From NCBI RefSeq assembly GCF_003151135.1, contig NZ_QEQK01000003.1:62001-126000 (forward strand): DNA of 64,000 bases. The letters are read 5' to 3'. This document shows, in pieces, positions 1-64,000 of the stretch. Numbering within the stretch: position 1 is the stretch's first letter; each line of letters starts with the position of its first letter. A program made the position numbers and the translations under genes. The notes beneath the pieces are model-generated. The model saw only the letters and a list, made by a program, of their open reading frames with translations. It searched no databases and had not been told where the DNA came from. The stretch comes from Abyssibacter profundi. Its GTDB lineage: Bacteria > Pseudomonadota > Gammaproteobacteria > Nevskiales > OUC007.

Positions 1-327
1 CGTTCGCGATCGGCAGCGACGACCCGATCCATCGCCGGGCTGGGCGCGGCCATGGCGTTGTTGCCCTGCCCGGTGTTCTACGGGGTGCTCGGCTACGTGG
101 TGCTCACCGGGGATGTGCTGCAGGGCGGCTTGCTAGCCGGCTCGTTTGCCTTGGGCTCGGCCGTCGGTGTGGCCCTGGTGATGATCGCCGCCTCCTGGGT
201 CGCGCCTCGCCTTTCTGGCCGTGTCTGGCCTCGGCTTCGGGCCGGGATGACGGCTGCGGGCCTGTTGTTGGCGCTGGGGCTGGCCTGGGGCTGCGACTGG
301 GGGCGTTGGCTTTGCCAGCTGGGCTAG
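1..327 (+). CDS. TauE/SafE-family membrane protein, C-terminal part (5' end outside window)
   Basis: The reading frame is open from the first base, so the true start lies upstream; the ATG at 52 is internal. The visible 108 residues form hydrophobic segments with an LPCPVFYG motif, like the LPCGxVY signature of the TauE/SafE-type proteins found beside cbb3 oxidase and metal-handling genes. The downstream order (usp, then fnr and hemN on the other strand) matches the cco/fix-hemN-anr neighbourhood of many gammaproteobacteria, which supports the call. The role would be in the inner membrane, possibly copper or oxidase maturation; that is inference. The last base of the TAG stop (325-327) is the first base of the palindromic repeat that follows. 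Confidence 0.6.
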   Translation, partial: RSRSAATTRSIAGLGAAMALLPCPVFYGVLGYVVLTGDVLQGGLLAGSFALGSAVGVALVMIAASWVAPRLSGRVWPRLRAGMTAAGLLLALGLAWGCDWGRWLCQLG

Positions 328-382
328 GGAAGCACTGATTGATTCGCGCCAGCAAGACGGCGCGAATCAATCAGTGCTTCCC
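327..382. repeat. Minimal palindromic copy of the dispersed hairpin element (copy A)
   Basis: The arms 327-350 and 359-382 are perfect 24-bp inverted repeats separated by 8 bases. The arm begins GGGAAGCACTGATTGATTCG and is the terminal inverted repeat of the larger elements at 17130, 49235 and 61709. It is preceded by CTA, as in the other copies. It looks like an internally deleted copy holding only the two ends. It could also act as a terminator for the upstream gene, although it lacks a T tract. Confidence 0.85.
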
Positions 383-410
383 GAGTGAGTGAACGAAACT
401 GGCTGAGCCG

Positions 411-424
411 TTGATGCAGGTCAA
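411..424 (+). promoter_or_regulatory. Fnr/Anr box and class II-type promoter of the universal stress gene
   Basis: TTGATGCAGGTCAA matches the TTGAT-N4-ATCAA consensus with one mismatch. Its centre is at 417.5. A CATCAT hexamer at 447-452 sits where the -10 of a promoter with the activator centred at -41.5 would be, putting the start of transcription near 459 and the ATG at 481. The same 14 bases precede hemN in the same orientation relative to the gene. The likely activator is the Fnr-type protein at 2811-3593. Confidence 0.75.
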
Positions 425-480
425 TCGTGTCGGCGCATGGCCGCGCCATCATGGGCACTCGTTCAGCAGGAGTGGCCGTC

Positions 481-1335
481 ATGAGCAACTCGATTCAACA
501 GATTCTGGTCGGCACGGATTTTTCGGAACCGTCCATTAACGCGGTGCTACATGCCGATGCCCTGGCGCAGCTGTGCCAGGCCAACCTGACAGCGCTGTTC
601 GCACAGGTGCTACATGACGACTTGTCAGCCGGTGTGCTGGACGCCCAGTGGGATCAATTCCGCGACCGTGTCGGCGAGCGTTTCGCGGCCCTAAAGTCCG
701 AGTATCAGGTCGACTTCGAATCCCGGGTGGAGCGGGATGTCTCGGCTCGTAATGCACTGCTGCGAACGGCCGAGTCGGTGGACGCCGATCTCATCATCGT
801 GGGGACCCACGGGCGCACCGGCATGGGCCGATTGGCGCTGGGCAGCGTGGCCGAGGGGGTGGTGCGAGATGCCCCCGTATCCGTGCTCTCGGTGCACTAC
901 ACCACGCCGCATGCGCCGTACCGGCGGATACTGGTGCCCGTCGACCTGTCGGATCGGTCGGGCGCGACGCTGCGGTACGCGGCCAGCCTGGCCGAGGATT
1001 TCGGCGCGGAGCTGGCGGTGGTGCATGTGGTCGAACCACTGACCGTGCCGCCTTATTTCCCGCTGGATTACTGCGCCCCGGCGCCTGACGAGGTGCGCGG
1101 CGCCGTGGTCGAGTTCGTCCGCAAGCAGCTCCCGGATCAGGATGTGCCGGTGCACGTGCTGAGCAGCCGGGTGGCCGAAGGCGTTTGTCGCCTGGCCGAA
1201 GACCAGGATTTCGACCTGATCGTCACCGGCACCCGAGGGCTGCATGGGCTGATGCGCTTGGCGCTGGGCAGCGTGGCCGAGAAAATCCTGCGCCTGTCCG
1301 GTGTGCCGGTGTGGATTTACAAGCCGGCGGGTTGA
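481..1335 (+). CDS. Universal stress protein with two Usp domains
   Basis: 284 residues forming two tandem UspA folds. Each half ends in the nucleotide-binding signature: GTHGRTGMGRLALGSVAE near residue 110-130 and GTRGLHGLMRLALGSVAE near residue 250-270. Tandem Usp proteins are cytoplasmic ATP-binding stress proteins, and in this neighbourhood they are often induced by oxygen limitation. The ATG at 481 is preferred over the upstream GTG at 427 because CAGGAG lies 8 bases before it and the sequence between them would sit inside the promoter. An Anr-type box lies 57 bases upstream. The gene is convergent with the cardiolipin synthase gene with no bases between the two stop codons. Confidence 0.9.
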   Translation: MSNSIQQILVGTDFSEPSINAVLHADALAQLCQANLTALFAQVLHDDLSAGVLDAQWDQFRDRVGERFAALKSEYQVDFESRVERDVSARNALLRTAESVDADLIIVGTHGRTGMGRLALGSVAEGVVRDAPVSVLSVHYTTPHAPYRRILVPVDLSDRSGATLRYAASLAEDFGAELAVVHVVEPLTVPPYFPLDYCAPAPDEVRGAVVEFVRKQLPDQDVPVHVLSSRVAEGVCRLAEDQDFDLIVTGTRGLHGLMRLALGSVAEKILRLSGVPVWIYKPAG

Positions 1336-2769
1336 TTACAGGTAAGGCGAGAACAGCCAGCAGGCTGCGTCGCGGACCCGTTCCAGGGCGCCCCGTTGGT
1401 TGAGCGTCTCCCGCGTTAGGCGCTGACTGTCGTCGATCGAGCGATTGAATAATGTGTGGAGACTGGCCGCGAAGGCCTCGTCGTATACCTCGACGGCCAG
1501 TTCAAAGTTCAGCCGCAGGCTGCGAGCGTCAAGATTGGCCGAACCGATGAGCGCGTAGTCGTCATCGATGACAAACAGCTTGTTGTGTCGGAATGGCGGC
1601 GGCTGGTACCAGATGTTCAGCCCCGACTCCATCATCCGGGCGAGCTTGTGGCGGCTGGCGTAATGCACGGCGCGAACATCGTTCTTCGCCGGCAGCAGCA
1701 CGTCGACCTGTACGCCTCGCAGCGCGGCCCCGGTCAGGGTGGCTTCCAGCTCGGGTGGCGGCAGGAAGTAGGGCGTCATGATGCGGATGCGCTCACGCGC
1801 CGACCCGATGGCGGCCTGCATCACCAGGCGCAGGTGATCGAGGTCTTCGTTGGGGCCATCGGTAATGACGCGACAAATCGACTCGCCCTGAGCCGGCTGG
1901 TCTGTGTCCCAGCAAGTCGGCGCCCAGGTCTCGCCCGTCGCCAGATACCAGTCGGCCGAGAAAACGGTGGCCAGCTGGCTGAGAATCGGGCCGGTCATTT
2001 CGAAATGGGTGTCGGCCGCCTGCGTGCTTTGTGGCTGCTCCACCAGATAGCGGCTGCCGATATTCATGCCGCCGGTGAAGCCGATGCGCCCGTCGACCAG
2101 TAACACCTTGCGGTGGTTGCGCAGGTTGACGTGCAGTGACGGCGGCAGCAGTTGTGGCGGATGAAACCGGGCGCAGCGAATGCCGCGGCGGCGCAGCAAA
2201 CGAACGGCTCTTGGAAGGGAATAAAGCTCGCCGATACCATCCACCAGGATCCGGATCTCCACGCCGCGTTCGTGGGCGCGTTCCAACGCAGCGATGAAAT
2301 CACGCCCGGCCCGGTTGGTCTCAAAAATATAGGTTGCCAGGGCAATCGAGTGCTCCGCGGCATCAATGGCCGCAAGCATGGGCGGGAATGCCTGCTCGCC
2401 GTTACTCAGCGGGCGAATGCCATTGCCAGACAGCAGCGGACTGCCGGTCACGGTGTCGCCGGTGTGCACTAGTGGCAGGCGTAGATTCAGTCGATCGCGC
2501 AGGGCTGTCTGCTCGCGGGCGTCCTCGTGATCCGGGCTGCGCAGCGCCTCCGGCAGCGCCTGCACGATCTGGCGTGCACGGGTCTGGACCCGGTTGATTC
2601 CGAACAGCACGTAGAGCACCGGGCCTGCGAACGGAAACAGCAGCGTGACGGCAATCCAGCCCCAGGCGGCGCGTGGGTCAGGCAGTTTGAGCAGGGCATG
2701 CAGTCCGGCAGCGATCGCAACCAGCAGCCAGCCGGTCAGCGCAAAAGCCTCCCAGGGAATCGTCAGCAA
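1336..2769 (-). CDS. cls: Cardiolipin synthase, phospholipase D family
   Basis: 477 residues. Two N-terminal transmembrane segments (about residues 5-25 and 35-55) are followed by two PLD domains with HKD motifs: HRKVLLVDG near residue 217 and HNKLFVIDD near residue 393, each followed by the GGxNxG or GSAN/D element. The family condenses two phosphatidylglycerol molecules, or PG and another phospholipid, to make cardiolipin at the inner membrane. A TTG start at 2769 is chosen because GGAGG lies 8 bases before it; a TTG at 2796 would add nine residues upstream of that ribosome site. It lies downstream of fnr on the same strand. Confidence 0.93.
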   Translation of the reverse strand: MLTIPWEAFALTGWLLVAIAAGLHALLKLPDPRAAWGWIAVTLLFPFAGPVLYVLFGINRVQTRARQIVQALPEALRSPDHEDAREQTALRDRLNLRLPLVHTGDTVTGSPLLSGNGIRPLSNGEQAFPPMLAAIDAAEHSIALATYIFETNRAGRDFIAALERAHERGVEIRILVDGIGELYSLPRAVRLLRRRGIRCARFHPPQLLPPSLHVNLRNHRKVLLVDGRIGFTGGMNIGSRYLVEQPQSTQAADTHFEMTGPILSQLATVFSADWYLATGETWAPTCWDTDQPAQGESICRVITDGPNEDLDHLRLVMQAAIGSARERIRIMTPYFLPPPELEATLTGAALRGVQVDVLLPAKNDVRAVHYASRHKLARMMESGLNIWYQPPPFRHNKLFVIDDDYALIGSANLDARSLRLNFELAVEVYDEAFAASLHTLFNRSIDDSQRLTRETLNQRGALERVRDAACWLFSPYL

Positions 2770-2810
2770 TCCATTGCCTCCTCGACACCGGGCCAATGGC
2801 CCGCGTGGTC

Positions 2811-3593
2811 CTAGTCTTGGCGCGCCAGTGTACGCAGGCGGTCCGGGTCGAGAAATCTGAGGCTGCGCCCGTCGACGTCGATGATGCCCTGATCACGCAA
2901 CCGGCTAAACGCGCGACTGACGGTTTCGATCCGCAGGCGCAGATGATTGCCGATGTCGCGACGGCTCATCTTGAGGCTGAGGTGCCCGGCATCGAAACCC
3001 CGGGTCACCATGCGTTCGCGAAGATCGAGCAGAAAGGCGCTGACAGCCGCGTCGGCGGTGCGATTGCGTGCGCGCTCGATCTGATTGTCGAGTTCACGGG
3101 ACACCACGCGGGTCATCTTGCGGGTCAGCCGGGGCGTTTCGGCCATGATGTCGTCCAGCTTCTCCAGCGGGAATCGACACACCACGCTGTCTTCCAGCGG
3201 TACCGCAAAACTGGCATGCGTGCCCTTGTGCAGGCCATCCAGCCCCAGCAGGTCACCGGGCAGGAAAAAGCCGGTGACATGCTCCTCGCCGGTCTCCGAC
3301 AGTCGATAGCTCTTGAACGAGCCGCTGCGCACGGCGTAGAGCGCTTCGATGGCGTCGCCTGCACGGTATAAATCGTTGCCGCGCCGGCACTGCCCGTTCA
3401 CACCGACGATGTCGTCCATGCGCTGGAGTTCATCGGCCGTGAGGCCGGCGGGCAGGCATTGGCCGACCATGACACAGCGGCTGCAAGCCTGGGCGACCTG
3501 CCGAAAGCTCGGAGATTGTTGGGTTGCGATTGCGCGCACCGTTGACTGGGGAGTCTCGGCTATTGAAGCCCGCACGCGATCAGACTGCAACAT
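2811..3593 (-). CDS. fnr: Oxygen-sensing Fnr/Anr transcriptional regulator
   Basis: 260 residues, CRP/FNR fold. An N-terminal CSRCVMVGQC cluster (C37, C40, C46) and a distant cysteine (about C139, in SVVCRF) are the four ligands of an oxygen-labile 4Fe-4S cluster. The recognition helix carries the E-x2-SR signature (ETVSR, near E223 to R227) that reads TTGAT half-sites. The ATG at 3593 is chosen because AGAGGGGG precedes it; an in-frame ATG at 3626 would lie deeper inside hemN. The gene overlaps the end of hemN by 14 bases, so the two are probably translated from one message. Likely targets visible here are the boxes at 411-424 and 5023-5036. Confidence 0.94.
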   Translation of the reverse strand: MLQSDRVRASIAETPQSTVRAIATQQSPSFRQVAQACSRCVMVGQCLPAGLTADELQRMDDIVGVNGQCRRGNDLYRAGDAIEALYAVRSGSFKSYRLSETGEEHVTGFFLPGDLLGLDGLHKGTHASFAVPLEDSVVCRFPLEKLDDIMAETPRLTRKMTRVVSRELDNQIERARNRTADAAVSAFLLDLRERMVTRGFDAGHLSLKMSRRDIGNHLRLRIETVSRAFSRLRDQGIIDVDGRSLRFLDPDRLRTLARQD

Positions 3594-4962
3594 TCGTGTG
3601 CCCCCTCTGCGCGCTGGCGAAGGCATCGAACTGGGCGGCGATCAGACGCAGGAAGGGGCGACCCTCTGGCGTTGCCCGCAGCACGCCGCTTTCGCAGACC
3701 ACCAGCGGCTGCGTGCGCGGTGCCATGGATTGGATGGCCTCCAGGGCCGGCTCGAATCGGGCATTCGGGTCCATGCCGTACTGGCGGCCCAGCGCCAATA
3801 AATCGACCGGGCGGTCGCACATCAGTGCCATGATGATTTGTTCGCGCAGCCGGTCATCGTCGCACTGGCGATACCCGCGGACGACCGGCCACAGGCCCTG
3901 GTCGATGGCCGTGTGGTAATCATCGATCGACTTGCTGTGCTGGGCAAAGGTGTCGCCGATGCGACTAATCGAACTCACGCCAAAACCGATGACATCGCAG
4001 CCGGCATGCGTGGTGTAGCCCTGGAAATTGCGATGCAGGCTTTGCTCACGATGTGCGCGTGCCAGGCTGTCGCTTGGCAGGGCGTAGTGGTCCAGCCCGA
4101 TGGATACGTAGCCGGCGGCGAGCAGTCGTTGCTCGATACGATTCCGCAGGGCCAGCCGGGCGGTCGCGTCGGGTAGCCAGACCCGGTTGATGGCGCGTTG
4201 CGCGCGCAGGCGATCGGGCAGATGGGCATAGCCAAAGGCCGCAACGCGTTCGGGGCGCTGCTGCTCGACGAAGTCGAGCGTGGCGTCGATCGATTGCATG
4301 GACTGGGCGGGCAGCCCGTAGATCAGATCGAAATTGATACTCTCAAAGCCGGTGTGACGGCATTGCTCAACGCAGCGCGCCACCTGCTCGGCAGGCTGCA
4401 CCCGGTTAATCAGGCGCTGCACGCGATCGTCCACGTCCTGCACGCCGATGCTGATGCGGTTGAACCCCAGCGACGCCCACAGTGCGGGCTCCTCGCCTTC
4501 GACCAGTCGGGGGTCGATCTCCAGGCTGATGTCAGCCTGCTCATCGGGCGCGTAGTGGTGATGCAGGGTCTCCATCACGCGGCACAGATCGGCGCTGGGC
4601 AGGTGGTTGGGGGTGCCGCCGCCGAAATGGACCTGGACGGTTTGGCGATCTGCATCCAGCAAGGCCGCCCGCTGTCCCAGTTCCCGCGCCAGGTCGTTCG
4701 CGTAGGCCGCCATGCGTTCGACGTTGCGGGTGACCTTGCGATGGCAGCCGCAGTAGAAGCAATTGGAGTGGCAGAACGGGACATGCAGATAAAGCGATAG
4801 CGGCGCCGGCAACCAATCGTCGTTGGACTGCCGCAAGGCGCGCACCGCGTCGTCGGGGCCGATGCGTTCATCGAACTGCAGGGCCGTGGGATACGAGGTA
4901 TAGCGCGGGGCTCGCATGGCGAGCAGTTCCAGTGGCGGCGGGGCAATCGTGGCGACAGACAT
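3580..4962 (-). CDS. hemN: Oxygen-independent coproporphyrinogen III oxidase
   Basis: 460 residues, the usual HemN length. The radical-SAM cysteine motif CHSNCFYCGC (C64, C68, C71) binds the 4Fe-4S cluster, and the N-terminal PRYTSYPTA segment is typical of true HemN rather than HemW. The enzyme decarboxylates coproporphyrinogen III to protoporphyrinogen IX without oxygen, for haem synthesis under anoxia. It is first in a hemN-fnr pair with a 14-base overlap, downstream of an Anr-type box at 5023-5036. Confidence 0.96.
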   Translation of the reverse strand: MSVATIAPPPLELLAMRAPRYTSYPTALQFDERIGPDDAVRALRQSNDDWLPAPLSLYLHVPFCHSNCFYCGCHRKVTRNVERMAAYANDLARELGQRAALLDADRQTVQVHFGGGTPNHLPSADLCRVMETLHHHYAPDEQADISLEIDPRLVEGEEPALWASLGFNRISIGVQDVDDRVQRLINRVQPAEQVARCVEQCRHTGFESINFDLIYGLPAQSMQSIDATLDFVEQQRPERVAAFGYAHLPDRLRAQRAINRVWLPDATARLALRNRIEQRLLAAGYVSIGLDHYALPSDSLARAHREQSLHRNFQGYTTHAGCDVIGFGVSSISRIGDTFAQHSKSIDDYHTAIDQGLWPVVRGYRQCDDDRLREQIIMALMCDRPVDLLALGRQYGMDPNARFEPALEAIQSMAPRTQPLVVCESGVLRATPEGRPFLRLIAAQFDAFASAQRGHTNVAV

Positions 4963-5022
4963 GAGCGGCGGTCGTGCGGCAAGCTGAGCGGATCACCCTA
5001 AGGCCGCGTCGCCACGGGCATG

Positions 5023-5036
5023 TTGACCTGCATCAA
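5023..5036 (-). promoter_or_regulatory. Fnr/Anr box of the hemN-fnr operon
   Basis: Read on the minus strand this is TTGATGCAGGTCAA, identical to the usp box at 411-424. It ends 60 bases before the hemN ATG (57 for usp). TAGGGT at 5000-4995 is a plausible -10, which places the box centre close to -41.5 from a start near 4988. This fits activation by Fnr/Anr, and because fnr lies downstream it implies autoregulation. Confidence 0.78.
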
Positions 5037-5150
5037 CGAATGGCGGACTGATTCGCGGCCAGCGGTCTTGCCAGGGTGGTCGCGAGTCTGCTCGGCTATT
5101 GCAGCACTGCCACCAGGAGTCGATAGCCTCGGCGCTCACACTGGAGTCGG

Positions 5151-6158
5151 CTAGCGACCATCGCCACCACGGGACAGCAGCGCATGTGGGGTCTCGTCGA
5201 TCAGCGGCAGCGCGGCTTCGATGAGTGAGCGACCCTGTTGACCCTGTGTCAGGAACACCAGGCCGCGTCGGCGGTGCATGTCCAGCAGAGCAAGGTGGTG
5301 GTAGCCGGCCGCGTTGCTCCACTGGTAGGCAATGACGCCACCCTGGGGCTGGCGCTCCAACGACCAGCCCAGGCCCTGATACAGCCCGCGTCGGGCATCG
5401 ACCGTGCCATGGGCTGCCAGCAAGGCCGCCGTGGCAGGGTCGCGCGCGCCCGCCTGGATCAAGCTTTGAAGATAGGCACCGAAATCGTCCGCGGTGGTGG
5501 TCAATCGCACATCGCCGGCTCGCCGCTCGAGCTGGCTATGGGTGACGGATGGCACCAGGCCGCGCAGCAGCGCGTTGAGTGCGTTGCCGGTGGCGGCCTC
5601 CAGGGCCGCGGCCAACGCCGTGCGTGCCTGGGCCGGCGACTCGAAATAGGGTGCGGTTAGCAGATCCACCGGGCGCGACTCGGCATAGGGTTGGATCTCC
5701 GCGTGTCGCGGCGCGATCTGGCCCAGCGGGGTGCGTAGTCCCCAGGGTCTGGATTCGCTGGCCGCCAAGGTCAGCGAGGCCAGCAGCGGCATCGCCAGAC
5801 CATCGGCTGGAAAGCCGGAGACAGGCCTGCTCACCGACCCCGGCCCGGTGAACGTGCGGCTCCAGCCCTCGCCGTACTCCGAGACCAGCGACACGGCCAG
5901 CGACGGCACCGCATATTGCTGTTGTAGCGTCGGCAAGGCCGTGGCCAGTGCATGGATCCGCTGGCGTGACCAGCCAACGGATTGCACCTGCAGACCGCTG
6001 GTCGTCACGGCTTGCGCCGGTCGCTGCTCCGGCGCACCCGTGGTGGCGCAGCCGGCGAGCAGACCGATCAGTAGGGTCGGGAACACCGCGCAAACGCCAG
6101 GCAGGGCGGTCAGTCGGCGGCGGAAGAGAGCGTGGGTGTGTCGAGTTGCCATGTGCAT
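5151..6158 (-). CDS. Beta-lactamase-fold (class C-like) lipoprotein lacking the catalytic residues
   Basis: 335 residues. A signal sequence ends in the lipobox LAGC (C37). The remainder resembles serine hydrolases of the beta-lactamase/esterase family, with GLYQGLGWSLER and a C-terminal GYHHLALLDM segment where family members have GLGWEI and a glycine-rich strand. Where the family has FxAASLSKP, this protein reads FPADGLAMPLL, so both the nucleophilic serine and the lysine appear to be missing; no other SxxK is well placed. It is probably a non-catalytic lipoprotein. Its start overlaps the end of the next gene upstream (6110-6718), suggesting an operon. Confidence 0.6.
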   Translation of the reverse strand: MHMATRHTHALFRRRLTALPGVCAVFPTLLIGLLAGCATTGAPEQRPAQAVTTSGLQVQSVGWSRQRIHALATALPTLQQQYAVPSLAVSLVSEYGEGWSRTFTGPGSVSRPVSGFPADGLAMPLLASLTLAASESRPWGLRTPLGQIAPRHAEIQPYAESRPVDLLTAPYFESPAQARTALAAALEAATGNALNALLRGLVPSVTHSQLERRAGDVRLTTTADDFGAYLQSLIQAGARDPATAALLAAHGTVDARRGLYQGLGWSLERQPQGGVIAYQWSNAAGYHHLALLDMHRRRGLVFLTQGQQGRSLIEAALPLIDETPHALLSRGGDGR

Positions 6159-6718
6159 GTCGGGTAAGCGTCTAATAGGGCCGCGCGGGCGTCCAACCAG
6201 GCCTGGGTCCGGGCGCGCGCGGTCTCGTCGTCTGGTGTCAGCCCATCGGCGGGGAAGCGGGCCAGCGCTTCAAAGTCTATCCACCAGGCCTGTAGAGGGC
6301 CGATTTGCCATTCGTCGTTGATGCGCGCCAGTCGCAGACCGTGACTCGCATCCGGCCGGTAGGCGACCGCCCAGACTTCACTGCTGCAGTCCGGGCCATT
6401 CTGACAGTTGCAACCGGCAGTGGCGCCACCGATGTTGACCATGGCGCCCGGCACCTGGGCCTGCACGCTGCGCGTGATCTGGCCGACCTCCTCGTCGGTG
6501 AGGTTCTCGGGCCGTAGCGCGCGTTGCTCATCACGGACCCGGTCGGGGCGTGAAGGCCAGTGCGTGATGATGCTGCGATTCTGTTCGCGGAACTGCAGCA
6601 CCGCGGCCAGATCTGACTGCCAAGCGGCGACGGGCGCCGGCGTGGTCAGCAGCAATGCGAGGCCGAGTGTGAGCCCGGCCTGTAATCCGTGGCGTGGTCG
6701 TCTCGGCATCGGTCTCAT
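6110..6718 (-). CDS. Exported protein of unknown function
   Basis: 202 residues with an N-terminal signal peptide (arginine-rich n-region, then GLTLGLALLLTTPAPVAA, cleavage near residue 32). The mature part has four cysteines, three of them in GCNCQNGPDC, which suggests a disulfide-bonded or metal-binding periplasmic protein. I do not recognise the family. It overlaps the lipoprotein gene downstream by 49 bases and is probably co-expressed with it. Confidence 0.6.
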   Translation of the reverse strand: MRPMPRRPRHGLQAGLTLGLALLLTTPAPVAAWQSDLAAVLQFREQNRSIITHWPSRPDRVRDEQRALRPENLTDEEVGQITRSVQAQVPGAMVNIGGATAGCNCQNGPDCSSEVWAVAYRPDASHGLRLARINDEWQIGPLQAWWIDFEALARFPADGLTPDDETARARTQAWLDARAALLDAYPTCTWQLDTPTLSSAAD

Positions 6719-6789
6719 CCATTACGCCGTTGGGTCTCAGTGTACCCGGCCGCTGTCGGCGCTGCGGTTCCGGGGGCGCGAGCGCATCC

Positions 6790-7974
6790 CTAGGTCAGGG
6801 CCAGCGATGCCCCGACGCAGCCGAAGACAATCCAGAGGGGCGAGAGTCCCCAGCCGGCTAGCAGCACAAAGGCCACCGCGGCAATCGCGACATCGCTCGC
6901 GCCGGTCACCGCTGCGGTGAAGATGGGGTCGTAGAGGGCGGCAGCGAGCAAGCCGACCACGGCGGCGTTCACGCCGGCAATCGCGCGGGCCATCCCTGCA
7001 TGCCGGGACACCGAGGCCCAGACCGGCAGCACCGCAGACACCAACAGAAAACCCGGCAGAAACATGAAAAGCAATGCGACACCGGCGACCAGCAAAGCGG
7101 GTGCGTCGGCAGGAATACTGGCGCCGAGATAGGCCGAGAACGCGAACATGGGCCCGGGAATGGCCTGCGCCGCGCCATACCCCGCCAGAAACTGCTCCTC
7201 GCTGACCCAGCCCGGAGTCACGACGCTGTCCTCCAGCAGGGGCAGCACCACATGGCCGCCACCAAACACCAGTGCGCCCGCGCGGTAAAACGCATCGGCC
7301 ACGGCCATCAGACTAGCCGATGGGCCGGCGACCAGAGGCAGCGTCAGCAACAGCAGCGCAAACAACCCGGCAAGTGTCAGGGCCAGCCCTCGCCCGTGAC
7401 GAATGGGAAATGCATCGGCCTCGGTCGGCTGGACCTGTCGACAACTCAACCAGCCTGCGGCGGCGCCTGCCAGCACCACCGCCAGCTGGCTCCAGGCCGT
7501 CTGGGTCATGAGCACGCCGGCCATCGCCAGCGCCGCAATGAGCTGCCGGGGCCGGTCGGGGCAGAGCTTGCGGCCCATGCCCAGCACCGCGCCGGCCACC
7601 ACGACCAACGCGACCAGCTTGAGTCCGTGGATGATGGCCTCGCCGCTGGAACTCGCCAGTGCTGGGGCCAGCGCTGCAAAACCGAAGAGCAACAGCGCAG
7701 AGGGCAACGTGAACGCCAGAAACGCGGCCGCAGCGCCAAGCCAGCCGGCGCGTACCAGCCCCAGTGCAAACCCCAGCTGACTGCTGGCGGGGCCGGGCAG
7801 GAACTGGCAAATCGCCAGCAGCTGGGAGAACTGACTCTCGGTCACCCAGCCTCGTCGCTCGACCAGCTCCGTGCGGAAGTAGCCCAGGTGGGCGATGGGA
7901 CCGCCGAAGGAGGTCAGGCCCAGCCGCAGAAACACGCGGAAGACTTCGAATGCCGTGGCAGGAGATGGTGACAT
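6790..7974 (-). CDS. chrA: Chromate transporter, ChrA family
   Basis: 394 residues with two homologous halves. The first contains LGLTSFGGPIAHLGYF near residue 20-35 and the second AGALVFGGGHVVLPLLED near residue 220, the paired signatures of long-chain ChrA (CHR) proteins. About ten hydrophobic segments are visible. Members export chromate across the inner membrane. The ATG at 7974 is preferred because a GTG at 8052 would add a non-conserved arginine-rich stretch, though I see no strong ribosome site before either. Confidence 0.88.
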   Translation of the reverse strand: MSPSPATAFEVFRVFLRLGLTSFGGPIAHLGYFRTELVERRGWVTESQFSQLLAICQFLPGPASSQLGFALGLVRAGWLGAAAAFLAFTLPSALLLFGFAALAPALASSSGEAIIHGLKLVALVVVAGAVLGMGRKLCPDRPRQLIAALAMAGVLMTQTAWSQLAVVLAGAAAGWLSCRQVQPTEADAFPIRHGRGLALTLAGLFALLLLTLPLVAGPSASLMAVADAFYRAGALVFGGGHVVLPLLEDSVVTPGWVSEEQFLAGYGAAQAIPGPMFAFSAYLGASIPADAPALLVAGVALLFMFLPGFLLVSAVLPVWASVSRHAGMARAIAGVNAAVVGLLAAALYDPIFTAAVTGASDVAIAAVAFVLLAGWGLSPLWIVFGCVGASLALT

Positions 7975-8117
7975 GGACTGTGTGAGGCGTTCAGGCCGGG
8001 CGTTGAGATGGGACGTAAACCCGCGAACAGGCCGGGCATGGCATCGCTCCACGCAGCGGCCAGGATCCGCTCCAGCGTGGTGCCAGACGGCTGCAGGCCA
8101 ACACGCTCAAACCGTGC

Positions 8118-8687
8118 TCAATGCGTTTGGCCATTGACGCGGCCCGTCCAGCCGCAACGCGTCAAACGGTAATTGCACTGTACGAAAGGGCGCCCGTCGA
8201 CCGCTTGGGCCAGTTTGCGCACAGAATGGGCGCCCAGTTTTTCGACCGCGCGCCGGGACCGGATGTTGTCTTCGGCCACATGAAACCAGACCACGTCGGC
8301 CCACTGGAACACATGGTTGAGCATCAGGCGCTTAACCTCGGTGTTGGCCCCTGTGCCCCAGTGGTCGTGCGCGAGATAGCTGTAACCAATCGCAATCTCC
8401 CGATCAGCCGGGTTCCAGTCGTAGTACCGCGTGGCACCGATGATCTGGTCGTCGCTGCGATTCAGGACCACCAGCGCGCCGCCGCAGGTCACGGCAGAGT
8501 CAAACAGCCGCGCGCGAAAAATCGCTTCCTGGTACCGCAGCCGGTCCGGATGCTGGGCCCAGGTGGCCGGATCGGCGGCCGCCCGGTAGCAGCCCTCAAA
8601 GTCAGCGGCGGTGAGTGGCCGCAGCCACACCCGCTGCCCCTTGAGTGTGGGTTGCAGGTCGGGTGGGCTGTCGGCGGTTGTTGTCAC
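8118..8687 (-). CDS. GNAT N-acetyltransferase, RimJ/RimL type
   Basis: 189 residues. The N-terminal VWLRPLTAADFEGCYRAA, the central ATRYYDWNPADREIAIGYSY strand and HWGTGANTEVKRLML (acetyl-CoA loop) followed by ENIRSRRAVEKLGA match the RimJ/RimL branch of GNAT acetyltransferases. These acetylate protein N-termini or small amines; the substrate here is unknown. It overlaps the thioredoxin-fold gene upstream by 4 bases, so the two are translationally coupled. Confidence 0.85.
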   Translation of the reverse strand: MTTTADSPPDLQPTLKGQRVWLRPLTAADFEGCYRAAADPATWAQHPDRLRYQEAIFRARLFDSAVTCGGALVVLNRSDDQIIGATRYYDWNPADREIAIGYSYLAHDHWGTGANTEVKRLMLNHVFQWADVVWFHVAEDNIRSRRAVEKLGAHSVRKLAQAVDGRPFVQCNYRLTRCGWTGRVNGQTH

Positions 8688-9301
8688 GGACTTGGGTTCA
8701 CCAGTCGGGTGGCCACGCGGACCAGGTCGTCCGGGTCCATGCGCACCTTGTAGTCGGCATTTGAGTAGCGATAGTGAATCACGCCCTGCTCGTCCAGGAC
8801 CAGCACGGTCGGGACCGGCAACAGATGATGGTCCTGGCCCGATGCGGCCTCCAGGTCGATGCCGTAGGTCTTGTACTGCTCGACGGTGGCGTCATCCACA
8901 CGAAATGCGATGCCCAGCGCCTGGATGAGCGCGGCACTGGCGTCGGAGAGCAGCGCATAGTCCACGGGGGTCTTGTCCAGGCCCTCGCGCAGCGCGGCCG
9001 GGCGATCCGGGCTGATGGCAATGAGCTGGTAGCCCAGCGCTTCCAGGTCATCCTTGATCAGGCGCAGCTCGGCGAGTTGCCGGTTGCAGTACGGGCACCA
9101 GCCGCCGCGGAAGAACGCCAGCACCGTGGGTTGGCCCTGCACGGCCTTGCGGGCCGATACGGTCTCGCCGTCCAGCGTCTGCACCGACACGTCGGGCAGG
9201 GTGCTACCCAGCGGCAGGGGTTGGATGTCTTCAGCGCGGTCGGGGGCTGCGGCGAGCAGCAAGGGCCAGCAAAGCAGCAAGGCCAAGCATCGGTTCAGCA
9301 T
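8684..9301 (-). CDS. Exported AhpC/TSA-type thioredoxin-fold protein (peroxiredoxin-like)
   Basis: 205 residues. A signal peptide (LALLLCWPLLLAAAP) is followed by a peroxiredoxin-like domain with the redox pair GGWCPYC (about C69 and C72) and the strand PTVLAFFRG. The CxxC resembles the PRXL2/AhpC-TSA proteins rather than classic 2-Cys peroxiredoxins. A periplasmic role in peroxide or disulfide chemistry is likely. The ATG at 9301 is chosen over 9313 because GGAG lies 6 bases before it. Confidence 0.8.
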   Translation of the reverse strand: MLNRCLALLLCWPLLLAAAPDRAEDIQPLPLGSTLPDVSVQTLDGETVSARKAVQGQPTVLAFFRGGWCPYCNRQLAELRLIKDDLEALGYQLIAISPDRPAALREGLDKTPVDYALLSDASAALIQALGIAFRVDDATVEQYKTYGIDLEAASGQDHHLLPVPTVLVLDEQGVIHYRYSNADYKVRMDPDDLVRVATRLVNPSP

Positions 9302-9386
9302 GAGGTGCTCCATTCAAACGATTCGGGATGAGACCAGCACAGACCGGTGTTGGGGCGATTGTCTCCCGCCGACATGACAGTCCTGT

Positions 9387-10058
9387 TCATCGGGGTGTGT
9401 CCGGCCAGCGTAGTAGCGCTGCCGGTGCCTGCACGGGGCGCGGAAGCACAATGCTCCCGAAACCGTCACCGTTGCCGACGGCGCTGCCACGACCCGCCCG
9501 GAACTCACGGACGGTCACCGCGGCGACCAAGGCGTCGAGCAGGTCTTTGGGGCCCGGCCCAAACTGGTCCAGGCTGATCTCGATGCGCAGTTCCGGGGCC
9601 TGTGCCAGCTGGCGGTAACTGGCCGACGGAAACACCTCGTGGGTTTCGCAATGACGTTCGAAGGCCGCGAACAACTCGAATCCCAGCTGCATCCAGGCAG
9701 GGGCCTCGGCCAGGGTGGTTGTCCACTGCGGGTTGGCCAGGCCCAGGGCGCGGATGACCACCTCGCAGTGCCGGCCCCAGCCGACCTCCTGTGCCCGGGG
9801 CTGCCAGCGGCCCTGGCGCCAGTACCACGGGCGCGGTGCCGGGAGTGGCTGGCGCGGGCAGTCCAGCCCGACGACAGCGCCGGGGTAGCGGCGGCAGAGT
9901 GCGGCAACGTCGCTCGCCAGACTGGGGCCAGGCGTCAGCCAGCCGGCCTCGGCTTGTCGGCCTTCGGCACCCAAGACGGCATAGGGGCAGCCGCGCCGCA
10001 GCTGCACATCCACGCCGATGGCGTAACCCGTGTCAGTCGAGAGGGTGGACTCAGCCAT
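9387..10058 (-). CDS. DUF429 family protein (predicted RNase H-like fold)
   Basis: 223 residues. An early IGVDVQLRRGC strand with an acidic residue, a central VVGLDCPRQPLP, EVFPSASYRQL and a late KDLLDALVAAVTVREF are the spaced elements of DUF429, a family predicted to have an RNase H-like nuclease fold. The C-terminal GDGFGSIVLPRP is also typical. Function is unproven. The ATG at 10058 overlaps the end of the methyltransferase gene upstream by 8 bases. Confidence 0.75.
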   Translation of the reverse strand: MAESTLSTDTGYAIGVDVQLRRGCPYAVLGAEGRQAEAGWLTPGPSLASDVAALCRRYPGAVVGLDCPRQPLPAPRPWYWRQGRWQPRAQEVGWGRHCEVVIRALGLANPQWTTTLAEAPAWMQLGFELFAAFERHCETHEVFPSASYRQLAQAPELRIEISLDQFGPGPKDLLDALVAAVTVREFRAGRGSAVGNGDGFGSIVLPRPVQAPAALLRWPDTPR

Positions 10059-10842
10059 CCAGCCGGGTGCCGGCAATGGCGTAAGTCAGCGGCAGGTCAT
10101 GCCCCGCCTGCTGCATGAAGTAACGGCCGGGCTCGCGTTCCTCCAGACCATCAAAACAGTTGTAGGGGCTGTAGGGGTACTCGCGCAGGCTGTCGATGCG
10201 CAGACCCGCGTCGATCAGCGCCTGGACAACATCGCCCAGTGGGTGCACCCAGGTTGCCAGCTTGGTCTGGACGGCGGCGCGGTCACCGCCATCGGTGTAA
10301 GTGCCCTCGGTTTCGATGTCGGGCGCATCCCGGTGAAAGTAGCCGTAGCCGGCAACCAGGTCGTAAACCGGGTGGAACTCGACCATGTGAAATCGCCCCC
10401 CAGGCGCCAGCTGCTGTACGACCTTTGCAGCCCAGCGACTCAGGTCGGGTAGCCAACAAATGGCGCCGTAGGAGGTGAACACGATATCGAAGCTGGCCTG
10501 GGCGGACGCTTCAAAAGCGTAGACATCGCTGCAGACGAAATCGGCGGCTAAACCGGCTTGGCGGGCCAGCCGGCGGGCCTGCTCGATGGCCCGGGGCGAC
10601 AGGTCCACACCGGTGCAGCGCGCGCCACGGCGCGCCCAGGACAGCGTGTCCAGGCCGAAATGACACTGCAGGTGCAGCAGACGTTGGCCGGTGACATCGC
10701 CCAGCTGAGCCAGCTCGATGTCGCGCAGGCTGCAGCCACCGGCCAGAAAGCCGGGCACGTCGTAGAACGCCGAGTCCACGTGGATTTCGGTGCGATGATC
10801 CCAGGCGGCGCGGTTGATGCCGAGGTAGTCGGGTTCGGTCAT
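10051..10842 (-). CDS. Class I SAM-dependent methyltransferase
   Basis: 263 residues. LLHLQCHFGLDTLSWARRGA is motif I binding SAM, followed by CTGVDLSPRAIEQAR (motif II) and the DIVFTSYGAICWLPD strand. The closest type is the small-molecule Methyltransf_11/25 group; the substrate is unknown. The ATG at 10842 overlaps the stop of the DUF1330 gene (ATGA), indicating coupling, and replaces an upstream start at 10989 that lies inside that gene. Confidence 0.85.
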   Translation of the reverse strand: MTEPDYLGINRAAWDHRTEIHVDSAFYDVPGFLAGGCSLRDIELAQLGDVTGQRLLHLQCHFGLDTLSWARRGARCTGVDLSPRAIEQARRLARQAGLAADFVCSDVYAFEASAQASFDIVFTSYGAICWLPDLSRWAAKVVQQLAPGGRFHMVEFHPVYDLVAGYGYFHRDAPDIETEGTYTDGGDRAAVQTKLATWVHPLGDVVQALIDAGLRIDSLREYPYSPYNCFDGLEEREPGRYFMQQAGHDLPLTYAIAGTRLDG

Positions 10843-11171
10843 GACGCGGCTTTGAGGATGGGGCGCAGGTCTTCGAGTCGGTCGAACAGCTGCCAGATGT
10901 AGTCGGCCGTGCCGTTCTCCCGGTGCGGATGCAGATCGGCCAGCTCCGGGTCGTCGCAGTAGTGCCGGAAAGCTTCGAGACTGCGCCATTCGACCAGGAT
11001 CATGACGCGGCGTGGTGTTTCGTCGCCTGCCACCTGTTCACGAAACTTGCCCAGGGCCACGACGCGGCCGCCGCGCTCGGCGACGGCCTGGGCCGAGCGG
11101 CGCGAGTAGGCGAGATACTCGGCCTTGTCACGGACATTGAACAGATTCAGGGCGTATACGGGCTGGGTCAT
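10839..11171 (-). CDS. DUF1330 family protein
   Basis: 110 residues. VYALNLFNVRDKAEYLAYSR and VMILVEWRSLEAFRHYCDDP are the two conserved blocks of DUF1330, a dimeric alpha-beta-barrel family of unknown function. The ATG at 11171 has GGGAG 6 bases before it; the longer frame to 11333 would cross the coaBC start on the other strand. It is first in a run with the methyltransferase and DUF429 genes, all overlapping by a few bases. Confidence 0.82.
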   Translation of the reverse strand: MTQPVYALNLFNVRDKAEYLAYSRRSAQAVAERGGRVVALGKFREQVAGDETPRRVMILVEWRSLEAFRHYCDDPELADLHPHRENGTADYIWQLFDRLEDLRPILKAAS

Positions 11172-11301
11172 CGGAGTCTCCCTGTGGGGCTCGCCGGCTT
11201 GGGTGAACCGGTCGCGTGGTCGGCGAGCTTCGCCGCAGTGCAAAAACCCCGTCAAGCCACGCGCTACAATTCGCGCCTTCGGATTTCCAGTCGGAGCGGC
11301 C

Positions 11302-12545
11302 ATGTCCGCACAACCCAAGATTCTGCTGGGCATTTGCGGCGGAATTGCCGCCTACAAAACGGCCGAACTGACACGTCGGCTCGTCAAGCAAGGTGCCGAG
11401 GTGCAGGTCGTGATGACCGCTAATGCCGAGCGTTTCATCACGCCGCTCACCCTGCAGGCGCTGTCCGGTCGTGCCGTACGCACCAGTCTGTGGGACGAGG
11501 CTGCCGAGCTGGGCATGGGGCATATCGAGCTGGCGCGCTGGGCCGATCTGGTTGTGATTGCACCGGCCAGTGCCGACACCTTGGCCAAGTTGGCGACCGG
11601 GCAGTGCGGTGACCTGCTGACCACGCTTTGTCTGGCGACGACGGCGCCAATACTCGTCGCCCCAGCCATGAATTATGTGATGTGGGAACACCCGGCTACG
11701 CAAGCCAACATGGCCACGCTGACCGAACGGGGCGTTGCCGTGGTCGGTCCGGGCGTGGGCGAGCTGGCCGAGCGCGAGTCCGGCCCCGGACGCATGAGCG
11801 AGCCGGCCGAGATCGTTGAGGCCGTAGAGGCCGCGCTCAACCCGCCGCAACCCGGCGGGGCGCTGCACCACCGCGGTGTGCTGATCACCGCCGGTCCCAC
11901 GCGGGAACCCCTGGACCCCGTGCGGTTCCTGACCAATCGTTCGTCCGGCAAAATGGGCTTTGCCCTCGCTGCAGCCTGTGCGGCGGCAGGGGCTGAGGTC
12001 ACGCTGGTGGCCGGCCCGGTGAACCTGCCCACCCCGCGCGGCGTGACGCGCATTGATGTGGAAACCGCCGCCCAGATGCACGAGGCCGTGCTGGAGCAAG
12101 TGCCCGAAGCCGAGGTATTCATCGCCACCGCGGCCGTGGCCGATTACCGCACCGCCGATGTCGCGGCCTCCAAGATCAAGAAATCCGCCGATCGTCAGCA
12201 GCTGGAACTGGTCCGCAACACCGACATTCTGGCCGATGTCGCGCGCCGCTACCCGGGGTTGTTCACGGTCGGCTTTGCGGCCGAAACCGATGATCTCAAA
12301 GGCTATGCCCGAGGCAAGCTAGAGGCCAAACGGCTGGACATGATCGCCGCCAATTGGGTGGGCGAGGGGCGCGGTTTCGACACCGACGACAACGCCTTGT
12401 GGGTGGCCTGGGCCGACGGCGAAGAATCGCTGGCACCGGCACCCAAGACCGCGTTGGCACGATCGCTGGTGACATTAATTGCGCAGCGGCTGGATGCCCG
12501 TCGGTCTGCGCAGTCCTCTTCTTCTCATCGTCAGAGCCACAACGC

Positions 12546-12549
<4 letters not shown>
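11302..12549 (+). CDS. coaBC: Bifunctional phosphopantothenoylcysteine decarboxylase/synthetase
   Basis: 415 residues in two domains. The CoaC half (about 1-190) has [19 protein letters not shown] and [12 protein letters not shown] around the FMN site; the CoaB half has [21 protein letters not shown] and [14 protein letters not shown]. Together they make 4'-phosphopantetheine in coenzyme A synthesis. The ATG at 11302 begins the conserved N-terminus. Its stop overlaps the dut start (ATGA). Confidence 0.96.
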
Positions 12550-13876
<1,327 letters not shown>

Positions 13877-13915
13877 GCGCGGTCCGTGACCGCATGCAAC
13901 AAGGGCTTGGGCTAA

Positions 13916-14365
13916 ATGGCGACGATTTGGGTGGATGCCGACGCCTGCCCGGCGGTGATCAAGGACATCTTGTTTCGCGCCGCCCGCCGGACCGGGGTGG
14001 ATGTGCGGCTGGTGGCCAACCACTTTATGGCCGTACCCAGGATTCCTTCGGTGCAGCTCTTGCAGGTGGCCGCAGGCTTTGATGTTGCCGACAACCTGAT
14101 TGCCCAGCAGGCCCAGCCCGGAGACCTGGTGATTACCAGCGATATTCCGCTGGCGGCCGAGGTGGTGGAAAAGGGCGTGACAGCCATTAGCCCACGGGGT
14201 GAGCATCACAGCCCCGACACCATCCGCCAGCGGTTGAACATGCGGGACTTTCTCGAAACCATGCGCTCCAGTGGCGTGGAGGTCGGTGGCGGACCGGCCA
14301 AGCTCAATCAGGGCGACCGTCAGGCGTTTGCGGCCCATCTGGACCGGTTTCTCGCCCGCCTATAA
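13916..14365 (+). CDS. YaiI/YqxD (DUF188) family protein
   Basis: 149 residues. [20 protein letters not shown] at the N-terminus, [19 protein letters not shown] in the middle and a C-terminal [12 protein letters not shown] match the YaiI/YqxD family, a PIN-like fold with conserved aspartates and no settled function. It begins 40 bases after argB and may be its last co-transcribed partner. Confidence 0.9.
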
Positions 14366-14483
14366 GCGCCAGTGCATTGCCTTGGGCAGGGCGCGATCCC
14401 GATCGATTCGGGCCGGGAGCCGGTTTCACACAAAATTGCTTGAAAGCCGGCTAGCCTGGACAGGGCCATGTGAGGGGATGTTG

Positions 14484-14852
14484 ATGACACACCACGAACG
14501 CCGGAATCCCGATCGGCAAACGGTTAGTTTTGCGTTTGCGGCGGAGCTTGAGCTGTGCCTGATTTGCTGGGAAGCCACCAAGGTCTTCCGAGGTTCGGTG
14601 CCGAAGCAGCAGCTGTTGTCCGATCCCCGTGTCCGAGGCTGTTATCGCGCGTCCGATTTGCATGATGCGCTGATGAAACTTGTGCATGACCGCGCACTAG
14701 AAACGATAGACACCGCCAGCGGCGAAGCGTTTTTCGTCACACCGCTTGGCCGGTCGCGGGCCATTCACTTCGCGAGAACATCCGGGCTGAATGCCCTGGC
14801 GCCGATGGACCGTCGCTCGCTGATGACCGCCCGGGCCCGGGTCAAGCATTAG
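14484..14852 (+). CDS. Small protein of unknown function
   Basis: 122 residues, no recognised family. It is rich in short amphipathic helices (AFAAELELCLICWEATKVF, DLHDALMKLVHDRAL) and has no signal peptide. GAGGGG lies 6 bases before the ATG at 14484; the ATG at 14478 abuts that ribosome site and is less likely. The preceding 118 bases hold no other gene. Confidence 0.5.
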   Translation: MTHHERRNPDRQTVSFAFAAELELCLICWEATKVFRGSVPKQQLLSDPRVRGCYRASDLHDALMKLVHDRALETIDTASGEAFFVTPLGRSRAIHFARTSGLNALAPMDRRSLMTARARVKH

Positions 14853-14982
14853 TCGCGATTGTTGGCCGGGGCGCTGCGCCGGCGTCCGTGGTCGCTGCGT
14901 GTTTCTACATCAGGCGACTGTCATCGTTTAATCATCTTTGAATGGCAGGCTTGCGGGCTGATCAGTCCCCCAAGCATTGCGC

Positions 14983-16590
14983 ATGAAACGTCGCCAGTTC
15001 CTTCAGGCCGGTCTCTCCGTGGCCGGCAGCTTCACCCTGGGCCAAGACTTCTGGAAGCGGGCCTACGCGGCCCCTGCCCAGCCCGGTCCTAGCCCTTATG
15101 GTGAACTGGTAGGGCCGGATGAGAACGGTCTGTACCTGCCGCCTGGATTTACCTCTCGCAAGATCGCCGAGGCCTACTCGCCGGTTCAGCTGGCCAATGG
15201 GGGCGAGTCCACTTACATCTGGCATCGCGCACCGGATGGTGGTGCGGTCATCCCTCAGGATGATGGCGGCTGGGTCTACGTGAGCAACTCGGAGATTCCC
15301 ATCATCGCGGACGAGTGTTTCGACGACCCCAACTCGCCCATGTGCGGCGAGCAGGGCGGCGTTGGCGCCGTGCGCTTCGATGCCGACGGACAGGTGATCG
15401 ATGCCTACCCCGTTCTGCAGGGCACGAACAATAATTGCGCCGGCGGGCTCACCCCCTGGGGCACCTGGCTCTCCTGCGAGGAAAATTTCTTCGGCTTTGT
15501 CTACGAATGTGACCCCACGGGTCTGAATGCACCCATCCGGCTGCCGGGCTTGGGCCAGTTTGCGCACGAAGCCGCGGCGGTAGATCCCGTGGGCAAGGCG
15601 ATCTACCTGACCGAGGACCAGGGCGATGGCGCGTTCTACCGGTTCCGTCCGGCCATCTGGCCAGACGATGGGCGTCCGGACCTGACACTGGGCGTGCTGG
15701 AAGTGGCGGTGGTTGGCGACAACCCGCCGCTACGCGTGCCCTATGGCGAGGAACTGCGTGATGCCTTTGCCCAGGCAGGCGTGGATTTCGATGATTTTGA
15801 CCCCACGGGCGTGCTGGGCGAAGTCACCGAAACCGAGCCGGGCAGCGTGACCTGGGTGCCGATCCTCAACCCACTGGGTCTACCGATCGAATGCCGTTAC
15901 CAGGTGCCCACCGCCGCAATTTTCGATGGCGGAGAGGGCTGTTGGTACGACAGCGGGCTCGTGTACTTCACCTGCAAGGGCTCAAACCGGGTGTGGTATT
16001 ACGACACCGCGGCCGAGCGCATGGAGATTCTCTACGACGCCAACGAGATCGGCGACGACGCCCCGCTGCGCGGCGTCGACAATATGGTGGTCCATGCCCA
16101 GAGTCACGACCTCTACGTCGCCGAAGACGGGGGCAATATGGAGCTGGTCGTCATTACCGATGACCGCACCGTGGCGCCGTTCATGCGTTACCCCGTACCA
16201 CATTCCGAGATTGCCGGGCCGGGCTTCGATGCCTCCGGCACGCGGCTGTACTTTGCCAGTCAGGCCAAGCGGCACCGGGTTGATGAGGCGACTGGCGAGG
16301 AGGTGCGGGGCGAGATCTTCGAGATCACCGGACCGTTTCGCAACACCGTGCTGGACGTGCCGGACACGCCAGAGGAACCCACCGACCCGCCGGAGGAGCC
16401 GGACGAACCGACGCCGGACGAGCCGGTGGGTGATACCCCGCCGCCGATTACCATCCAGCGTAGCCAGGGCGGGTCGTTGGGTATGGCGGCGCTGGGTGCG
16501 CTGGGCGCCGCCGCCTTGCTGAGCAAGCTCAGCGAAGGCGCTGAGGCAGACGAGACGCCCGCCGCCGAGGACGATGCACCCGACGCCTGA
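14983..16590 (+). CDS. Tat-exported PhoX-like (DUF839) protein with a C-terminal anchor-like tail
   Basis: 535 residues. A twin-arginine signal KRRQFLQAGLSVAGSF leads to a mature protein with the DUF839/PhoX pattern: GGESTYIWHRAPDGGAVIP, NCAGGLTPWGTWLSCEENF, HEAAAVDPVGKAIYLTEDQG and the late GVDNMVVHAQSHDLYVAEDG. PhoX enzymes are calcium/iron phosphatases of beta-propeller fold; substrate activity here is unproven. After the domain comes a proline- and acid-rich linker (about 458-490), then QGGSLGMAALGALGAAALL and an acidic tail, resembling a GlyGly-CTERM sorting segment but without the usual basic end. The ATG at 14983 starts the Tat motif. Confidence 0.8.
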   Translation: MKRRQFLQAGLSVAGSFTLGQDFWKRAYAAPAQPGPSPYGELVGPDENGLYLPPGFTSRKIAEAYSPVQLANGGESTYIWHRAPDGGAVIPQDDGGWVYVSNSEIPIIADECFDDPNSPMCGEQGGVGAVRFDADGQVIDAYPVLQGTNNNCAGGLTPWGTWLSCEENFFGFVYECDPTGLNAPIRLPGLGQFAHEAAAVDPVGKAIYLTEDQGDGAFYRFRPAIWPDDGRPDLTLGVLEVAVVGDNPPLRVPYGEELRDAFAQAGVDFDDFDPTGVLGEVTETEPGSVTWVPILNPLGLPIECRYQVPTAAIFDGGEGCWYDSGLVYFTCKGSNRVWYYDTAAERMEILYDANEIGDDAPLRGVDNMVVHAQSHDLYVAEDGGNMELVVITDDRTVAPFMRYPVPHSEIAGPGFDASGTRLYFASQAKRHRVDEATGEEVRGEIFEITGPFRNTVLDVPDTPEEPTDPPEEPDEPTPDEPVGDTPPPITIQRSQGGSLGMAALGALGAAALLSKLSEGAEADETPAAEDDAPDA

Positions 16591-16607
16591 GCCGGTCGGT
16601 GGCGGAC

Positions 16608-17084
16608 TTAGTCCGACCCGCTCATCGCATCCATCATTGCGGTAAACCGGCGCTGCACCTCGTCGTCGTCCACGTTTTCGATATGCGTGGCGATGCTCCA
16701 CTGGTGCCCGAACGGGTCGACCACCGTGCCCATGCGGTCGCCCCAGAACTGGTCCTCAATGGCCCGCAGCTCGGTTGCTCCGGCGTTGATGGCGCGCTGG
16801 TAGACGGCATCCACATCATCGACGTACAGCATCAGGCTGCTGGACACCCCGCCCAGCGTGTCGGGGCTGTCGACGCCGGCTTCCTGCATGGCATCGGCCA
16901 CCATGATGTGGGAATCCCCGATGCGGATTTCTGCATGCATGATCAGGCCGTCTGCGGTGGGCAGGCGCATGACCTCTTCGGCGCCAAAGGCCTCAATGTA
17001 GAACGCGATGGCTTCACTGGCGCCGGACACGAACAGGTAGGGGGTCACGCTGTGATACCCCGCGGGAATGGCTGGAACAGTCAT
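16608..17084 (-). CDS. VOC family (glyoxalase/PhnB-like) protein
   Basis: 158 residues. HSVTPYLFVSGASEAIAFY and the later YVDDVDAVYQRAINAGAT followed by WGDRMGTVVDPFGHQWSIAT are the paired beta-alpha-beta-beta-beta modules of the PhnB-like VOC group. Substrate unknown; relatives are often annotated as glyoxalase or bleomycin-resistance-like. The ATG at 17084 has GGAG ten bases upstream. Mobile element copy B lies just upstream of its promoter region. Confidence 0.85.
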   Translation of the reverse strand: MTVPAIPAGYHSVTPYLFVSGASEAIAFYIEAFGAEEVMRLPTADGLIMHAEIRIGDSHIMVADAMQEAGVDSPDTLGGVSSSLMLYVDDVDAVYQRAINAGATELRAIEDQFWGDRMGTVVDPFGHQWSIATHIENVDDDEVQRRFTAMMDAMSGSD

Positions 17085-17129
17085 CGGCTTCGGTCTCCAA
17101 CATACGACGCCACGTGGCATCACGGCCTA

Positions 17130-17546
17130 GGGAAGCACGGATTGATTCGCGCCACCAAGACGGAGCCGGTTTTCCCGCGAGCCCAGGCGGAGTGAGTGCC
17201 GCTTGGTCATTCCAAGCTAGTGAACGACACGAATGCGTATGGAACGCATTCGGACGGCCGCAGGCCGGCCCGAAGGGCGAAGCGCATGGACGCGCTTCGC
17301 AACGCAGGATCGCGGGAGAACCGGCCCGTTCCGTCAGGATTGCGCCTGCAAACAGGCCAGACTGCGTTAGTCGGCGCATCCATGCGCCTCCCCCGGTGGG
17401 CCCGCCTTCGGCGGTTTCAATTCGCTCCCGGCGAATCGGTACTCGTCGTTCATTTGGAATGACCAAACTTCGCTCCTCGCTCCTCGCGCCTTGCCTGGCC
17501 TGTTTGCAGGCGGCAACTTGGCGGCGCGAATCAATCCGTGCTTCCC
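17130..17546 (+). mobile_element. Non-coding multi-hairpin element, copy B (417 bp)
   Basis: Terminal inverted repeats of 30 bp (17130-17159 and 17517-17546) differ at one position. The interior follows the same order of hairpins as copy D at 61709. It carries about 72 extra bases near 17369-17441, themselves made of short hairpins (GGCGCA-TCCA-TGCGCC, CCGCC-TTC-GGCGG, ATTCG-CTCCCGG-CGAAT). CTA precedes it and TGGTGTAG follows it, as in copy C. No convincing coding frame or transposase is present, so it would have to be moved in trans. I see no clear target-site duplication. Confidence 0.85.
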
Positions 17547-17611
17547 TGGTGTAGTCATCGGCATGTCACTGCGATGACGTCTGCCGGACACCGGTCCCGC
17601 TCGGGGGTGGC

Positions 17612-18235
17612 TCAGTTGGTGCTGGTGGCCAGCAAGTCGAAGATATTGAGGGCTTCCATCACCAGTTCGATGGACAGCGCAGCCAGCAGCATGCCCATGA
17701 CCCGCACCAGAATCGCCGACCCGTTGTGGCCGATGACCCGGATGATGTGACCAGCCGCCAGCATGAAGACAAACGTTGCTAGCAGCACCACCAGCATGAC
17801 ACCGGTGGTCGCCAGTTGGACCTGGATTGGATAGGTGTGGTTGTCGGTGAGGATGATCACCGCCATCAGTGCGCCGGGTGTCGCAATCGACGGCACAGCG
17901 AGCGGGAAGACCGCGATGTCGTGGCCGGGTTCGCCCTGCGCATTGCCCTGCGTAAGCGGGGTCCCGAACACCATCTTGAGGCCGAAGAGAAACAGGATGA
18001 TGCCACCGGCGACCTGGAGTGAAACCAAGCGAATCCCCATGGCAGACAACAAGAACTGGCCGATGATGACGGCCCCGATGAGAATCGCCGCGGCATAGGC
18101 AATCGCCTTGATGGCGGTGCGGCGGCGTTCGGCGTCGCTGAGGTGTCCCGTCAGGGAGGCAAAAATGGCGAGCGTGCCAACAGGGTCAATCGTTGCCCAG
18201 AGGATGAGGGCATCACGCAGCAGTTTGTCGGTCAT
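17612..18235 (-). CDS. MarC family integral membrane protein
   Basis: 207 residues with six hydrophobic segments. LWATIDPVGTLAIFASLTGH at the N-terminus, VAGGIILFLFGLKMVFG, and PSIATPGALMAVIILTDNH are the MarC/YhgN signatures. Despite the name, this family has no demonstrated role in multidrug resistance and its substrate is unknown. It is flanked by mobile element copy B downstream. Confidence 0.9.
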   Translation of the reverse strand: MTDKLLRDALILWATIDPVGTLAIFASLTGHLSDAERRRTAIKAIAYAAAILIGAVIIGQFLLSAMGIRLVSLQVAGGIILFLFGLKMVFGTPLTQGNAQGEPGHDIAVFPLAVPSIATPGALMAVIILTDNHTYPIQVQLATTGVMLVVLLATFVFMLAAGHIIRVIGHNGSAILVRVMGMLLAALSIELVMEALNIFDLLATSTN

Positions 18236-18423
18236 CCGTGTCCGTTGCGGGCGCGGGCATCACCGGTGCGGCGAGGCCTCCGGATCATCGGACCACGGCT
18301 GTCGTTAAAGATTCAATTCGCGCTCAACGTTGGACGGGCGCGTTGAGCGGCTGGGCAGCAAGCCACCCTCCCGGTCAGTCCGGTCGCGCAGAACCCTAAT
18401 GCCAAACAATCGGCAGCAGCGGA

Positions 18424-18708
18424 TTACAGTTCGACGTAATCCAGCGGATTGTCCCAGCGGGTTGGACGAGACACGTCGAGATACACGTCGCGCTCCATAT
18501 CCATGGCGCCGCTCCAGTCCTCAGGAGGGGCGGCCGGCGTGGCAGCCAGTTCGATCCAGCTGTCGAAATCAATCTCGGCCACCGTGCCGTCGAAGTACTG
18601 CACCTCGACCGTCTCGGCCCTCAAATCGATCGCGACAATCTCGAAGGGTGAGTTCTGACCCACCTGGTACCAGTCACCGACGCTGAGTTCATGTAACCAC
18701 ATCGCCAT
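18424..18708 (-). CDS. DUF6763-like small protein
   Basis: 94 residues: WLHELSVGDWYQVGQNSPF, then FEIVAIDLRAETVEVQYFDG and a tryptophan-rich WSGAMDMERD region. The pattern (compact beta domain reading an acidic, YFDG-containing strand) resembles small proteins labelled DUF6763 in gammaproteobacteria. Function unknown. The ATG at 18708 is chosen because AGGAG precedes it by 7 bases. The next 286 bases upstream, to the WYL gene, hold no gene. Confidence 0.6.
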   Translation of the reverse strand: MAMWLHELSVGDWYQVGQNSPFEIVAIDLRAETVEVQYFDGTVAEIDFDSWIELAATPAAPPEDWSGAMDMERDVYLDVSRPTRWDNPLDYVEL

Positions 18709-18932
18709 CTTGCTTCTCCTTGCCAAATCCTGGGTGATTCAGCTTCTAACGGATATAGGCAAGTGACAGTCCTGTGACAAGGCGTCTGCCATCCCACGGC
18801 AGGCAAGTGATTGATTCACGGAGAGGTTGCTGCGATGGGCGGATTGGCGAGTCGATTACCGGTGGCCTGAGCGGGCGTGAAATCCCGGTCAACCGCGTCA
18901 GCCTGCCGACGACGGATGACGTTTCCCCGACA

Positions 18933-18959
18933 CAAGCCAAACGCTTGCGGCTAGGCTTG
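18933..18959. promoter_or_regulatory. Inverted CAAGC/GCTTG half-sites upstream of the WYL gene, possible operator
   Basis: CAAGC at 18933-18937 faces GCTTG at 18943-18947, and a second GCTTG is at 18955-18959 (paired as CAAGCC and GGCTTG). The cluster ends 35 bases before the GTG of the WYL regulator. WYL-domain regulators near defence genes often repress their own promoter through such palindromes. This is a pattern in the sequence only; binding is untested. Confidence 0.3.
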
Positions 18960-18994
18960 GTGACGGGCAAGTCAACGATGAAGGAGCCTGCAGG

Positions 18995-19981
18995 GTGGAC
19001 AAGCTGGATCGCGTCTTCGTACTGCATCGCGAACTCAGCACGCGTCGCAGGCCGGTCACCAAGGCGGTGCTTGCCGAGCGCATGGGCGGCTGTTCGACAC
19101 GCACCGTGCACCGGACCGCACAGTGGATGATCGAGGCCCTCCACGCGCCGATTCGTTTTAGCCCCACGGGTTACTTCTATGACCGGCATCCCAACGAACC
19201 CGTATTCGAACTGCCTGGTCTCTGGTTCAACGAGGATGAGCTGGTTGCCCTGGTGGGCGTGCAGGCATTACTGCGGCAGGCCCAGCCGGGTTTGCTTGAC
19301 GATTACCTGGCGCCGATATCGAAGCGCATTGACGAGCTCTTGAGCCGGCGCGGTGTGGGGCTGCCGGATTGGGAGCGCCGCATTCGGATCGTCCAAATGG
19401 CTGGTCGCCCGGCCGGACAATGCTTTGGCGTGGTGGCTGATGCACTCGTCCGACACCAGCGAATCTTGATCCGGTATCGGGCACGCAGCGACGGAGCCCT
19501 ATCCACTCGAACCGTGTCTCCGCAGCGGCTGACCCACTATAGAGAGAACTGGTATCTGGACGCCTGGTGTCATGCCAAGGAGGAACTACGCACGTTCTCC
19601 GTCGATCGCATCGAGGCGGCGCAGCTGAGCGAAGAACCCGTGCTCGATATTCCGCAGGAGCAACTGGAAGACGTGCTCGCCACCAGCTTCGGCATCTTCT
19701 CGGGTGCCCCGACCCGTGAAGCCAGCCTGCTGTTCACAGCCCACCGTGCCCAGTGGATCGGCGACGAGCAATGGCACCCGCGGCAGCAGGGCGAGTCTCT
19801 GGACGATGGTCGCTTCCGCCTGCGGTTTCCCTACCATCGCAGCGAGGAACTCGTGCTGGACATCTGCCGTTATGGGCCGGATGTTCTGGTTGAGGCGCCG
19901 ACGGAGCTCAGGCGGGCGGTGGCGGAACGGTTGAAGGCGGCGGCTTCCTTGTATGAGGATGACGAGTCATGCCTCCCCTGA
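18995..19981 (+). CDS. WYL-domain transcriptional regulator (YafY type)
   Basis: 328 residues in three parts: an N-terminal winged helix (LDRVFVLHRELSTRRRPVTK, with TRTVHRTAQWMIEALHAPI), a central WYL domain (VVADALVRHQRILIRYRARS, TVSPQRLTHYRENWYLDAWC) and a C-terminal WCX extension (LRFPYHRSEELVLDICRYG). WYL proteins sense ligands, often nucleic acids or nucleotides, and frequently regulate defence loci. The GTG start has AAGGAG 8 bases before it. It points towards the nucleotidyltransferase and cas genes, and its end lies 16 bases from the nucleotidyltransferase start, so control of those genes is plausible. Confidence 0.88.
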   Translation: MDKLDRVFVLHRELSTRRRPVTKAVLAERMGGCSTRTVHRTAQWMIEALHAPIRFSPTGYFYDRHPNEPVFELPGLWFNEDELVALVGVQALLRQAQPGLLDDYLAPISKRIDELLSRRGVGLPDWERRIRIVQMAGRPAGQCFGVVADALVRHQRILIRYRARSDGALSTRTVSPQRLTHYRENWYLDAWCHAKEELRTFSVDRIEAAQLSEEPVLDIPQEQLEDVLATSFGIFSGAPTREASLLFTAHRAQWIGDEQWHPRQQGESLDDGRFRLRFPYHRSEELVLDICRYGPDVLVEAPTELRRAVAERLKAAASLYEDDESCLP

Positions 19982-19997
19982 GAACGAGCTAGCGGCG

Positions 19998-20498
19998 ATG
20001 AGACTCAACAGTGTCGAATGGGTGCTCACCGCACTGGAAAACGCCAACGTTCGCTATCTCGTTGTTGGTGGGCTTGCAGTGAATGCGCATGGCTACGCCC
20101 GTTATACCAAGGACATCGACTTGGTCATCCAGTTGACCACGGACAATGTGTTGCGCGCCTTCCAGGCCCTGGAACCCTTGGGATACCGCCCCCTGCTACC
20201 GGTGAAACCGGAACAGTTCGCCGATGCCGATACGCGCACACGTTGGGTGCACGAAAGGAACATGCAGGTGTTTCAGCTGTGGAGCGATGCACACCGTGAG
20301 ACGCCTATCGACGTGTTCGTGGCCGAACCCTTCAACTTCGATACCGAATACGACCGCGCTTCCCGCAGGCCCTTTGGCGAAACTCTCGAGATTCCCATCG
20401 TCTCCCGCGACACGCTGATCCGCATGAAACAAGCCGCAGGCCGTGTCCAGGACCTCGCGGACATCGACAACCTGCGCCTGCTGGACCCCGACGCATGA
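19998..20498 (+). CDS. Nucleotidyltransferase-fold protein (possible toxin-type NTase)
   Basis: 166 residues. YLVVGGLAVNAHGYARYTKD followed by DIDLVI gives the GG-x(n)-DxD core of the polymerase-beta-like nucleotidyltransferase fold, and TPIDVFVAE may supply a third acidic residue. It resembles NTP-transferase families of unknown function, some of which act as toxins in MNT or AbiE-type modules. The ATG at 19998 begins the conserved domain. It directly follows the WYL gene and overlaps the next small gene by four bases (ATGA). Confidence 0.75.
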   Translation: MRLNSVEWVLTALENANVRYLVVGGLAVNAHGYARYTKDIDLVIQLTTDNVLRAFQALEPLGYRPLLPVKPEQFADADTRTRWVHERNMQVFQLWSDAHRETPIDVFVAEPFNFDTEYDRASRRPFGETLEIPIVSRDTLIRMKQAAGRVQDLADIDNLRLLDPDA

Positions 20499-20680
20499 GC
20501 CGATCGGACGACGACATCGATTGGTCGCTGACCACCTTCGAAGGCGTTCGGATCGAACAGATGCGGCGCTGGGCCGAACTCCCGCTGGATCGCATCGTTG
20601 CTGCGCTGGAAGAGATGGAGCAATACGCAGCCCGTCGACCGGGAAACGTGCCCGTCAATACAAAGCCGGAGCCATCCTAG
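20495..20680 (+). CDS. Small partner protein of the nucleotidyltransferase
   Basis: 61 residues: DDDIDWSLTTFEGVRIEQMR then RWAELPLDRIVAALEEMEQY, a short acidic and helical protein with no domain I can name. The ATGA overlap with the nucleotidyltransferase shows translational coupling, the arrangement of toxin-antitoxin-like pairs; which partner would be the antitoxin cannot be told. A hairpin begins at the last base of its stop codon. Confidence 0.6.
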   Translation: MSRSDDDIDWSLTTFEGVRIEQMRRWAELPLDRIVAALEEMEQYAARRPGNVPVNTKPEPS

Positions 20681-20705
20681 TCCACTGACGAAAACTCCAG
20701 TGGAC
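20680..20705. terminator. Hairpin after the nucleotidyltransferase pair
   Basis: GTCCACTG (20680-20687) pairs perfectly with CAGTGGAC (20698-20705) around a ten-base loop, followed by ACGTTTTGG. The stem is short and the T run is brief, so it may be a weak terminator or attenuator between the NTase pair and the cas genes. A second small hairpin (AACCGAA/TTCGGTT, 20736-20754) lies further down. Confidence 0.4.
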
Positions 20706-20760
20706 ACGTTTTGGCAACTCGGTCGCGCATGCTGAAACCGAATTCTTTTCGGTTGCCGCC

Positions 20761-20997
20761 ATGCTGGATCGTCGACTGTTCCTCCGAGCCTGCGATGTCC
20801 GGGTTTTACGGCGCAGCTCGTATTACCAGGGTGACGAGGATGCGGAGATCGAAGTGATTGATGCGCGAGGACTGTCGTGGCGTGAGCGACAAGCACTTCG
20901 CCGTGAGATTGAGCGGCAGGAACAAGCGTGGCGGAAACTGGGCAGAGTCCTGCGCGATCTCATATGGCTGGCCGCGCTCTCCGCGGGCTTGTCGTGA
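20761..20997 (+). CDS. Hypothetical small ORF immediately upstream of cas1
   Basis: 78 residues, ending 25 bases before cas1. The sequence is strongly basic and helical (RERQALRREIERQEQAWRKL) with a hydrophobic end (IWLAALSAGLS). No family recognised and no clear ribosome site, so it may be a chance frame. If real it would be the first gene of the cas transcript. Confidence 0.3.
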   Translation: MLDRRLFLRACDVRVLRRSSYYQGDEDAEIEVIDARGLSWRERQALRREIERQEQAWRKLGRVLRDLIWLAALSAGLS

Positions 20998-21022
20998 ACG
21001 TCGGATACTTCTCGGTCATCTA

Positions 21023-21997
21023 ATGGACGAGTTCACGCCATCGTCTCTCAAGAGCATCTTGCACTCCAAGCGGGCGAACATTTACTACCTGGAACGTTGC
21101 CGGGTACTCGTAAATGGTGGTCGGGTGGAGTACGTCACCGAGGCAGGGCGTGAATCCCAATACTGGAATATCCCGATCGCGAATACGACGACGGTCTTGT
21201 TGGGGACTGGTACGTCGATCACTCAGGCCGCAATGCGTGAGCTGGCCAAGGCCGGTGTGCTGGTCGGTTTCTGTGGGGGCGGAGGCACGCCGTTATTTAG
21301 TGCCAACGAGGTTGATGTCGAAGTCGCCTGGTTATCGCCGCAGAGTGAATATCGCCCTACCGAATACCTCCAGGCATGGGTTGGGTTCTGGTTTGAGGAG
21401 GCAGGTAGGCTCGATGCCGCGCGGAGATTTCAGCGGGCGCGGCTGAAGCGAATCGCGGACCACTGGCTGAGTAGCCGCGCCTTACGTGACGCCGGGTTTG
21501 CGGTATCCGGCGAACAGCTTGACAGCCTCTTGCGCCGCGCGGACTCCGAAGTTTCATCCGCACCCGATACCCAGGCGCTGCTCACCGCCGAAGCCCGGCT
21601 GACCAAGGACCTGTTCAAGACCGCCGCACGGGCATCCGGCTACGGTGTATTCACTCGTGCCAAGCGAGGCGGCGGCGTGGACCCCGCCAATCGATTTCTG
21701 GATCACGGCAATTATCTCGCTTACGGGCTTGCAGCAACCGCGACCTGGGTGCTTGGTCTTCCACATGGTCTGGCTGTATTGCACGGCAAGACACGGCGTG
21801 GCGGATTGGTGTTCGACGTCGCGGACCTGATCAAGGATGCCGTCATCCTGCCGCAGGCGTTTGTGTCCGCGGTACGGGGCGATGAAGAGCAGGCGTTTCG
21901 CCAAGCCTGTATAGAATCGCTCACACAGACCGGGTCGCTGGATTTCATGATCGACACGCTCAAGCGAGTCGCGATGGAAGCGGGCGGTGCGACATGA
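21023..21997 (+). CDS. cas1: Cas1, type I-F integrase
   Basis: 324 residues with the subtype I-F pattern: LKSILHSKRANIYYLERCRV, NIPIANTTTVLLGTGTSITQ and GVLVGFCGGGGTPLFSANEV. The metal-binding triad is visible as E in TAEARLTK, H in DHGNYLAYG and D in DVADLIKDA. Cas1 with the Cas2 domain of the next protein integrates new spacers at the leader end of the array. The ATG at 21023 gives the conserved MDEFTPSSLKSI start; an in-frame extension to 20858 is not conserved. Its stop overlaps cas2-3 by four bases. Confidence 0.97.
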   Translation: MDEFTPSSLKSILHSKRANIYYLERCRVLVNGGRVEYVTEAGRESQYWNIPIANTTTVLLGTGTSITQAAMRELAKAGVLVGFCGGGGTPLFSANEVDVEVAWLSPQSEYRPTEYLQAWVGFWFEEAGRLDAARRFQRARLKRIADHWLSSRALRDAGFAVSGEQLDSLLRRADSEVSSAPDTQALLTAEARLTKDLFKTAARASGYGVFTRAKRGGGVDPANRFLDHGNYLAYGLAATATWVLGLPHGLAVLHGKTRRGGLVFDVADLIKDAVILPQAFVSAVRGDEEQAFRQACIESLTQTGSLDFMIDTLKRVAMEAGGAT

Positions 21998-24900
21998 ATG
22001 TGCTGCTGGTTTCGCAATGTGAAAAACGTGCGTTGACGGAAACTCGCCGCATCCTCGATCAGTTTGCCGAGCGCCGTGGTGATCGCACGTGGCAGACGCC
22101 GATCACACAGGCCGGACTGGATACGCTAAGGCGGTTGCTGCGTAAGACGGCACGCAAGAACACCGCGGTGGCTTGTCACTGGATACGGGGACGCGACCAC
22201 AGCGAACTGCTCTGGATTGTCGGCAATGCTGCGCGGTTCAATGCCGAGGGCGCGGTCCCGACCAACACGACTCAGCGTGATGTGCTCCGCCGTGCCCGCG
22301 AGAACGATTGGCACACGGCGCAGGACATTCGTCTGCTGGCTCAGCTCGCCGGGCTCCTGCACGATCTGGGAAAGGCCAGCATCGCCTTTCAACAGCGCCT
22401 TCGTGGCGAGTTGCAGGAACGCAACCTCTATCGCCACGAGTGGGTGTCGCTACGCTTGTTTCAGGCGTTCGTCGGTGATTGTGACGATGTTTCGTGGCTG
22501 CGCCGTTTGGCGCATGCGGGCAGCGACGATGAGGCGCTTTGGATCGCGGCGGATCGGTTTCAACGGGACGGGCTGGACGAAGGTGTTGTCCGACCATTCA
22601 ATCAACTGCCTCCGCTGGCTGCCGCCGTCGCCTGGCTGGTCGTCACTCATCATCGCCTCCCGACGATCCCGGAAGACAAGCGCTCGGATTTCAATGTGCG
22701 CTGGCTGGAACAGCCACTGTCGCTCGTGGATCACGAATGGAACGAACGCAAGCAGTCCGTCGATTCCGAGCATGTTCGTAAGTACTGGACTATGGCGGAC
22801 CAGTTGCCAGTGGTCCGGCCGAAATGGCGCGCCAAGGCTGCACGGCTCGCGCGGCAGCTGTTGAAGCTGTGCGATCAGCGATCAGCGCAGTGGCTGGAAA
22901 ACCCCTACGTAATGCACCTCGCTCGCCTCAGCCTGATGCTGGCGGATCACCACTATTCGTCTCTTCCGGAAGATGCGTCGCAGCGTGTCGCGGGAGACGG
23001 GGACTCATCCCTGTATGCCAATACGGGAGCGGGCGGGTCGCTTAAGCAAGCACTGGACGAGCACCTGCTGGGCGTGGCGCGAGACGCCGGCCAGATCGCC
23101 CATGCGCTGCCGGGTTTCGAGCAGGACTTGCCACGTCTGGCGCGACATCGCGGCCTGCGCAAGCGCAGTGGCGCGGGAAAGTTCGCCTGGCAGGACAAGG
23201 CGACCGATGCCGCGGTCTCATTGCGAGAGGTGTCGGCGGAACACGGCGCGTTCATCGTGAACATGGCGTCCACGGGTTGCGGCAAGACCCTGGCCAACCT
23301 GCGAATGCTCAACGCGTTGGCCGATCCCCACCAGGGTCTGCGGGCCACCTACGCGCTGGGACTGCGCACCTTGACCCTACAAACCGGGCGCAGCTATCGC
23401 GAGGATCTGCGTCTGGGTGAGGACGAGTTGGCAATCCTGGTCGGCGGCTCGGGCAGTCGGTCGCTGTTCGAGTACTACGAACGTCAGGCCGAGGATCAGG
23501 GATCGGCGTCCGCACAGGCGCTCATTGAGGAAGACAGTCACGTCCTGTTCGAGGGCAATACCGCCGATCATCCGCTGCTCTCACGTGCGATGCAGGACGC
23601 CAGTATCCGAAAGCTGATCTCGGCCCCGGTGCTCGTATGCACCGTCGATCACATCGCCCCCGTTACCGAATCGCTGCGCGCCGGCCGCCAGATCGCACCA
23701 ATGCTGCGGCTGATGAGCAGCGACCTGGTACTCGATGAGCTGGATGACTACGCCCTGGACGATCTTCCCGCACTGACGCGGCTGGTCCACTGGGCCGGCC
23801 TGTTGGGCACGCGGGTGGTGTTGTCCTCCGCCACGTTGCCGCCTGCGCTGGTGGAAGGGATGTTCATGGCGTATCGCGCCGGCCGCCTTCACTACCGAGA
23901 CAATCGCGGTGTCGACGGTGGTCAGACCAACCGAGAGATTCAGATCGCCTGCTTGTGGGTAGATGAATTCGGAGTGCAGCGCGAGCACTGCCCCGACGCC
24001 GAGAGGTTCACCGAACAGCACGCGACCTTCGTGCAGCGGCGGGTGAAAGCTCTGACGGCCGCCGAGCCCCTGCAGCGTGGCGCATTGTTGCCACTGAACA
24101 TCGCGATGAGAGCGCCCGACGAACAGCGGTACGCCGAGTTTGCCGAGCCGCTACGCGACGCCTGCGTTCGTCTGCATCAAGACCACGCCGAAGTGTGCCC
24201 ACATAGCGGCAAGCACGTCAGTTTCGGCATCGTGCGTATGGCTAACATCGAGCCCCTGGTCGGTGTTGCGCAGGCCTTGTTTGAACTTGGCGGGCTGGAC
24301 AATGTGCGCATACACCTGTGCGTGTACCACGCACGATTTCCGCAGGTGCAACGCTCGGCGATCGAGCATCAGCTTGACCAAGCTTTCAATCGGCGTCAGC
24401 CGGAGTCGGTCTTCGCGTTGCCGGAGATTCGCCAGGCGATCGATACGCACCTGGAACAACACCACGTGTTTGTTGCGCTGGCGTCACCGGTCTGTGAGGT
24501 CGGCCGGGATTGGGATGCGGACTGGGCTGTCGCCGAACCGTCGTCAATGCGGGCGTTGATCCAGTTGGCGGGACGAGTACAGCGACATCGGCGAAAGCGC
24601 GGTGACAAACCCAACCTGCTGATCTTCGACACCAACCTGCGTCATTTCAAAGGTGGGCGGGGGCCGGACGGACAACCAGGGCCGATTTTCCTCCGCCCCG
24701 GCTTCGAGCATTGGCGCGAACCGGTCGTGCATCCGTTTCGGTTGCTGTCGCATCACCTGAGCAAACTGATGGCGCCTGAGGAATACACCGCGATCAGTGC
24801 CTTGCCGCGCGTCTGTTCCAGGCCACTGGCCGAGCTGAAACCCAAACACCGGTTGGTCGACCTGGAACACGCGCGTATGCAGGACCGCATGCTGCCTCCA

Positions 24901-25353
24901 CAAAAGAGTGCAAGCGCGCAGACCGCGCGCGGAGGTTCAACACCAAAACCAAACGCCGCAACCGCCTGGCTGCACCCGCAGGCCGCGCTGACTGGAATGC
25001 TTCAACAGACGCAACGGTTTCGGGACGACGCCCAGCCAGGCGTCATGTTGGCGTTTCTCCCGGATGACGAGGAAGAGCGGCTGCTGCTTCACCGGGTGGA
25101 AGAAGAGGGTGGCCGTCGTGGTCGGACGCTTTACGTGGAAGTCGACCAAAGCCTCCGGCATGACGTGGACGTGGCGCTTGGTCCAGGCATCAGCAACTGG
25201 GGAGACCACGACTTGCTTGGATTGTTGGTTGCGCAGTCGGACCACCTCGACATGTCGCTGCATCGATGTGCAGAGAAGCTGGCGACGGTTCGTGCACCGA
25301 AAAGTGACCAGGGGTGGCGTTATCACCCCTGTCTAGGTTTGACCGCGTGCTAG
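21994..25353 (+). CDS. cas3: Cas2-Cas3 fusion nuclease-helicase, type I-F
   Basis: 1119 residues. Residues 1 to about 95 form the Cas2 domain (MNVLLVSQCEKRALTETRRI). An HD nuclease follows (LLHDLGKA, H123/D124; RHEWVS), then an SF2 helicase with Walker A STGCGKT near 425, DELDD near 580 and the SSATLPP motif. This fusion is diagnostic for subtype I-F. With Cas1 it acquires spacers; recruited to Csy-bound targets it unwinds and degrades DNA. All catalytic motifs that I can check look intact. Codon use and GC content are a little lower than in flanking housekeeping genes. Confidence 0.97.
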   Translation: MNVLLVSQCEKRALTETRRILDQFAERRGDRTWQTPITQAGLDTLRRLLRKTARKNTAVACHWIRGRDHSELLWIVGNAARFNAEGAVPTNTTQRDVLRRARENDWHTAQDIRLLAQLAGLLHDLGKASIAFQQRLRGELQERNLYRHEWVSLRLFQAFVGDCDDVSWLRRLAHAGSDDEALWIAADRFQRDGLDEGVVRPFNQLPPLAAAVAWLVVTHHRLPTIPEDKRSDFNVRWLEQPLSLVDHEWNERKQSVDSEHVRKYWTMADQLPVVRPKWRAKAARLARQLLKLCDQRSAQWLENPYVMHLARLSLMLADHHYSSLPEDASQRVAGDGDSSLYANTGAGGSLKQALDEHLLGVARDAGQIAHALPGFEQDLPRLARHRGLRKRSGAGKFAWQDKATDAAVSLREVSAEHGAFIVNMASTGCGKTLANLRMLNALADPHQGLRATYALGLRTLTLQTGRSYREDLRLGEDELAILVGGSGSRSLFEYYERQAEDQGSASAQALIEEDSHVLFEGNTADHPLLSRAMQDASIRKLISAPVLVCTVDHIAPVTESLRAGRQIAPMLRLMSSDLVLDELDDYALDDLPALTRLVHWAGLLGTRVVLSSATLPPALVEGMFMAYRAGRLHYRDNRGVDGGQTNREIQIACLWVDEFGVQREHCPDAERFTEQHATFVQRRVKALTAAEPLQRGALLPLNIAMRAPDEQRYAEFAEPLRDACVRLHQDHAEVCPHSGKHVSFGIVRMANIEPLVGVAQALFELGGLDNVRIHLCVYHARFPQVQRSAIEHQLDQAFNRRQPESVFALPEIRQAIDTHLEQHHVFVALASPVCEVGRDWDADWAVAEPSSMRALIQLAGRVQRHRRKRGDKPNLLIFDTNLRHFKGGRGPDGQPGPIFLRPGFEHWREPVVHPFRLLSHHLSKLMAPEEYTAISALPRVCSRPLAELKPKHRLVDLEHARMQDRMLPPQKSASAQTARGGSTPKPNAATAWLHPQAALTGMLQQTQRFRDDAQPGVMLAFLPDDEEERLLLHRVEEEGGRRGRTLYVEVDQSLRHDVDVALGPGISNWGDHDLLGLLVAQSDHLDMSLHRCAEKLATVRAPKSDQGWRYHPCLGLTAC

Positions 25354-25468
25354 ATCCCAGAGGCGTGAACGCGATTTTGGTCGCAGAGCCCATCTTTAGA
25401 GACAGCAAGCGAATTCACGAACTGGTATCGCTCAAGATCGAATTTGATTGAGAAAGGCGGAGGCTGGA

Positions 25469-26794
25469 ATGCGAGAAGAAAATGATCGAGTGCGGGTCTT
25501 CAGGGAGGCCATCACGACGTTCATTCATGAGCGTCGTGACGCCAAGCTGAAAGGCGACGACGACGCCGACAAGGCGGCGAAATATGAGTACGCCACTTGG
25601 CTGGCGGATGCCGCCCGCCGCGTCAGCCAGATTCAGGCGGTTACCCATGTGCTCAAGGCGACGCATCCCGATGCACGTGGCAGCAGTTTGCATGCTGCTC
25701 CTCAGTCGCTACCTTCCCATTCCGAGATTGGCTCTCACACCCTCGCGGCCGATTTCGCCGAGGACATCGTGGGCAACGCGGCCGCTCTGGATGTTTTCAA
25801 ATTCCTGAAGATGGAGGTCGATGGGCGTCGGCTGTTCGACTGGGTGCTGGAGAAAGACGTCGATTTGCAGCGAGCGCTGAGTCCGGACGCCGAAACGGCT
25901 GCCGAGTGGATGGAGGCATTCGGTGGGCTGCTGCGGACTGCAGTGCAACCGAAGTCTCATGCACTGGCCAAGCAGGTTTACTGGTGTGTCGGCGATGCCC
26001 CCGCCGATGACGGTCACTACCAGTTGTTGCAGCCGCTGTTCTCCAGCAGCCTGATGCACGCCATCCATGCCGATATCAACGACGCGCGCTTCGGTGAGCA
26101 GAACAAGGTCGCGCGTAAGGCGCATCGCGAGAAAACAGCTTCTGACGGGCCGTACCGTGATTATCGCGGTGTGGTTGCACGCAAGCTGGGCGGCACCAAG
26201 CCACAGAACATCTCCCAACTGAACAGCGAACGCGGCGGTGTGAACTATCTGTTGGCGTCCGTTCCACCACGCTGGCACAAGGAAACAAGCCCGAGACTAC
26301 TGAACACCGATTCTGTATTGGATCGCATTGGGCAGCTCGGCAGTGTGCGCCACCTGATTCGAGTTCTCACAGATTTTCTCCTGAAGGACCCTCCGAATAA
26401 TGAAGCCACGCGGAACAGGCGGGAGGCCATCGAGCAGGCGTTGAGTCAGGAACTGCCGGTGTTCGCTGCATCCATCCGGGCGGGGTTGGCACCCGGCTGG
26501 ACACGTGACCCTGCCTGCCGGCTCCCGCGCTGTGAGCAGCTATGGCTGGATTCAGACAGGGTGGAACTTCCACTTCGTGAAGACCATGCCGAGATCGACC
26601 AGGCATTCATCGACGACTATCACCAGGGCGATTGGCGTGACGAGGTGGCTGGTCGTTTCGCCAACTGGATCAATGCGCGTCTGCGTGATGCCGGACTGTC
26701 CGGGGTTGGGGATGCCGAATACCATCATTGGGCGAGGCAGGCAGTCATTGAGGCGCAATGGCCTGTGCCCATGCAGGCGAGGGCATCGGCATGA
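25469..26794 (+). CDS. csy1: Csy1 (Cas8f), large subunit of the type I-F surveillance complex
   Basis: 441 residues. The conserved KLGGTKPQNISQLNSERGGV block near residue 235 followed by NYLLASVPPRW is the hallmark of Csy1. With Csy2 it forms the tail that holds the 5' handle of the crRNA and recognises the PAM. The ATG at 25469 has GGAGG 6 bases upstream. The 115-base gap after cas2-3 is AT-richer than its surroundings and may hold an internal promoter for the csy genes. Its stop overlaps csy2 (ATGA). Confidence 0.95.
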   Translation: MREENDRVRVFREAITTFIHERRDAKLKGDDDADKAAKYEYATWLADAARRVSQIQAVTHVLKATHPDARGSSLHAAPQSLPSHSEIGSHTLAADFAEDIVGNAAALDVFKFLKMEVDGRRLFDWVLEKDVDLQRALSPDAETAAEWMEAFGGLLRTAVQPKSHALAKQVYWCVGDAPADDGHYQLLQPLFSSSLMHAIHADINDARFGEQNKVARKAHREKTASDGPYRDYRGVVARKLGGTKPQNISQLNSERGGVNYLLASVPPRWHKETSPRLLNTDSVLDRIGQLGSVRHLIRVLTDFLLKDPPNNEATRNRREAIEQALSQELPVFAASIRAGLAPGWTRDPACRLPRCEQLWLDSDRVELPLREDHAEIDQAFIDDYHQGDWRDEVAGRFANWINARLRDAGLSGVGDAEYHHWARQAVIEAQWPVPMQARASA

Positions 26795-27795
26795 GCGCTT
26801 GCCCATCCTTCGATTACTTGATGGTGCTACCACACCTGAGAGTGCAGAACGCCAACGCCGTATCCAGCCCGCTGACACACGGCTTTCCGTCCATGACGGC
26901 TTTTCTGGGCCTGATGTGGGCACTGGAACGCCGGTGCCGGGCTGCGGGCCTGGACCTGACATTTCGCGCGGTCGGCGTGGTGTGTCACGACCATCAGGAA
27001 CAGGTGAGTGACGACTGGTTCGTCAAATCGTTTCGCCTGACGCGCAACCCTATCGACAAACATGGAAAGACCGCCGCGATTGTCGAGGAAGGTCGTATTC
27101 ATCTGGAGTTGAGCCTGGTCTTCGCAGTTGAGAGCGAACGATGGCTGCGTGATCCGGATGCGCGGCAAGCGGATACCGGGACAGTGGCCGAACTGGTGAG
27201 CCAGATGCGTGTGGCCGGCGGCACGATCATGCCGCCGGAAAACCCAACCTGGCATCGCTATCAGCCGTATTCCGAGCCGATGCACGGCGAAAAGCGCTGG
27301 GAGTCTTTCCGCAAGCTGCGGATGCGCTGGTTACCCGGCTTCACGCTGGTGTCGCGAGACGAGTTGATCGACACGCGATTGGCTGAGTTGCACGAGGACG
27401 ACGCCGAAGCCACCAGACTGGATGCGTGGCTATCACTGTGCCGCATCAACTGGCGCTACGAGACACCGGAAAAGGACACCGCGCAAGCGCGCCGTGATGC
27501 GTGGAAGCATGATCGAGACGGCTTGGGCTGGATCGTGCCGATTCCCGTTGGCTATGGCGCGCTGGGAGATGTGTATCCCGCTGGGGCGGTGGCGAATGCA
27601 CGTGATGCAAGCACGCCGTTTCGCTTCGTCGAAAGTCTCTATTCGGTGGGGCAGTGGATCAGCCCGCACCGTCTGCATGATCCACAGCAGATGCTGTGGT
27701 ACGCCGACAGCCAGCCGGACAACGGCCTGTATCGCTGCCGCAACGATTTTCTACCCACGCCTGAATTCGACCTCTTCGAGGCGTCGTTCGACTAA
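26791..27795 (+). CDS. csy2: Csy2 (Cas5f), type I-F surveillance complex subunit
   Basis: 334 residues. YLMVLPHLRVQNANAVSSPL and THGFPSMTAFLGLMWALERR at the N-terminus are the typical Csy2 opening; WIVPIPVGYGALGDVYPAG and the GQWISPHRL segment match its C-terminal half. It pairs with Csy1 at the crRNA 5' handle. The ATG at 26791 sits inside the csy1 stop; a start at 26758 would only add a non-conserved segment from inside csy1. Confidence 0.95.
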   Translation: MSACPSFDYLMVLPHLRVQNANAVSSPLTHGFPSMTAFLGLMWALERRCRAAGLDLTFRAVGVVCHDHQEQVSDDWFVKSFRLTRNPIDKHGKTAAIVEEGRIHLELSLVFAVESERWLRDPDARQADTGTVAELVSQMRVAGGTIMPPENPTWHRYQPYSEPMHGEKRWESFRKLRMRWLPGFTLVSRDELIDTRLAELHEDDAEATRLDAWLSLCRINWRYETPEKDTAQARRDAWKHDRDGLGWIVPIPVGYGALGDVYPAGAVANARDASTPFRFVESLYSVGQWISPHRLHDPQQMLWYADSQPDNGLYRCRNDFLPTPEFDLFEASFD

Positions 27796-27819
27796 TCACA
27801 TTGATTCGAGGAGTACCGC

Positions 27820-28860
27820 ATGACCACACAAAATCTGAAAACCGCGTCCGTTTTGGCGTTTGAACGCAAGCTTGATCCGTCCGACGCCTTGTTGTTCGCC
27901 GGTGACTGGGCCAAGCGTGGACAGCCCGCCAATTGGCAGCCCGTCAAGATTCGCGAAAAGTCGGTCCGAGGAACGATTTCCAATCGACTCAAGGCCAAAG
28001 ACCAGGATCCGGCCAAGCTGGATGCGGCGATTGAAAGTCCGAATCTGCAAACGGTTGATGTGGCCGCCTTACCGTCGGACTGCGACACGCTGAAAGTGCA
28101 ATTCACGCTGCGAGTTCTGGGTGGCACGGGCCAGCCGTCGGCCTGCAACAACGCCGGCTATCGCGCAAAGCTAGTTGAGACCGTCGCCGGCTATGTCCAG
28201 GACCATGGGTTTGTCGAGCTCGCTGAGCGTTACGCTGCCAATCTCGCAAACGGCCGCTTCCTGTGGCGCAACCGTGTCGGCGCCGAGCAGGTTGAAGTGC
28301 ATGTCGCCCACCTCCAGCAAGGCAGCGCCGAGAAGCAATGGGTGTTCGACGCACTTGAGCACGAGTTGCGACAACTGAAAGCTCCCCAGGCGGAAGCCGG
28401 ACAAGTTTCCGAGCTGGCAGCGCTGATCGAAGCTGGTCTTGCCAGCAAGGCCCATGTGCTTTTGCAGGTGACCGCGTACGTCCGAATGGGTGCCGGGCAG
28501 GAAGTATTCCCATCCCAAGAGCTGATTCTCGACCGTGGTCGTGGAGACAAGAGCAAAACCTTGTACGCAGTGGGTGAGGGTGACAAGGCCGTCGCCGCGA
28601 TTCATTCGCAAAAGATCGGCAACGCGATTCGAACGATTGATACTTGGTATCCAGATGCCGCTGAACTAGGTGCGATTGCGGTTGAGCCGTATGGGTCGGT
28701 TACCACGCAGGGCAAGGCCTATCGCCAGCCCAAGCAGAAGCAGGATTTCTACTCACTGTTGGATCGCTGGCTGCTCAAAGATGAAGCGCCAGATACGAAC
28801 AATCAGCACTTTGTAGTCGCCGTGTTAGTTCGCGGTGGCGTCTTTGGCGATGCAGGCTAA
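27820..28860 (+). CDS. csy3: Csy3 (Cas7f), backbone subunit of the type I-F complex
   Basis: 346 residues, starting [20 protein letters not shown] as Csy3 proteins do, with [28 protein letters not shown] and the late [20 protein letters not shown] conserved. Six copies of Csy3 form the crRNA-binding helical backbone. GAGGAG lies before the ATG at 27820. Confidence 0.96.
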
Positions 28861-28865
28861 TCCCG

Positions 28866-29435
28866 ATGGAGCAATATGCTGAGTTTAGGCTGCTGCCTGA
28901 TCCAGAATTTTCGGTTCACCACTTGATGAATGCCTTGTTCGCCAAGTTGCACCGTGCGCTCGTTGATCTGAACAACCCGCAGATCGGTGTGACATTTCCT
29001 GAGGCGGGCGCTAAGGCGAAGGGAATGGGCAGCATACTCAGGCTGCACGGCGCAGGCTCGGTGCTGCATCCGTTCCTACAGGAAAGTTGGTTTAGGAGTG
29101 TTCGAGATCATGTCGAAAGTTCGGGTGTGCAGCGTGTTCCGGATGATTGCAGTTACATGCAGGTACGCCGTGTGCAGCCTTTGGGGGGAAGCGACCTTCG
29201 CCGCCTTCGTCGTCGACTGATCACTCGGACCGGCTGCTCCGTGGAGGAAGCAGAGCAACGGATTCCGAATGTAGCAGCCGAGCGTCTTGCGCTGCCATTT
29301 CTCTCGTTAAGGAGTACAAGCACAGGACAGGTATACCGACTATTTATCCAACAGATGCCGGCTCCGGAAAGAGTGGATGGCGAATTCAACACCTTTGGCA
29401 TTAGCAAGACGGCAACTCTACCGCTGTTTGACTGA
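28866..29435 (+). CDS. csy4: Csy4 (Cas6f), crRNA-processing endoribonuclease
   Basis: 189 residues. The catalytic histidine is H29 in LFAKLHRALV, the same position as in the Pseudomonas aeruginosa enzyme, and the LRSTSTGQ motif carries the partner serine. The arginine-rich helix LRRLRRRLITR would enter the major groove of the repeat hairpin. It cuts after the G at the 3' foot of each stem, leaving the 8-nt handle CUCAGAAA and staying bound to the 3' stem-loop. It begins five bases after csy3. Confidence 0.96.
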   Translation: MEQYAEFRLLPDPEFSVHHLMNALFAKLHRALVDLNNPQIGVTFPEAGAKAKGMGSILRLHGAGSVLHPFLQESWFRSVRDHVESSGVQRVPDDCSYMQVRRVQPLGGSDLRRLRRRLITRTGCSVEEAEQRIPNVAAERLALPFLSLRSTSTGQVYRLFIQQMPAPERVDGEFNTFGISKTATLPLFD

Positions 29436-29468
29436 CCCTTTTTGTCGGGTCGATTTTTATTTCAATAA

Positions 29469-29481
29469 AATCAAAGGTTTA
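29469..29481 (+). promoter_or_regulatory. IHF-type site in the CRISPR leader
   Basis: AATCAAAGGTTTA fits the consensus WATCARNNNNTTR at every position. IHF bending of the leader is known to guide Cas1-Cas2 integration in type I-E and I-F systems. The site lies 82 bases before the first repeat. Confidence 0.65.
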
Positions 29482-29486
29482 AATGT

Positions 29487-29512
29487 GGCGTTCGGGATTG
29501 GTCCCGAGCGCC
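29487..29512 (+). terminator. Probable terminator of the cas operon, inside the leader
   Basis: GGCGTTCGGGA pairs with TCCCGAGCGCC across a TTGG loop, giving an 11-bp stem with one G-U pair, followed by TATTTTCTTTATT. This is the best intrinsic terminator in the window. It separates the csy transcript from the array, so the array needs its own promoter in the last 50 bases of the leader. Confidence 0.7.
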
Positions 29513-29562
29513 TATTTTCTTTATTGCTATTAGAATCATTGATCTATGTGAATTCTAGGCTA

Positions 29563-32231
29563 GTTCACTGCCGCGTAGGCAGCTCAGAAAAACGCCATCC
29601 GCCGCAGCGCCCAGGGCGAAGCGTTCACTGCCGCGTAGGCAGCTCAGAAATGACTGATCGTCAGGTACGGCTTGACCATCGCGTTCACTGCCGCGTAGGC
29701 AGCTCAGAAATTCTGGTCCTTTCACTCCTGGCTGCTTTTCTCGTTCACTGCCGCGTAGGCAGCTCAGAAATCGGAAGAAAACTCTACAACGAGGCATTGA
29801 AAGTTCACTGCCGCGTAGGCAGCTCAGAAAACGCTGCAGGCGGCATTCACCCACGGCTGGCACGTTCACTGCCGCGTAGGCAGCTCAGAAAATGGGGCCA
29901 TGCCGGCGCTGCGGGCCGTGTCTGTTCACTGCCGCGTAGGCAGCTCAGAAAATGATCAGCGCCGGCAAGTACAAGACCGAGGGGTTCACTGCCGCGTAGG
30001 CAGCTCAGAAAAAAGAGCAAGCAGGCCAACGAAGAAGCACCAGGTTCACTGCCGCGTAGGCAGCTCAGAAAACGCGTTCATCGCTGCCATCAGCGACAGT
30101 GCTGTTCACTGCCGCGTAGGCAGCTCAGAAAAGAACACGCTGAACGAGGTGATCCAGCCTGGCGTTCACTGCCGCGTAGGCAGCTCAGAAAACCTCGCCG
30201 CGCTGGTTGAGCCACACGACGGAGTTCACTGCCGCGTAGGCAGCTCAGAAATCTCGGTGAAGCGATTTCCAGTAGTCGATGAAGTTCACTGCCGCGTAGG
30301 CAGCTCAGAAAGTTGATGTAGATGGTGGCGTTGCCGTCGTCGTGTTCACTGCCGCGTAGGCAGCTCAGAAAATCGACGCAACGACGCAGCGGCGGCCCTG
30401 CTGGTTCACTGCCGCGTAGGCAGCTCAGAAAATCGACTCGAACGACAGCGACTGCGGGATACGGTTCACTGCCGCGTAGGCAGCTCAGAAAAGATCGCGG
30501 CTGCGCTCGACAATGAGAATCAGGTTCACTGCCGCGTAGGCAGCTCAGAAAAGACCGACAAGAAGAGCACCGATTGGTGCGACGTTCACTGCCGCGTAGG
30601 CAGCTCAGAAAAGCGTCCACCCACTAATCTTCTCCACCACTTGGTTCACTGCCGCGTAGGCAGCTCAGAAATGCTCGCCTGCAGCACGTAGCTCGCTGGC
30701 CTCGTTCACTGCCGCGTAGGCAGGTCAGAAAGTGACGTGTGGCGATGTACGTGCGGCTGTAGCGTTCACTGCCGCGTAGGCAGCTCAGAAAAGGCGCTGC
30801 ACCGGACCCGTCAACCCGCCGCTGTTCACTGCCGCGTAGGCAGCTCAGAAAACCGCAGTTGCCGATCAGGCCGTCCCACTTGTGTTCACTGCCGCGTAGG
30901 CAGCTCAGAAAACAAAGGCGGCCAATGCGCCAACGGCCAGAATGTTCACTGCCGCGTAGGCAGCTCAGAAAATTTGCATTTGGCGTCGGCTTTCGGACCC
31001 TGGGTTCACTGCCGCGTAGGCAGCTCAGAAACTGCCGCGCTGCGGCCTCACGCACGGTACCGCGTTCACTGCCGCGTAGGCAGCTCAGAAAAGTGCCGAG
31101 CCCGTGAGGTGGCCGGGGATGATGTTCACTGCCGCGTAGGCAGCTCAGAAACACCACCGGCAGGGTGTCGGTCACCAACTGCCGTTCACTGCCGCGTAGG
31201 CAGCTCAGAAATACGACATCATCGACAGCGGGGGTGGGGTGCCGTTCACTGCCGCGTAGGCAGCTCAGAAAAGGAATCGTAGTTGCACACGCCGGCAATG
31301 TTGGTTCACTGCCGCGTAGGCAGCTCAGAAAAGCCACACGAACACCTCGCTGATCTTGCGCAAGTTCACTGCCGCGTAGGCAGCTCAGAAATCCCGATCG
31401 TGCGGCATCTCCAGGCGGCACCAGTTCACTGCCGCGTAGGCAGCTCAGAAATATCAGGTGGGCTGGCCGAATCGTGAATCCGTGTTCACTGCCGCGTAGG
31501 CAGCTCAGAAAATGCGGATGCCGGAGCCGTCCTCGTCCATCCAGTTCACTGCCGCGTAGGCAGCTCAGAAATTGCGCCGGATGATCCAGGAGGCACGTAA
31601 CGTGTTCACTGCCGCGTAGGCAGCTCAGAAATGAGCATGTGCGGCGTCCAGCCCTTCGTATCGGTTCACTGCCGCGTAGGCAGCTCAGAAAAGCCACGGA
31701 GCCGCCACCCGACCAGTGTGTCAGTTCACTGCCGCGTAGGCAGCTCAGAAATCGTCCTGATTCGCTCCCGCCCGCTGGGGACCGTTCACTGCCGCGTAGG
31801 CAGCTCAGAAAACTTCCTCGCAGCCGATGCCAGCCTCCAGTTGGTTCACTGCCGCGTAGGCAGCTCAGAAATGTGCCGCCGTCTCCGCCGTCGCCGCCAT
31901 CTCGTTCACTGCCGCGTAGGCAGCTCAGAAAAAGGAATGCGAGCAGGGCCATCAGGCCTGTGAGTTCACTGCCGCGTAGGCAGCTCAGAAAGGATGAGGA
32001 CTTCACCGCTATCCAGCGTTACCGTTCACTGCCGCGTAGGCAGCTCAGAAAATAGCTCGCGTGGAAAGGTGGCGGAACTCTTCGTTCACTGCCGCGTAGG
32101 CAGCTCAGAAAGACCCGCACAAGGGCCGGCAGATGACGGAAAAGTTCACTGCCGCGTAGGCAGCTCAGAAATATATCGCCGCGACGACAAGGGCGCGGTC
32201 GTCGTTCACTGCCGCGTAGGCAGCTCAGAAA
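29563..32231 (+). CRISPR. Type I-F CRISPR array, 45 repeats and 44 spacers
   Basis: The 28-bp repeat begins GTTCACTG, holds the stem CTGCC/GGCAG around GCGTA, and ends CTCAGAAA, the I-F class. I count repeats starting at 29563, 29623, 29683, 29743, 29803, 29864 and then every 60 bases to 32204. Spacers are 32 nt except spacer 5 (29831-29863), which is 33 nt. All repeats are identical except number 20 (30704-30731), where the base after the stem is G instead of C. The leader-distal repeat is intact. No two spacers look alike, and I saw none matching elsewhere in the window by eye. Confidence 0.98.
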
Positions 32232-32402
32232 ATATACCGAGATCGAGCAGCCCAGCAGCGGAGGTTAACGCAATGAGGGACAGACCCCGGCTACGTGCGA
32301 GTTTCCGGAGCTGAAACGCTCCAGCTTCATTTTAGCTACTAGGCGTGCGAGCGCAGGGCGATTCCTCGGTCGCGCTTCCGGCGCAAGATTCCCGCCGTCC
32401 CC
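32232..32402. other. Array trailer region without genes
   Basis: The 171 bases after the last repeat contain no convincing gene. Exactly 32 bases after the last repeat, at 32264, GTTAAC appears where a 46th repeat would begin, but only about 10 of 28 positions match. A short hairpin GGAGC/GCTCC (32307-32322) followed by AGCTTCATTTT could end the array transcript. Confidence 0.4.
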
Positions 32403-33434
32403 TTAAGGGCAGGGGTTCGGCTGCGATGCGTGTATCGCTTCGATTTGCTCGCGCACGGCTGGGGGGAGTTTGAGGTCGGCGCTGGCGATGTTGCTGCGCA
32501 GTTGGTCCATGGTGGTGGCGCCGATGATGTTGCTGGTGAGAAACGGGCGGCTGTTGACCCAGGCCAGGGCCATTTGTGCGGGGTCCAGGCCGTGTTCGCG
32601 TGCCAGGTGTACGTAGCGGCCGATGCTGCGTTCGGCGATGTCGCCGGTGTAGCGCTTGAAGCGTTCGTAGAGTGTCAGGCGTGCACGGGCGGGTTGGGCA
32701 TTGTCGAGGTACTTGCCGCTGAGCGTGCCGAAGGCCAGCGGGGAGTAGGCCAGCAGGCCCACGGCTTCGCGTTCTGCGAATTCGGCCAGGCCGATCTCGA
32801 AGGTCCGGTTGAGCAGGTTGAAGGGGTTCTGGATGGACGCAACGCGGGGCAGCCCCTGGGTATTGGCCAGTCGCAGGTATTCGGCGACACCCCAGGGTGT
32901 TTCGTTGGAAATGCCGATATGGCGGATCTTGCCAGCCTGGCGAGCGCGGTCTAGCGCGGTCAGTGTTTCTTCTATCGGCACGCCCAGGTGCGCGCTGCCG
33001 GTGTAGCCCAGCTTGCCGAAGTAGTTGGTCTGTCGCTCTGGCCAGTGCACCTGGTACAGGTCGATGTAGTCGGTTTGCAGGCGTTGCAGGCTGGTGTCGA
33101 TGGCGGCGGTGACCTGCTCGGTGCTGAGCCGTGGCCCGCTGCGGATCCAGTCCATTTGTCCGGGGCCGGTGACCTTGGTGGCCAGGATGACGTCGTCTCG
33201 CCGCCCACGTCCGGCCAGCCAGCTGCCGATGTACTGCTCGGTCCGGCCCTGGGTCTCGGCCCGGGGTGGCACGGGGTACATTTCGGCCGCATCGATGAAG
33301 TTCACGCCCTGATCCACCGCATAGTCCAGCTGCGCGTGGGCCTCGGCTTCGGTGTTCTGTTCGCCAAACGTCATGGTGCCCAGGCAGATGACGCTGACAT
33401 CAAGGCCGGTGCGGCCCAGCGGGCGGTATTCCAT
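32403..33434 (-). CDS. tas: Aldo/keto reductase, Tas type
   Basis: 343 residues. VICLGTMTFGEQNTEAEAHA, DAAEMYPVPPRAETQGRTE, LQTDYIDLYQVHWPERQTNY and IGATTMDQLRSNI closely follow E. coli Tas, an NADPH-dependent TIM-barrel reductase. The catalytic tyrosine (AEMYP) and the HW pair are present. The physiological substrate is not known. It is last in a run of minus-strand genes starting at thiS, 3 bases after the PrkB-type gene. Confidence 0.9.
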   Translation of the reverse strand: MEYRPLGRTGLDVSVICLGTMTFGEQNTEAEAHAQLDYAVDQGVNFIDAAEMYPVPPRAETQGRTEQYIGSWLAGRGRRDDVILATKVTGPGQMDWIRSGPRLSTEQVTAAIDTSLQRLQTDYIDLYQVHWPERQTNYFGKLGYTGSAHLGVPIEETLTALDRARQAGKIRHIGISNETPWGVAEYLRLANTQGLPRVASIQNPFNLLNRTFEIGLAEFAEREAVGLLAYSPLAFGTLSGKYLDNAQPARARLTLYERFKRYTGDIAERSIGRYVHLAREHGLDPAQMALAWVNSRPFLTSNIIGATTMDQLRSNIASADLKLPPAVREQIEAIHASQPNPCP

Positions 33435-33437
33435 GGA

Positions 33438-34331
33438 TCAGGCTCCTTGCGGATTCAGGTGTTGGGCGCGCAGGTTCATCAGGCGTTGCACCATGGGCTC
33501 GAGCACTCGCTCCATGGCGGTTTGCATCTGCGTGCCGGGCACGACCAGGGTGTTCTCGCGGGACATGAAGGCTCCGGGAATGGAGTTGACCAGGTGGTCG
33601 ATGTCCAGCGGCGCGCGGTAGACGCGCGCGAAATGCACGACCACAAAGCTTTCGGTGTTGGTGGGAACCTGGATCGTGTGGAAGGGGTTGGACGTGTCGA
33701 CCAGGGGCACGCGCTGGAAATTGACATCCGTGCGCGAGAACTGCGGAACCACGTAATTCACATAGTCGGGCATGCGTCGCAGGATGGTCTTGGCCACATC
33801 CTCGGGTTTGTACCCGCGCTCACGGGTGTCGCGGTCGATCTTCTGGATCCATTCCAGATTGATGGTTGGCGTCATGCCAATAAGCAGGTCAACGTGCTGG
33901 GCGACATTGACGCGTGGCGTAATGACGCCGCCGTGCAGGCCCTCGTAGAACAGCACGTCGGTGTCGGCGGGCAGCTGCTCCCAATCGGTGAAGGTGCCCG
34001 GGTCTTGCCCCAGGGCGGCCGCTTCCTCGTCGCTGTGCAGGTAGCGACGGCGCATGCCCGAGCCGTCTTCGGCGTATTGCTGGAACAAGGCCTCCAGCTT
34101 GTCGAAATGGTTGGCGGCCGGCCCGAAGTGGCTGAAGTTCTCACCACGAATCCGGGCCCGCTGTATGGCCGCCTGCATTTGCACGCGGTCGAACGCATGA
34201 AACGCATCGCCTTCGATTTGTGCGGCGCGAATGCCCAGGCGCTCGAAAATCTGGGCGAAGGCCCGCCCGGCCGTACTGGTGCCGGCGCCGGACGAGCCGG
34301 TGACCGCGATGATGGGATGTCGTTCAGACAC
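33438..34331 (-). CDS. Phosphoribulokinase-family protein, PrkB type
   Basis: 297 residues. A P-loop near the N-terminus (IIAVTGSSGAGTST), IEGDAFHAFDRVQM, DVLFYEGLHGG and NYVVPQFSRTDVNFQRVP match phosphoribulokinase and especially the PrkB proteins of non-autotrophs such as E. coli. True PRK makes ribulose-1,5-bisphosphate for RuBisCO; no RuBisCO gene is visible here and the PrkB branch has no settled role. A GTG at 34331 is chosen as start because it gives the family's SERHPIIAV opening; it overlaps the trmB end by 8 bases. TTG at 34352 is an alternative. Confidence 0.82.
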   Translation of the reverse strand: MSERHPIIAVTGSSGAGTSTAGRAFAQIFERLGIRAAQIEGDAFHAFDRVQMQAAIQRARIRGENFSHFGPAANHFDKLEALFQQYAEDGSGMRRRYLHSDEEAAALGQDPGTFTDWEQLPADTDVLFYEGLHGGVITPRVNVAQHVDLLIGMTPTINLEWIQKIDRDTRERGYKPEDVAKTILRRMPDYVNYVVPQFSRTDVNFQRVPLVDTSNPFHTIQVPTNTESFVVVHFARVYRAPLDIDHLVNSIPGAFMSRENTLVVPGTQMQTAMERVLEPMVQRLMNLRAQHLNPQGA

Positions 34332-35037
34332 GCCGATAGTCGAAGTCGGCAATCGTGTGGCCCAGGCGCAGCCCGCGACGCTCGAACTTGGTCTCGATGC
34401 GGTCGCCGGCCTCCGGCATCTGTCCGCCGGGCCCGTGGGCGTTGACGAAGGCCGGGTGCGCGTCGCAGACCTCGGCCATGTGCTCGGCGTAGTCGGCCCA
34501 GTCGGTGGCCAGCCGCAGCTGCGCCCCCTGCGCCATCCGCTGGGCCAGCATGTCCAGGAACGCCGGCTGGATCAGACGGCGTTTGTGATGCCGCGCCTTG
34601 TGCCAGGGGTCGGGGAACAGCACGAAGGCCTGGTCGATCCAGGGCTCGGCTGCCGAGCCGGCCAGTGTTTCGGCCGCGTCCTCGCTGCAAACCCGCAGGT
34701 TGGTGACGCCGGCCTTGTCGGCTCGGTCCAGCAACCGGCCGACACCCGGTCGGTGGACTTCAAAGCCGATGTAGTTGCGCTCGGGGTGCGCCTGGCAGGC
34801 CGCGAGCAGGTTGTCGCCGTCGCCAAAGCCGATTTCGATGGTGATGGGGGCCACGCGCTCGAACAGCGAGGTCGGTTGCGCGAACGCGGCGACCGCTGCG
34901 CCGTACCGCGGCAGCAACGCGTCCAGGGCCCGCGACTGAGCCGGGGTGAGCCGGCCTTCGCGGCGCACAAAACTGCGAATCCGCCGGTGGTGTGCCGGCG
35001 GATGTTCGGTGGTCGAGGCGTCGGTTGGCGTGCTCAT
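34324..35037 (-). CDS. trmB: tRNA (guanine-N7-)-methyltransferase
   Basis: 237 residues. [20 protein letters not shown] leads the protein, the SAM motif is [12 protein letters not shown], and [20 protein letters not shown] with the final [15 protein letters not shown] are TrmB signatures. It methylates G46 in the tRNA variable loop. Its start overlaps the thiG stop by four bases; thiS-thiG-trmB is a conserved order in gammaproteobacteria. Confidence 0.96.
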
Positions 35038-35837
35038 TCGATCATGTCGGTCAGCGGTGATGAGGCACTGGCGTAGCGCCGGCGGGGCATGCGCCCGGCT
35101 CGATAGGCCAGCCGGCCGGCCTCGATGCCCAGGCGCATGGCGCGCGCCATCATCACCGGGTCTTTGGCTTCGGCAATGGCCGTGTTCATCAGCACGCCGT
35201 CACAGCCCAGCTCCATGGCGATCGATGCATCCGACGCCGTGCCCACGCCGGCATCCACCAGGATCGGGACCGATGCGTTTTCGATGATGCTCAGCAGGTT
35301 GTAGCGGTTCTGAATGCCCAGGCCCGAACCGATAGGCGCAGCCAGCGGCATGACGGCGACACAGCCCATGTCTTCCAGGCGCTTGGCGACGATGGGGTCG
35401 TCCGAGGTGTAGACCATTACATCGAAACCGTCATCGATGAGCGTCTTGGCGGCTTCCAGCGTGGCGGGCACATCCGGAAATAGCGTCTTGGGATCACCGA
35501 GCACTTCCAGTTTGACCAGCTTGTGGCCATCGAGCAGTTCACGGGCCAGCTGGCAGGTGCGCACGGCATCCTCGGCGGTGTAGCAACCGGCCGTATTGGG
35601 CAGCAGCGTGAATTCGCTGGGCGGGATCACATCCAGCAGATTGGGCTCGTCGGCAGATTGCCCGATGTTGGTGCGGCGAATCGCAACGGTCACGATCTCC
35701 GCGCCCGACGCCCGAATCGCCTCGCCGGTTTGTTCCATCGAGGCGTACTTGCCCGTGCCTACCAGCAGGCGGGATTGGTAGCTGCGATGCGCGATGGTCA
35801 GGGTGTCAGCGCTGCTGTCGTCGGTTCCGAATGCCAT
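35034..35837 (-). CDS. thiG: Thiazole synthase
   Basis: 267 residues, a TIM barrel with [20 protein letters not shown], the Schiff-base lysine in [30 protein letters not shown] and [20 protein letters not shown]. It makes the thiazole phosphate of thiamine from deoxyxylulose phosphate, dehydroglycine and ThiS-thiocarboxylate. thiS lies 70 bases upstream. Confidence 0.97.
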
Positions 35838-35907
35838 GCGATTGTCGTCAGGTTGGGGAGGGGTACTCTGTCAGAACCGCCAGGTTCTGTGCAGACGGTG
35901 TGTCGGT

Positions 35908-36108
35908 TCAGCCGCCGCCGATGGCTTGCACGATTTCCACCCGGTCGCCGGGGGTCAGTGCATGCGAGGCGTGGGCGCTGCGCGTCACGATCGCGCCGTT
36001 GACCTCGATCGCCAGGCGCTGGCCTTGCAGGCCCAACCGTTCGATCAGCGCGGTCAGGGTGCAATCCGCCGGTGCGTCGTAGGGCTGTCCGTTCACGTGG
36101 ATGTTCAT
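35908..36108 (-). CDS. thiS: ThiS sulfur carrier
   Basis: 66 residues, ubiquitin-like: MNIHVNGQPYDAPADCTLTA, AIEVNGAIVTRSAH and the terminal VEIVQAIGGG whose last glycine is thiocarboxylated. It supplies sulfur to ThiG. It is the first gene of the thiS-thiG-trmB-prkB-tas run. I see no TPP riboswitch in the short upstream space. Confidence 0.93.
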   Translation of the reverse strand: MNIHVNGQPYDAPADCTLTALIERLGLQGQRLAIEVNGAIVTRSAHASHALTPGDRVEIVQAIGGG

Positions 36109-36179
36109 GTCGCGGATTCTACCAATCCGGCGGCGAAACCCACGAGCCGGCCAGGTTGGATGCCGCGATGCGCCATAGA

Positions 36180-36204
36180 AAAGGCCCGGCAGAGCCGGGC
36201 CTTT
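36180..36204 (-). terminator. Terminator of the sigma factor/PDZ operon
   Basis: AAAGGCCCGGC and GCCGGGCCTTT form an 11-bp perfect stem with a three-base loop. On the minus strand the stem is followed by a run of T (the AAAA at 36179-36182 read in reverse), placed 30 bases after the PDZ gene stop. Confidence 0.8.
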
Positions 36205-36233
36205 GGGGCTGGAGCCAGCCGTCGGGCCGGTGG

Positions 36234-37394
36234 CTAGTCCGGCTGCGACGCGTAGGACTCGACATGAATCCGGTCGAGCAAGGCGTCCGGCCGCGCCGAG
36301 GCCAACTGGCGACTGGCGCCCCGGCGGGTCACCGCCAGCTTGAGTCGTTCGCCCCGTGGGGTTTGCCGGAATGCGTCGATCACATCATGCGGTCGTTGGA
36401 CGGCCTGCCCGTTAACCGACCGGATCACGTCGCCGGCTTCCAGGCCCAGCAGGCTGCCCTGGTCTGCGGCCACCACCAGCACGCCGGTCGGCGTGCCGAA
36501 ATAGCTGCCCAGGTCTTTGTTGAGCTGCGCCAGGGTCAGCGCACCACCCAGCGTGGCCACCTCGGCATTGGGTGCAACCGGTGGGCTCGGCGGAGCCGGG
36601 GGGTCGATACGAATCACCCGGCGGCCCTCGCCGAGGTCTTGCAGGTCCATGGTCAGGCCGGCGCAATGACTGTCGGCGTCGCCCGCGAACACGTGCACAC
36701 CCGGTGCTGGGGGCGCAGGCGGGGCAGCCGCGATCTTGGCGCTGGGCCAGGACATGTCGTCGGTCTTGACGCGAATCTGCTTGCGTTGACCCCCTCTGAT
36801 CACGGTGAGATCAACCTCATCGCCTGGCGTGAGTCCTTCCATGAATCCAGACAGGGCCTTCAGCGCTTTTTTCCCCTCAAAGGCCTCGCCGTTGGCGGCC
36901 ACGATGATGTCGCCCGCATGCAGACCGGCTTTCTCGGCCGGGCCACCGGGCGTCACACCGTTGATGTGCACGCCCGAGTGATCATCCGCCGGGCGGACCG
37001 TCACGCCCAGCATGGCGCGCTTACGACCACCGAGCAGGCGGTAGGCGAAGGCCCGTGGCGCATTGGCTTCGTGCTTGAGAGACAGCTCGGCCAGGCGCTC
37101 AGCGGCCAGCTGTAACTCTTTCTCGGCGTGCTCCAGAGCACGTTCGGCCATCTTGATTTCGCGCTCCACCGATTCGCTACGGCGGCTCTGGATCTCGGCT
37201 TTGCGTTCGGCCAGCTCGGCCTGACGCTCGGCCAGTTCAGCGCGGGCCTCGGCGAAGTCATGGGCGCGGTCACCGGCGAGTGCGGGTTGGGCCAGCAGCA
37301 ATGCCGAGGCCGTTAGCAACATCCAGCCTAGCGGCTGTAAATCGGTGCGCAGGCGGGGCAAGGCCCGGGCGACGGAGTGGGTGAGTGATTTCAT
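36234..37394 (-). CDS. Exported protein with coiled coil and two PDZ domains
   Basis: 386 residues. A signal peptide (GWMLLTASALLLAQPALAG) is followed by a heptad-rich coiled coil of Glu/Ala/Arg (about 45-110), a first PDZ domain (MLGVTVRPADDHSGVHINGV, GGPAEKAGLHAGDIIVAANG), a proline-rich linker and a second PDZ (GVLVVAADQGSLLGLEAGDV). No protease domain is present, so it is not DegP-like; it is probably a periplasmic scaffold or sensor. It overlaps the anti-sigma-like gene by four bases and closes the sigma operon. Confidence 0.8.
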   Translation of the reverse strand: MKSLTHSVARALPRLRTDLQPLGWMLLTASALLLAQPALAGDRAHDFAEARAELAERQAELAERKAEIQSRRSESVEREIKMAERALEHAEKELQLAAERLAELSLKHEANAPRAFAYRLLGGRKRAMLGVTVRPADDHSGVHINGVTPGGPAEKAGLHAGDIIVAANGEAFEGKKALKALSGFMEGLTPGDEVDLTVIRGGQRKQIRVKTDDMSWPSAKIAAAPPAPPAPGVHVFAGDADSHCAGLTMDLQDLGEGRRVIRIDPPAPPSPPVAPNAEVATLGGALTLAQLNKDLGSYFGTPTGVLVVAADQGSLLGLEAGDVIRSVNGQAVQRPHDVIDAFRQTPRGERLKLAVTRRGASRQLASARPDALLDRIHVESYASQPD

Positions 37395-37909
37395 AGGGGG
37401 ACCTCATACGAAGCGGTCCGAAGGCCGCGATCCTGCTGGGGGCTGGCCACCAGGGCGGACATCAGTTGGACACGGTTGCGCCACAGCGCGAGTTCTTCCG
37501 GCGAGCCCGGGGCCGCCGCATTGAGTTGGACATCGATCATGGCGAGCCCCTTTTCCAGGCGCTGGATGCGCGTGGAGTCAGGGGTCTGTCCCATGGCGAC
37601 CTTGCGTTGCCGCCACTGCTGTTCCAGGGCCTGGGACTGGGCGATCAACGTCGGTAGCGGGTTCGGGGAGGCAGCCACCGCGGTGGTCTCAGGCGCCGAG
37701 GTGCGCAGCGTCGGAATGGCATCGGGCTCGCCCCATAGGGCGGCCACCAGCACGGCCACGCCGGCGACAGTGGCGGCCATGGCCAGCGCAGGTGTCGACC
37801 GGCGTCGACGTTGACGTTGTTGCAGGCGTTCCCATCCATCCGATGGGGGCGAGCAGGCCGGCAAGGCCTGCAGCCGCGAGGTCAGCTCGCGCTCAAAGGC
37901 TTCAGACAT
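37391..37909 (-). CDS. Putative membrane-bound anti-sigma factor
   Basis: 172 residues. An N-terminal cytoplasmic part with SEAFERELTSRLQALP and SDGWERLQQRQRRRR, one transmembrane segment (ALAMAATVAGVAVLVAALWG, about residues 41-60) and a periplasmic helical part. No zinc-binding HxxxCxxC is seen. The anti-sigma call rests mainly on position: it overlaps the sigma gene by 28 bases and the PDZ gene by 4. Confidence 0.6.
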   Translation of the reverse strand: MSEAFERELTSRLQALPACSPPSDGWERLQQRQRRRRSTPALAMAATVAGVAVLVAALWGEPDAIPTLRTSAPETTAVAASPNPLPTLIAQSQALEQQWRQRKVAMGQTPDSTRIQRLEKGLAMIDVQLNAAAPGSPEELALWRNRVQLMSALVASPQQDRGLRTASYEVPL

Positions 37910-38490
37910 GGCTCGGTCTCCGGTAGCGATGGGGGTGCGCTGGGCCTGGGCAGGACATCCGGATTCAGGATGCCGCGCAGCTTGGCGTGGGCGCGGGATA
38001 ACTGGGATTTCGAAAAGCTGGGCGTCTTGCCCATCATTTCGGCGATTTCTGGGTGCGTGTAGCCTTCTACGTGATATAGCCAGACCACCGCCCGGGCGGT
38101 GTCCGGCAGCAGTGTCAGTGCCTGTTCCAGTAGCGTGTCGTCCTGATCGGGCGCGACGCTATCGGCCTCGTGGGCTTCTGGAATCAGCGTCGTCCACCGT
38201 TTGCGCTTGCGCAGCACCTGCAGCGTTTCCCGGACTGCAATCTGGCGCAGCCAACCCCAGAACGGCGATTCACCGCGGAAGGTCTTCACCTTGGCAAAGG
38301 CGCGGATGAAGGTGTCCTGGGTGATGTCGGCGGCCAGGTGGGAACAACCCGCCATCCGGCTGGCCAGATCGAACACCGGGCGTTCAAAGGCACGGTAAAT
38401 CGTTTCCTGGGCACGCAGGTCGCCCCGCCGAAGCGCGGCCACGGTTAGTTCGGAAACGGGAATGTCGAATCGGCTACTCACAACACCCAT
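37882..38490 (-). CDS. ECF-type RNA polymerase sigma factor
   Basis: 202 residues. Region 2 reads LRAQETIYRAFERPVFDLAS, then DITQDTFIRAFAKVKTFRGE and SPFWGWLRQIAVRETLQVLR; region 4 reads LTLLPDTARAVVWLYHVEGY then THPEIAEMMGKTPSFSKSQL. It would direct transcription in response to an envelope signal held by the neighbouring membrane protein. It has a proline-rich C-terminal tail beyond region 4. The ATG at 38490 is the first good start; the longer upstream frame is not conserved. Confidence 0.88.
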   Translation of the reverse strand: MGVVSSRFDIPVSELTVAALRRGDLRAQETIYRAFERPVFDLASRMAGCSHLAADITQDTFIRAFAKVKTFRGESPFWGWLRQIAVRETLQVLRKRKRWTTLIPEAHEADSVAPDQDDTLLEQALTLLPDTARAVVWLYHVEGYTHPEIAEMMGKTPSFSKSQLSRAHAKLRGILNPDVLPRPSAPPSLPETEPCLKPLSAS

Positions 38491-38573
38491 GATGCGGTGG
38501 CGGTGGAAAGGGTCGCGCGTCAGCCGGGTCTTCGCGTCGCCGCTGGGTTCGCGCCCGCGGCCGGACGGCGTGA

Positions 38574-39095
38574 TTACAGGCCGGTGAGCCCCCGCAGCAG
38601 CCACCAGACCAGCGCGTTCACCGCAAAGCCGAGAATCGTCACCCCGAGGGCGCGGCCCGTACTGCCGTAATCCAGCGCCTGGCGCACCGCGACGACCGTA
38701 CTGGCAATCGTCCACAACGTGGCGACCAGATACACCAGGCCGCCGACCAGCGGCACCCAGCCGAAGACGCGTAGCAGGCCCGGCGCCTGGGCAAAGCCCA
38801 GCGTGCGCATGACCTGGCCCACGTCGGCACGGGTGCCGGCTTCGGGCAGCCACTTGGCGCCCACCACGTAAATCACCACGGCCCAGACCACCCAGCCGAG
38901 CAGCGCGCCCACGGCGGCCATGAGCAGTGACATGAATCCGCCGGCCGCCAGCAGACCCAGGCCGGAGGCCACGGCAACCAGGCCGACGACTGCGGCTGCC
39001 TGTGCGGTCGCGCTCCGGTCGGCCTCGACTTCCTCGTAGGTGGCCGCATCCAGCCGGGCGGCACCGACGATGCGCTGAACAAAGGTCTGGCTCAT
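38574..39095 (-). CDS. YIP1-family integral membrane protein
   Basis: 173 residues with about five hydrophobic segments. RIVGAARLDAATYEEVEADR then the glycine-rich membrane helices (VVGLVAVASGLGLLAAGG, WVVWAVVIYVVGAKWL) and TLGFAQAPGLLRVFGWVPLV match the bacterial YIP1 family. Function unknown. It starts four bases before the pepF-like stop, so the two are likely co-transcribed. Confidence 0.8.
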   Translation of the reverse strand: MSQTFVQRIVGAARLDAATYEEVEADRSATAQAAAVVGLVAVASGLGLLAAGGFMSLLMAAVGALLGWVVWAVVIYVVGAKWLPEAGTRADVGQVMRTLGFAQAPGLLRVFGWVPLVGGLVYLVATLWTIASTVVAVRQALDYGSTGRALGVTILGFAVNALVWWLLRGLTGL

Positions 39096-39099
39096 GGGG

Positions 39100-40971
39100 T
39101 TAGTCCTCCTGGCGGTCGAGAATCGTCTCGATCTGATCCATGACCGCATTGAGCTTGCCGAAGACCGCGTCGTAGGGCGCGGCGGTGGTCATGTCGACGC
39201 CGGCGGCGACCAGCAGGTCATGTGGATCGTCGCTGCCGCCGGCGCGCAGCAATTGCAGGTAGCCGTCTCGGGCCGTGGTATCGCCTGCCAGGATTTTCTC
39301 GGCAAATGCCGCGCCAGCGGTGATGGATGTGGCGTATTGGTACACGTAGAAATTGCGATAAAAGTGCGGAATGTAGGCCCACTCGATGTGAAACGCGGGA
39401 TCGATGGTCAGCACCCCTTCGTCGTGACCGTGGTAGCGCTTGAGGATGTCGCCGTACAACTCCGATAGCCGCGCCCCCGACAGCGGGGTGCCTTCTGCGT
39501 AGGCCTCATGCACGGTGAGTTCGTACTCTGCAAACATGGCCTGCCGGAAAAACGTGCCGCGCCACTGCTCCAGCAGAAAGCCGAGATAAAACAGGCGTTC
39601 TTCGTCCGAGGTGGCGGCCTGCATCCGGTTGTCGATGAGCAACACCTCGTTGACCGTCGAGGCAATCTCGGCCAGGAAAATCGGGTAGCGCGCGGTCTCG
39701 AACGGCTGGGTCTCGCTGGACAACATGGTGTGCACGGCATGGCCCCATTCATGCGCCAGTGTCGACACTGAATCGAAGTCGTCGTTGTAGTTCATGAGCA
39801 CGTAGGGGTGCACGTCGTAGGCCGACCCCGACATGTAGGCGCCCGAAACCTTGCCCTCGCGCGGGTACAGGTCCATCCAGCGGGCGTTGAGGCCGCGGGT
39901 GAGCTTGGCGACGTAATCCGGACCCAGCGGCGCCATGGCCTTGATGATTAAGGGACGGGCCGTTTCGATGGGGTAGTTCGTCTCCAGTTCGACCAGCGGT
40001 GGGTAGATGTCGTAGTAGCGAATCTGCTCCAGCCCGAGAATGCGCTCGCGCAGTTTCAGATACCGGTGCAGCACGGCCAGGTTGGCGTTCACCTGATCGA
40101 CCAGGTTGCGATACACCGCCTCGGGGACGTGAGTCCCGCCCAGGCTGGCGGCCAGGGTGCTGTCGTAACCACGGGCGTCGGCGAAGAACTTGGCCTGCTG
40201 CAGATGGGCGTGGAAGGTTTCACCCATGGTCTGCTCGTAGTCGTTCCAGGTGCCCCAAAACGCTTCGAAGACCCGCTCACGGTCGGCGCGGTTGGCTGCC
40301 GCCCGGTGTTTGGCATAGCCCGCCTGCGACAGACGCACGGTCTGGCCGTCGGATAACTCGATGTTGGGCCACGGGATATTGGCATTGGCCAGGGTGCGAT
40401 AAATCGAGGCCGGGGAGCCGCCCATGGCGCCCGCGGACGCCAGCAGCGCTTCCCGGGCCGGGTCGAGGGTGTGGGGCGCCCGGCGTAAGGTCGTCTCTAG
40501 CAGCCGGTCGTAGCGCTCCAGCTTGGGCAGGCGCTGCGTGAAGTCCGCAATGGTCTCGCCGCCCAATGCGATGATCTCCGGCGCCATGTAGCTGGTGACT
40601 TCGCCAAAGCGGGTGTACAGGCGTCGTACCTGCTGGCGCATTTCTGCCGGGATGGGCTGGCTGGTGTCCTGATCGGCCAGCAGGCTGGCATAGACGCCCA
40701 CGCGGTAAAGCCTGCGCAAGGCGCTGTAGTAGCGCTCCAGACAGGTGTTCAATCCTTTGGGATTGCCCAGCCGGCCTTCGCATTCGGCGAGCGCGTCGAA
40801 GTAACGCTCCAGCTTGCGACGTTCGGTATTCCACTCGGCGACATCGCGGAACAAATCGCGAAGATCCCAGCGATTCGGATCATTGGTCGGGTCGGTCGCG
40901 GCGCTGGCCGTGGTCAAAACCGCGCCGAACAGGGTGATGGCCGCGATGGCAGCCTGCAGTCCCATGCGCAT
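39100..40971 (-). CDS. Exported oligoendopeptidase F-type metallopeptidase (M3B)
   Basis: 623 residues. An N-terminal signal peptide (MGLQAAIAAITLFGAVLTTASA) makes it periplasmic, unlike the cytoplasmic PepF of Gram-positives. The zinc site is LAHEWGHAVH near residue 405 with the third ligand in FLAEIASTVNE about 25 residues later, and the FHIEWAYIPHFYRNFYVYQY block supplies the substrate-binding tyrosines. It probably trims short peptides. The ATG at 40971 follows GGGGAG; the longer frame would cross the divergent purD promoter. Confidence 0.9.
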   Translation of the reverse strand: MRMGLQAAIAAITLFGAVLTTASAATDPTNDPNRWDLRDLFRDVAEWNTERRKLERYFDALAECEGRLGNPKGLNTCLERYYSALRRLYRVGVYASLLADQDTSQPIPAEMRQQVRRLYTRFGEVTSYMAPEIIALGGETIADFTQRLPKLERYDRLLETTLRRAPHTLDPAREALLASAGAMGGSPASIYRTLANANIPWPNIELSDGQTVRLSQAGYAKHRAAANRADRERVFEAFWGTWNDYEQTMGETFHAHLQQAKFFADARGYDSTLAASLGGTHVPEAVYRNLVDQVNANLAVLHRYLKLRERILGLEQIRYYDIYPPLVELETNYPIETARPLIIKAMAPLGPDYVAKLTRGLNARWMDLYPREGKVSGAYMSGSAYDVHPYVLMNYNDDFDSVSTLAHEWGHAVHTMLSSETQPFETARYPIFLAEIASTVNEVLLIDNRMQAATSDEERLFYLGFLLEQWRGTFFRQAMFAEYELTVHEAYAEGTPLSGARLSELYGDILKRYHGHDEGVLTIDPAFHIEWAYIPHFYRNFYVYQYATSITAGAAFAEKILAGDTTARDGYLQLLRAGGSDDPHDLLVAAGVDMTTAAPYDAVFGKLNAVMDQIETILDRQED

Positions 40972-41094
40972 GAGCGCTCCCCTTGAAATGGTTGCAGTGA
41001 CTGTGATTCGGGCCGGGCAGCGCGTCAAGGCGGTGGTAAACTCGCGCACCATTTGACTGTATGCATCGCAACCCCTGCGGTTGCCTGACTCCTT

Positions 41095-42387
41095 ATGTCT
41101 GATCACACCGTTCTCGTCGTTGGCGGCGGAGGCCGCGAACACGCCCTGGCCTGGAAACTTGCACAGTCACCCAAGGTGAGCCGCGTGCTGGTGGCACCCG
41201 GGAATGCGGGCACGGCCATTGAGCCGTTGTGCGAGAACGTGGCCGTGGCCGCCGAAGACGTGGACGGTTTGCTGGCACTGGCCGACCGTGAAGCCGTGGC
41301 CCTGACCGTGGTCGGGCCGGAGGCGCCGTTGGCTGCCGGCATCGTGGACCGTTTCCGGGACGCCGGGCTCAAATGCTTCGGCCCGACGGCGGCCGGTGCC
41401 CAGCTTGAATCGAGCAAGGCGTTCGCCAAGGCCTTCATGGAGCGTCATGGGATTCCGACGGCCGCCTACGCCGAATTCACGGACACCGACGCCGCGCTGA
41501 CCTACCTGCGCGAGCAGGGCGCGCCGATCGTCATCAAGGCCGATGGCCTGGCCGCAGGCAAGGGTGTGGTTGTGGCCCAGACCTTGGAGCAGGCCGAGGC
41601 CGCCGTGCGCGACATGCTCGACGACGGCAGCTTCGGTGCGGCCGGCGCCAAGGTGGTCATCGAGGAATTCCTGCCCGGCGAAGAGGCGAGCTTCATCGTC
41701 ATGGCGGCGGGTGATGCCGTGGTCGAGTTTGCCTCGTCACAGGATCACAAGCCGGCGCTGGATGGTGACCGGGGACCGAACACCGGCGGCATGGGGGCTT
41801 ATTCGCCGGCACCTGTCGTGACGCCTGACATTCATGCCACGATTCGTCGCGACGTGATCGATCGCGCGCTGGCCGGGTTCGCCGCTGACGGCATCGAGTA
41901 TCTGGGCTTTCTGTACGCCGGCCTGATGATCGACCCGAATGGTGGCGTCAAGGTGCTGGAGTTCAATTGCCGACTCGGTGACCCCGAAACCCAGCCGCTG
42001 CTGAGCCGTCTGGATAGCGATTTGTTCGACCTGTGTCTGGCAGCCGTCGATGGGCACCTGGGTTTGATGAGCGCGCGGTGGAATCCACAGGCCGCACTGG
42101 GCGTGGTCATGGCCGCTGGCGGGTATCCCGGCGCCTACGACAAGGGCCAGGTGATCGAGGGACTGGAGGCCGCCGCCGGCACCGGGGCCAAGGTCTTCCA
42201 TGCCGGCACCGCACTGGATGCTGACGGCCAGGTCGTGACCGCGGGGGGGCGTGTGCTCTGCGTCACCGCATTGGGCGATGACGTGGCCGCCGCCCAGGCT
42301 GGCGCCTATGCCGCAGCCGACAAGATTTGCTGGGAAGGCGTGCATCTGCGTCGCGACATCGGCGCCAAGGCGATTGCCCGCGGCTAG
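41095..42387 (+). CDS. purD: Phosphoribosylamine-glycine ligase
   Basis: 430 residues, ATP-grasp fold. [57 protein letters not shown] and [17 protein letters not shown] are all standard. It forms glycinamide ribonucleotide in purine synthesis. It is divergent from the pepF-like gene across 123 bases that must hold both promoters. purH, its usual partner, is not in this window. Confidence 0.97.
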
Positions 42388-42395
42388 GTGCCAGG

Positions 42396-43346
42396 ATGTT
42401 GTTCTGGTTGCTTGTTGTTCTGGCGTTGCTGGTGTTTGCCGGAAGGCGGCGTGCACGGCTAATCGAACAGGACTATCCCCCTGTGGGCGAACTGCGCCGG
42501 CTGGATGGGCGCGAAGTCCACGTGGTGGAGGCCGGCGAGGGGCCGGCGATCATCCTGCTGCATGGGGCCAGTTCGAATCTGCGGGACTGGACTGAAAGTC
42601 TGCTTCCGCTGCTGGCCCGCGAGTTCCGCGTGATCGCCATTGATCGGCCTGGCCTGGGGCATAGCGCGGCGTCCCGCGACTGGCTGAACCCTGGCGATCT
42701 GGCGGATTTCGTCCTCAATGCCGCAGATGAGCTGGGTGCCCGGCAGCCGGTCATCGTCGGGCACTCCTGGTCGGGCTCGGTGGCGCTGGCCGCATTAACC
42801 GACCAGGGTCACCGCGTTGCCGGTGCAGTGAGCCTGGCGGGCGTGGCCAGCCATTGGGTGGGCGGAATCGGCTGGCCGACGCATCTGGCGCGGGTGCCGA
42901 TCCTGGGGCGCTTGTTTTGTCATGCCGTCGTGCCCTTATTGGGGCCGACGATGATGCCGGCGGCCATTGCCAAGATTTTTCGCCCGAACACCGTGCCGGA
43001 AGGCTACGCAGAACGCATTGCCGCGCCGCTGGCTTTGCGTCCCGGCGCCTTTTGGTCCAATGCGCGCGACCTCGTGCGGCTGAACCGCTTTCTACAGACC
43101 CAGAGCACACGCTATCGGGGGATTACCCAGCCCTTGCTGGTCATCCACGGCCAGGACGATGCGGTGGTGCCGTTCTGGAACCACGGCGAGCGGCTCACGG
43201 CCCTGCTGCCCGAGGCCGAGGTCCAGCTGCTGCCGGGCATGGGCCACGCGCCGCATCACGTCGCGCCCGAGGACATCGCCGAGCGCATTGCGGCGTTTGC
43301 GCGGCGCTGCCAGGCCGCGGGTGATGACAGGCCGGCAGCGGTGTGA
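42396..43346 (+). CDS. Membrane-anchored alpha/beta hydrolase
   Basis: 316 residues. An N-terminal membrane helix (LFWLLVVLALLVFAG) is followed by the hydrolase core: oxyanion loop LLHGASSNLRDW, nucleophile GHSWSG, acid in VIHGQDDAVVPFWNHGE and histidine in GMGHAPHHVAPE. Substrate unknown; esterase, lipase or haloalkane-dehalogenase-like activity are all possible. It begins nine bases after purD. Confidence 0.87.
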   Translation: MLFWLLVVLALLVFAGRRRARLIEQDYPPVGELRRLDGREVHVVEAGEGPAIILLHGASSNLRDWTESLLPLLAREFRVIAIDRPGLGHSAASRDWLNPGDLADFVLNAADELGARQPVIVGHSWSGSVALAALTDQGHRVAGAVSLAGVASHWVGGIGWPTHLARVPILGRLFCHAVVPLLGPTMMPAAIAKIFRPNTVPEGYAERIAAPLALRPGAFWSNARDLVRLNRFLQTQSTRYRGITQPLLVIHGQDDAVVPFWNHGERLTALLPEAEVQLLPGMGHAPHHVAPEDIAERIAAFARRCQAAGDDRPAAV

Positions 43347-43397
43347 TGCCTTGTTCGCTGAGAATGAACTCTTCGTTGAGCCGGGCGTCTGTCTGAC

Positions 43398-43886
43398 ATG
43401 GCCATGAGCTTGCTCGACAGTGCGCTGCGCCGGGTTCAGGTGCGCAAGGCCGGTGAGGTGACACTCATCGTGTTTGATGGCCTGGGTGCGGTGGCAACCG
43501 ATACCCTGGGATTTCGCTCGGCCGAGCGTTGGGCCTTTTCGCGGATTTCCAGCGGCAATGTGGTTCGGGACCGCACCACGTTTCTTGAGCGGCTGGAAAC
43601 GGCGATTGTCCGGCGTGGCACGTCGGTGACGACGACCCACGGCACGTCGCGAGGGGTGGCCGGGCTGGCCAAGAAGATGAAGCAGGCCGGTTACAACCTG
43701 TCCGAGTGGCAGCTGACACAGGCCGCCAAGGACATTCTCGATCCCCCGCCGGAGACCGACGCAGACATGGATGCCGACGAAGAGCCGGCAGACGAGGGTC
43801 ACCCTGATGATCCGACGCCCATCGAGGTCTCGCCCCGGCGTGACACGGTGGACCGTTCGGGCATCGATCACAGCCTGGACGACTAG
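43398..43886 (+). CDS. Protein of unknown function
   Basis: 162 residues. The first 110 are basic and helical (LLDSALRRVQVRKAGEVTLI, AGLAKKMKQAGYNLSEWQL); the last 45 are very acidic and proline-rich (DADMDADEEPADEGHPDDP). No family recognised. It lies between the hydrolase and dusB on the same strand, and an ATG at 43404 is an equally good start. Confidence 0.55.
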   Translation: MAMSLLDSALRRVQVRKAGEVTLIVFDGLGAVATDTLGFRSAERWAFSRISSGNVVRDRTTFLERLETAIVRRGTSVTTTHGTSRGVAGLAKKMKQAGYNLSEWQLTQAAKDILDPPPETDADMDADEEPADEGHPDDPTPIEVSPRRDTVDRSGIDHSLDD

Positions 43887-43920
43887 CGTGGTAGTGAACG
43901 AGCACCCCAATCGCGAAGCC

Positions 43921-44925
43921 ATGACCCTGCAGCTGGGCAGGCATTGCATCGCCCCGGCGCTGGTGCTGGCGCCGATGGCCGGTGTGACCGACAAGCCGTT
44001 TCGTCAGCTGTGTCGCCGATTGGGAGCAGGGTTGGCCCCTTCAGAAATGCTGACCGCCGACCCCGGACTTTGGGAGACACCCAAGTCGCGCGCGCGCATG
44101 GATCACAGCGGAGAACCCGGGCCGATCTCCGTCCAGATTGCCGGCTACGACCCGGCGATGATGGCGAATGCTGCGCGCCACAACGTGGCCCACGGGGCCG
44201 ATATTGTCGACATCAACATGGGCTGCCCCGCCAAGAAGGTCTGCAAGCGCGATGCCGGGTCGGCCCTGATGAAGGACGAGGCGCTGGTCGCACGGATTCT
44301 CTCGGCGGTGGTCGATGCCGTGGATGTGCCGGTGACGCTTAAGACCCGCACGGGCTGGGCGGCCGGGCATCGCAATGCCGTGCGCATTGCACGCATCGCC
44401 GAGGACAGCGGCATCGCCGCCATCGCCATCCATGGCCGAACCCGCGATCAGAAATATGCCGGACAGGCGGAGTACGAGACCATTCGCTCGGTCAAGCAGG
44501 CCGTCGGGATTCCGGTGCTGGCCAACGGTGACATCGATTCACCCGAGAAGGCCTTGCAGGTCCTGGAAGCCACCCGCGCGGATGGCCTGCTGATTGGCCG
44601 GGCGGCGCAGGGTCGGCCCTGGATTTTTCGCGAGATCGATCATTTCCTGCGCACGGGCGAGCATTTGCCGTCGCCGGATGCCCGCCAGATCAGCGCATGG
44701 TTGACCGAGCATCTGGATGGCATCTACCGGCTATACGGCGAGTATCGCGGCGTGCGCATCGCCCGCAAGCACATCGGCTGGTATGTGGCCGATCAACCGG
44801 CACGCGCCGCTTTTCTCAAGCAGGCGATGCGCCTGGAATCAGCCGATGCACAGCTGGTCGCCGTGCGCCGTTATTTCGAGGGCGAGGCCCACCCGGATCG
44901 CGATTCGGTGGGTCAGGCTGCCTGA
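43921..44925 (+). CDS. dusB: tRNA-dihydrouridine synthase B
   Basis: 334 residues. VLAPMAGVTDKPFRQLC, SEMLTA, VQIAGYDPAMMANAAR, the catalytic cysteine in DINMGCPAKKVCKRDAGSAL, TLKTRTGW and IHGRTRDQKYAG identify the FMN-dependent Dus fold, and KKVCKRDAGSALM is the DusB form. It reduces uridine in the tRNA D-loop. fis, which often follows dusB, is absent. Confidence 0.93.
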   Translation: MTLQLGRHCIAPALVLAPMAGVTDKPFRQLCRRLGAGLAPSEMLTADPGLWETPKSRARMDHSGEPGPISVQIAGYDPAMMANAARHNVAHGADIVDINMGCPAKKVCKRDAGSALMKDEALVARILSAVVDAVDVPVTLKTRTGWAAGHRNAVRIARIAEDSGIAAIAIHGRTRDQKYAGQAEYETIRSVKQAVGIPVLANGDIDSPEKALQVLEATRADGLLIGRAAQGRPWIFREIDHFLRTGEHLPSPDARQISAWLTEHLDGIYRLYGEYRGVRIARKHIGWYVADQPARAAFLKQAMRLESADAQLVAVRRYFEGEAHPDRDSVGQAA

Positions 44926-44933
44926 CGGACCGG

Positions 44934-45656
44934 CTAGGGCATCCGCACCTGGACCGGGTCGCCCAGGTTCAATCCAGCCGCCTGCATGGCCGAGCCCTGG
45001 TTGACGGCCAGTTCGATGAATCCATTGGAGTTCGTGTACCACAGCGCATGGCCCGGAGGGCGATCTCCGAAGGTGCGCGCGGGCGCGAAGGACAGGCCGC
45101 CGGCCATCAGTGTGGCGTTTGGCGCCATGTCGCGAAGGCCGGTCCAGGCGTTGCCGAAGGCATCGGCATAGATCACGCGGGCGCGGTCCTGCGGCATGCC
45201 GTCTTCGGGGGCGGCGCATTCGTGATGCGGTGGCCAGTCACCCAGGGCAAGACGCGCCGCCGAGGGGGCAAACAGGTCCCGACCATGAAAGCTGGCTGAC
45301 ATCCCGTCGGGTTGCCACGCCAGGTGCCACCATCGACTCGGGTGATGGGCGACGGCGACCGCGTTCAGCAGTCCATTGTCGGGACCGACAAACAGGCGGT
45401 TGCCGGCTTCGACGATGACCGGATGCCGGGTCGTCCCCACGCCGGGGTCGATGACGGCGCAGACCACGGCATCTTCGGGCAGGCGCTCGGTGAAGGCTTC
45501 CAGCAGCCAGCCCGCCGCATGCGGCGAGAAGGCCGGCGCATCGTGCATGAGATCAAAGACCGGGACCTGCGGTGCAAGGCGATGGACAGCCAAGCGTAGC
45601 TGACCCACATAAGGGCCATCGAATCCGAAATCAGTGAACAGGATGACCGGGCGCAT
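44934..45656 (-). CDS. SAM hydroxide adenosyltransferase (DUF62)
   Basis: 240 residues. VILFTDFGFDGPYVGQLRLA at the start, VIDPGVGTTRHPVIV, FVGPDNGLLNAVA and a C-terminal SNGFIELAVNQGSAMQAAGL are DUF62 signatures, the family that splits S-adenosylmethionine with hydroxide to adenosine and methionine and is related to fluorinase and chlorinase. The start at 45656 lies 26 bases inside the end of cpxA on the same strand, so the two are translationally linked. Confidence 0.9.
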   Translation of the reverse strand: MRPVILFTDFGFDGPYVGQLRLAVHRLAPQVPVFDLMHDAPAFSPHAAGWLLEAFTERLPEDAVVCAVIDPGVGTTRHPVIVEAGNRLFVGPDNGLLNAVAVAHHPSRWWHLAWQPDGMSASFHGRDLFAPSAARLALGDWPPHHECAAPEDGMPQDRARVIYADAFGNAWTGLRDMAPNATLMAGGLSFAPARTFGDRPPGHALWYTNSNGFIELAVNQGSAMQAAGLNLGDPVQVRMP

Positions 45657-46986
45657 CGTCGTGAAGATGAAGGCTGGAGGGCAACTGTAACGCGATGCGA
45701 AATCCGGCCGGGTCGATGTTCCGGGCGACGACCCGGCCCTGATGGGCACGCGCCACGCGTTCGACCAGGGCCAGGCCCAGGCCATAGCCGGCATCGGGCT
45801 GGGCGGCTCCCCGCCAGAATGGCTCGAATAGGTGGGGTAGCGCAGTCTCCTCGACACCCGGCCCGTCGTCGACCACGGCGATTTCGATCCAGCTGTCCTG
45901 CCTGAGCAGCTCGATCCGGATGGTGTCTTGAGCGTAGCGCAGCGCGTTGCCGATCAGATTGTCCAGGGCGCGATCGAGCAGGCGCAGGTCCGCCTTGACG
46001 GTGACATCATCCGCTGTGGAGTCCACCCCGAGTTGCAGTGATTGCTCTTGCGCCGCGATGAGATGGCGGTTGACGGCATCCTGGGCGAGCTGCAGCAGCG
46101 AGAGCGGCTGCAGGTCCAGCCGGTTCACGGAGGCGCCACGATGCGCGGGGTCCAGGCGGGCAAACGTGAGGACCTCTTCCACGAGTTCGTCGATGCGCTG
46201 CACGTCCTCGTCACAGCGATCCAGCGCGGAGCTTTGCCCGCTGCGCGCCAACTCCAGCGCCAGGCGCATGCGCGCCAGGGGGGAGCGCAGCTCATGGGAG
46301 ACATCATGCAGGAGTCGGTCCCGGTCGGTCACCAGCGCCTGAATACGCCCGGCCATGGCATCAAAGTCTCTGGCCAGTGCAGCCAAGTCATCCGACCCGT
46401 TGGTGGCCGTTGCAGGCACCCGGGCGGCCAGGTCACCGTCGGCGAATTGGCGGACGGCCGTCTGAATGGCGCGGACGGGGCGGGTCAGTCTGCGCGCCAT
46501 CCAGGCAGCGACGGCCGTAATGACCAACAGCGAGACGAGTAACTGCAGGCCCATGGCCAGCGGCGGGGCGATCATCGGTCGGGCGTCGTCGCGCCGCAGC
46601 GCGACCGCAAAATAGGGTTGGCCGTCCGGGGCGAAGATCTCGACCACCACGGCCAGACGCCCCCGGGGGAGTTCGACGACACCTGGAGCCGCCTCGATCA
46701 GGCGTTGTCTCCACCGCTGCAACTCGGGCGGCAGGGGCCGTGATTCACGCATCAGCAGCAGACGGAAACCGCGGTGACGTAGACGGCGGTGGACGGCACC
46801 CATGCCTTCGCGACCCCGGTACTGGGCAGCGGTGACTGCGTCGGCCAGGGTGTCGGGGTCCAGCGCCGTCAGGGCGCGATAGCGACCCATTTGCTGCGTG
46901 ATGAGCAGGGTCAGCACCAGTGTCACCACCAAGGCCAGCCAGAACGCGACCAGCAATCGCAGGGTCAGGCTACCGCGCATGGTCAT
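45631..46986 (-). CDS. cpxA: CpxA-like sensor histidine kinase
   Basis: 451 residues. Two transmembrane helices (LRLLVAFWLALVVTLVLTLL at about 8-28 and MGLQLLVSLLVITAVAAWMA near 150) bracket a periplasmic sensor of about 115 residues. Then come HAMP, the DVSHELRSPLARMR phosphorylation box (His near 231), an N box (DNLIGNALRYA) and GYGLGLALV. A CpxR box in front of the neighbouring cpxP-like gene supports the Cpx assignment. The ATG at 46986 overlaps the end of cpxR; ATG 46980 is also possible. Confidence 0.85.
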   Translation of the reverse strand: MTMRGSLTLRLLVAFWLALVVTLVLTLLITQQMGRYRALTALDPDTLADAVTAAQYRGREGMGAVHRRLRHRGFRLLLMRESRPLPPELQRWRQRLIEAAPGVVELPRGRLAVVVEIFAPDGQPYFAVALRRDDARPMIAPPLAMGLQLLVSLLVITAVAAWMARRLTRPVRAIQTAVRQFADGDLAARVPATATNGSDDLAALARDFDAMAGRIQALVTDRDRLLHDVSHELRSPLARMRLALELARSGQSSALDRCDEDVQRIDELVEEVLTFARLDPAHRGASVNRLDLQPLSLLQLAQDAVNRHLIAAQEQSLQLGVDSTADDVTVKADLRLLDRALDNLIGNALRYAQDTIRIELLRQDSWIEIAVVDDGPGVEETALPHLFEPFWRGAAQPDAGYGLGLALVERVARAHQGRVVARNIDPAGFRIALQLPSSLHLHDDAPGHPVH

Positions 46987-47683
46987 CCACCAGCAGGTAG
47001 CCCGCGCCGCGCCGGGTGTCGATACGCACGCCGGCCTCGACCTCACCCAGCTTTCGCCGCAGGCGGCTGACGTGCACGTCCACCGCGCGGTCATAGCGCT
47101 CCAGCGGGCGGCCAAGGGCCTGCTCGGTCAGTGTTTCCCGGCTGACAGTCCGGCCCTGGGCCCGGAGCAGGTGGCGCAGAATTTCGAACTCGGCGCCGGT
47201 GAGAGTCAGGGGCACGTCACCACTGCGCACCGACCGGTCAGCCGGGTCCAGCACCAGGCGCCCGAGACGAAGGCCGGTGTCCGCATCATCTTCCGGGCCT
47301 GCACGCACCGCCTGACGTCGCAGGAGGGCGCGCAGGCGCGCGACGAGTTCGCGGGGCATGGCCGGCTTGGCAAGATAGTCGTCGGCGCCAAGTTCCAGGC
47401 CCAGAATGCGGTCCACCGGTTCGCCACGCCCGGACAACATCAGCACGGGCAGATGCCAACGGGCACGAATTCGGGTCAGCGCGTCCAGTCCGGAGATGCC
47501 GGGCAGCATGACATCGAGCACCAGCGCATCGGGCAGCGGCTGTTCCTGCTCCAGCGCGGCCAGGGCTGCTTCGGCACTGTGCACCGCCCGGGCGGTCATG
47601 CCCTGGGTGGCGAGATAGTCGATGAGCAGATCGCAAAGGGCGACATCGTCGTCTGCGATCAGGACGTCTGGCGGATTGTTCAT
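46970..47683 (-). CDS. cpxR: CpxR-like OmpR-family response regulator
   Basis: 237 residues. The receiver has VLIADDDVALCDLL, the phospho-acceptor D57 in DALVLDVMLPG, and K106 in DDYLAKPAMP. The DNA-binding domain carries TLTGAEFEILRHLL, GRTVSRETLTEQ and YDRAVDVHVSRLRRKLGE, the winged-helix recognition block. It is divergent from the cpxP-like gene; a GTAAA-N5-GTAAA box sits 41 bases upstream of its ATG. Confidence 0.88.
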   Translation of the reverse strand: MNNPPDVLIADDDVALCDLLIDYLATQGMTARAVHSAEAALAALEQEQPLPDALVLDVMLPGISGLDALTRIRARWHLPVLMLSGRGEPVDRILGLELGADDYLAKPAMPRELVARLRALLRRQAVRAGPEDDADTGLRLGRLVLDPADRSVRSGDVPLTLTGAEFEILRHLLRAQGRTVSRETLTEQALGRPLERYDRAVDVHVSRLRRKLGEVEAGVRIDTRRGAGYLLVDDHAR

Positions 47684-47723
47684 GTCGGCAGTGTGCCGAG
47701 TTCAATCGGGCTTCGGCGAGGGC

Positions 47724-47738
47724 TTTACCTTTCTTTAC
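47724..47738 (-). promoter_or_regulatory. CpxR box between cpxR and cpxP
   Basis: The minus strand reads GTAAAGAAAGGTAAA, an exact match to the CpxR consensus GTAAA-N5-GTAAA. It lies 41 bases upstream of cpxR and 69 bases upstream of the cpxP-like gene, so it could serve autoregulation of cpxRA and activation of cpxP. Confidence 0.85.
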
Positions 47739-47807
47739 CTCATCGCAACGCAACTTGACGTGGGCAATCGGTACAAATGTGTCGTCAATCACCCCAGGAG
47801 TACGAAG

Positions 47808-48287
47808 ATGAAACGACTAATCACCGCTTTGCTGATTGCAGCCACGGGTTGGGTCGCCATGGCCGGCCCCGCGATGGCTCGCCCCGACCATGACAATCGC
47901 CGACACGGCCCGCATGAGGGGCCGGGACACATGATGCGGATGTTCAAGGGTCTGGATTTGAGCGATGCGCAGCGGTCCCAGATCGAGGGCATTCTCCAGG
48001 CCAACAAAGCGGATGGCCAGGCCTTGCGTCAGCGCTCCAAGACACTGCGCGAGCAGATGTCCGAACTCGACCCGATGGCTTCGGACTACAGCACCGAGAC
48101 CCAGATGCTGGCGAACCAGGCGGCGGAACTGAAACGCGAGCAGGTATTGCATCGCAGCGAGTTACGCCGACAGATCGCCGCGGTGCTGACTCCCGAGCAA
48201 CGGGCTGAGCTCGAGGCCAAGATGGAGGCCAAGCAGGAACGGTTCCGCGAACGTGCGGAACGCTGGGCATCCAAACCGGACGCCTAG
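47808..48287 (+). CDS. cpxP: Spy/CpxP-family periplasmic chaperone-like protein
   Basis: 159 residues. A signal peptide (ITALLIAATGWVAMAGPAMA) is followed by a histidine-rich stretch, then the Spy/CpxP pattern with the two LTxxQ-type motifs (LDLSDAQRSQIEGI and AVLTPEQRAELEAK) in a long helical protein. These proteins act as periplasmic chaperones and damp CpxA signalling. CAGGAG precedes the ATG by 7 bases. It is divergent from cpxR with a CpxR box between them. Confidence 0.88.
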   Translation: MKRLITALLIAATGWVAMAGPAMARPDHDNRRHGPHEGPGHMMRMFKGLDLSDAQRSQIEGILQANKADGQALRQRSKTLREQMSELDPMASDYSTETQMLANQAAELKREQVLHRSELRRQIAAVLTPEQRAELEAKMEAKQERFRERAERWASKPDA

Positions 48288-48313
48288 GCCCGGCGTTGGT
48301 CGCCAGGCGGCAC

Positions 48314-48350
48314 GTGGTGGCCGATGCGCAGTGCAGGCATCGGCCACCAC
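48314..48350 (+). terminator. Hairpin terminator after cpxP
   Basis: GTGGTGGCCGATGC (48314-48327) pairs perfectly with GCATCGGCCACCAC (48337-48350) around a nine-base loop. It lies 27 bases after the cpxP stop. There is no T tract, so it may be a Rho-assisted or 3'-end stabilising hairpin. Confidence 0.5.
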
Positions 48351-48393
48351 CCGTTGACCATCCGGCAGGTGAGGTGGATCGCGCGATACACTA

Positions 48394-48417
48394 GGGACGC
48401 CCTGATTGATTCCCGCC
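48394..48417 (+). repeat. Solo end of the hairpin element (remnant F)
   Basis: These 24 bases match the terminal arm of copy A at 21 of 24 positions and are preceded by CTA as in full copies. No second arm follows, so it is a relic. It lies just upstream of the membrane protein gene at 48443. Confidence 0.6.
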
Positions 48418-48442
48418 GTTGCACGAAAGGCCGCCCATTCGC

Positions 48443-48838
48443 ATGACCCTGTCCCACCTGCATTGGTTTGTCGAAGTCGTGCTGGCCTCCGCATTGGCGG
48501 TTGCGCTCTGGAAGCTACGGCAACAGCGCACCCAGCCCCGGACCGCGGGCGAAAGAGATCCGGAAGCCGGATCTGACACCTACATCGCCATCCGTATTCT
48601 CAACCCCATGGAATTGGCGCGGCGGCAATCCTGGCTGGCCGGAACGCTGGCCGGTATCTCCCCCAATTTTGTACGGCGGCTGGTTCACACCCGCACGGTG
48701 CAGATTCTCAAGGATCAGCTGCTGGACTACGGTGTGCAGGCCGATGTGCGCCTGGAGCGAGGCCGGCCGGCACCGGGTTTGCCGCTTAAGGACATGCGAC
48801 CCCCTGGCGTCAGCAGAGGCCCGGACGAGCCGTCATGA
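48443..48838 (+). CDS. Small membrane-anchored protein of unknown function
   Basis: 131 residues. One N-terminal membrane helix (LHWFVEVVLASALAVALW) is followed by a basic linker and a soluble domain with YIAIRILNPMELARRQSWLA and GISPNFVRRLVHTRTVQIL, ending in a charged tail. No family is certain. The ATG at 48443 is chosen; a TTG at 48419 would extend back close to the element remnant. Its 3' end overlaps the convergent DUF423 gene by six bases. Confidence 0.6.
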   Translation: MTLSHLHWFVEVVLASALAVALWKLRQQRTQPRTAGERDPEAGSDTYIAIRILNPMELARRQSWLAGTLAGISPNFVRRLVHTRTVQILKDQLLDYGVQADVRLERGRPAPGLPLKDMRPPGVSRGPDEPS

Positions 48839-49204
48839 CAGTCGTGTCGAGGCCACCAGCAAGCAAATCCAGCCGCCGAGCAGCAGCACCCCGCCAACGG
48901 GCGTGATGGCCCCCAGTCCGCGCACACCGGATAGCGCCAGCGCGTAGAGACTGCCCGAAAACAGCAGCACGCCCAGTGCAAACAGGCTGCCGGCGGCCGT
49001 TAGCCAGGCCGAACTACCGCGTAGCACCAGGATCCCGACAGCCAGTAGGGCCAGGGCGTGCCAGAACTGGTAGTTCACCGCCGTTTCCCAGACCCGCAGC
49101 ATGTCGGATGACAGCCGCGCTCTCAGCGCATGGGCGCCAAACGCGCCAAACGCCACGCCGAGAAAACCAAAGAGAGCGGCCAGCGCCAGCCAGGGGTTAG
49201 GCAT
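48833..49204 (-). CDS. DUF423 membrane protein
   Basis: 123 residues, four hydrophobic helices. LAALFGFLGVAFGAFGAHAL, WETAVNYQFWHALALLAVG and LFSGSLYALALSGVRGLGAI then TPVGG are DUF423 (YgdD-like) hallmarks. Function unknown; inner membrane. Confidence 0.92.
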   Translation of the reverse strand: MPNPWLALAALFGFLGVAFGAFGAHALRARLSSDMLRVWETAVNYQFWHALALLAVGILVLRGSSAWLTAAGSLFALGVLLFSGSLYALALSGVRGLGAITPVGGVLLLGGWICLLVASTRLS

Positions 49205-49234
49205 GTCGGAATGTCCTGCGAAAAGGGGCCGCTA

Positions 49235-49572
49235 GGGAAACACTAATCTACTCGCGCCGCCAAGTTGCTGCCTGCAAACAGGCCAGGCAAGGCGCGAGGA
49301 ATGAAGTTTGGTCATTCCAAATGAACAACGAGCAACGCAGTCTGGCCTGTTTGCAGGCGCAATCCAGACGGAACGGGCCGGTTTTCCCGCGATCCTGCGT
49401 TGCGAAGCGCGTCCATGCGCTTCGCCCTTCGGGCCGGCCTACGGCCGTCCGAATGCGTTCCGTACGCATTCGTGTCGTTCGCTGACTTGGAATGACCAAG
49501 CGGCACTCACTCCGCCTGGGCTCGCGGGAAAACCGGCTCCGTCTTGGTGGTGCGAATAGATCAGTGTTTCCC
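49235..49572 (-). mobile_element. Non-coding multi-hairpin element, copy C (338 bp)
   Basis: This is copy D (61709-62046) in the opposite orientation, with the same length and order of internal hairpins. Its ends begin GGGAAACACT, where most copies have GGGAAGCACT, and the change is mirrored in the opposite arm (AGTGTTTCCC). Flanks are CTA on the left and TGGTGTAG on the right, the right flank being shared with copy B. It fills the 403-base gap between DUF423 and the beta-barrel gene. Short frames inside are not coding. Confidence 0.85.
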
Positions 49573-49607
49573 TGGTGTAGGGAATCTGGCCGGGCGTCCC
49601 CAGCTGG

Positions 49608-50480
49608 CTACAGCGTGTAGAGCAGATTCAGCATCCACTGGGTGCGCGAGTAGCCCGTGCTGCCGCGGCGGAGCATGACGTGATGTGCGGCGGCATCGAT
49701 GACCAGTTGCCGCGAAATCTGCCGATTCAGGCCCAGCAGCAATCCGCCGCCCGTGCCGTCGCGGCGATAGGCGGGCTCGCCGGCGGGGTCGAAGGCTCGA
49801 TCGACCGTTTGACCTGACTGGATGCTGCCCCCAGTCACGGTGGTCGTGAAGCGCCCGTTCAAGGCATCCAGGCGACCGTAGACAATCTGGGCAGCGGAGG
49901 GCTGCCAGTCGATTTGCAGGGACAGGCGATGCAGTCGCGTGTCAAACGCTTTGCTCTGGGTTTGCCGCCAGCGAGAGGCCAGCTGCCACGCACCGCGAAG
50001 CCGCGTGGTGAACTGTCTTTGCGCCCCCGCATGCAGCTGCAGATGCCAGCCGTCGCGCCGGGTGTCGGCCGACCATCGCCCGCCGCCCCGCAGTCCGGCC
50101 GACCAGCGTGGGGCGCCAAAAGCGGCCGAGTGTTGCCAGTGGCTCTCGACCCCGATGACGGGCTCCACGCGAGAAAGTCGCGGATAGTGCAGGGCCTGAA
50201 CCGCCTGCAGCCCCATGCGGGCGTTCAACCGCAGTTGTGACCCGCGGGCGAGCAGGCGTTGACCGGTCAGGCGCTGGCTGACTTCCAGCGAATCACGCGA
50301 TCGCAGGCCGTCTGCAGCCAGCCCGGCATTGCTGTCCAGCCGGATACCGTGATCTCCCTGCCACTGCCAGGTCACGGCCGAGGCCATCCCGGGCAGGGCC
50401 AAATTCAGTGCAATCCCCAGCAGGGCTGATAGTGCGCCCGGCCGGGCACAGGGCCACGGCCGGGACGGGGTGCGGGCCAT
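49608..50480 (-). CDS. Predicted outer-membrane beta-barrel protein
   Basis: 290 residues. A signal peptide (ALSALLGIALNLALPGMASA) leads into alternating polar/hydrophobic strands (WQWQGDHGIRLDSNAGL, RLHRLSLQIDWQPSAAQIVY, QWMLNLLYTL), with no cysteines and an aromatic-containing C-terminal strand, all typical of outer-membrane barrels. No family recognised. It starts two bases after the permease stop, so the two share a message. Confidence 0.6.
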   Translation of the reverse strand: MARTPSRPWPCARPGALSALLGIALNLALPGMASAVTWQWQGDHGIRLDSNAGLAADGLRSRDSLEVSQRLTGQRLLARGSQLRLNARMGLQAVQALHYPRLSRVEPVIGVESHWQHSAAFGAPRWSAGLRGGGRWSADTRRDGWHLQLHAGAQRQFTTRLRGAWQLASRWRQTQSKAFDTRLHRLSLQIDWQPSAAQIVYGRLDALNGRFTTTVTGGSIQSGQTVDRAFDPAGEPAYRRDGTGGGLLLGLNRQISRQLVIDAAAHHVMLRRGSTGYSRTQWMLNLLYTL

Positions 50481-50482
50481 GG

Positions 50483-51832
50483 TCAGGGTGCTTGCGGTTC
50501 TCGCCGTGACCAACCACTGATGGCCAGCGTGGCCACGATGCCGATCAGCAGTCCAATCCACGGCGCGAACAATGCGATGGCCATGCCGATGAGCAGGACG
50601 GTGCCGCGCTCAGCCGGCTCCCGGGGGATGGCCATGGCGACATAAGCGCAGGCGAAACCCGTGAGGATGAGCGTTAATGACAAGGCAATGCCCATCAGCG
50701 GCTTCAGTCCGGTGAGCAGCGGCAGCAGCAGGAAGATGATGGGCAGACCCATCAAATAGTACGAGGCAATCCCGCTGTGCAGGCTGTCCATGCCCGCACG
50801 GCCCTGTCGCCAGCGCTGGACGATGATGACATGCACACCTGTCCACATCGCGCCCTGCGTCGGGAAGAACGGCGCGGCCACGCCCATGATGGCGTTGCGG
50901 ATACCCACAGAGAGATGCGAGCGGGTGGGGTTGATGTCCACATGCTCGTCGGGTCGATCGCTGGCGGCTTCGCGAATCACCTCGTTGCCGGTCACCAGAT
51001 CGCCGAACAGCATGATGTAGGTCATCAGCGCCAGTGGCATGACCTGGATGAACATCTCGACACTGGGCCAGCCAATGGCAAACGGCGAGACCTTCGCCCA
51101 CAGGTCTGCAAAGGGCGGAATCAGGATGCCCCACTGGATGTCGTAGTCCACTTCGCCAACCAGCGGTCCGACGATGGCCGCGGCCAGAAAACCGGGTAAC
51201 AGCCCCAACGCGCCGATCAAGGCCAGCCAGCGGTGCCGCTCCTTCAACGCCTGCAGCGGCAGCGAAAAGGTGATGATCAGGCACAGCGCGCAGGCCACCG
51301 TGGTCGCAATGGGCTGCACATGCAGAAATCGCTCGGCGTCGTCGATGAACACCCGCTTGAACGCCGCGATGGCGGCGCCGAGGATGATGCCGGCCTTGAG
51401 CGTGTCCGGCAGCCACAGCATGAACCGCTTGCCGAGGCCGGTGATGCCGAGAATAAGTACCAGGGCCGCGAAATCCAGTGACATGGCGGTCATGGCCTGC
51501 CAGCGTTCGACCGGGTCGCTCATTTCGCCGATGACCACCGCAAGCACTAGCGGCAGGGCGGGCGTGACCCAGCCGGGGGCATAGGGCTCGCCAAAGATGA
51601 TCGATGCCGACGAGATCAGAAAGGCATGGATGAGCGAGCAGGCGACGGCTTCTTCGAAGGTCAGGCCAAAGACGCCTGTCATCAACGGAACGAGCGCCAG
51701 TCCGGTCGCCGCCGAGACGAATAGGCCTTGCAGGAATTCCTGCCAGTACAAGCGCGTGTGCAGAAACGGCACACGCAGAGTAAACAGGCCCCAGCGCCAG
51801 CCCGCCTGTTCGCGGGCACGGGTGTTGTTCAT
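50483..51832 (-). CDS. Multi-pass permease, NCS2/SulP-like
   Basis: 449 residues with about 11-13 membrane helices. The pattern (LYWQEFLQGLFVSAATGLAL, PYAPGWVTPALPLVLAVVIG, LILGITGLGKRFMLWLPDTL, KAGIILGAAIAAFKRVF) resembles the UraA/SulP fold families, but I cannot fix a substrate. The ATG at 51832 follows GGGGAG closely. It is transcribed with a predicted outer-membrane barrel and is divergent from a FecR-like protein. Confidence 0.6.
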   Translation of the reverse strand: MNNTRAREQAGWRWGLFTLRVPFLHTRLYWQEFLQGLFVSAATGLALVPLMTGVFGLTFEEAVACSLIHAFLISSASIIFGEPYAPGWVTPALPLVLAVVIGEMSDPVERWQAMTAMSLDFAALVLILGITGLGKRFMLWLPDTLKAGIILGAAIAAFKRVFIDDAERFLHVQPIATTVACALCLIITFSLPLQALKERHRWLALIGALGLLPGFLAAAIVGPLVGEVDYDIQWGILIPPFADLWAKVSPFAIGWPSVEMFIQVMPLALMTYIMLFGDLVTGNEVIREAASDRPDEHVDINPTRSHLSVGIRNAIMGVAAPFFPTQGAMWTGVHVIIVQRWRQGRAGMDSLHSGIASYYLMGLPIIFLLLPLLTGLKPLMGIALSLTLILTGFACAYVAMAIPREPAERGTVLLIGMAIALFAPWIGLLIGIVATLAISGWSRREPQAP

Positions 51833-51963
51833 GGTCTCCCCTTTTTGTGATGGTTGTCCCCCGGTCGCCCGCAGCATAACCAGCTTGTCTCTGCCAGACC
51901 ATCGTCCTGCGCGTGCGGTCCTGCTACCGTCAAGATCGGCTGATCGCATTCAGAGAGGCGGCA

Positions 51964-52671
51964 ATGGTGGACGACCCGCGCAGACGCTGGCTGATCCGGG
52001 CGCTGGCGGGCGGTTGGCTGGGTGCGGCATGGCCGCGCGTGCTGCAGGCTGCGCCGTTTGGCCAAGTGCCAGCACCCCTGGGCCCAGAGCAGTCCGTGTT
52101 CCGCGTGGTGGGCGATGTTCGCGTCAATGGCGAGCCTGCCGACCGGCAGACCCGCATCGGCATGGACGATCACATCGAAACCGGCGAGCGCGGTGAACTC
52201 GTCGCCGTCGTGGGTTCGGATGCGTTGCTGATTCGTCGCCAGTCCAGCGTGCAACTCGGGCTGGGGCAGGCCAAGCAAGCGCTACGTTTGATCACCGGCG
52301 CGATGCTCTCGGTGTTCGGGCGCCGGACACGGCAATCACTGACCATCCACACGCCCATCGCCACTATCGGGGTGCGCGGCACGGGTGTTTACGCCACATC
52401 TGAGCCGGATCGTTCCTACCTATGCACCTGCTACGGCCGCACCGAACTGGCGGCGCGGGGCGAGCCCGGTGCTGTGGAGCAGATCACGGCCACCCATCAC
52501 GATGCACCCCGCTATGTGCTGGCCCAGCCTCGCGAGGGGCGCTGGATTGTGCCGGCGCCATTCATCGATCACAGCGATCTCGAGCTGCGCATGCTGGAGG
52601 CGCTGGTGGGCCGAGAGGTGCCGTTCACCATCACGGATGACCCCTACCTACGCCCTCGGCGCGACTATTGA
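51964..52671 (+). CDS. Tat-exported FecR-domain protein
   Basis: 235 residues. An N-terminal RRRWLIRALAGGWLGAA is a twin-arginine-like signal. The FecR-type jelly roll follows: GDVRVNGEPADRQTRIGMDD, HIETGERGELVAVVGSDALL and TIHTPIATIGVRGTGVYA. Such domains act in the periplasm in signal transduction or polymer binding. It is divergent from the permease/barrel pair, which it may serve. The last base of its TGA stop (52671) is the first base of element remnant E. Confidence 0.75.
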   Translation: MVDDPRRRWLIRALAGGWLGAAWPRVLQAAPFGQVPAPLGPEQSVFRVVGDVRVNGEPADRQTRIGMDDHIETGERGELVAVVGSDALLIRRQSSVQLGLGQAKQALRLITGAMLSVFGRRTRQSLTIHTPIATIGVRGTGVYATSEPDRSYLCTCYGRTELAARGEPGAVEQITATHHDAPRYVLAQPREGRWIVPAPFIDHSDLELRMLEALVGREVPFTITDDPYLRPRRDY

Positions 52672-52750
52672 GGAAGCATGGATTGATTCGCAGCGCCAAG
52701 TTGCTGCCTGAAAAGAGGCCAGACTGCGGGGCTCGTCGTTCATTCGGAAC
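52671..52750 (-). repeat. Degenerate, recombined remnant of the hairpin element (remnant E)
   Basis: The first 35 bases resemble the element end (AGGAAGCATGGATTGATTCG, then GCGCCAAGTTGCTGCCTG). The sequence then jumps to an internal part of the element (GGCCAGACTGCG, then CTCGTCGTTCATTCGGAA). The jump is at the 17-bp inverted motif that occurs twice inside full copies, suggesting recombination between them. Confidence 0.6.
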
Positions 52751-52762
52751 GAGGCCAGGGAT

Positions 52763-53239
52763 TCAGGCCGCCACTTCAGCCGGGGCCTGATCCGTGCGAT
52801 CCACCACCCCGTCTGTCATCCAGCAACCGGGACAGTCAGCGGAGTCTGATTCGGCCAACACAAAGAGGTAGAGTCGGACCGCGCCCTCCTTGGGGTAGAC
52901 CCGGACCGGGAAGACCAGCCGGCCATCGGTCGCAACGGGAGGACCGACCTCGGCCCGTCGGTGATCGAGCAGCGGTGCGTAGCCCGTTTTCACCATCGCC
53001 GCAAAGCGGGGCAACGGACCGGTCTGCGCGCGATTGCCCGGCGAGGCAAATGCAAAGGCGGTGGCAATGCCGCTGTCGGGCGTGGGCTCATCATTGGATT
53101 GCAGGGCCCGGAGAACCGTTTCGACCACCGCTCGCGGCGCGAGGTCGGCATGCGGCTTCGCCGGGTCGTCGAGTGACCGGGAGCAGCCCAGGCACAGCCC
53201 GGCACCGAGCATGAGCAGAACCGCTAGACGCAGCGACAT
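52763..53239 (-). CDS. DUF4864-like lipoprotein
   Basis: 158 residues. A lipoprotein signal ends in LCLGC. The mature part has VVETVLRALQSNDEPTPDSG, then AFAFASPGNRAQTGPLPRFA and YAPLLDHRRAEVG, the pattern of DUF4864. Function unknown. The ATG at 53239 is used; the longer frame starts with TTG. Confidence 0.7.
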   Translation of the reverse strand: MSLRLAVLLMLGAGLCLGCSRSLDDPAKPHADLAPRAVVETVLRALQSNDEPTPDSGIATAFAFASPGNRAQTGPLPRFAAMVKTGYAPLLDHRRAEVGPPVATDGRLVFPVRVYPKEGAVRLYLFVLAESDSADCPGCWMTDGVVDRTDQAPAEVAA

Positions 53240-53460
53240 GGCAAGACTCGTCAAGAACAGGGCCTCAGTATGCGTGCACCGGCCTCGGCAAGCCGCCGCC
53301 GTTCAGGATGCAACCAACCAGGGCGCTGGCGCATCTGACAGATGACCGGCGGGTCTGGCGGCTACCGCCGGGCGCTCGAGAGGCATAGACTGGCCAAGCG
53401 GTCGCATCGAACGGTGCCAGCAGAGCGCCACGGGCCGCAAACAGAGCAAGGAGGAGAACA

Positions 53461-54267
53461 ATGACGCGATGGATGCTGCCGGCACTGGCCGGAATCAGCT
53501 TGCTGGTGGGCTGTCAGCCGGCCAGCACCGAATCCGCTGCCACCTCGCCCGAGGCGGCTTCACCCGATTGTCTGTTGACGGTGGGCTGGGATCCCTGGGA
53601 GCCGTACAGCTACGAGAGCCTGGAAGGGCGGATTACCGGGTTGGACGTGGATCTTGTCCGTCAGATGAGCGACGCCGCGGACTGCGAAGTGCGGTTCCAC
53701 AAGGGCAACTGGGTGGCGTTGCTGGACGAATTGCGTGCGGGGCAGATCGACGTGCTCATGGCCGCGACACCCACCACGGACCGCCGCAGCTTTGCGCATT
53801 TCTCCGAACCGTATCGCGACGAGTCCTTCGCCCTGTTTGCACCGCAGGACCAGGTACAGATGTACCAGGGGGCGTCGCTGGAATCGCTACTTGCCGACGG
53901 CAAGCGTATCGGGATTACAGACGGCTACTACTACGGCGATGGTGTTCAGGCGTTGCTGTCCGATCCGCAGTTCGACGCCCAGATCGTCGCGGCGCCTGTA
54001 CCCGAGGCGAATTATCGCCATTTGGAGGAGGGCACCGTGGATGTGGTCATCGGCGACCCCTACGTGGCCAGTGCCGTGCTGCGCCGGACCGGGCTGGGTG
54101 CGTCAATCGAGCAGTTGCGTGGGCATGTGCATTCCGGCGCGGTCACATTCATGTTTTCGCGCGAGAGCGTGAGTGAAGCGCAAGTGGCGGCCATGAATGC
54201 CGCGCTGGATCGCCTGGAGTCAGCCGGGCACATCGCGGGCACGTTGGATCGTTATCGCGGTAGCTAA
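53461..54267 (+). CDS. Extracellular solute-binding lipoprotein (SBP family 3)
   Basis: 268 residues. Lipobox LLVGC (cysteine at residue 18), then a family 3 binding fold: LTVGWDPWEPYSYESLEGRI, TGLDVDLVRQMSDAADCEVR, LLDELRAGQIDVLMAATPTT and FSEPYRDESFALF. It would bind amino acids or related polar ligands, but no permease or ATPase gene adjoins it. AAGGAGGA lies just before the ATG. Confidence 0.88.
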   Translation: MTRWMLPALAGISLLVGCQPASTESAATSPEAASPDCLLTVGWDPWEPYSYESLEGRITGLDVDLVRQMSDAADCEVRFHKGNWVALLDELRAGQIDVLMAATPTTDRRSFAHFSEPYRDESFALFAPQDQVQMYQGASLESLLADGKRIGITDGYYYGDGVQALLSDPQFDAQIVAAPVPEANYRHLEEGTVDVVIGDPYVASAVLRRTGLGASIEQLRGHVHSGAVTFMFSRESVSEAQVAAMNAALDRLESAGHIAGTLDRYRGS

Positions 54268-54272
54268 CACGA

Positions 54273-54312
54273 CCGCTCCCACCGTCACGGTCGTCCGTGA
54301 CGGTGGGAGCGG
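54273..54312. terminator. 18-bp perfect hairpin between convergent genes
   Basis: The arms 54273-54290 (CCGCTCCCACCGTCACGG) and 54295-54312 are perfect inverted repeats around TCGT. It sits between the stops of the solute-binding gene and the membrane protein gene and could end both transcripts. It lacks a T tract. Confidence 0.65.
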
Positions 54313-54320
54313 CGGCGCTG

Positions 54321-54737
54321 CTAGCTGCGCGCCGATGCCAGGCGCATGAACAAGCCCAGGCCGATGCCCCAGGCCGCGTTGAGAATGAGCGCACCCACGA
54401 TGACCTGGGGGTTCCAGCCGCCAGCGACGCCCAGGCCCTTGATTGGAAAGACAATGAACAGCGCAACCGCGCTAGGCAGCAGCGCGCCGAATAGGGCTGC
54501 GCGGAGCCAATAGGCACTGCCCGTGGCATGGCGGATCAACAGCCAGATCGGCAGGCCCCAGACCCCACCCCAAAACGCCAGCGAGATCACGGCCGGGATG
54601 CCCAGCGGAGCCGTTGCGGCCATGTTGAATGGCGGGGCGGGCAGATCTGCCCCGACCAGATAAAACAGGGCGTAGACGCCTTGATGAAAGATTAGCGTTG
54701 CCAGAAATCCGCCAATAAACGCTTTGCCATAGGCCAT
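54321..54737 (-). CDS. Membrane protein of unknown function
   Basis: 138 residues, about four hydrophobic helices (AFIGGFLATLIFHQGVYALF, GIPAVISLAFWGGVWGLPIW, ALLPSAVALFIVFPIKGLGV, ILNAAWGIGLGLFMRLA). It has the look of small uncharacterised inner-membrane proteins of gammaproteobacteria. GGGGAG precedes the ATG. Confidence 0.7.
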   Translation of the reverse strand: MAYGKAFIGGFLATLIFHQGVYALFYLVGADLPAPPFNMAATAPLGIPAVISLAFWGGVWGLPIWLLIRHATGSAYWLRAALFGALLPSAVALFIVFPIKGLGVAGGWNPQVIVGALILNAAWGIGLGLFMRLASARS

Positions 54738-54866
54738 GTTCGTCTCCCCAAGAGTTCATGAGCGATTCGGTCGCCCAACGGACCGCCGAACCTGTTCGTC
54801 GCGCACTGCGCGCGTTGTGGCGATAATATACGCGGCCGTACTTCAGCGCCCGCGGTGGCCAGCACC

Positions 54867-55487
54867 ATGAGTTTGTTCGCCCGATCCAGCCTGACCGTCT
54901 CGCCCAAAGAGGTGCCAGACCCGGTTTATGACCCGACGCCGGACAGCCATTCGGCACTGGCGGTGCTGGCCGGCGGCTGCTTCTGGTGTGTCGAGGCCGT
55001 GTATCGCGAGCTCGCCGGCGTCACCGAGGTGGTGTCCGGTTATTCGGGGGGAACGGCCGAGACGGCGGACTACAAAACGGTTTGCACCGGCCAAACCGAA
55101 CACGCCGAGGTGGTTCAGATCGCCTACGATCCAACACAGACCAGTTACGGACAGATCCTGAAAATTTTCTTCGCGGTGGCCCATGATCCAACCCAGTTGA
55201 ATCGACAGGGCAACGATATGGGGACCCAGTACCGCTCGGCGATCTTCTATGCTGATGCGCTACAGCAGGAGGTGGCGGAACGCTACATCCAACAGCTGGA
55301 GCAGGCCGGCGTCTTCAGTCGCAAGATCGTCACCCGTTTGGAGCCGTTGGAGCAGTTTTTCGAGGCCGAGGCCTACCATCAGAATTACGCAGCGCTTAAT
55401 CCCGGGCAGGGCTACATCCAGGCTGCGGCCCTGCCCAAGGTGGACAAGCTGCGTGCTTATTTCGGGGATCGCCTGCGCGAATCCTGA
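54867..55487 (+). CDS. msrA: Peptide methionine sulfoxide reductase A
   Basis: 206 residues. The catalytic cysteine lies in AGGCFWCVEAVYRELAGV, followed by SGYSGG, GQTEHAEVVQIAYDP and the late YHQNYAALNPGQGYI. It repairs methionine-(S)-sulfoxide. The N-terminal extension before the core (about 33 residues) is longer than the minimal enzyme, as in the E. coli MsrA type. It lies 67 bases before the acyl-CoA dehydrogenase gene. Confidence 0.95.
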   Translation: MSLFARSSLTVSPKEVPDPVYDPTPDSHSALAVLAGGCFWCVEAVYRELAGVTEVVSGYSGGTAETADYKTVCTGQTEHAEVVQIAYDPTQTSYGQILKIFFAVAHDPTQLNRQGNDMGTQYRSAIFYADALQQEVAERYIQQLEQAGVFSRKIVTRLEPLEQFFEAEAYHQNYAALNPGQGYIQAAALPKVDKLRAYFGDRLRES

Positions 55488-55554
55488 CATTGCTGTCCCC
55501 GCAGCAGCGGGGCAATCCGGAATTCACAACTAGACCTTCTAAGGAGTCCAGATC

Positions 55555-57345
55555 ATGGCTGATTACAAAGCCCCCGTTCGCGACATGAGTTTTGTCGTCA
55601 ACGAGGTTCTCAAATTCGATGCACTGCGCGAGACGCTAGGCTACGAGGATGCCACCGCCGACACCATTGACGCGGTCTTTGAGGAAGCGGGCAAGCTGGC
55701 CTCCGAAGTCGTGCACCCGCTGAACCAGATTGGTGATGCAGAGGGTGCCAAGCTGAACGACGGTGTCGTGACGCTGCCCGAAGGTTTCAAGGATGCGTTC
55801 GACCAGTACAAAGAGGCCGGCTGGGCATCGCTGCATGCGGCCGATGAATTCGGTGGCATGGGCATGCCGCATCTTGTCGCGGTTCTTGTCGACGAAATGT
55901 TCTCTGCCGCCAACCACTCCTGGTACATGTATGCATCGCTGACCCATGGCGCGGTGAGTGCGATCCAGACCTGGGGCACCGACGAGCAAAAGGCCAAGTA
56001 CCTGCCCAAGATGGCCACCTGTGAGTGGACGGGCACGATGAATCTGACCGAGCCCCACGCCGGTACGGACCTGGGCATGCTCAAGACCCGCGCAGAGCCC
56101 AACGGTGACGGCAGCTATGCCATTACCGGCACCAAGATCTTCATCTCCTGCGGTGAGCATGAGATGAGCGAGAACATTGTTCATCTGGTGCTGGCCAAGC
56201 TGCCGGACGCACCGGAAGGCACCAAGGGCATCTCCATGTTCATCGTGCCCAAGTTCCTGGTGAACGATGACGGCTCGCTGGGCGAGCGTAACTCGCTGAA
56301 GTGTGGCTCCCTCGAACACAAGATGGGCATCAAGGCGTCGGCCACCTGCGTCATGAACTACGAGGGCGCCACGGGCTACCTGATCGGGGCCGAGCATGGC
56401 GGACTCAAGGCCATGTTCACGATGATGAACGCCGCCCGCCTGGGTGTTGGTGTCGAGGGTCTGGCCAAGGCTGCGCTGGCCTACCAGTACGCCACCAGCT
56501 ACGCCAAGGAGCGGATCCAGGGTCGCGCGCTCACCGGCCCGCAGGATCCCGACAAGCCGGCCGACAATATTCTGGTCCATCCGGATGTCCGCAAGATGTT
56601 GCTGACGATTCGCAGCTTCGTCGAAGGCGGCCGACTGCTCGCGGGCTACACCGCCATGATGTTGGATGTGCGGCACAAGCACCCCGATGAGGAGAGCCGG
56701 ACGCGCGCTGAAGACATCGTCAGCCTGCTGACGCCGGTCATCAAGGCCTTCTTCACCGACGAAGGATTCCGCGGTGCGAACTTGGGTATGCAGTGCTACG
56801 GCGGCCACGGTTACATCGTGGAATGGGGCGCTGAACAGATCGCCCGTGATGCGCGTATCAGCATGATGTACGAGGGCACGAACGGTGTGCAGGCCATGGA
56901 TTTGGTGGGCCGCAAGCTGTTCTGGCATGGCGGCCGTGCCGTTAAGGCCTACTTCCAGGAAATGAGCGAGACCCTGGCCGCCGCTGCCGGGCGTGACGAC
57001 CTGAAGGATGTGGCCGAGCAGGTCCAGGCCGCCTTCGGATCGCTGCAGACCGCAACGCAGTATCTGGCCGAACAGGGCCGCAGCGCTCCCAACAACCTGG
57101 GCAGTGGCGCTACGGATTACCTGCGGCTGTTTGCCGTCACGGCGGTCGGCACCATGTGGCTGAAGGCGGCCATGACGGCAAAAGACGCGCTGGACGCGGG
57201 TTCGGCCGAGCAGGACTTCTACGCCGCCAAGCCCGTGCTCGCCCGGTTCTTCGCCGAGCAGTACGTCTCGGAGCACAGCTCTCTGCTGGCGCGCGTGCAG
57301 ACCGGTGCCGACACCATCATGGCCCTGGACGCGGCCGCGTTCTAA
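55555..57345 (+). CDS. Acyl-CoA dehydrogenase, large DmdC-like form
   Basis: 596 residues. The core has MNLTEPHAGTDLG, ITGTKIFISCGEHE and the catalytic glutamate near residue 440 in MMYEGTNGVQAMDLVGRK. The added C-terminal helical domain makes it the large form, like DmdC (3-methylmercaptopropionyl-CoA dehydrogenase) or the FadE5 type. Without dmdB or dmdD neighbours the substrate cannot be fixed; a fatty acyl-CoA is as likely. AAGGAG precedes the ATG. Confidence 0.92.
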   Translation: MADYKAPVRDMSFVVNEVLKFDALRETLGYEDATADTIDAVFEEAGKLASEVVHPLNQIGDAEGAKLNDGVVTLPEGFKDAFDQYKEAGWASLHAADEFGGMGMPHLVAVLVDEMFSAANHSWYMYASLTHGAVSAIQTWGTDEQKAKYLPKMATCEWTGTMNLTEPHAGTDLGMLKTRAEPNGDGSYAITGTKIFISCGEHEMSENIVHLVLAKLPDAPEGTKGISMFIVPKFLVNDDGSLGERNSLKCGSLEHKMGIKASATCVMNYEGATGYLIGAEHGGLKAMFTMMNAARLGVGVEGLAKAALAYQYATSYAKERIQGRALTGPQDPDKPADNILVHPDVRKMLLTIRSFVEGGRLLAGYTAMMLDVRHKHPDEESRTRAEDIVSLLTPVIKAFFTDEGFRGANLGMQCYGGHGYIVEWGAEQIARDARISMMYEGTNGVQAMDLVGRKLFWHGGRAVKAYFQEMSETLAAAAGRDDLKDVAEQVQAAFGSLQTATQYLAEQGRSAPNNLGSGATDYLRLFAVTAVGTMWLKAAMTAKDALDAGSAEQDFYAAKPVLARFFAEQYVSEHSSLLARVQTGADTIMALDAAAF

Positions 57346-57364
57346 ACCGTCGGAGCCGCGTCAG

Positions 57365-57422
57365 ACGGGACCCACGCGGTCCCGTTGTTCTCACCACAAG
57401 GCCGCGCTCGTCGCGGCCTTGT
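57365..57422 (+). terminator. Two tandem hairpins after the acyl-CoA dehydrogenase gene
   Basis: The first stem is ACGGGACC/GGTCCCGT (57365-57385) followed by TGTTCTC; the second is ACAAGGCCGCG/CGCGGCCTTGT (57396-57422) followed by GTGTTGAG. They probably terminate the upstream gene together. Confidence 0.65.
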
Positions 57423-57514
57423 GTGTTGAGGGAGGGCGTCGCGCGTTAAATCTACGATGGGCGGGGCCATCGCTAAGGCCTAAGCTGGTCGCCAGCCTGC
57501 GTTTGTACCCTCCC

Positions 57515-58108
57515 ATGTCAGAGCCCCGTCGCACCTACGAAATCCGAATCGATGAGCGCCGTGCCCGGGTTGAACTCGCCACGATGCAGGTTTCCGGCAG
57601 CCATTTACGTCCGGGACGTCGCGAAGGGGACGACATCCTGGACGATCCCGTGACGTTTCACGCCGTCTGGTTGGAAGATGAGGACGGTTTCGATCACGAG
57701 CTGACATTGGAGCCGGGACTGTTCGACGCCCGCGTCGGCGACACGGTGCAGGCACGCATGCTGACCGACGGCAAGGTCATTCGCTTTCTCAGCGTGTTCA
57801 ACAGCCGAACGGGCCAGCGCATCACCGTCAATGCCTTGAGCCGTGCTGTGGTCGACTGCCATCTGACCGAATCCTCTGCCGAGATGGTGGGGCGGATCTC
57901 CCTGGCCGCGCTGGGCAGTCTGGCGGTGACCTATGTCCTGTCGCTGTTGTATGTCATCGGCTCCTGGGCCGAGTTCGGAGTCGCGGCGCTGGTGCTCTGG
58001 GCCGTTAGCACTGCGCTGTTGATCGGCTCGCGCCGCCGCCGTGTGGCACGCTGGATCCAGGCGATTACGGCCGCGCCCGATGTCGACTTCCGCAAGCCCT
58101 TGACCTGA
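57515..58108 (+). CDS. Membrane protein of unknown function
   Basis: 197 residues. A soluble N-terminal half (YEIRIDERRARVELATMQVS, then a beta-rich region with VGDTVQARMLTDGKVIRFLS) is followed by two membrane helices (LGSLAVTYVLSLLYVIGSW and FGVAALVLWAVSTALLIG). No family identified. The ATG at 57515 is the first in-frame start after the terminator. Confidence 0.65.
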   Translation: MSEPRRTYEIRIDERRARVELATMQVSGSHLRPGRREGDDILDDPVTFHAVWLEDEDGFDHELTLEPGLFDARVGDTVQARMLTDGKVIRFLSVFNSRTGQRITVNALSRAVVDCHLTESSAEMVGRISLAALGSLAVTYVLSLLYVIGSWAEFGVAALVLWAVSTALLIGSRRRRVARWIQAITAAPDVDFRKPLT

Positions 58109-58202
58109 TCTGCGGCCGGCTGACGCGCCGGCGGCATGCCCATGAATCCGCGAGGATGCCGGGGGCTCGGCAAGCCTTCCGTCAGGCGCTAGGCTGACGC
58201 CG

Positions 58203-59282
58203 GTGCGCCGAATCGTTCACATCGACATGGATGCGTTCTACGCCTCCGTGGAGCAACGCGATGACCCCCGCCTGGTGGGTCAGCCTGTGGTCGTGGCCTG
58301 GAAAGGGCCCAGGTCCGTGGTCTGTGCGGCGTCCTATGAGGCGCGGCGCTTCGGCATCCGGTCGGCCATGCCCGCAATGCGGGCTGCTCGACTTTGCCCC
58401 GACGCCGTGTTCGTGCCGCCGGATTTCAAGCGCTACAAGGCGGTTTCGAAGCAGGTTCACGCGATTTTTCGTCGCTACACCGACCAGATCGAACCGCTGT
58501 CGCTGGATGAGGCCTATCTGGATGTCACGGCACAGCGTGGTGGTTTGGAAACAGCCACGGATGTCGCGTCGGCCATCCGTGATGCCATCCGCGAAGAACT
58601 CAATTTGACCGCGTCGGCCGGTGTGGCACCCAGCAAGTTTCTGGCAAAAGTCGCCTCGGATTGGCGCAAGCCGGACGGGCAATTCGTGATTCCGCCGCAG
58701 CGCGTTCAGGCGTTCCTGGAGCCATTGCCGGTCGGCAAGATTCCCGGTGTTGGCCGGGTGACCGAGGCCAAGCTGGCGGCCCTGGGGGTGCGCACCGTCG
58801 GTGACCTGCGCCGCTGCGATGCGGCGGCTTTGCATCAAGCCCTGGGCCAGTTTGCGTCGCGGCTGCTGCGCCTGTCCCAGGGGCAGGATGATTCGCCTGT
58901 CCGCACCGAGCGCCGGCGCAAGTCGCTGTCAGCCGAGGACACGTTTGCCGTGGATCAGCCGCTCGAGGCGCTAGAGCCGGTGATCCGCAGGCTGGCCGAT
59001 AAGGTCTGGGCCAGCGCGCAGCGCCAGGGTTACGTGGCCCGGACTTTGGTGTTGAAGCTCAAGACGGCTGATTTCGTGTCGCTGACACGTCAGCAAACGC
59101 TGGCGACTCCGCCCGCCACGCAAGCGGATTTTGTTGCGGCATTACTCCAGCTCCGCAGTCGCGTGGATCGACCGGCCAGCACCTTGTATCGGTTGGTCGG
59201 TGTGGGTTTTGCCCAGATCGAGCCGCCGGGTCCGGCGCTGCCCGACTTGCAGCCCTCGCTGTTCGATCTCGAAGGCTGCTGA
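58203..59282 (+). CDS. dinB: DNA polymerase IV
   Basis: 359 residues, Y-family. VHIDMDAFYASVEQRDDP (metal-binding aspartates near residue 8-10), VVCAASYEARRFGIRSAMP, YLDVTA with SLDEA near residue 100, and the thumb segment GKIPGVGRVTEAKLAALGVR are present. It is an error-prone lesion-bypass polymerase. A GTG start is used. The C-terminal SLFDLEGC may be a weak clamp-binding tail. Confidence 0.95.
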   Translation: MRRIVHIDMDAFYASVEQRDDPRLVGQPVVVAWKGPRSVVCAASYEARRFGIRSAMPAMRAARLCPDAVFVPPDFKRYKAVSKQVHAIFRRYTDQIEPLSLDEAYLDVTAQRGGLETATDVASAIRDAIREELNLTASAGVAPSKFLAKVASDWRKPDGQFVIPPQRVQAFLEPLPVGKIPGVGRVTEAKLAALGVRTVGDLRRCDAAALHQALGQFASRLLRLSQGQDDSPVRTERRRKSLSAEDTFAVDQPLEALEPVIRRLADKVWASAQRQGYVARTLVLKLKTADFVSLTRQQTLATPPATQADFVAALLQLRSRVDRPASTLYRLVGVGFAQIEPPGPALPDLQPSLFDLEGC

Positions 59283-59419
59283 CCGGCTGCGGGTGTTTGT
59301 GCAGTGTCTTTGCGAGCCGGCCTTCCTCCGGCGTCTCGGCTAGACTGGCGCGCATGGGACTGACTGGAGGGCGATCTCGCACCTCGTCTGTCCATCTCAT
59401 TCCAACCTATCAGGACACC

Positions 59420-61525
59420 ATGCGACGACTTATTGTTCTTGTGGCTGCAGCCTTGACGGCCTGCGCCCAGCAACCGCTACCCATTATGAAAACCGATGCG
59501 AACCCGCTGTTGCAGCCGAGTCCGCTGCCTTACGAATATCCACCCTTCGACCGGATCCGGGCTGAGCACTTTTTGCCGGCTTTTGAGGTCGGGATGCAGG
59601 AGTCGTTGGCGGAGCTCGATGCGCTGGTGTCTCAGGATGCCGAACCCACCTTTGAAAACACCATTGTGGCAATGGAGCGGGGCGCGCAGACGCTGCAGCG
59701 GGTGGCGACGATCTTCTACGGGTTGGTAGGCACGCACGGAACTGACGAGCTGCAGGCAATCAACAAGACGATTTCGCCGAAGCTGGCGGCGCACCAGGAC
59801 AAGCTCTACCTCAATGCGGCCGCGTTTGCCCGTGTCGATGCCCTGTACCAGAAGCGCGCATCGCTGGGGCTGGATGCCGAATCGCTCCGCCTGTTGGAGC
59901 GCTACCACACCGACTTTGTCCGTGCGGGCGCCCAGTTGGACGAGCCGCAGCAGGCGCGGTTGCGCGAAATCAATGCCGAGCTGTCGGCCCTGACGACGCA
60001 GTTCCAGCAAAACCTGCTCAAGCATACGAATGAATTGGCGGTGGTCGTGACCGATCGCGAGGAACTGGCGGGGCTGTCCGATACCGAGATCGAGGCCGCG
60101 GCTGCGACGGCCAAGTCCCGCGGTGTCGAGGGCTACGTGCTGACGCTGCAGCTTCCGACATTGCAGCCCCAGCTGGCCGATCTGGACCATCGCCCGCTGC
60201 GTGAGCGCATTCATCGCGCCTCGGTTCAACGCGGTCTCACGGACGGGGCATTGGATAACCGGCCAGTGATTCTGCAAATCGTGTCGCTGCGAGCCGAACG
60301 GGCTCGGTTGCTGGGCTACGACACTCATGCGGATTACGTTCTGGCCAACGCCACGGCGGGCACAGCAGATGCTGTGAACACCCTGCTGGCCAAGCTGGCG
60401 CCGCCTGCGGTGGCAAATGCTCGCAAGGAGGCCGAGCGTCTGCGGCAGGCTGCGGGCGAGGCGGTGGATCTGAAGGTCTGGGATTGGCCCTACTACCGCG
60501 AGATCGTCCGTCAGGCGGACTATGACTTCGACCAGAATGCACTCAAGCCCTATTTCGAGATGGAGCGCGTGCTCACCGAGGGCGTGTTCTACATGGCCAA
60601 GGCGCTGTACGGCCTGCGTTTCGAGCGTCGAGATCATCTGCCGGTCTACCACCCGGACGTCACGGTCTACGAGGTCTTCGAAGAAGATGGAGACGCCTTG
60701 GGGCTGTTCATCTTTGATCCCTTTGCCCGCGAGACCAAGCGGGGCGGTGCCTGGATGAACAGCTATGTTCAGCAGTCGCGATTGCTGGGCAAGCGGCCGG
60801 TGGTCGCCAATCATCTGAACATCACCAAGCCGGCGGGTGATGAGCCCGTGCTGCTGACCCCGGGTGAAGTGAACACGATGTTTCACGAGTTCGGCCATGC
60901 CCTGCATGGCTTGTTCTCCAACGTGCACTATCCGTACTTCTACGGCACCTCAGTCCCGCGGGATTTTGTCGAGTACCCCTCACAGGTCCATGAGATGTGG
61001 GCATTCTGGCCGGAGGTGATGGCGCGCTACGCCCGTCATCATGAAACCGGCGAACCGTTGCCACAGGCGATGATTGATCGCTACAAGTCGACCGAGCAGT
61101 TCAATCAGGGTTACGCCACCACTGAATACCTCGCGGCCTCGCTGCTGGATCAGGCCTGGCATCAGCTGCCGGCCGATGCCAGCGTCGAAGACGTAGAGCG
61201 TTTCGAAGCTGAGGCGCTGGAGCAGGCGGGCATCGCATTGGAACTGGTGCCGCCGCGCTATCGCAGCACCTACTTTGCCCACGTCTTCGCCGGTGGATAC
61301 GCGGCCGGTTACTACTCCTACGTCTGGTCTGAAGTGCTGGATGCCGACACGGTGGCTTGGTTCAAGGCCACCGGCGGGCTCAGCCGTGAGAACGGCGATC
61401 GCATGCGGCAGGGCATTTTGTCGAAAGGCGGCACCATGGATGCCCAGGCCATGTATGAGGCCTTCCGCGGGCGTGCGGCCGAGATCGGCCCGCTGCTGGA
61501 GCGGCGCGGCCTAACCGCCAACTAG
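59420..61525 (+). CDS. dcp: Peptidyl-dipeptidase Dcp-type metallopeptidase (M3A), lipoprotein
   Basis: 701 residues. The short signal MRRLIVLVAAALTAC ends in a lipobox, so the enzyme is probably membrane-anchored in the periplasm. The zinc site is MFHEFGHALHGLF near residue 490, and RYRSTYFAHVFAGGYAAGYY is the conserved C-terminal block of M3A enzymes. It would cleave dipeptides from peptide C-termini. The longer frame upstream of 59420 is not conserved. Confidence 0.92.
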   Translation: MRRLIVLVAAALTACAQQPLPIMKTDANPLLQPSPLPYEYPPFDRIRAEHFLPAFEVGMQESLAELDALVSQDAEPTFENTIVAMERGAQTLQRVATIFYGLVGTHGTDELQAINKTISPKLAAHQDKLYLNAAAFARVDALYQKRASLGLDAESLRLLERYHTDFVRAGAQLDEPQQARLREINAELSALTTQFQQNLLKHTNELAVVVTDREELAGLSDTEIEAAAATAKSRGVEGYVLTLQLPTLQPQLADLDHRPLRERIHRASVQRGLTDGALDNRPVILQIVSLRAERARLLGYDTHADYVLANATAGTADAVNTLLAKLAPPAVANARKEAERLRQAAGEAVDLKVWDWPYYREIVRQADYDFDQNALKPYFEMERVLTEGVFYMAKALYGLRFERRDHLPVYHPDVTVYEVFEEDGDALGLFIFDPFARETKRGGAWMNSYVQQSRLLGKRPVVANHLNITKPAGDEPVLLTPGEVNTMFHEFGHALHGLFSNVHYPYFYGTSVPRDFVEYPSQVHEMWAFWPEVMARYARHHETGEPLPQAMIDRYKSTEQFNQGYATTEYLAASLLDQAWHQLPADASVEDVERFEAEALEQAGIALELVPPRYRSTYFAHVFAGGYAAGYYSYVWSEVLDADTVAWFKATGGLSRENGDRMRQGILSKGGTMDAQAMYEAFRGRAAEIGPLLERRGLTAN

Positions 61526-61538
61526 TGCCAGCGGCCCG

Positions 61539-62175
61539 TCAGCGCTTATCCGGGCGCTGACGGGCCGCCCACCGGATGTGTCGCTGCACCGTTTCGTCAG
61601 CGCAGATGGCCTCCAAGGTGGCGTATTCACGGCCCAGCGTGACCTCGTCGAACTGTCGATGCAGAAAGCGATGGCACAGTCGACAAAGCCAGATGCCTCG
61701 GTGGCTAAGGGAAGCACTGATTTACTCGCGCCGCCAAGACGGAGCCGGTTTTCGCGCGAGCCCAGGCGGAGTGAGTGCCGCTTGGTTATTCCAAGTCAGC
61801 GAACGACACGAATGCGTACGGAACGCATTCGGACGGCCGTAGGCCGGCCCGAAGGGCGAAGCGCATGGACGCGCTTCGCAACGCAGGATCGCGGGAAAAC
61901 CGGCCCGTTCCATCAGGATTGCGCCTGCAAACAGGCCAGACTGCGTTGCTCGTCGTTCATTTGGAATGACCAAACTTCGCTCCTCGCGCCTTGCCTGGCC
62001 TGTTTGCAGGCAGCAACTTGGCGGCGCGAGTAAATCAGTGCTTCCCTGGGGTCTCCCGATCGTAGCGGCGGGCAAAGTAAGCCCGCTTGTGAACCTTGCG
62101 CGGGATCAGGTGGTGAAACTGCAGTGGCGTTTCGCGGCCACATAGCTGGCAGTGTTGGACGGTGGCGCGGGTCAT
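61539..62175 (-). pseudogene. HNH-nuclease-like gene split by mobile element copy D
   Basis: Reading on the minus strand from the ATG at 62175: TRATVQHCQLCGRETPLQFH, then HLIPRKVHKRAYFARRYDRE. The frame is then broken by the element (62046-61709). Beyond it, in another frame, HRGIWLCRLCHRFLHRQFDE continues to the TGA at 61539. The two CxxC pairs and HH motif are those of small HNH endonuclease-like proteins, one half on each side. Removing the element plus two bases restores a single frame. Confidence 0.8.
61709..62046 (+). mobile_element. Non-coding multi-hairpin element, copy D (338 bp), inserted in an HNH gene
   Basis: Perfect 30-bp terminal inverted repeats (61709-61738 and 62017-62046). 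The interior is a chain of hairpins: CTTGG/CCAAG, GAATGCGT/ACGCATTC, GCGAAGCGC/GCGCTTCGC and a perfect 17-bp pair at 61923-61939 and 61995-62011. No coding frame of interest. It interrupts the HNH-like gene listed above. Left flank CTAA, right flank TGGGG; no clear target duplication. Confidence 0.9.
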
Positions 62176-62362
62176 GGTGCCAGTGTAGAGCCTCGGTCAT
62201 GGCCATGGTGGGGAGCGACCCAATCGAGCAGGCCTGCCTTGCAATCGGGCCGCTGCGAGGGATCGCCTGCGCCCGACGTGTGCCTACACCAACTTGGCCA
62301 ATTGCCGCCAGCCCCTTGCGACCGGTACCTTTCCGGACACGACGATCAACTGGGGAGCCCGC

Positions 62363-63031
62363 ATGCTAACCGTCCACCACCTGGAGCATTCCCGCTCGCA
62401 ACGGGTTCTTTGGTTGCTGGAAGAATTGGGGGTCGACTACGAGGTCAAGCGTTACGCCCGCGACCCCAAAACCTCATTGGCGCCGCCGGAGCTGCAGGCG
62501 ATCCATCCGCTGGGTAAATCGCCGGTCATCACCGATGGCGATCGTGTCATCGCGGAGACCGGGGCCATCATCGAATACCTGATCGAACGCGAGGGTCAGG
62601 GCAGGCTGCTGCCAGACGACGAGTCAGCACGCCTGGACTATCGATACTGGATGCATGCAGCCGAGGGCAGTGTCATGCCTCTGCTGGTGATGACGCTGGT
62701 GTTCAACCGCGTCGAAACCGCGCCGATGCCGTTCTTCATCCGACCGATTGCCAAGGGCATTTCGGCCAAGGTCAAGGGTTCGTTCATTAACCCAAGCCTG
62801 GAACGCATGCTCGCGCATATGGAGGCTTCCCTGGCAGAGACCGGCTGGTTTGCGGGCAAGACCATGACGGCGGCGGACATCATGATGAGCTTCCCGGTCG
62901 AGGCCGCGAGCGCACGCACGGGCGGCGGTCAGCAATATCCCAACCTGCAGGCATTCGCCCAAAAGATTCACGCGCTGCCCAGTTATCAGCGCGCGCTGGA
63001 GCGCGGTGGCCCCTACGAGCTCATGGCCTAG
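62363..63031 (+). CDS. Glutathione S-transferase
   Basis: 222 residues. The thioredoxin-like N-terminal domain (VHHLEHSRSQRVLWLLEELG, IHPLGKSPVITDGDRVIAET, SGAI replaced by TGAIIEYL) and the helical C-terminal domain (GKTMTAADIMMSFPVEAASA) are clear. The catalytic serine of bacterial beta/theta types is probably S10 or S12 in HSRSQR. Substrate unknown. GGGGAG lies 6 bases before the ATG. Confidence 0.92.
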   Translation: MLTVHHLEHSRSQRVLWLLEELGVDYEVKRYARDPKTSLAPPELQAIHPLGKSPVITDGDRVIAETGAIIEYLIEREGQGRLLPDDESARLDYRYWMHAAEGSVMPLLVMTLVFNRVETAPMPFFIRPIAKGISAKVKGSFINPSLERMLAHMEASLAETGWFAGKTMTAADIMMSFPVEAASARTGGGQQYPNLQAFAQKIHALPSYQRALERGGPYELMA

Positions 63032-63153
63032 GGCGCGGGGTCGGTGCCTGCGAGCATCCACAGCGGCGTGTCCCGTCCCTGTCGGCTGGCCTTTAATGCC
63101 GTGCGCGGCTTGCAGGGCTGGGGACATGTCCCGGAAGTGTCTGGTGGGCATTC

Positions 63154-64000
63154 GTGAGTCTTGCGGAACACCTGATCGGGCAGGCTGGCGAACTCATCAT
63201 CGCACTGGACGCTGGCGATAGGGTGATCGCGGCCTGGGGTCAGGATCCCGTTTCGCGTGCGCCGGCGCGGCAGTTGATCGAGCGCAGCCTTGATGACATC
63301 TGGTCGGAGGGTTCCCAGGCGCTGCTGGAGGCCTTGAACCGGCAGGCGGCCGAGCAGCGCCAGTCCTTCGATGTCTCGTTGAGCGCGGCGGGCAAGACCC
63401 TGGCGGTTCGTGTGCGTAGCACGGTCCTGGATGGTGCTTACGCCGGGGCGCGGGTTGTGTTCATCGATACGCTGCAGGAGCGGTTTGCGACGTCGGGGCT
63501 TGTGCAGCATCTGATGCATCAGCACCCGGATTACATCTTGGTGGTGGATCAGCAAGGGCAGTTGGTCGATTCCAACACGGCTGTTGTGCGCGACTTTGCC
63601 ACGGGCGTGTCGGGCCGCATTGCGGTTGACGACCTGCTGTCCGAGTCGGCGCAGCGTCAGTGGCGGGGGCAGGTGATGTCGGCCCTGTCCCAGGGCGCGG
63701 ACTGGTCGGGACATAGCGTGTGGCTGTCGGCTGATGGTCGGCGACTGCCCATGCAAATGCATGTGGTGCGCCTGGCGCGCGAGCAGACTGCCGGCCAGGG
63801 GCATATCGCTATTTTTGCGCGTGACACCTCGGCCGAACAGCGCGTCGAGGCCGCGCTGCGAGAGAGCGAACGCACGTTGCGCAATATTCTCGATGGCACT
63901 CCCGTGGCGCTGCTGGGTCTGGAAATGAGCGGCGACATCGTCTCGGCGAACCAGCGCGCCGGTGTGTTGCTGGGGCGGGACGCGGGCGATCTCATTGGCA
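63154..64000 (+). CDS. PAS-domain sensor protein, N-terminal part (runs off the window)
   Basis: An open frame from GTG 63154 to the last base, at least 282 residues. After an N-terminal regulatory region (LAEHLIGQAGELIIALDAGD) come PAS-type repeats: HPDYILVVDQQGQLVDSN near residue 125 and the start of another at ERTLRNILDGTPVALLGLE near residue 245. The output domain (kinase, GGDEF/EAL or other) lies beyond the window. The exact start is uncertain. Confidence 0.7.
   Translation, partial: MSLAEHLIGQAGELIIALDAGDRVIAAWGQDPVSRAPARQLIERSLDDIWSEGSQALLEALNRQAAEQRQSFDVSLSAAGKTLAVRVRSTVLDGAYAGARVVFIDTLQERFATSGLVQHLMHQHPDYILVVDQQGQLVDSNTAVVRDFATGVSGRIAVDDLLSESAQRQWRGQVMSALSQGADWSGHSVWLSADGRRLPMQMHVVRLAREQTAGQGHIAIFARDTSAEQRVEAALRESERTLRNILDGTPVALLGLEMSGDIVSANQRAGVLLGRDAGDLIG

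Follow-up and report, generated by a model that had tools for sequence, protein, structure and literature searches.

Repeat copies in the window and their transposition

The 64-kb window analysed here (C3:62001-126000 of a 3.74-Mb draft genome in 47 contigs) carries six sites of a dispersed repeat, namely three long copies, a short palindrome and two remnants, and an HNH-domain gene that one of the long copies splits (Table 1). All six sites of the original prediction are real and both orientations are present, as it had said; the places given were right, with one extra base per side because a flanking target base had been counted in. The chain of hairpins predicted inside the copies was confirmed by folding of a 336-bp copy.

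Table 1. Repeat elements, their modules and the interrupted gene in the window
Feature	Position	Strand	Composition, flanks or basis
Minimal element, 54 bp	328..381	.	two perfect 23-bp arms, 8 bp between
415-bp element	17131..17545	+	264-bp core + M1 + M2 (72-bp inserts) + 7 bp
M2, 72-bp hairpin-bearing insert, branch 2	17368..17439	+	alignment
Single decayed arm, after CTAG	48395..48415	+	arm searches
336-bp element (264 core + M1)	49236..49571	-	flanks CTAG / CTGG
H module, branch 2 of the 49236..49571 copy	49279..49349	+	other-lineage covariance model, E 8.5e-6
Remnant, one arm with adjoining branch-2 sequence	52672..52757	+	arm searches
HNH-domain gene, 3' part, cut off by element	61542..61709	-	
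336-bp element, perfect arms, within HNH-domain gene	61710..62045	+	
M1, 72-bp hairpin-bearing insert, branch 1, immediately before CAACGCAG loop strand	61807..61878	+	alignment
H module, branch 2 of the 61710..62045 copy	61932..62002	-	other-lineage covariance model, E 2.5e-6
HNH-domain gene, 5' part	62046..62154	-	

Confinement of the arms to these sites, which the original prediction had said would refute it, is not what is seen: the arms are dispersed over the genome and occur in congeners and in other families. A search with the arm, allowing up to three mismatches, gave 99 matches genome-wide as against 1 for the reversed pattern, and BLAST with one copy gave 101; among plasmids the arm found chance matches only, in Acinetobacter and Allorhizobium. 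Most arms are paired and bound elements of 43 to 415 bp, which fall into classes of 43, 54, 95, 264, 336 and 408-415 bp alongside a few other lengths. By alignment, what separates the 264-, 336- and 408-bp classes is hairpin-bearing inserts of 72 bp each: M1 lies in branch 1, and M2, which lies in branch 2, is found in the 408/415-bp class and missing from the 264- and 336-bp classes. Several contigs of the draft terminate within copies.

Terminal inverted repeats are present in 35 paired copies, and over 24 arm positions these differ by 3.5 mismatches within a copy and 5.3 between copies (0 of 20000 permutations). Arm positions 5, 12, 13 and 14 vary freely among copies and are mostly the same within one copy, and clustered multi-base changes occur in both arms of a copy. 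Stems are known to arise and to be maintained through template switching between inverted repeats (PMC8794818), and the matching of arms within copies is probably kept up by such switching or by conversion between arms.

The copies are flanked by matching 4-bp YTAR targets (CTAG...CTAG, TTAA...TTAA and CTAA...CTAA, with one pair CTTG...CTTG), the duplication being exact in 7 copies and partly decayed in most others. In the window, the flanks of the 415-bp element read CTAG and CTGG; the minimal element adjoins a CTAG target whose left copy takes in the TAG with which the upstream gene stops and whose right copy has decayed to CGAG. The HNH-domain protein, when its two parts are joined, is unbroken in 26 relatives, comprising the three closest (G001, 71% identity; G002, 71%; G003, 59%) and 23 more genomes that were aligned, and is in two parts only in this genome. 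At this locus the reading frame points to TTAG as the ancestral target, the upstream copy of which would since have decayed. An open reading frame that spans one copy had no Pfam match.

The repeats are MITEs: they possess inverted ends, a target duplication, no transposase gene, a length below about 600 bp and a filled site that can be set against empty ones. Target duplications, the disrupted gene and a copy-to-copy identity of 91-98% uphold the original view of a mobile, non-coding and recently active element.

A folded core behind several end types

The 336-bp copy folds at -208.6 kcal/mol on one strand (z -12.7) and at -212 kcal/mol on the other (z -14.2). In the fold, a terminal stem is followed by branch 1, then by a mini-hairpin and then by branch 2. 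The interior consists of two inverted hairpin modules (H) flanking the mini-hairpin, and each H module is laid out as a stem, a loop CAAGGCG/CAACGCMG, a second stem and an apical hairpin. Within the genus, 17 core pairs are changed on both sides among 14 copies versus 8.7 in shuffled alignments (0/500). In Methylonatrum kenyense, Ectothiorhodospiraceae bins, G003 and G433, elements located solely by their arms measure 262-270 bp and share the fold, with strongly diverged interiors; of the invariant columns that lie beyond the arms, many fall in the loop strands CAAGG... and CAACGC.... The interior is a conserved two-branched structure and not a random remnant of an insertion sequence (IS). No curated Rfam family was matched at gathering score or at E up to 1.

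About a dozen further lineages of the class have the H module too, in elements of similar length, with stems that have been rewritten and are still complementary. Of 185 genomes of the class, 17 contain the pattern CAAGGCG-N28-50-CAACGCMG in 10-97 copies, for which the reversed control gives 0-4. In a few pattern-rich genomes, such as G195, many matches resemble coding sequence. In G172, G145, G187, G219, G232, G169 and others, most matches lie in elements with matched ends; those with two inverted modules measure about 253-289 bp and those with a single module 149-208 bp. The end types around H in other genomes are GGAACCTCTGATYAATTATG, TAGTGTASTGYKTCA, (TA)GTACTCYNTCAA, CCCGGCAACAATATATAT and GGGCCTGTTAACACTAA; some of these are shared by different genomes, which speaks for their being genuine ends, and some are found without a clear duplication.

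Among 24 modules from nine genomes outside the genus, 89.4% of cells are paired (63.8% when shuffled), 21 of 23 pairs are changed on both sides, and covariation is 0.712 compared with 0.224 +/- 0.020 in shuffled sets (0/500) and at most 0.17 in slid controls. As the other-lineage modules were picked by their loop motif, the loop's conservation is in part built into the sample, except in Methylonatrum, G003 and G433. Elements with different ends have H in common, and its conservation suggests a molecular function.

The pattern of wobble pairs bears on the level at which H folds. On the CAAGGCG strand of the 24 modules, G-T/U pairs account for 17 distinct states and A-C pairs for 4, a bias expected if that strand folds alone. 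No such bias is seen in the terminal stem (14 versus 11) or among copies resident in the window's genus (11 versus 11; 4 versus 6 distinct states), so that the strand argument depends on the 24 modules of the between-lineage set. Pairing purely at the DNA level, which the unbiased wobble within the genus had first suggested, was revised after that set was analysed. We infer a filter on structure during propagation, after which resident copies drift.

A covariance model built from the 24 other-lineage modules only, with the window's genus left out, gave two matches in the window, each within an element of the original prediction (Table 1); with filters off the next match had E 0.83. The model also matches modules of Methylonatrum, G003, G433 and the L189 MITE described below (E down to 8.6e-14), and it found nothing in the Thiobacillus elements or in IS L130, which are also taken up below. 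The Correia query sequence matched N. gonorrhoeae records at 98% over its full length; against this element the model scored 24.5 bits (E 6e-6 in 755 bases searched). In 50 kb of the same N. gonorrhoeae chromosome it gave only two matches (E 0.015 and 0.17), both in Correia elements and both beginning 16 bp past the point where the end repeat starts. Of the Correia element, the outer stem and the two loop strands align to the model and the inner stem does not. A phage search with part of the Correia element found none.

Known systems and the type of mobilising enzyme

The window elements resemble Correia elements (CREE) in being small non-coding MITEs with matched inverted ends and an H module in the right register. 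They differ in their ends, the terminal inverted repeat (TIR) of CREE being TATAGYGGATTAA and the window arms GGAARCACTGATYNATTC, and CREE are at most about 157 bp long with one module rather than two and an inner stem that is diverged or absent. The target of CREE is TA, whereas the window elements use 4-bp YTAR. CREE arms can be symmetric variants (PMC2649163), and CREE have been described as IS630-type (PMC2817692). The window elements are not Correia elements. The original prediction did not recognise them as a Correia-type family, but a lack of any relationship is not supported: ends and target differ, yet the H model from other bacteria also recognises Correia elements. Correia is probably, judging from these alignments, a one-module relative with other ends.

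Like other bacterial MITEs that are mobilised in trans, for example MITEAba12 and QMITE, the window elements carry a TIR and a target duplication. MITEs in general usually share their ends with one IS, whereas here a conserved fold stands behind several end types; MITEAba12 folds weakly, at about -24 to -27 kcal/mol (PMC6382973). The MITEs L100, L107, L114 and L116 of Thiobacillus MAG_64 present the reverse arrangement, the same ends with a different core: they have the same TIR and YTAR duplication as the window elements, but at 107-127 bp contain an unrelated, simple palindromic core and no H. In the literature, covered mainly through freely accessible papers and without ISfinder, we found no described family with this core. 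A reading of the elements as integron attC sites was dropped, since attC does not create 4-bp duplications.

With the IS5 group the window elements share GGAA... termini, the 4-bp YTAR duplication and a close TIR match to two IS (L189 and L130); unlike these, they contain no transposase gene, and their interior is unrelated to the IS. The original prediction had looked to a full-length IS with the same ends; an IS with one closely matching end was found in a related bacterium, and none in the draft of the element's own genome. This IS (L189:1347-2548; 1,202 bp, IS5 group, flanks CTAG/CTAA) lies in an Ectothiorhodospiraceae metagenome bin, a kind of assembly that is at times wrongly labelled, and encodes an intact transposase of 327 aa. 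Its ends are GGAAACGCTGATCTA and GGAGACACTGATTTATTCGCCTGC, and the right end, GGAGACACTGATTTATTCGCCTGC, is identical to the MITE arm consensus at 19 of the first 20 positions. Adjoining it is a 181-bp MITE with an H module (E 2.9e-13). IS L130, of the same order as L189, has TTAA followed by GGAAACACTGATCAAGT at both ends, each matching the arm over its first 13 positions. E. coli IS5 sites include CTAA and CTAG, with a 4-bp duplication (PMC11677980). Together, the ends of L189 and L130, the shared YTAR target and the published IS5 sites identify the type of enzyme, which by sequence and analogy would be an IS5-group transposase, rather than any particular resident enzyme. An IS of the congener G001, L119, was rejected as a partner: its target class is the same, but its TIR is GGAGACTCTGCACAA.

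Queries with PF01609 (DDE_Tnp_1), PF05598 (DUF772) and L119-type and L130-type transposases found none in the host genome, a 47-contig draft from which a multicopy IS could be missing, and no transposase with arm-type ends was found in this genome, G002 or G003. The target duplications, the disrupted gene and the identity between copies also support the proposed reliance on a transposase supplied in trans; mobilisation by an IS5-group enzyme would follow by analogy, as none with these ends was found in the three genomes.

Propagation, placement and competing explanations

The explanation that we favour, at a probability of about 0.82, is that the repeats are MITEs moved in trans by an IS5-group transposase and that their conserved two-branched core is shared behind several end types. 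An IS5-group DDE transposase would recognise the 5'-GGAARCACTGATYNATTC ends and insert the elements into YTAR, duplicating 4 bp. The conserved interior comprises the terminal stem, module H, the mini-hairpin and an inverted H. With stems rewritten but pairing, H is shared by elements of many gammaproteobacterial families, the class being taken broadly so as to include Neisseria. One structured non-autonomous core may have been joined to different transposon ends over time, and selection may act on H as a folded single strand, for which RNA from read-through transcription appears slightly more likely than single-stranded DNA in replication or transposition. The core suggests one old structured passenger carried by different transposases.

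MITEs are normally explained family by family, each as what deletion has left of a single insertion sequence; with a conserved, covarying core behind several end types, the interior would be under selection and the ends exchangeable. The core also connects Correia elements, for which the mobilising enzyme and the structural purpose have long been in question, to elements in many bacteria that are more tractable, and the covariance model can be used for finding more H elements. Tentatively, the proposal may be taken further: the folded core would itself be the selected heritable unit, an ancient non-coding H element that spreads through Proteobacteria as it acquires matched new ends, which template switching copies onto both arms, and that thereby lives as a parasite on transposases unrelated to one another (IS5 group, IS630-type and others), with Correia as its Neisseria branch and the H hairpin needed for propagation.

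Ordinary IS5-derived MITEs, with functionless hairpins and repeats made and matched by template switching during replication alone, seem to us a rather unlikely account. The agreement of arms within copies, the clustered changes in both arms and the known capacity of template switching to create and maintain stems are all in keeping with it, as is the unbiased wobble of resident copies. It fails, however, to predict invariant unpaired loop strands, a near-constant length, two inverted modules with the same topology across many families, or the between-lineage excess of G-U over A-C. Highly improbable is an origin as REP/REPIN elements moved by a RAYT (Y1 HUH) transposase: these too are palindromic, dispersed, extragenic and high in copy number, but the 4-bp YTAR duplications and the perfect long terminal inverted repeats contradict this origin and the GTAG-tagged short REP organisation is absent.

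By a simple codon-usage gene caller, whose calls are crude, convergent genes flank 15 of the 32 copies that could be classified, as against 7 of 60 neighbour pairs that are convergent in the window, and the TAR of the target is the exact stop codon of a neighbour in 16 of 35 copies. These counts, the extreme stability of the RNA fold and the finding that Neisseria CREE bind RNase III and are cut (PMC2649163) would suit elements kept as bidirectional terminators or as stabilisers of mRNA 3' ends between convergent genes. We nevertheless regard this as improbable, since stop codons in YTAR and the purging of harmful insertions give the same placement, resident copies drift without wobble bias, and the three closest relatives hold the HNH gene without the element. 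A stop-codon-like target and loss of insertions within genes are the simplest reading of the pattern. On the favoured explanation, copies survive in intergenic gaps and on stop codons, often between convergent genes, because YTAR contains TAA/TAG. In the window, 60 of 117 YTAR sites fall inside genes, and almost no copies do.

Module stems, inserts and reading frames

Tandem G-A mismatches recur in the stems that flank the H-module loops, as exemplified by CGAGGAG/CGACGAG in the stem of branch 2 of the window elements, and these mismatches may form structured non-standard pairs. The positions of the M1 and M2 inserts correspond between branch 1 and branch 2. Two ORFs that span element copies look like chance ORFs, and the 151-residue one has no match in Pfam. 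The window also contains a Type I-F CRISPR-Cas locus (21994-32231).

Coordinates of features in the window
Feature	Position	Remark
M1 insert, 72 bp	61807-61878	Directly beside CAACGC/GCGTT loop strand of branch 1
M2 insert, 72 bp	17368-17439	Directly beside CAACGC/GCGTT loop strand of branch 2
ORF, 146 aa	17114-17554	Spans element copy
ORF, 151 aa	61578-62033	Spans element copy
Cas2-3 fusion	21994-25353	Part of Type I-F locus
CRISPR array, ~45 CRISPR-DR4 repeats	29563-32231	Part of Type I-F locus

Shared ends with other cores

Four Thiobacillus MAG_64 loci (L100, L107, L114 and L116) are MITEs whose ends and target are identical in kind to those of the window elements, but their palindromic core (GTCATTCCGGCGAAAGCCGGAATCCAG) is unrelated. 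Locus L068, on contig C11 of the window's own genome (G000), is 99% identical over ~2.6 kb to L106 (JAAFAL010000179.1) from G003, a genome assigned to another genus, and the common stretch includes a 95-bp element with window-type arms and a different core. This near-identity reflects either recent transfer or bin contamination.

Neisseria gonorrhoeae records

The 2.17-Mb Neisseria gonorrhoeae records NZ_CP119140.1 and NZ_CP119142.1, carried as plasmids in the plasmid collection, are evidently chromosomes despite that label.

Follow-up and report, generated by a model that had tools for sequence, protein, structure and literature searches.

A hairpin-rich, MITE-like element interrupts a distant HlpB-like HNH gene in Abyssibacter profundi

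On the minus strand of an Abyssibacter profundi contig (NZ_QEQK01000003.1), two short coding segments, each with one CxxC pair, lie on either side of a repeated element. Are these segments the remains of a single gene that was split when the element inserted and, if so, what was the gene and what kind of element is it? A sequence-only reading of this DNA had proposed an HNH-nuclease-like gene divided by an element copy named D. We followed up this proposal within the window, that is, the whole stretch of 64,000 nucleotides analyzed, and in related genomes.

Two halves of one gene flank a single element copy

The N-terminal half, defined by direct reading and by alignment to intact orthologues, extends over 62050..62175 (minus strand) and comprises 42 codons from an ATG at 62175; its translation, MTRATVQHCQLCGRETPLQFHHLIPRKVHKRAYFARRYDRET, includes the first CxxC pair (CQLC) and an FHHLIPRK motif. 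The C-terminal half, read directly and aligned to homologues, is located at 61539..61703 on the same strand and has 54 codons plus the stop codon; the translation of 61703-61542 is HRGIWLCRLCHRFLHRQFDEVTLGREYATLEAICADETVQRHIRWAARQRPDKR, with the second CxxC pair within CRLCHRxxH and the TGA at 61541-61539. Between them there is exactly one element, D (61709-62046, minus strand), together with a few flanking bases, so that the sequence-only reading was right about the positions, the description of both halves and the single copy separating them. D measures 338 bp from GGG to CCC, or 340 bp when the A/T beside each tip is counted, and, in the frame of the family alignment, it is oriented like the gene. 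The frame that begins at the start codon of the gene runs four codons into the element and then ends.

When the two halves were joined and used as a query against 61 related genomes, matches were obtained in 23 of them, the own genome counted. The best ones came from the two remaining genomes of the genus, each as one uninterrupted frame (L031 in G002 and L032 in G001), with about 68-69% identity to the joined halves over 94-95 residues (E 2e-44 and 1.5e-42). These two congeners are an Abyssibacter sp. MAG and an uncultured Salinisphaerales MAG. The intact orthologous proteins of the two genomes (G001, L032/L056; G002, L031/L057) are 97-98 aa long. In both genomes the orthologue lies between the genes for an M3 oligopeptidase and a GST and is convergent with the peptidase gene. 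The window shows the same arrangement, except that in both congeners a glycerophosphodiester phosphodiesterase gene, missing from the window (62176-62360), separates the HlpB-like gene from GST. At the DNA level, the aligned interval of the congeners, from CCAGATGCC to the conserved GTAGCG/GTGGCG, amounts to 24 bp, and the flanks outside the 338-bp element in the window add up to 26 bp. The excess of 2 bp over the ancestral length is the size of a TA duplication, indicating that the element inserted here. According to this bookkeeping the uninterrupted gene had 98 codons, within the 90-100 codons that had been predicted for an intact gene free of the element, and relatives that keep the segments always separate and never joined, the contrary outcome named beforehand, were not seen.

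The presence of a CxxC pair in each half, and the fact that the N-terminal half is open and has its own start codon, could be taken to mean that two independent small zinc-ribbon-like genes flank the element by chance. Against this, the C-terminal half lacks a start codon in the homologous frame, the summed lengths equal that of the orthologue exactly, and relatives have both segments at this locus as parts of a single frame; the intact syntenic orthologues in G001 and G002 rule out separate genes or a chance similarity, and we assign this explanation a practically negligible probability. A repeat can also mislead an assembly by joining two unrelated contig ends. The assembly is a 47-contig draft that does break inside other copies of the element, as eight contigs (C2, C3, C4, C9, C13, C17, C18 and C25) end within one. 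At this locus, in contrast, both sides of the join carry the neighbors expected from the congeners (M3 peptidase and GST) and the halves complete each other; a misassembly, likewise ruled out by the intact syntenic orthologues, is thus highly improbable.

We are therefore confident that D, a TA-targeting non-autonomous element, transposed into a 98-codon HNH/HlpB-like gene, duplicated 2 bp and inactivated it. The ancestor of the genus would have had the gene between the M3 peptidase and GST genes, and D would have entered between codons 42 and 45, duplicating 2 bp and severing the second CxxC pair and the catalytic-type helix from the first CxxC pair and the HH motif, with the consequent inactivation. 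The disruption itself is an ordinary insertional pseudogene. It had also been taken as direct evidence that the element moves; a past insertion is indeed demonstrated, but present activity does not follow from it.

The interrupted gene was a distant relative of HlpB

The joined halves were barely over the gathering score of the Pfam HNH model (PF01844; 21.9 against 21.4 bits) and matched the NCBIfam HlpB model NF058586 along nearly its full length with 38.4 bits (E 1.3e-9). The equivalog cut-off of this model, 130 bits, was not reached by the joined halves or by the G001 orthologue (33.6 bits), and the four related proteins that were scanned all matched it, likewise far below the cut-off. Since the HNH score is just over its cut-off and the HlpB score far under, these profiles point to a distant HlpB-like, stand-alone HNH protein and not to a certified HlpB. 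B. subtilis HlpB (YisB) is also a stand-alone HNH-type protein of about 100 aa; the gene described here differs from it in its score, far below the equivalog cut-off, and in that its loss is tolerated with AddAB kept. The term "nuclease-like" used in the sequence-only reading is appropriate as far as HNH and HlpB-like homology goes, but this homology is its sole basis, and for B. subtilis HlpB no cleavage has been shown, as quoted in PMC3765158.

As modeled with AlphaFold2 (mean pLDDT 86), the intact orthologue forms strands at residues 18-22 and 47-51 and a helix at 52-61. According to this model, the insertion, at residues 43-44, would fall between the two strands of the predicted zinc/HNH core and part the CxxC pairs. 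Sequence and fold searches of the PDB gave nothing significant; the top fold matches of the model, Gme HNHE (PDB 4h9d, a Geobacter HNH nicking enzyme) and T5 SciA (PDB 9qgx), were weak, with E values of 0.3-0.7 and TM scores of about 0.3-0.5. PADLOC returned nothing convincing.

The halves remain readable and AddAB is kept

No stop codon or frameshift was found inside either half (96 codons), and the 16 columns that are invariant across 14 homologues (C9, L11, C12, H21, H22, L23, I24, P25, H29, C51, C54, H55, H59, E64, L67 and W89) are all kept in the two halves. Compared with the congeners, the halves showed pS values of 0.56-0.71, pN values of 0.20-0.21 and a pN/pS ratio of 0.30-0.37, against 0.21 when the intact congener genes were compared with each other. 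To judge from these ratios, the sequence fits a long period of constraint followed by a comparatively late loss. The insertion is not brand new, because the target duplication of D has decayed, its flanks now being AA on the left (61707..61708) and TG on the right (62047..62048), and because its nearest sister copies are about 4% different (96% identical). The earlier claim that the loss is recent enough to be readable still is borne out, with the qualification that the event is not very fresh.

We considered whether the gene might still work, either because the element is spliced from the RNA or because ribosomes bypass it with the help of a strong fold. D has a predicted folding energy of about -210 kcal/mol, the 98-codon frame is open once D and one copy of the target duplication are taken away, and coding constraint seems only slightly relaxed. 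An open frame after removal is expected, however, for any simple insertion without later indels; moreover, a mostly extragenic family of 47-419 bp is unsuited to act as a splicing unit, and no Rfam intron or ribozyme matched. It is very unlikely that a product is made in this way. On the preferred reading, an inactivating insertion, the search with the joined halves matched only these two halves in the own genome, and since no second copy was found, the function of the HlpB-like gene was probably lost.

The loss bears on a rule known from B. subtilis, in which hlpB is reportedly dispensable only when addAB has been deleted (Pediaditakis et al. 2012, quoted in PMC3765158). The AddB frame of the own genome is open (914 aa; TIGR03623, 371 bits, over the cut-off) and is adjoined by a 1148-aa PDDEXK_1 frame, which is probably AddA, and RecC is absent throughout the whole family. 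It would appear that the protein function was lost and that the gene is dispensable here despite the kept AddAB. Because AddAB is open while the hlpB-like gene is broken, the B. subtilis essentiality rule is not transferable to this genome: either the homologue has a different job or the dependency between hlpB and addAB is not general. Across the order, AddB scores over the cut-off in 24 genomes that lack an HlpB-like match. At this locus, a conserved HNH protein of the stand-alone type has been cleanly knocked out by nature with AddAB kept, which makes the rule testable outside Firmicutes. As a single event, its value lies in a dated insertion, a natural knockout and a lead to a broad element family, which deserves follow-up.

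Copies of the element in the genome

At least 31 of the 32 end bases of D are complementary to each other in its terminal inverted repeats. Hairpin 1 and a central mini-hairpin (61906..62020, minus strand) are a full match to model R1 (G000:C3:123906-124020:-). About 70 bp with extra small hairpins (61808..61879), recognized from the folds and from a gap between blast blocks (query 2-102 and 173-341), are absent from the 268-bp form of the element and lie within the loop of hairpin 2.

Comparison of repeats within the window revealed a longer form of the same family, copy B (17130..17546, plus strand), and a fragment (52665..52752, plus strand). Copy C (49235..49572, minus strand) has the 338-bp form, is inverted relative to D and is about 96% identical to it, and copy A (327..382) consists almost only of the two outer arms, forming a near-perfect palindrome. 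A 342-bp query yielded 99 blast pieces in the own genome, at about 40 places that represent copies or fragments. Complete copies measure 268, about 340 or 411-419 bp; in addition, there are palindromic miniatures of 47-58 bp, approximately two outer arms back to back (window 327-382; G000:C1:227593-227639; G000:C3:277866-277912; L152). The copies, whose lengths range overall from 47 to 419 bp, are mostly outside genes. D is not unique in breaking one, since L016 (G000:C21:20129-20396), a 268-bp copy with clean TA/TA flanks, interrupts a second gene: its joined flanks give a 736-codon frame for a hydrolase-like protein, with the junction at codon 466. Another copy, L011 (G000:C1:217665-218076; 412 bp), is located close to the 3' terminus of a frame resembling a dicarboxylate symporter, whose C-terminus it may have replaced.

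Target site and possible routes of transposition

D itself, flanked by AA and TG, shows no clean TA/TA, and its length bookkeeping fits a 2-bp duplication. Most complete copies in the own genome have TA on one or both sides. Among the 13 other complete copies outside the window, eight have an intact left-tip TA together with a right TA or a clean variant of it, and seven have TA/TA or depart from it by one base. The pattern is sharper in genome G292, which has about 45 near-identical 268-bp relatives: all 20 complete copies examined (L137-L156) are bordered by TA at either end, in the context YTAR (C or T ahead, G or A behind). A TA target duplicated on both sides, preceded by Y and followed by R, is the signature of IS630/Tc1-mariner elements. 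In vitro, 34 of 39 insertions of ISY100 went into TA and duplicated it normally, and a few were irregular (PMC2170065). IS630 is reported to prefer CTAG, according to the title of Tenzen and Ohtsubo 1991 (cited in PMC2170065), which resembles the YTAR preference here. A difference from IS630 and ISY100 is that the D family has no internal transposase gene. D is thus MITE-like: short, multi-copy, without a transposase gene, with inverted ends and with a TA duplication across the family.

By analogy with IS630/Tc1-mariner elements, which move MITEs in trans, D would have been mobilized by cut and paste by a transposase supplied in trans that recognizes the short GGG-rich tips. In the own genome, a draft whose contigs break inside copies, nothing was over the Pfam cut-off for DDE_3 (IS630) and there was no match to DDE_Tnp_1; a sub-threshold DDE_3 match proved to be an IS3-type ORF without the ends of the element and was discarded. 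Since contigs end in copies, the draft may conceal additional copies or even an autonomous one, for which GGGCCTGTTAACAC or GGGAAGCACTGATT ends would be expected. G292 likewise gave no DDE_3 match, and no pair of its element ends that would mark an autonomous copy was found 0.6-3 kb apart.

This result, along with the structured hairpins and the variable arm sequences, could suggest that the mover was instead a REP-associated (RAYT/Y1) transposase or used some other single-strand route. As in REPINs and RAYT elements, the copies are palindromic, non-autonomous, numerous and hairpin-forming; unlike these, they are longer and have long outer arms. Y1 elements are not known to leave a target duplication, the absence of which is also a criterion for REPIN/RAYT elements, whereas the D family has a 2-bp TA duplication with the YTAR preference seen in every G292 copy examined. 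We regard such a route as quite unlikely and favor double-strand cut-and-paste into TA.

A close likeness is to RUP of S. pneumoniae, Correia/NEMIS and ERIC (features tabulated in PMC2229807), which are also short, gene-free and multi-copy, with terminal inverted repeats, TA ends, TA target duplication and strong stem-loops. In contrast to this group, the D family has copies of 268-420 bp with a pair of inverted hairpins inside and outer arms that vary in sequence between copies yet stay paired, and it is spread over many gammaproteobacterial families. Furthermore, RUP shares its ends with IS630-Spn1, while for the D family no IS with matching ends was found.

Fold and distribution of the element family

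Within the order, 43 of 85 genomes have matches to the core of D. In full copies taken from ten further genomes, the outer arms differ (e.g., CTAGGGCCTGTTAACAC) but the fold is the same, with an outer stem, one hairpin, a tiny hairpin at the center and then another hairpin. The form common to the family is dyad-symmetric, is 268-271 bp long and has one outer stem plus two inverted hairpins. When 17 copies were aligned, changes on both sides were present in 72 of 93 pairs, 96.3% of the cells paired, and one-sided changes were almost absent. The covariation score was 0.610, compared with 0.187 (sd 0.010) after shuffling and at most 0.108 when partners were slid. The ten copies from other genomes were chosen for a visible outer inverted repeat; this choice biases the outer stem and leaves the inner hairpins unaffected, and the seven own copies are free of it. 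In these seven, arms from the same copy differ at 2.0 of 30 pairs and those of different copies at 5.2 of 30.

A covariance model of one hairpin, applied with a threshold of E 1e-5 or better, detected the family in 49 of the 274 gammaproteobacterial genomes sampled. In 36 elements, a second, inverted hairpin match was located 95-100 bp away, which means that the element contains one hairpin domain twice, in opposite orientations. The 86 matches gave a covariation score of 0.702 against 0.180 (sd 0.008), in an alignment that was fitted to the model and leans its way. The ratio of G-T to A-C mismatches in the stems was 18:12 for hairpin 1 and 42:16 for hairpin 2 (on its own strand), model-biased figures that indicate no consistent single strand.

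The fold could be kept by arm-to-arm palindrome correction or by selection on a DNA or RNA hairpin. Correction is the easier explanation, as slow selection through G-U intermediates would not readily account for the near absence of one-sided changes. Hairpin mismatch repair and template switching are two routes for such correction. In G292, the arm variants ..TTAACAC and ..TTACCAC occur both in matched and in mixed pairs, the pattern to be anticipated when a mutation in one arm is later followed by the other arm. Stem arms that change together bear on how palindromes are maintained in bacteria, by selection or by arm-to-arm copying. A more speculative proposal is that the family represents an undescribed mobile class defined by its dyad-symmetric fold and not by its ends, which moves through a folded single strand or has its arms rewritten during copying. 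We find this possible, if rather doubtful; if true, it would connect hairpin DNA with TA-targeted transposition in a new way.

The element matched no family in Rfam 15. In the open-access literature searched there was no sequence match to the family, and the strings of the repeat retrieved unrelated primers only. The family is widespread and apparently unnamed, perhaps described beyond the open-access text searched. No match to the element was found in phages, and three or four plasmid records carry it, in intergenic positions where genes are annotated.

Elsewhere in the window, at approximately 29563-32200, there is a CRISPR array with about 43 repeats of GTTCACTGCCGCGTAGGCAGCTCAGAAA at a 60-bp period, a repeat that we take to be type I-F-like.
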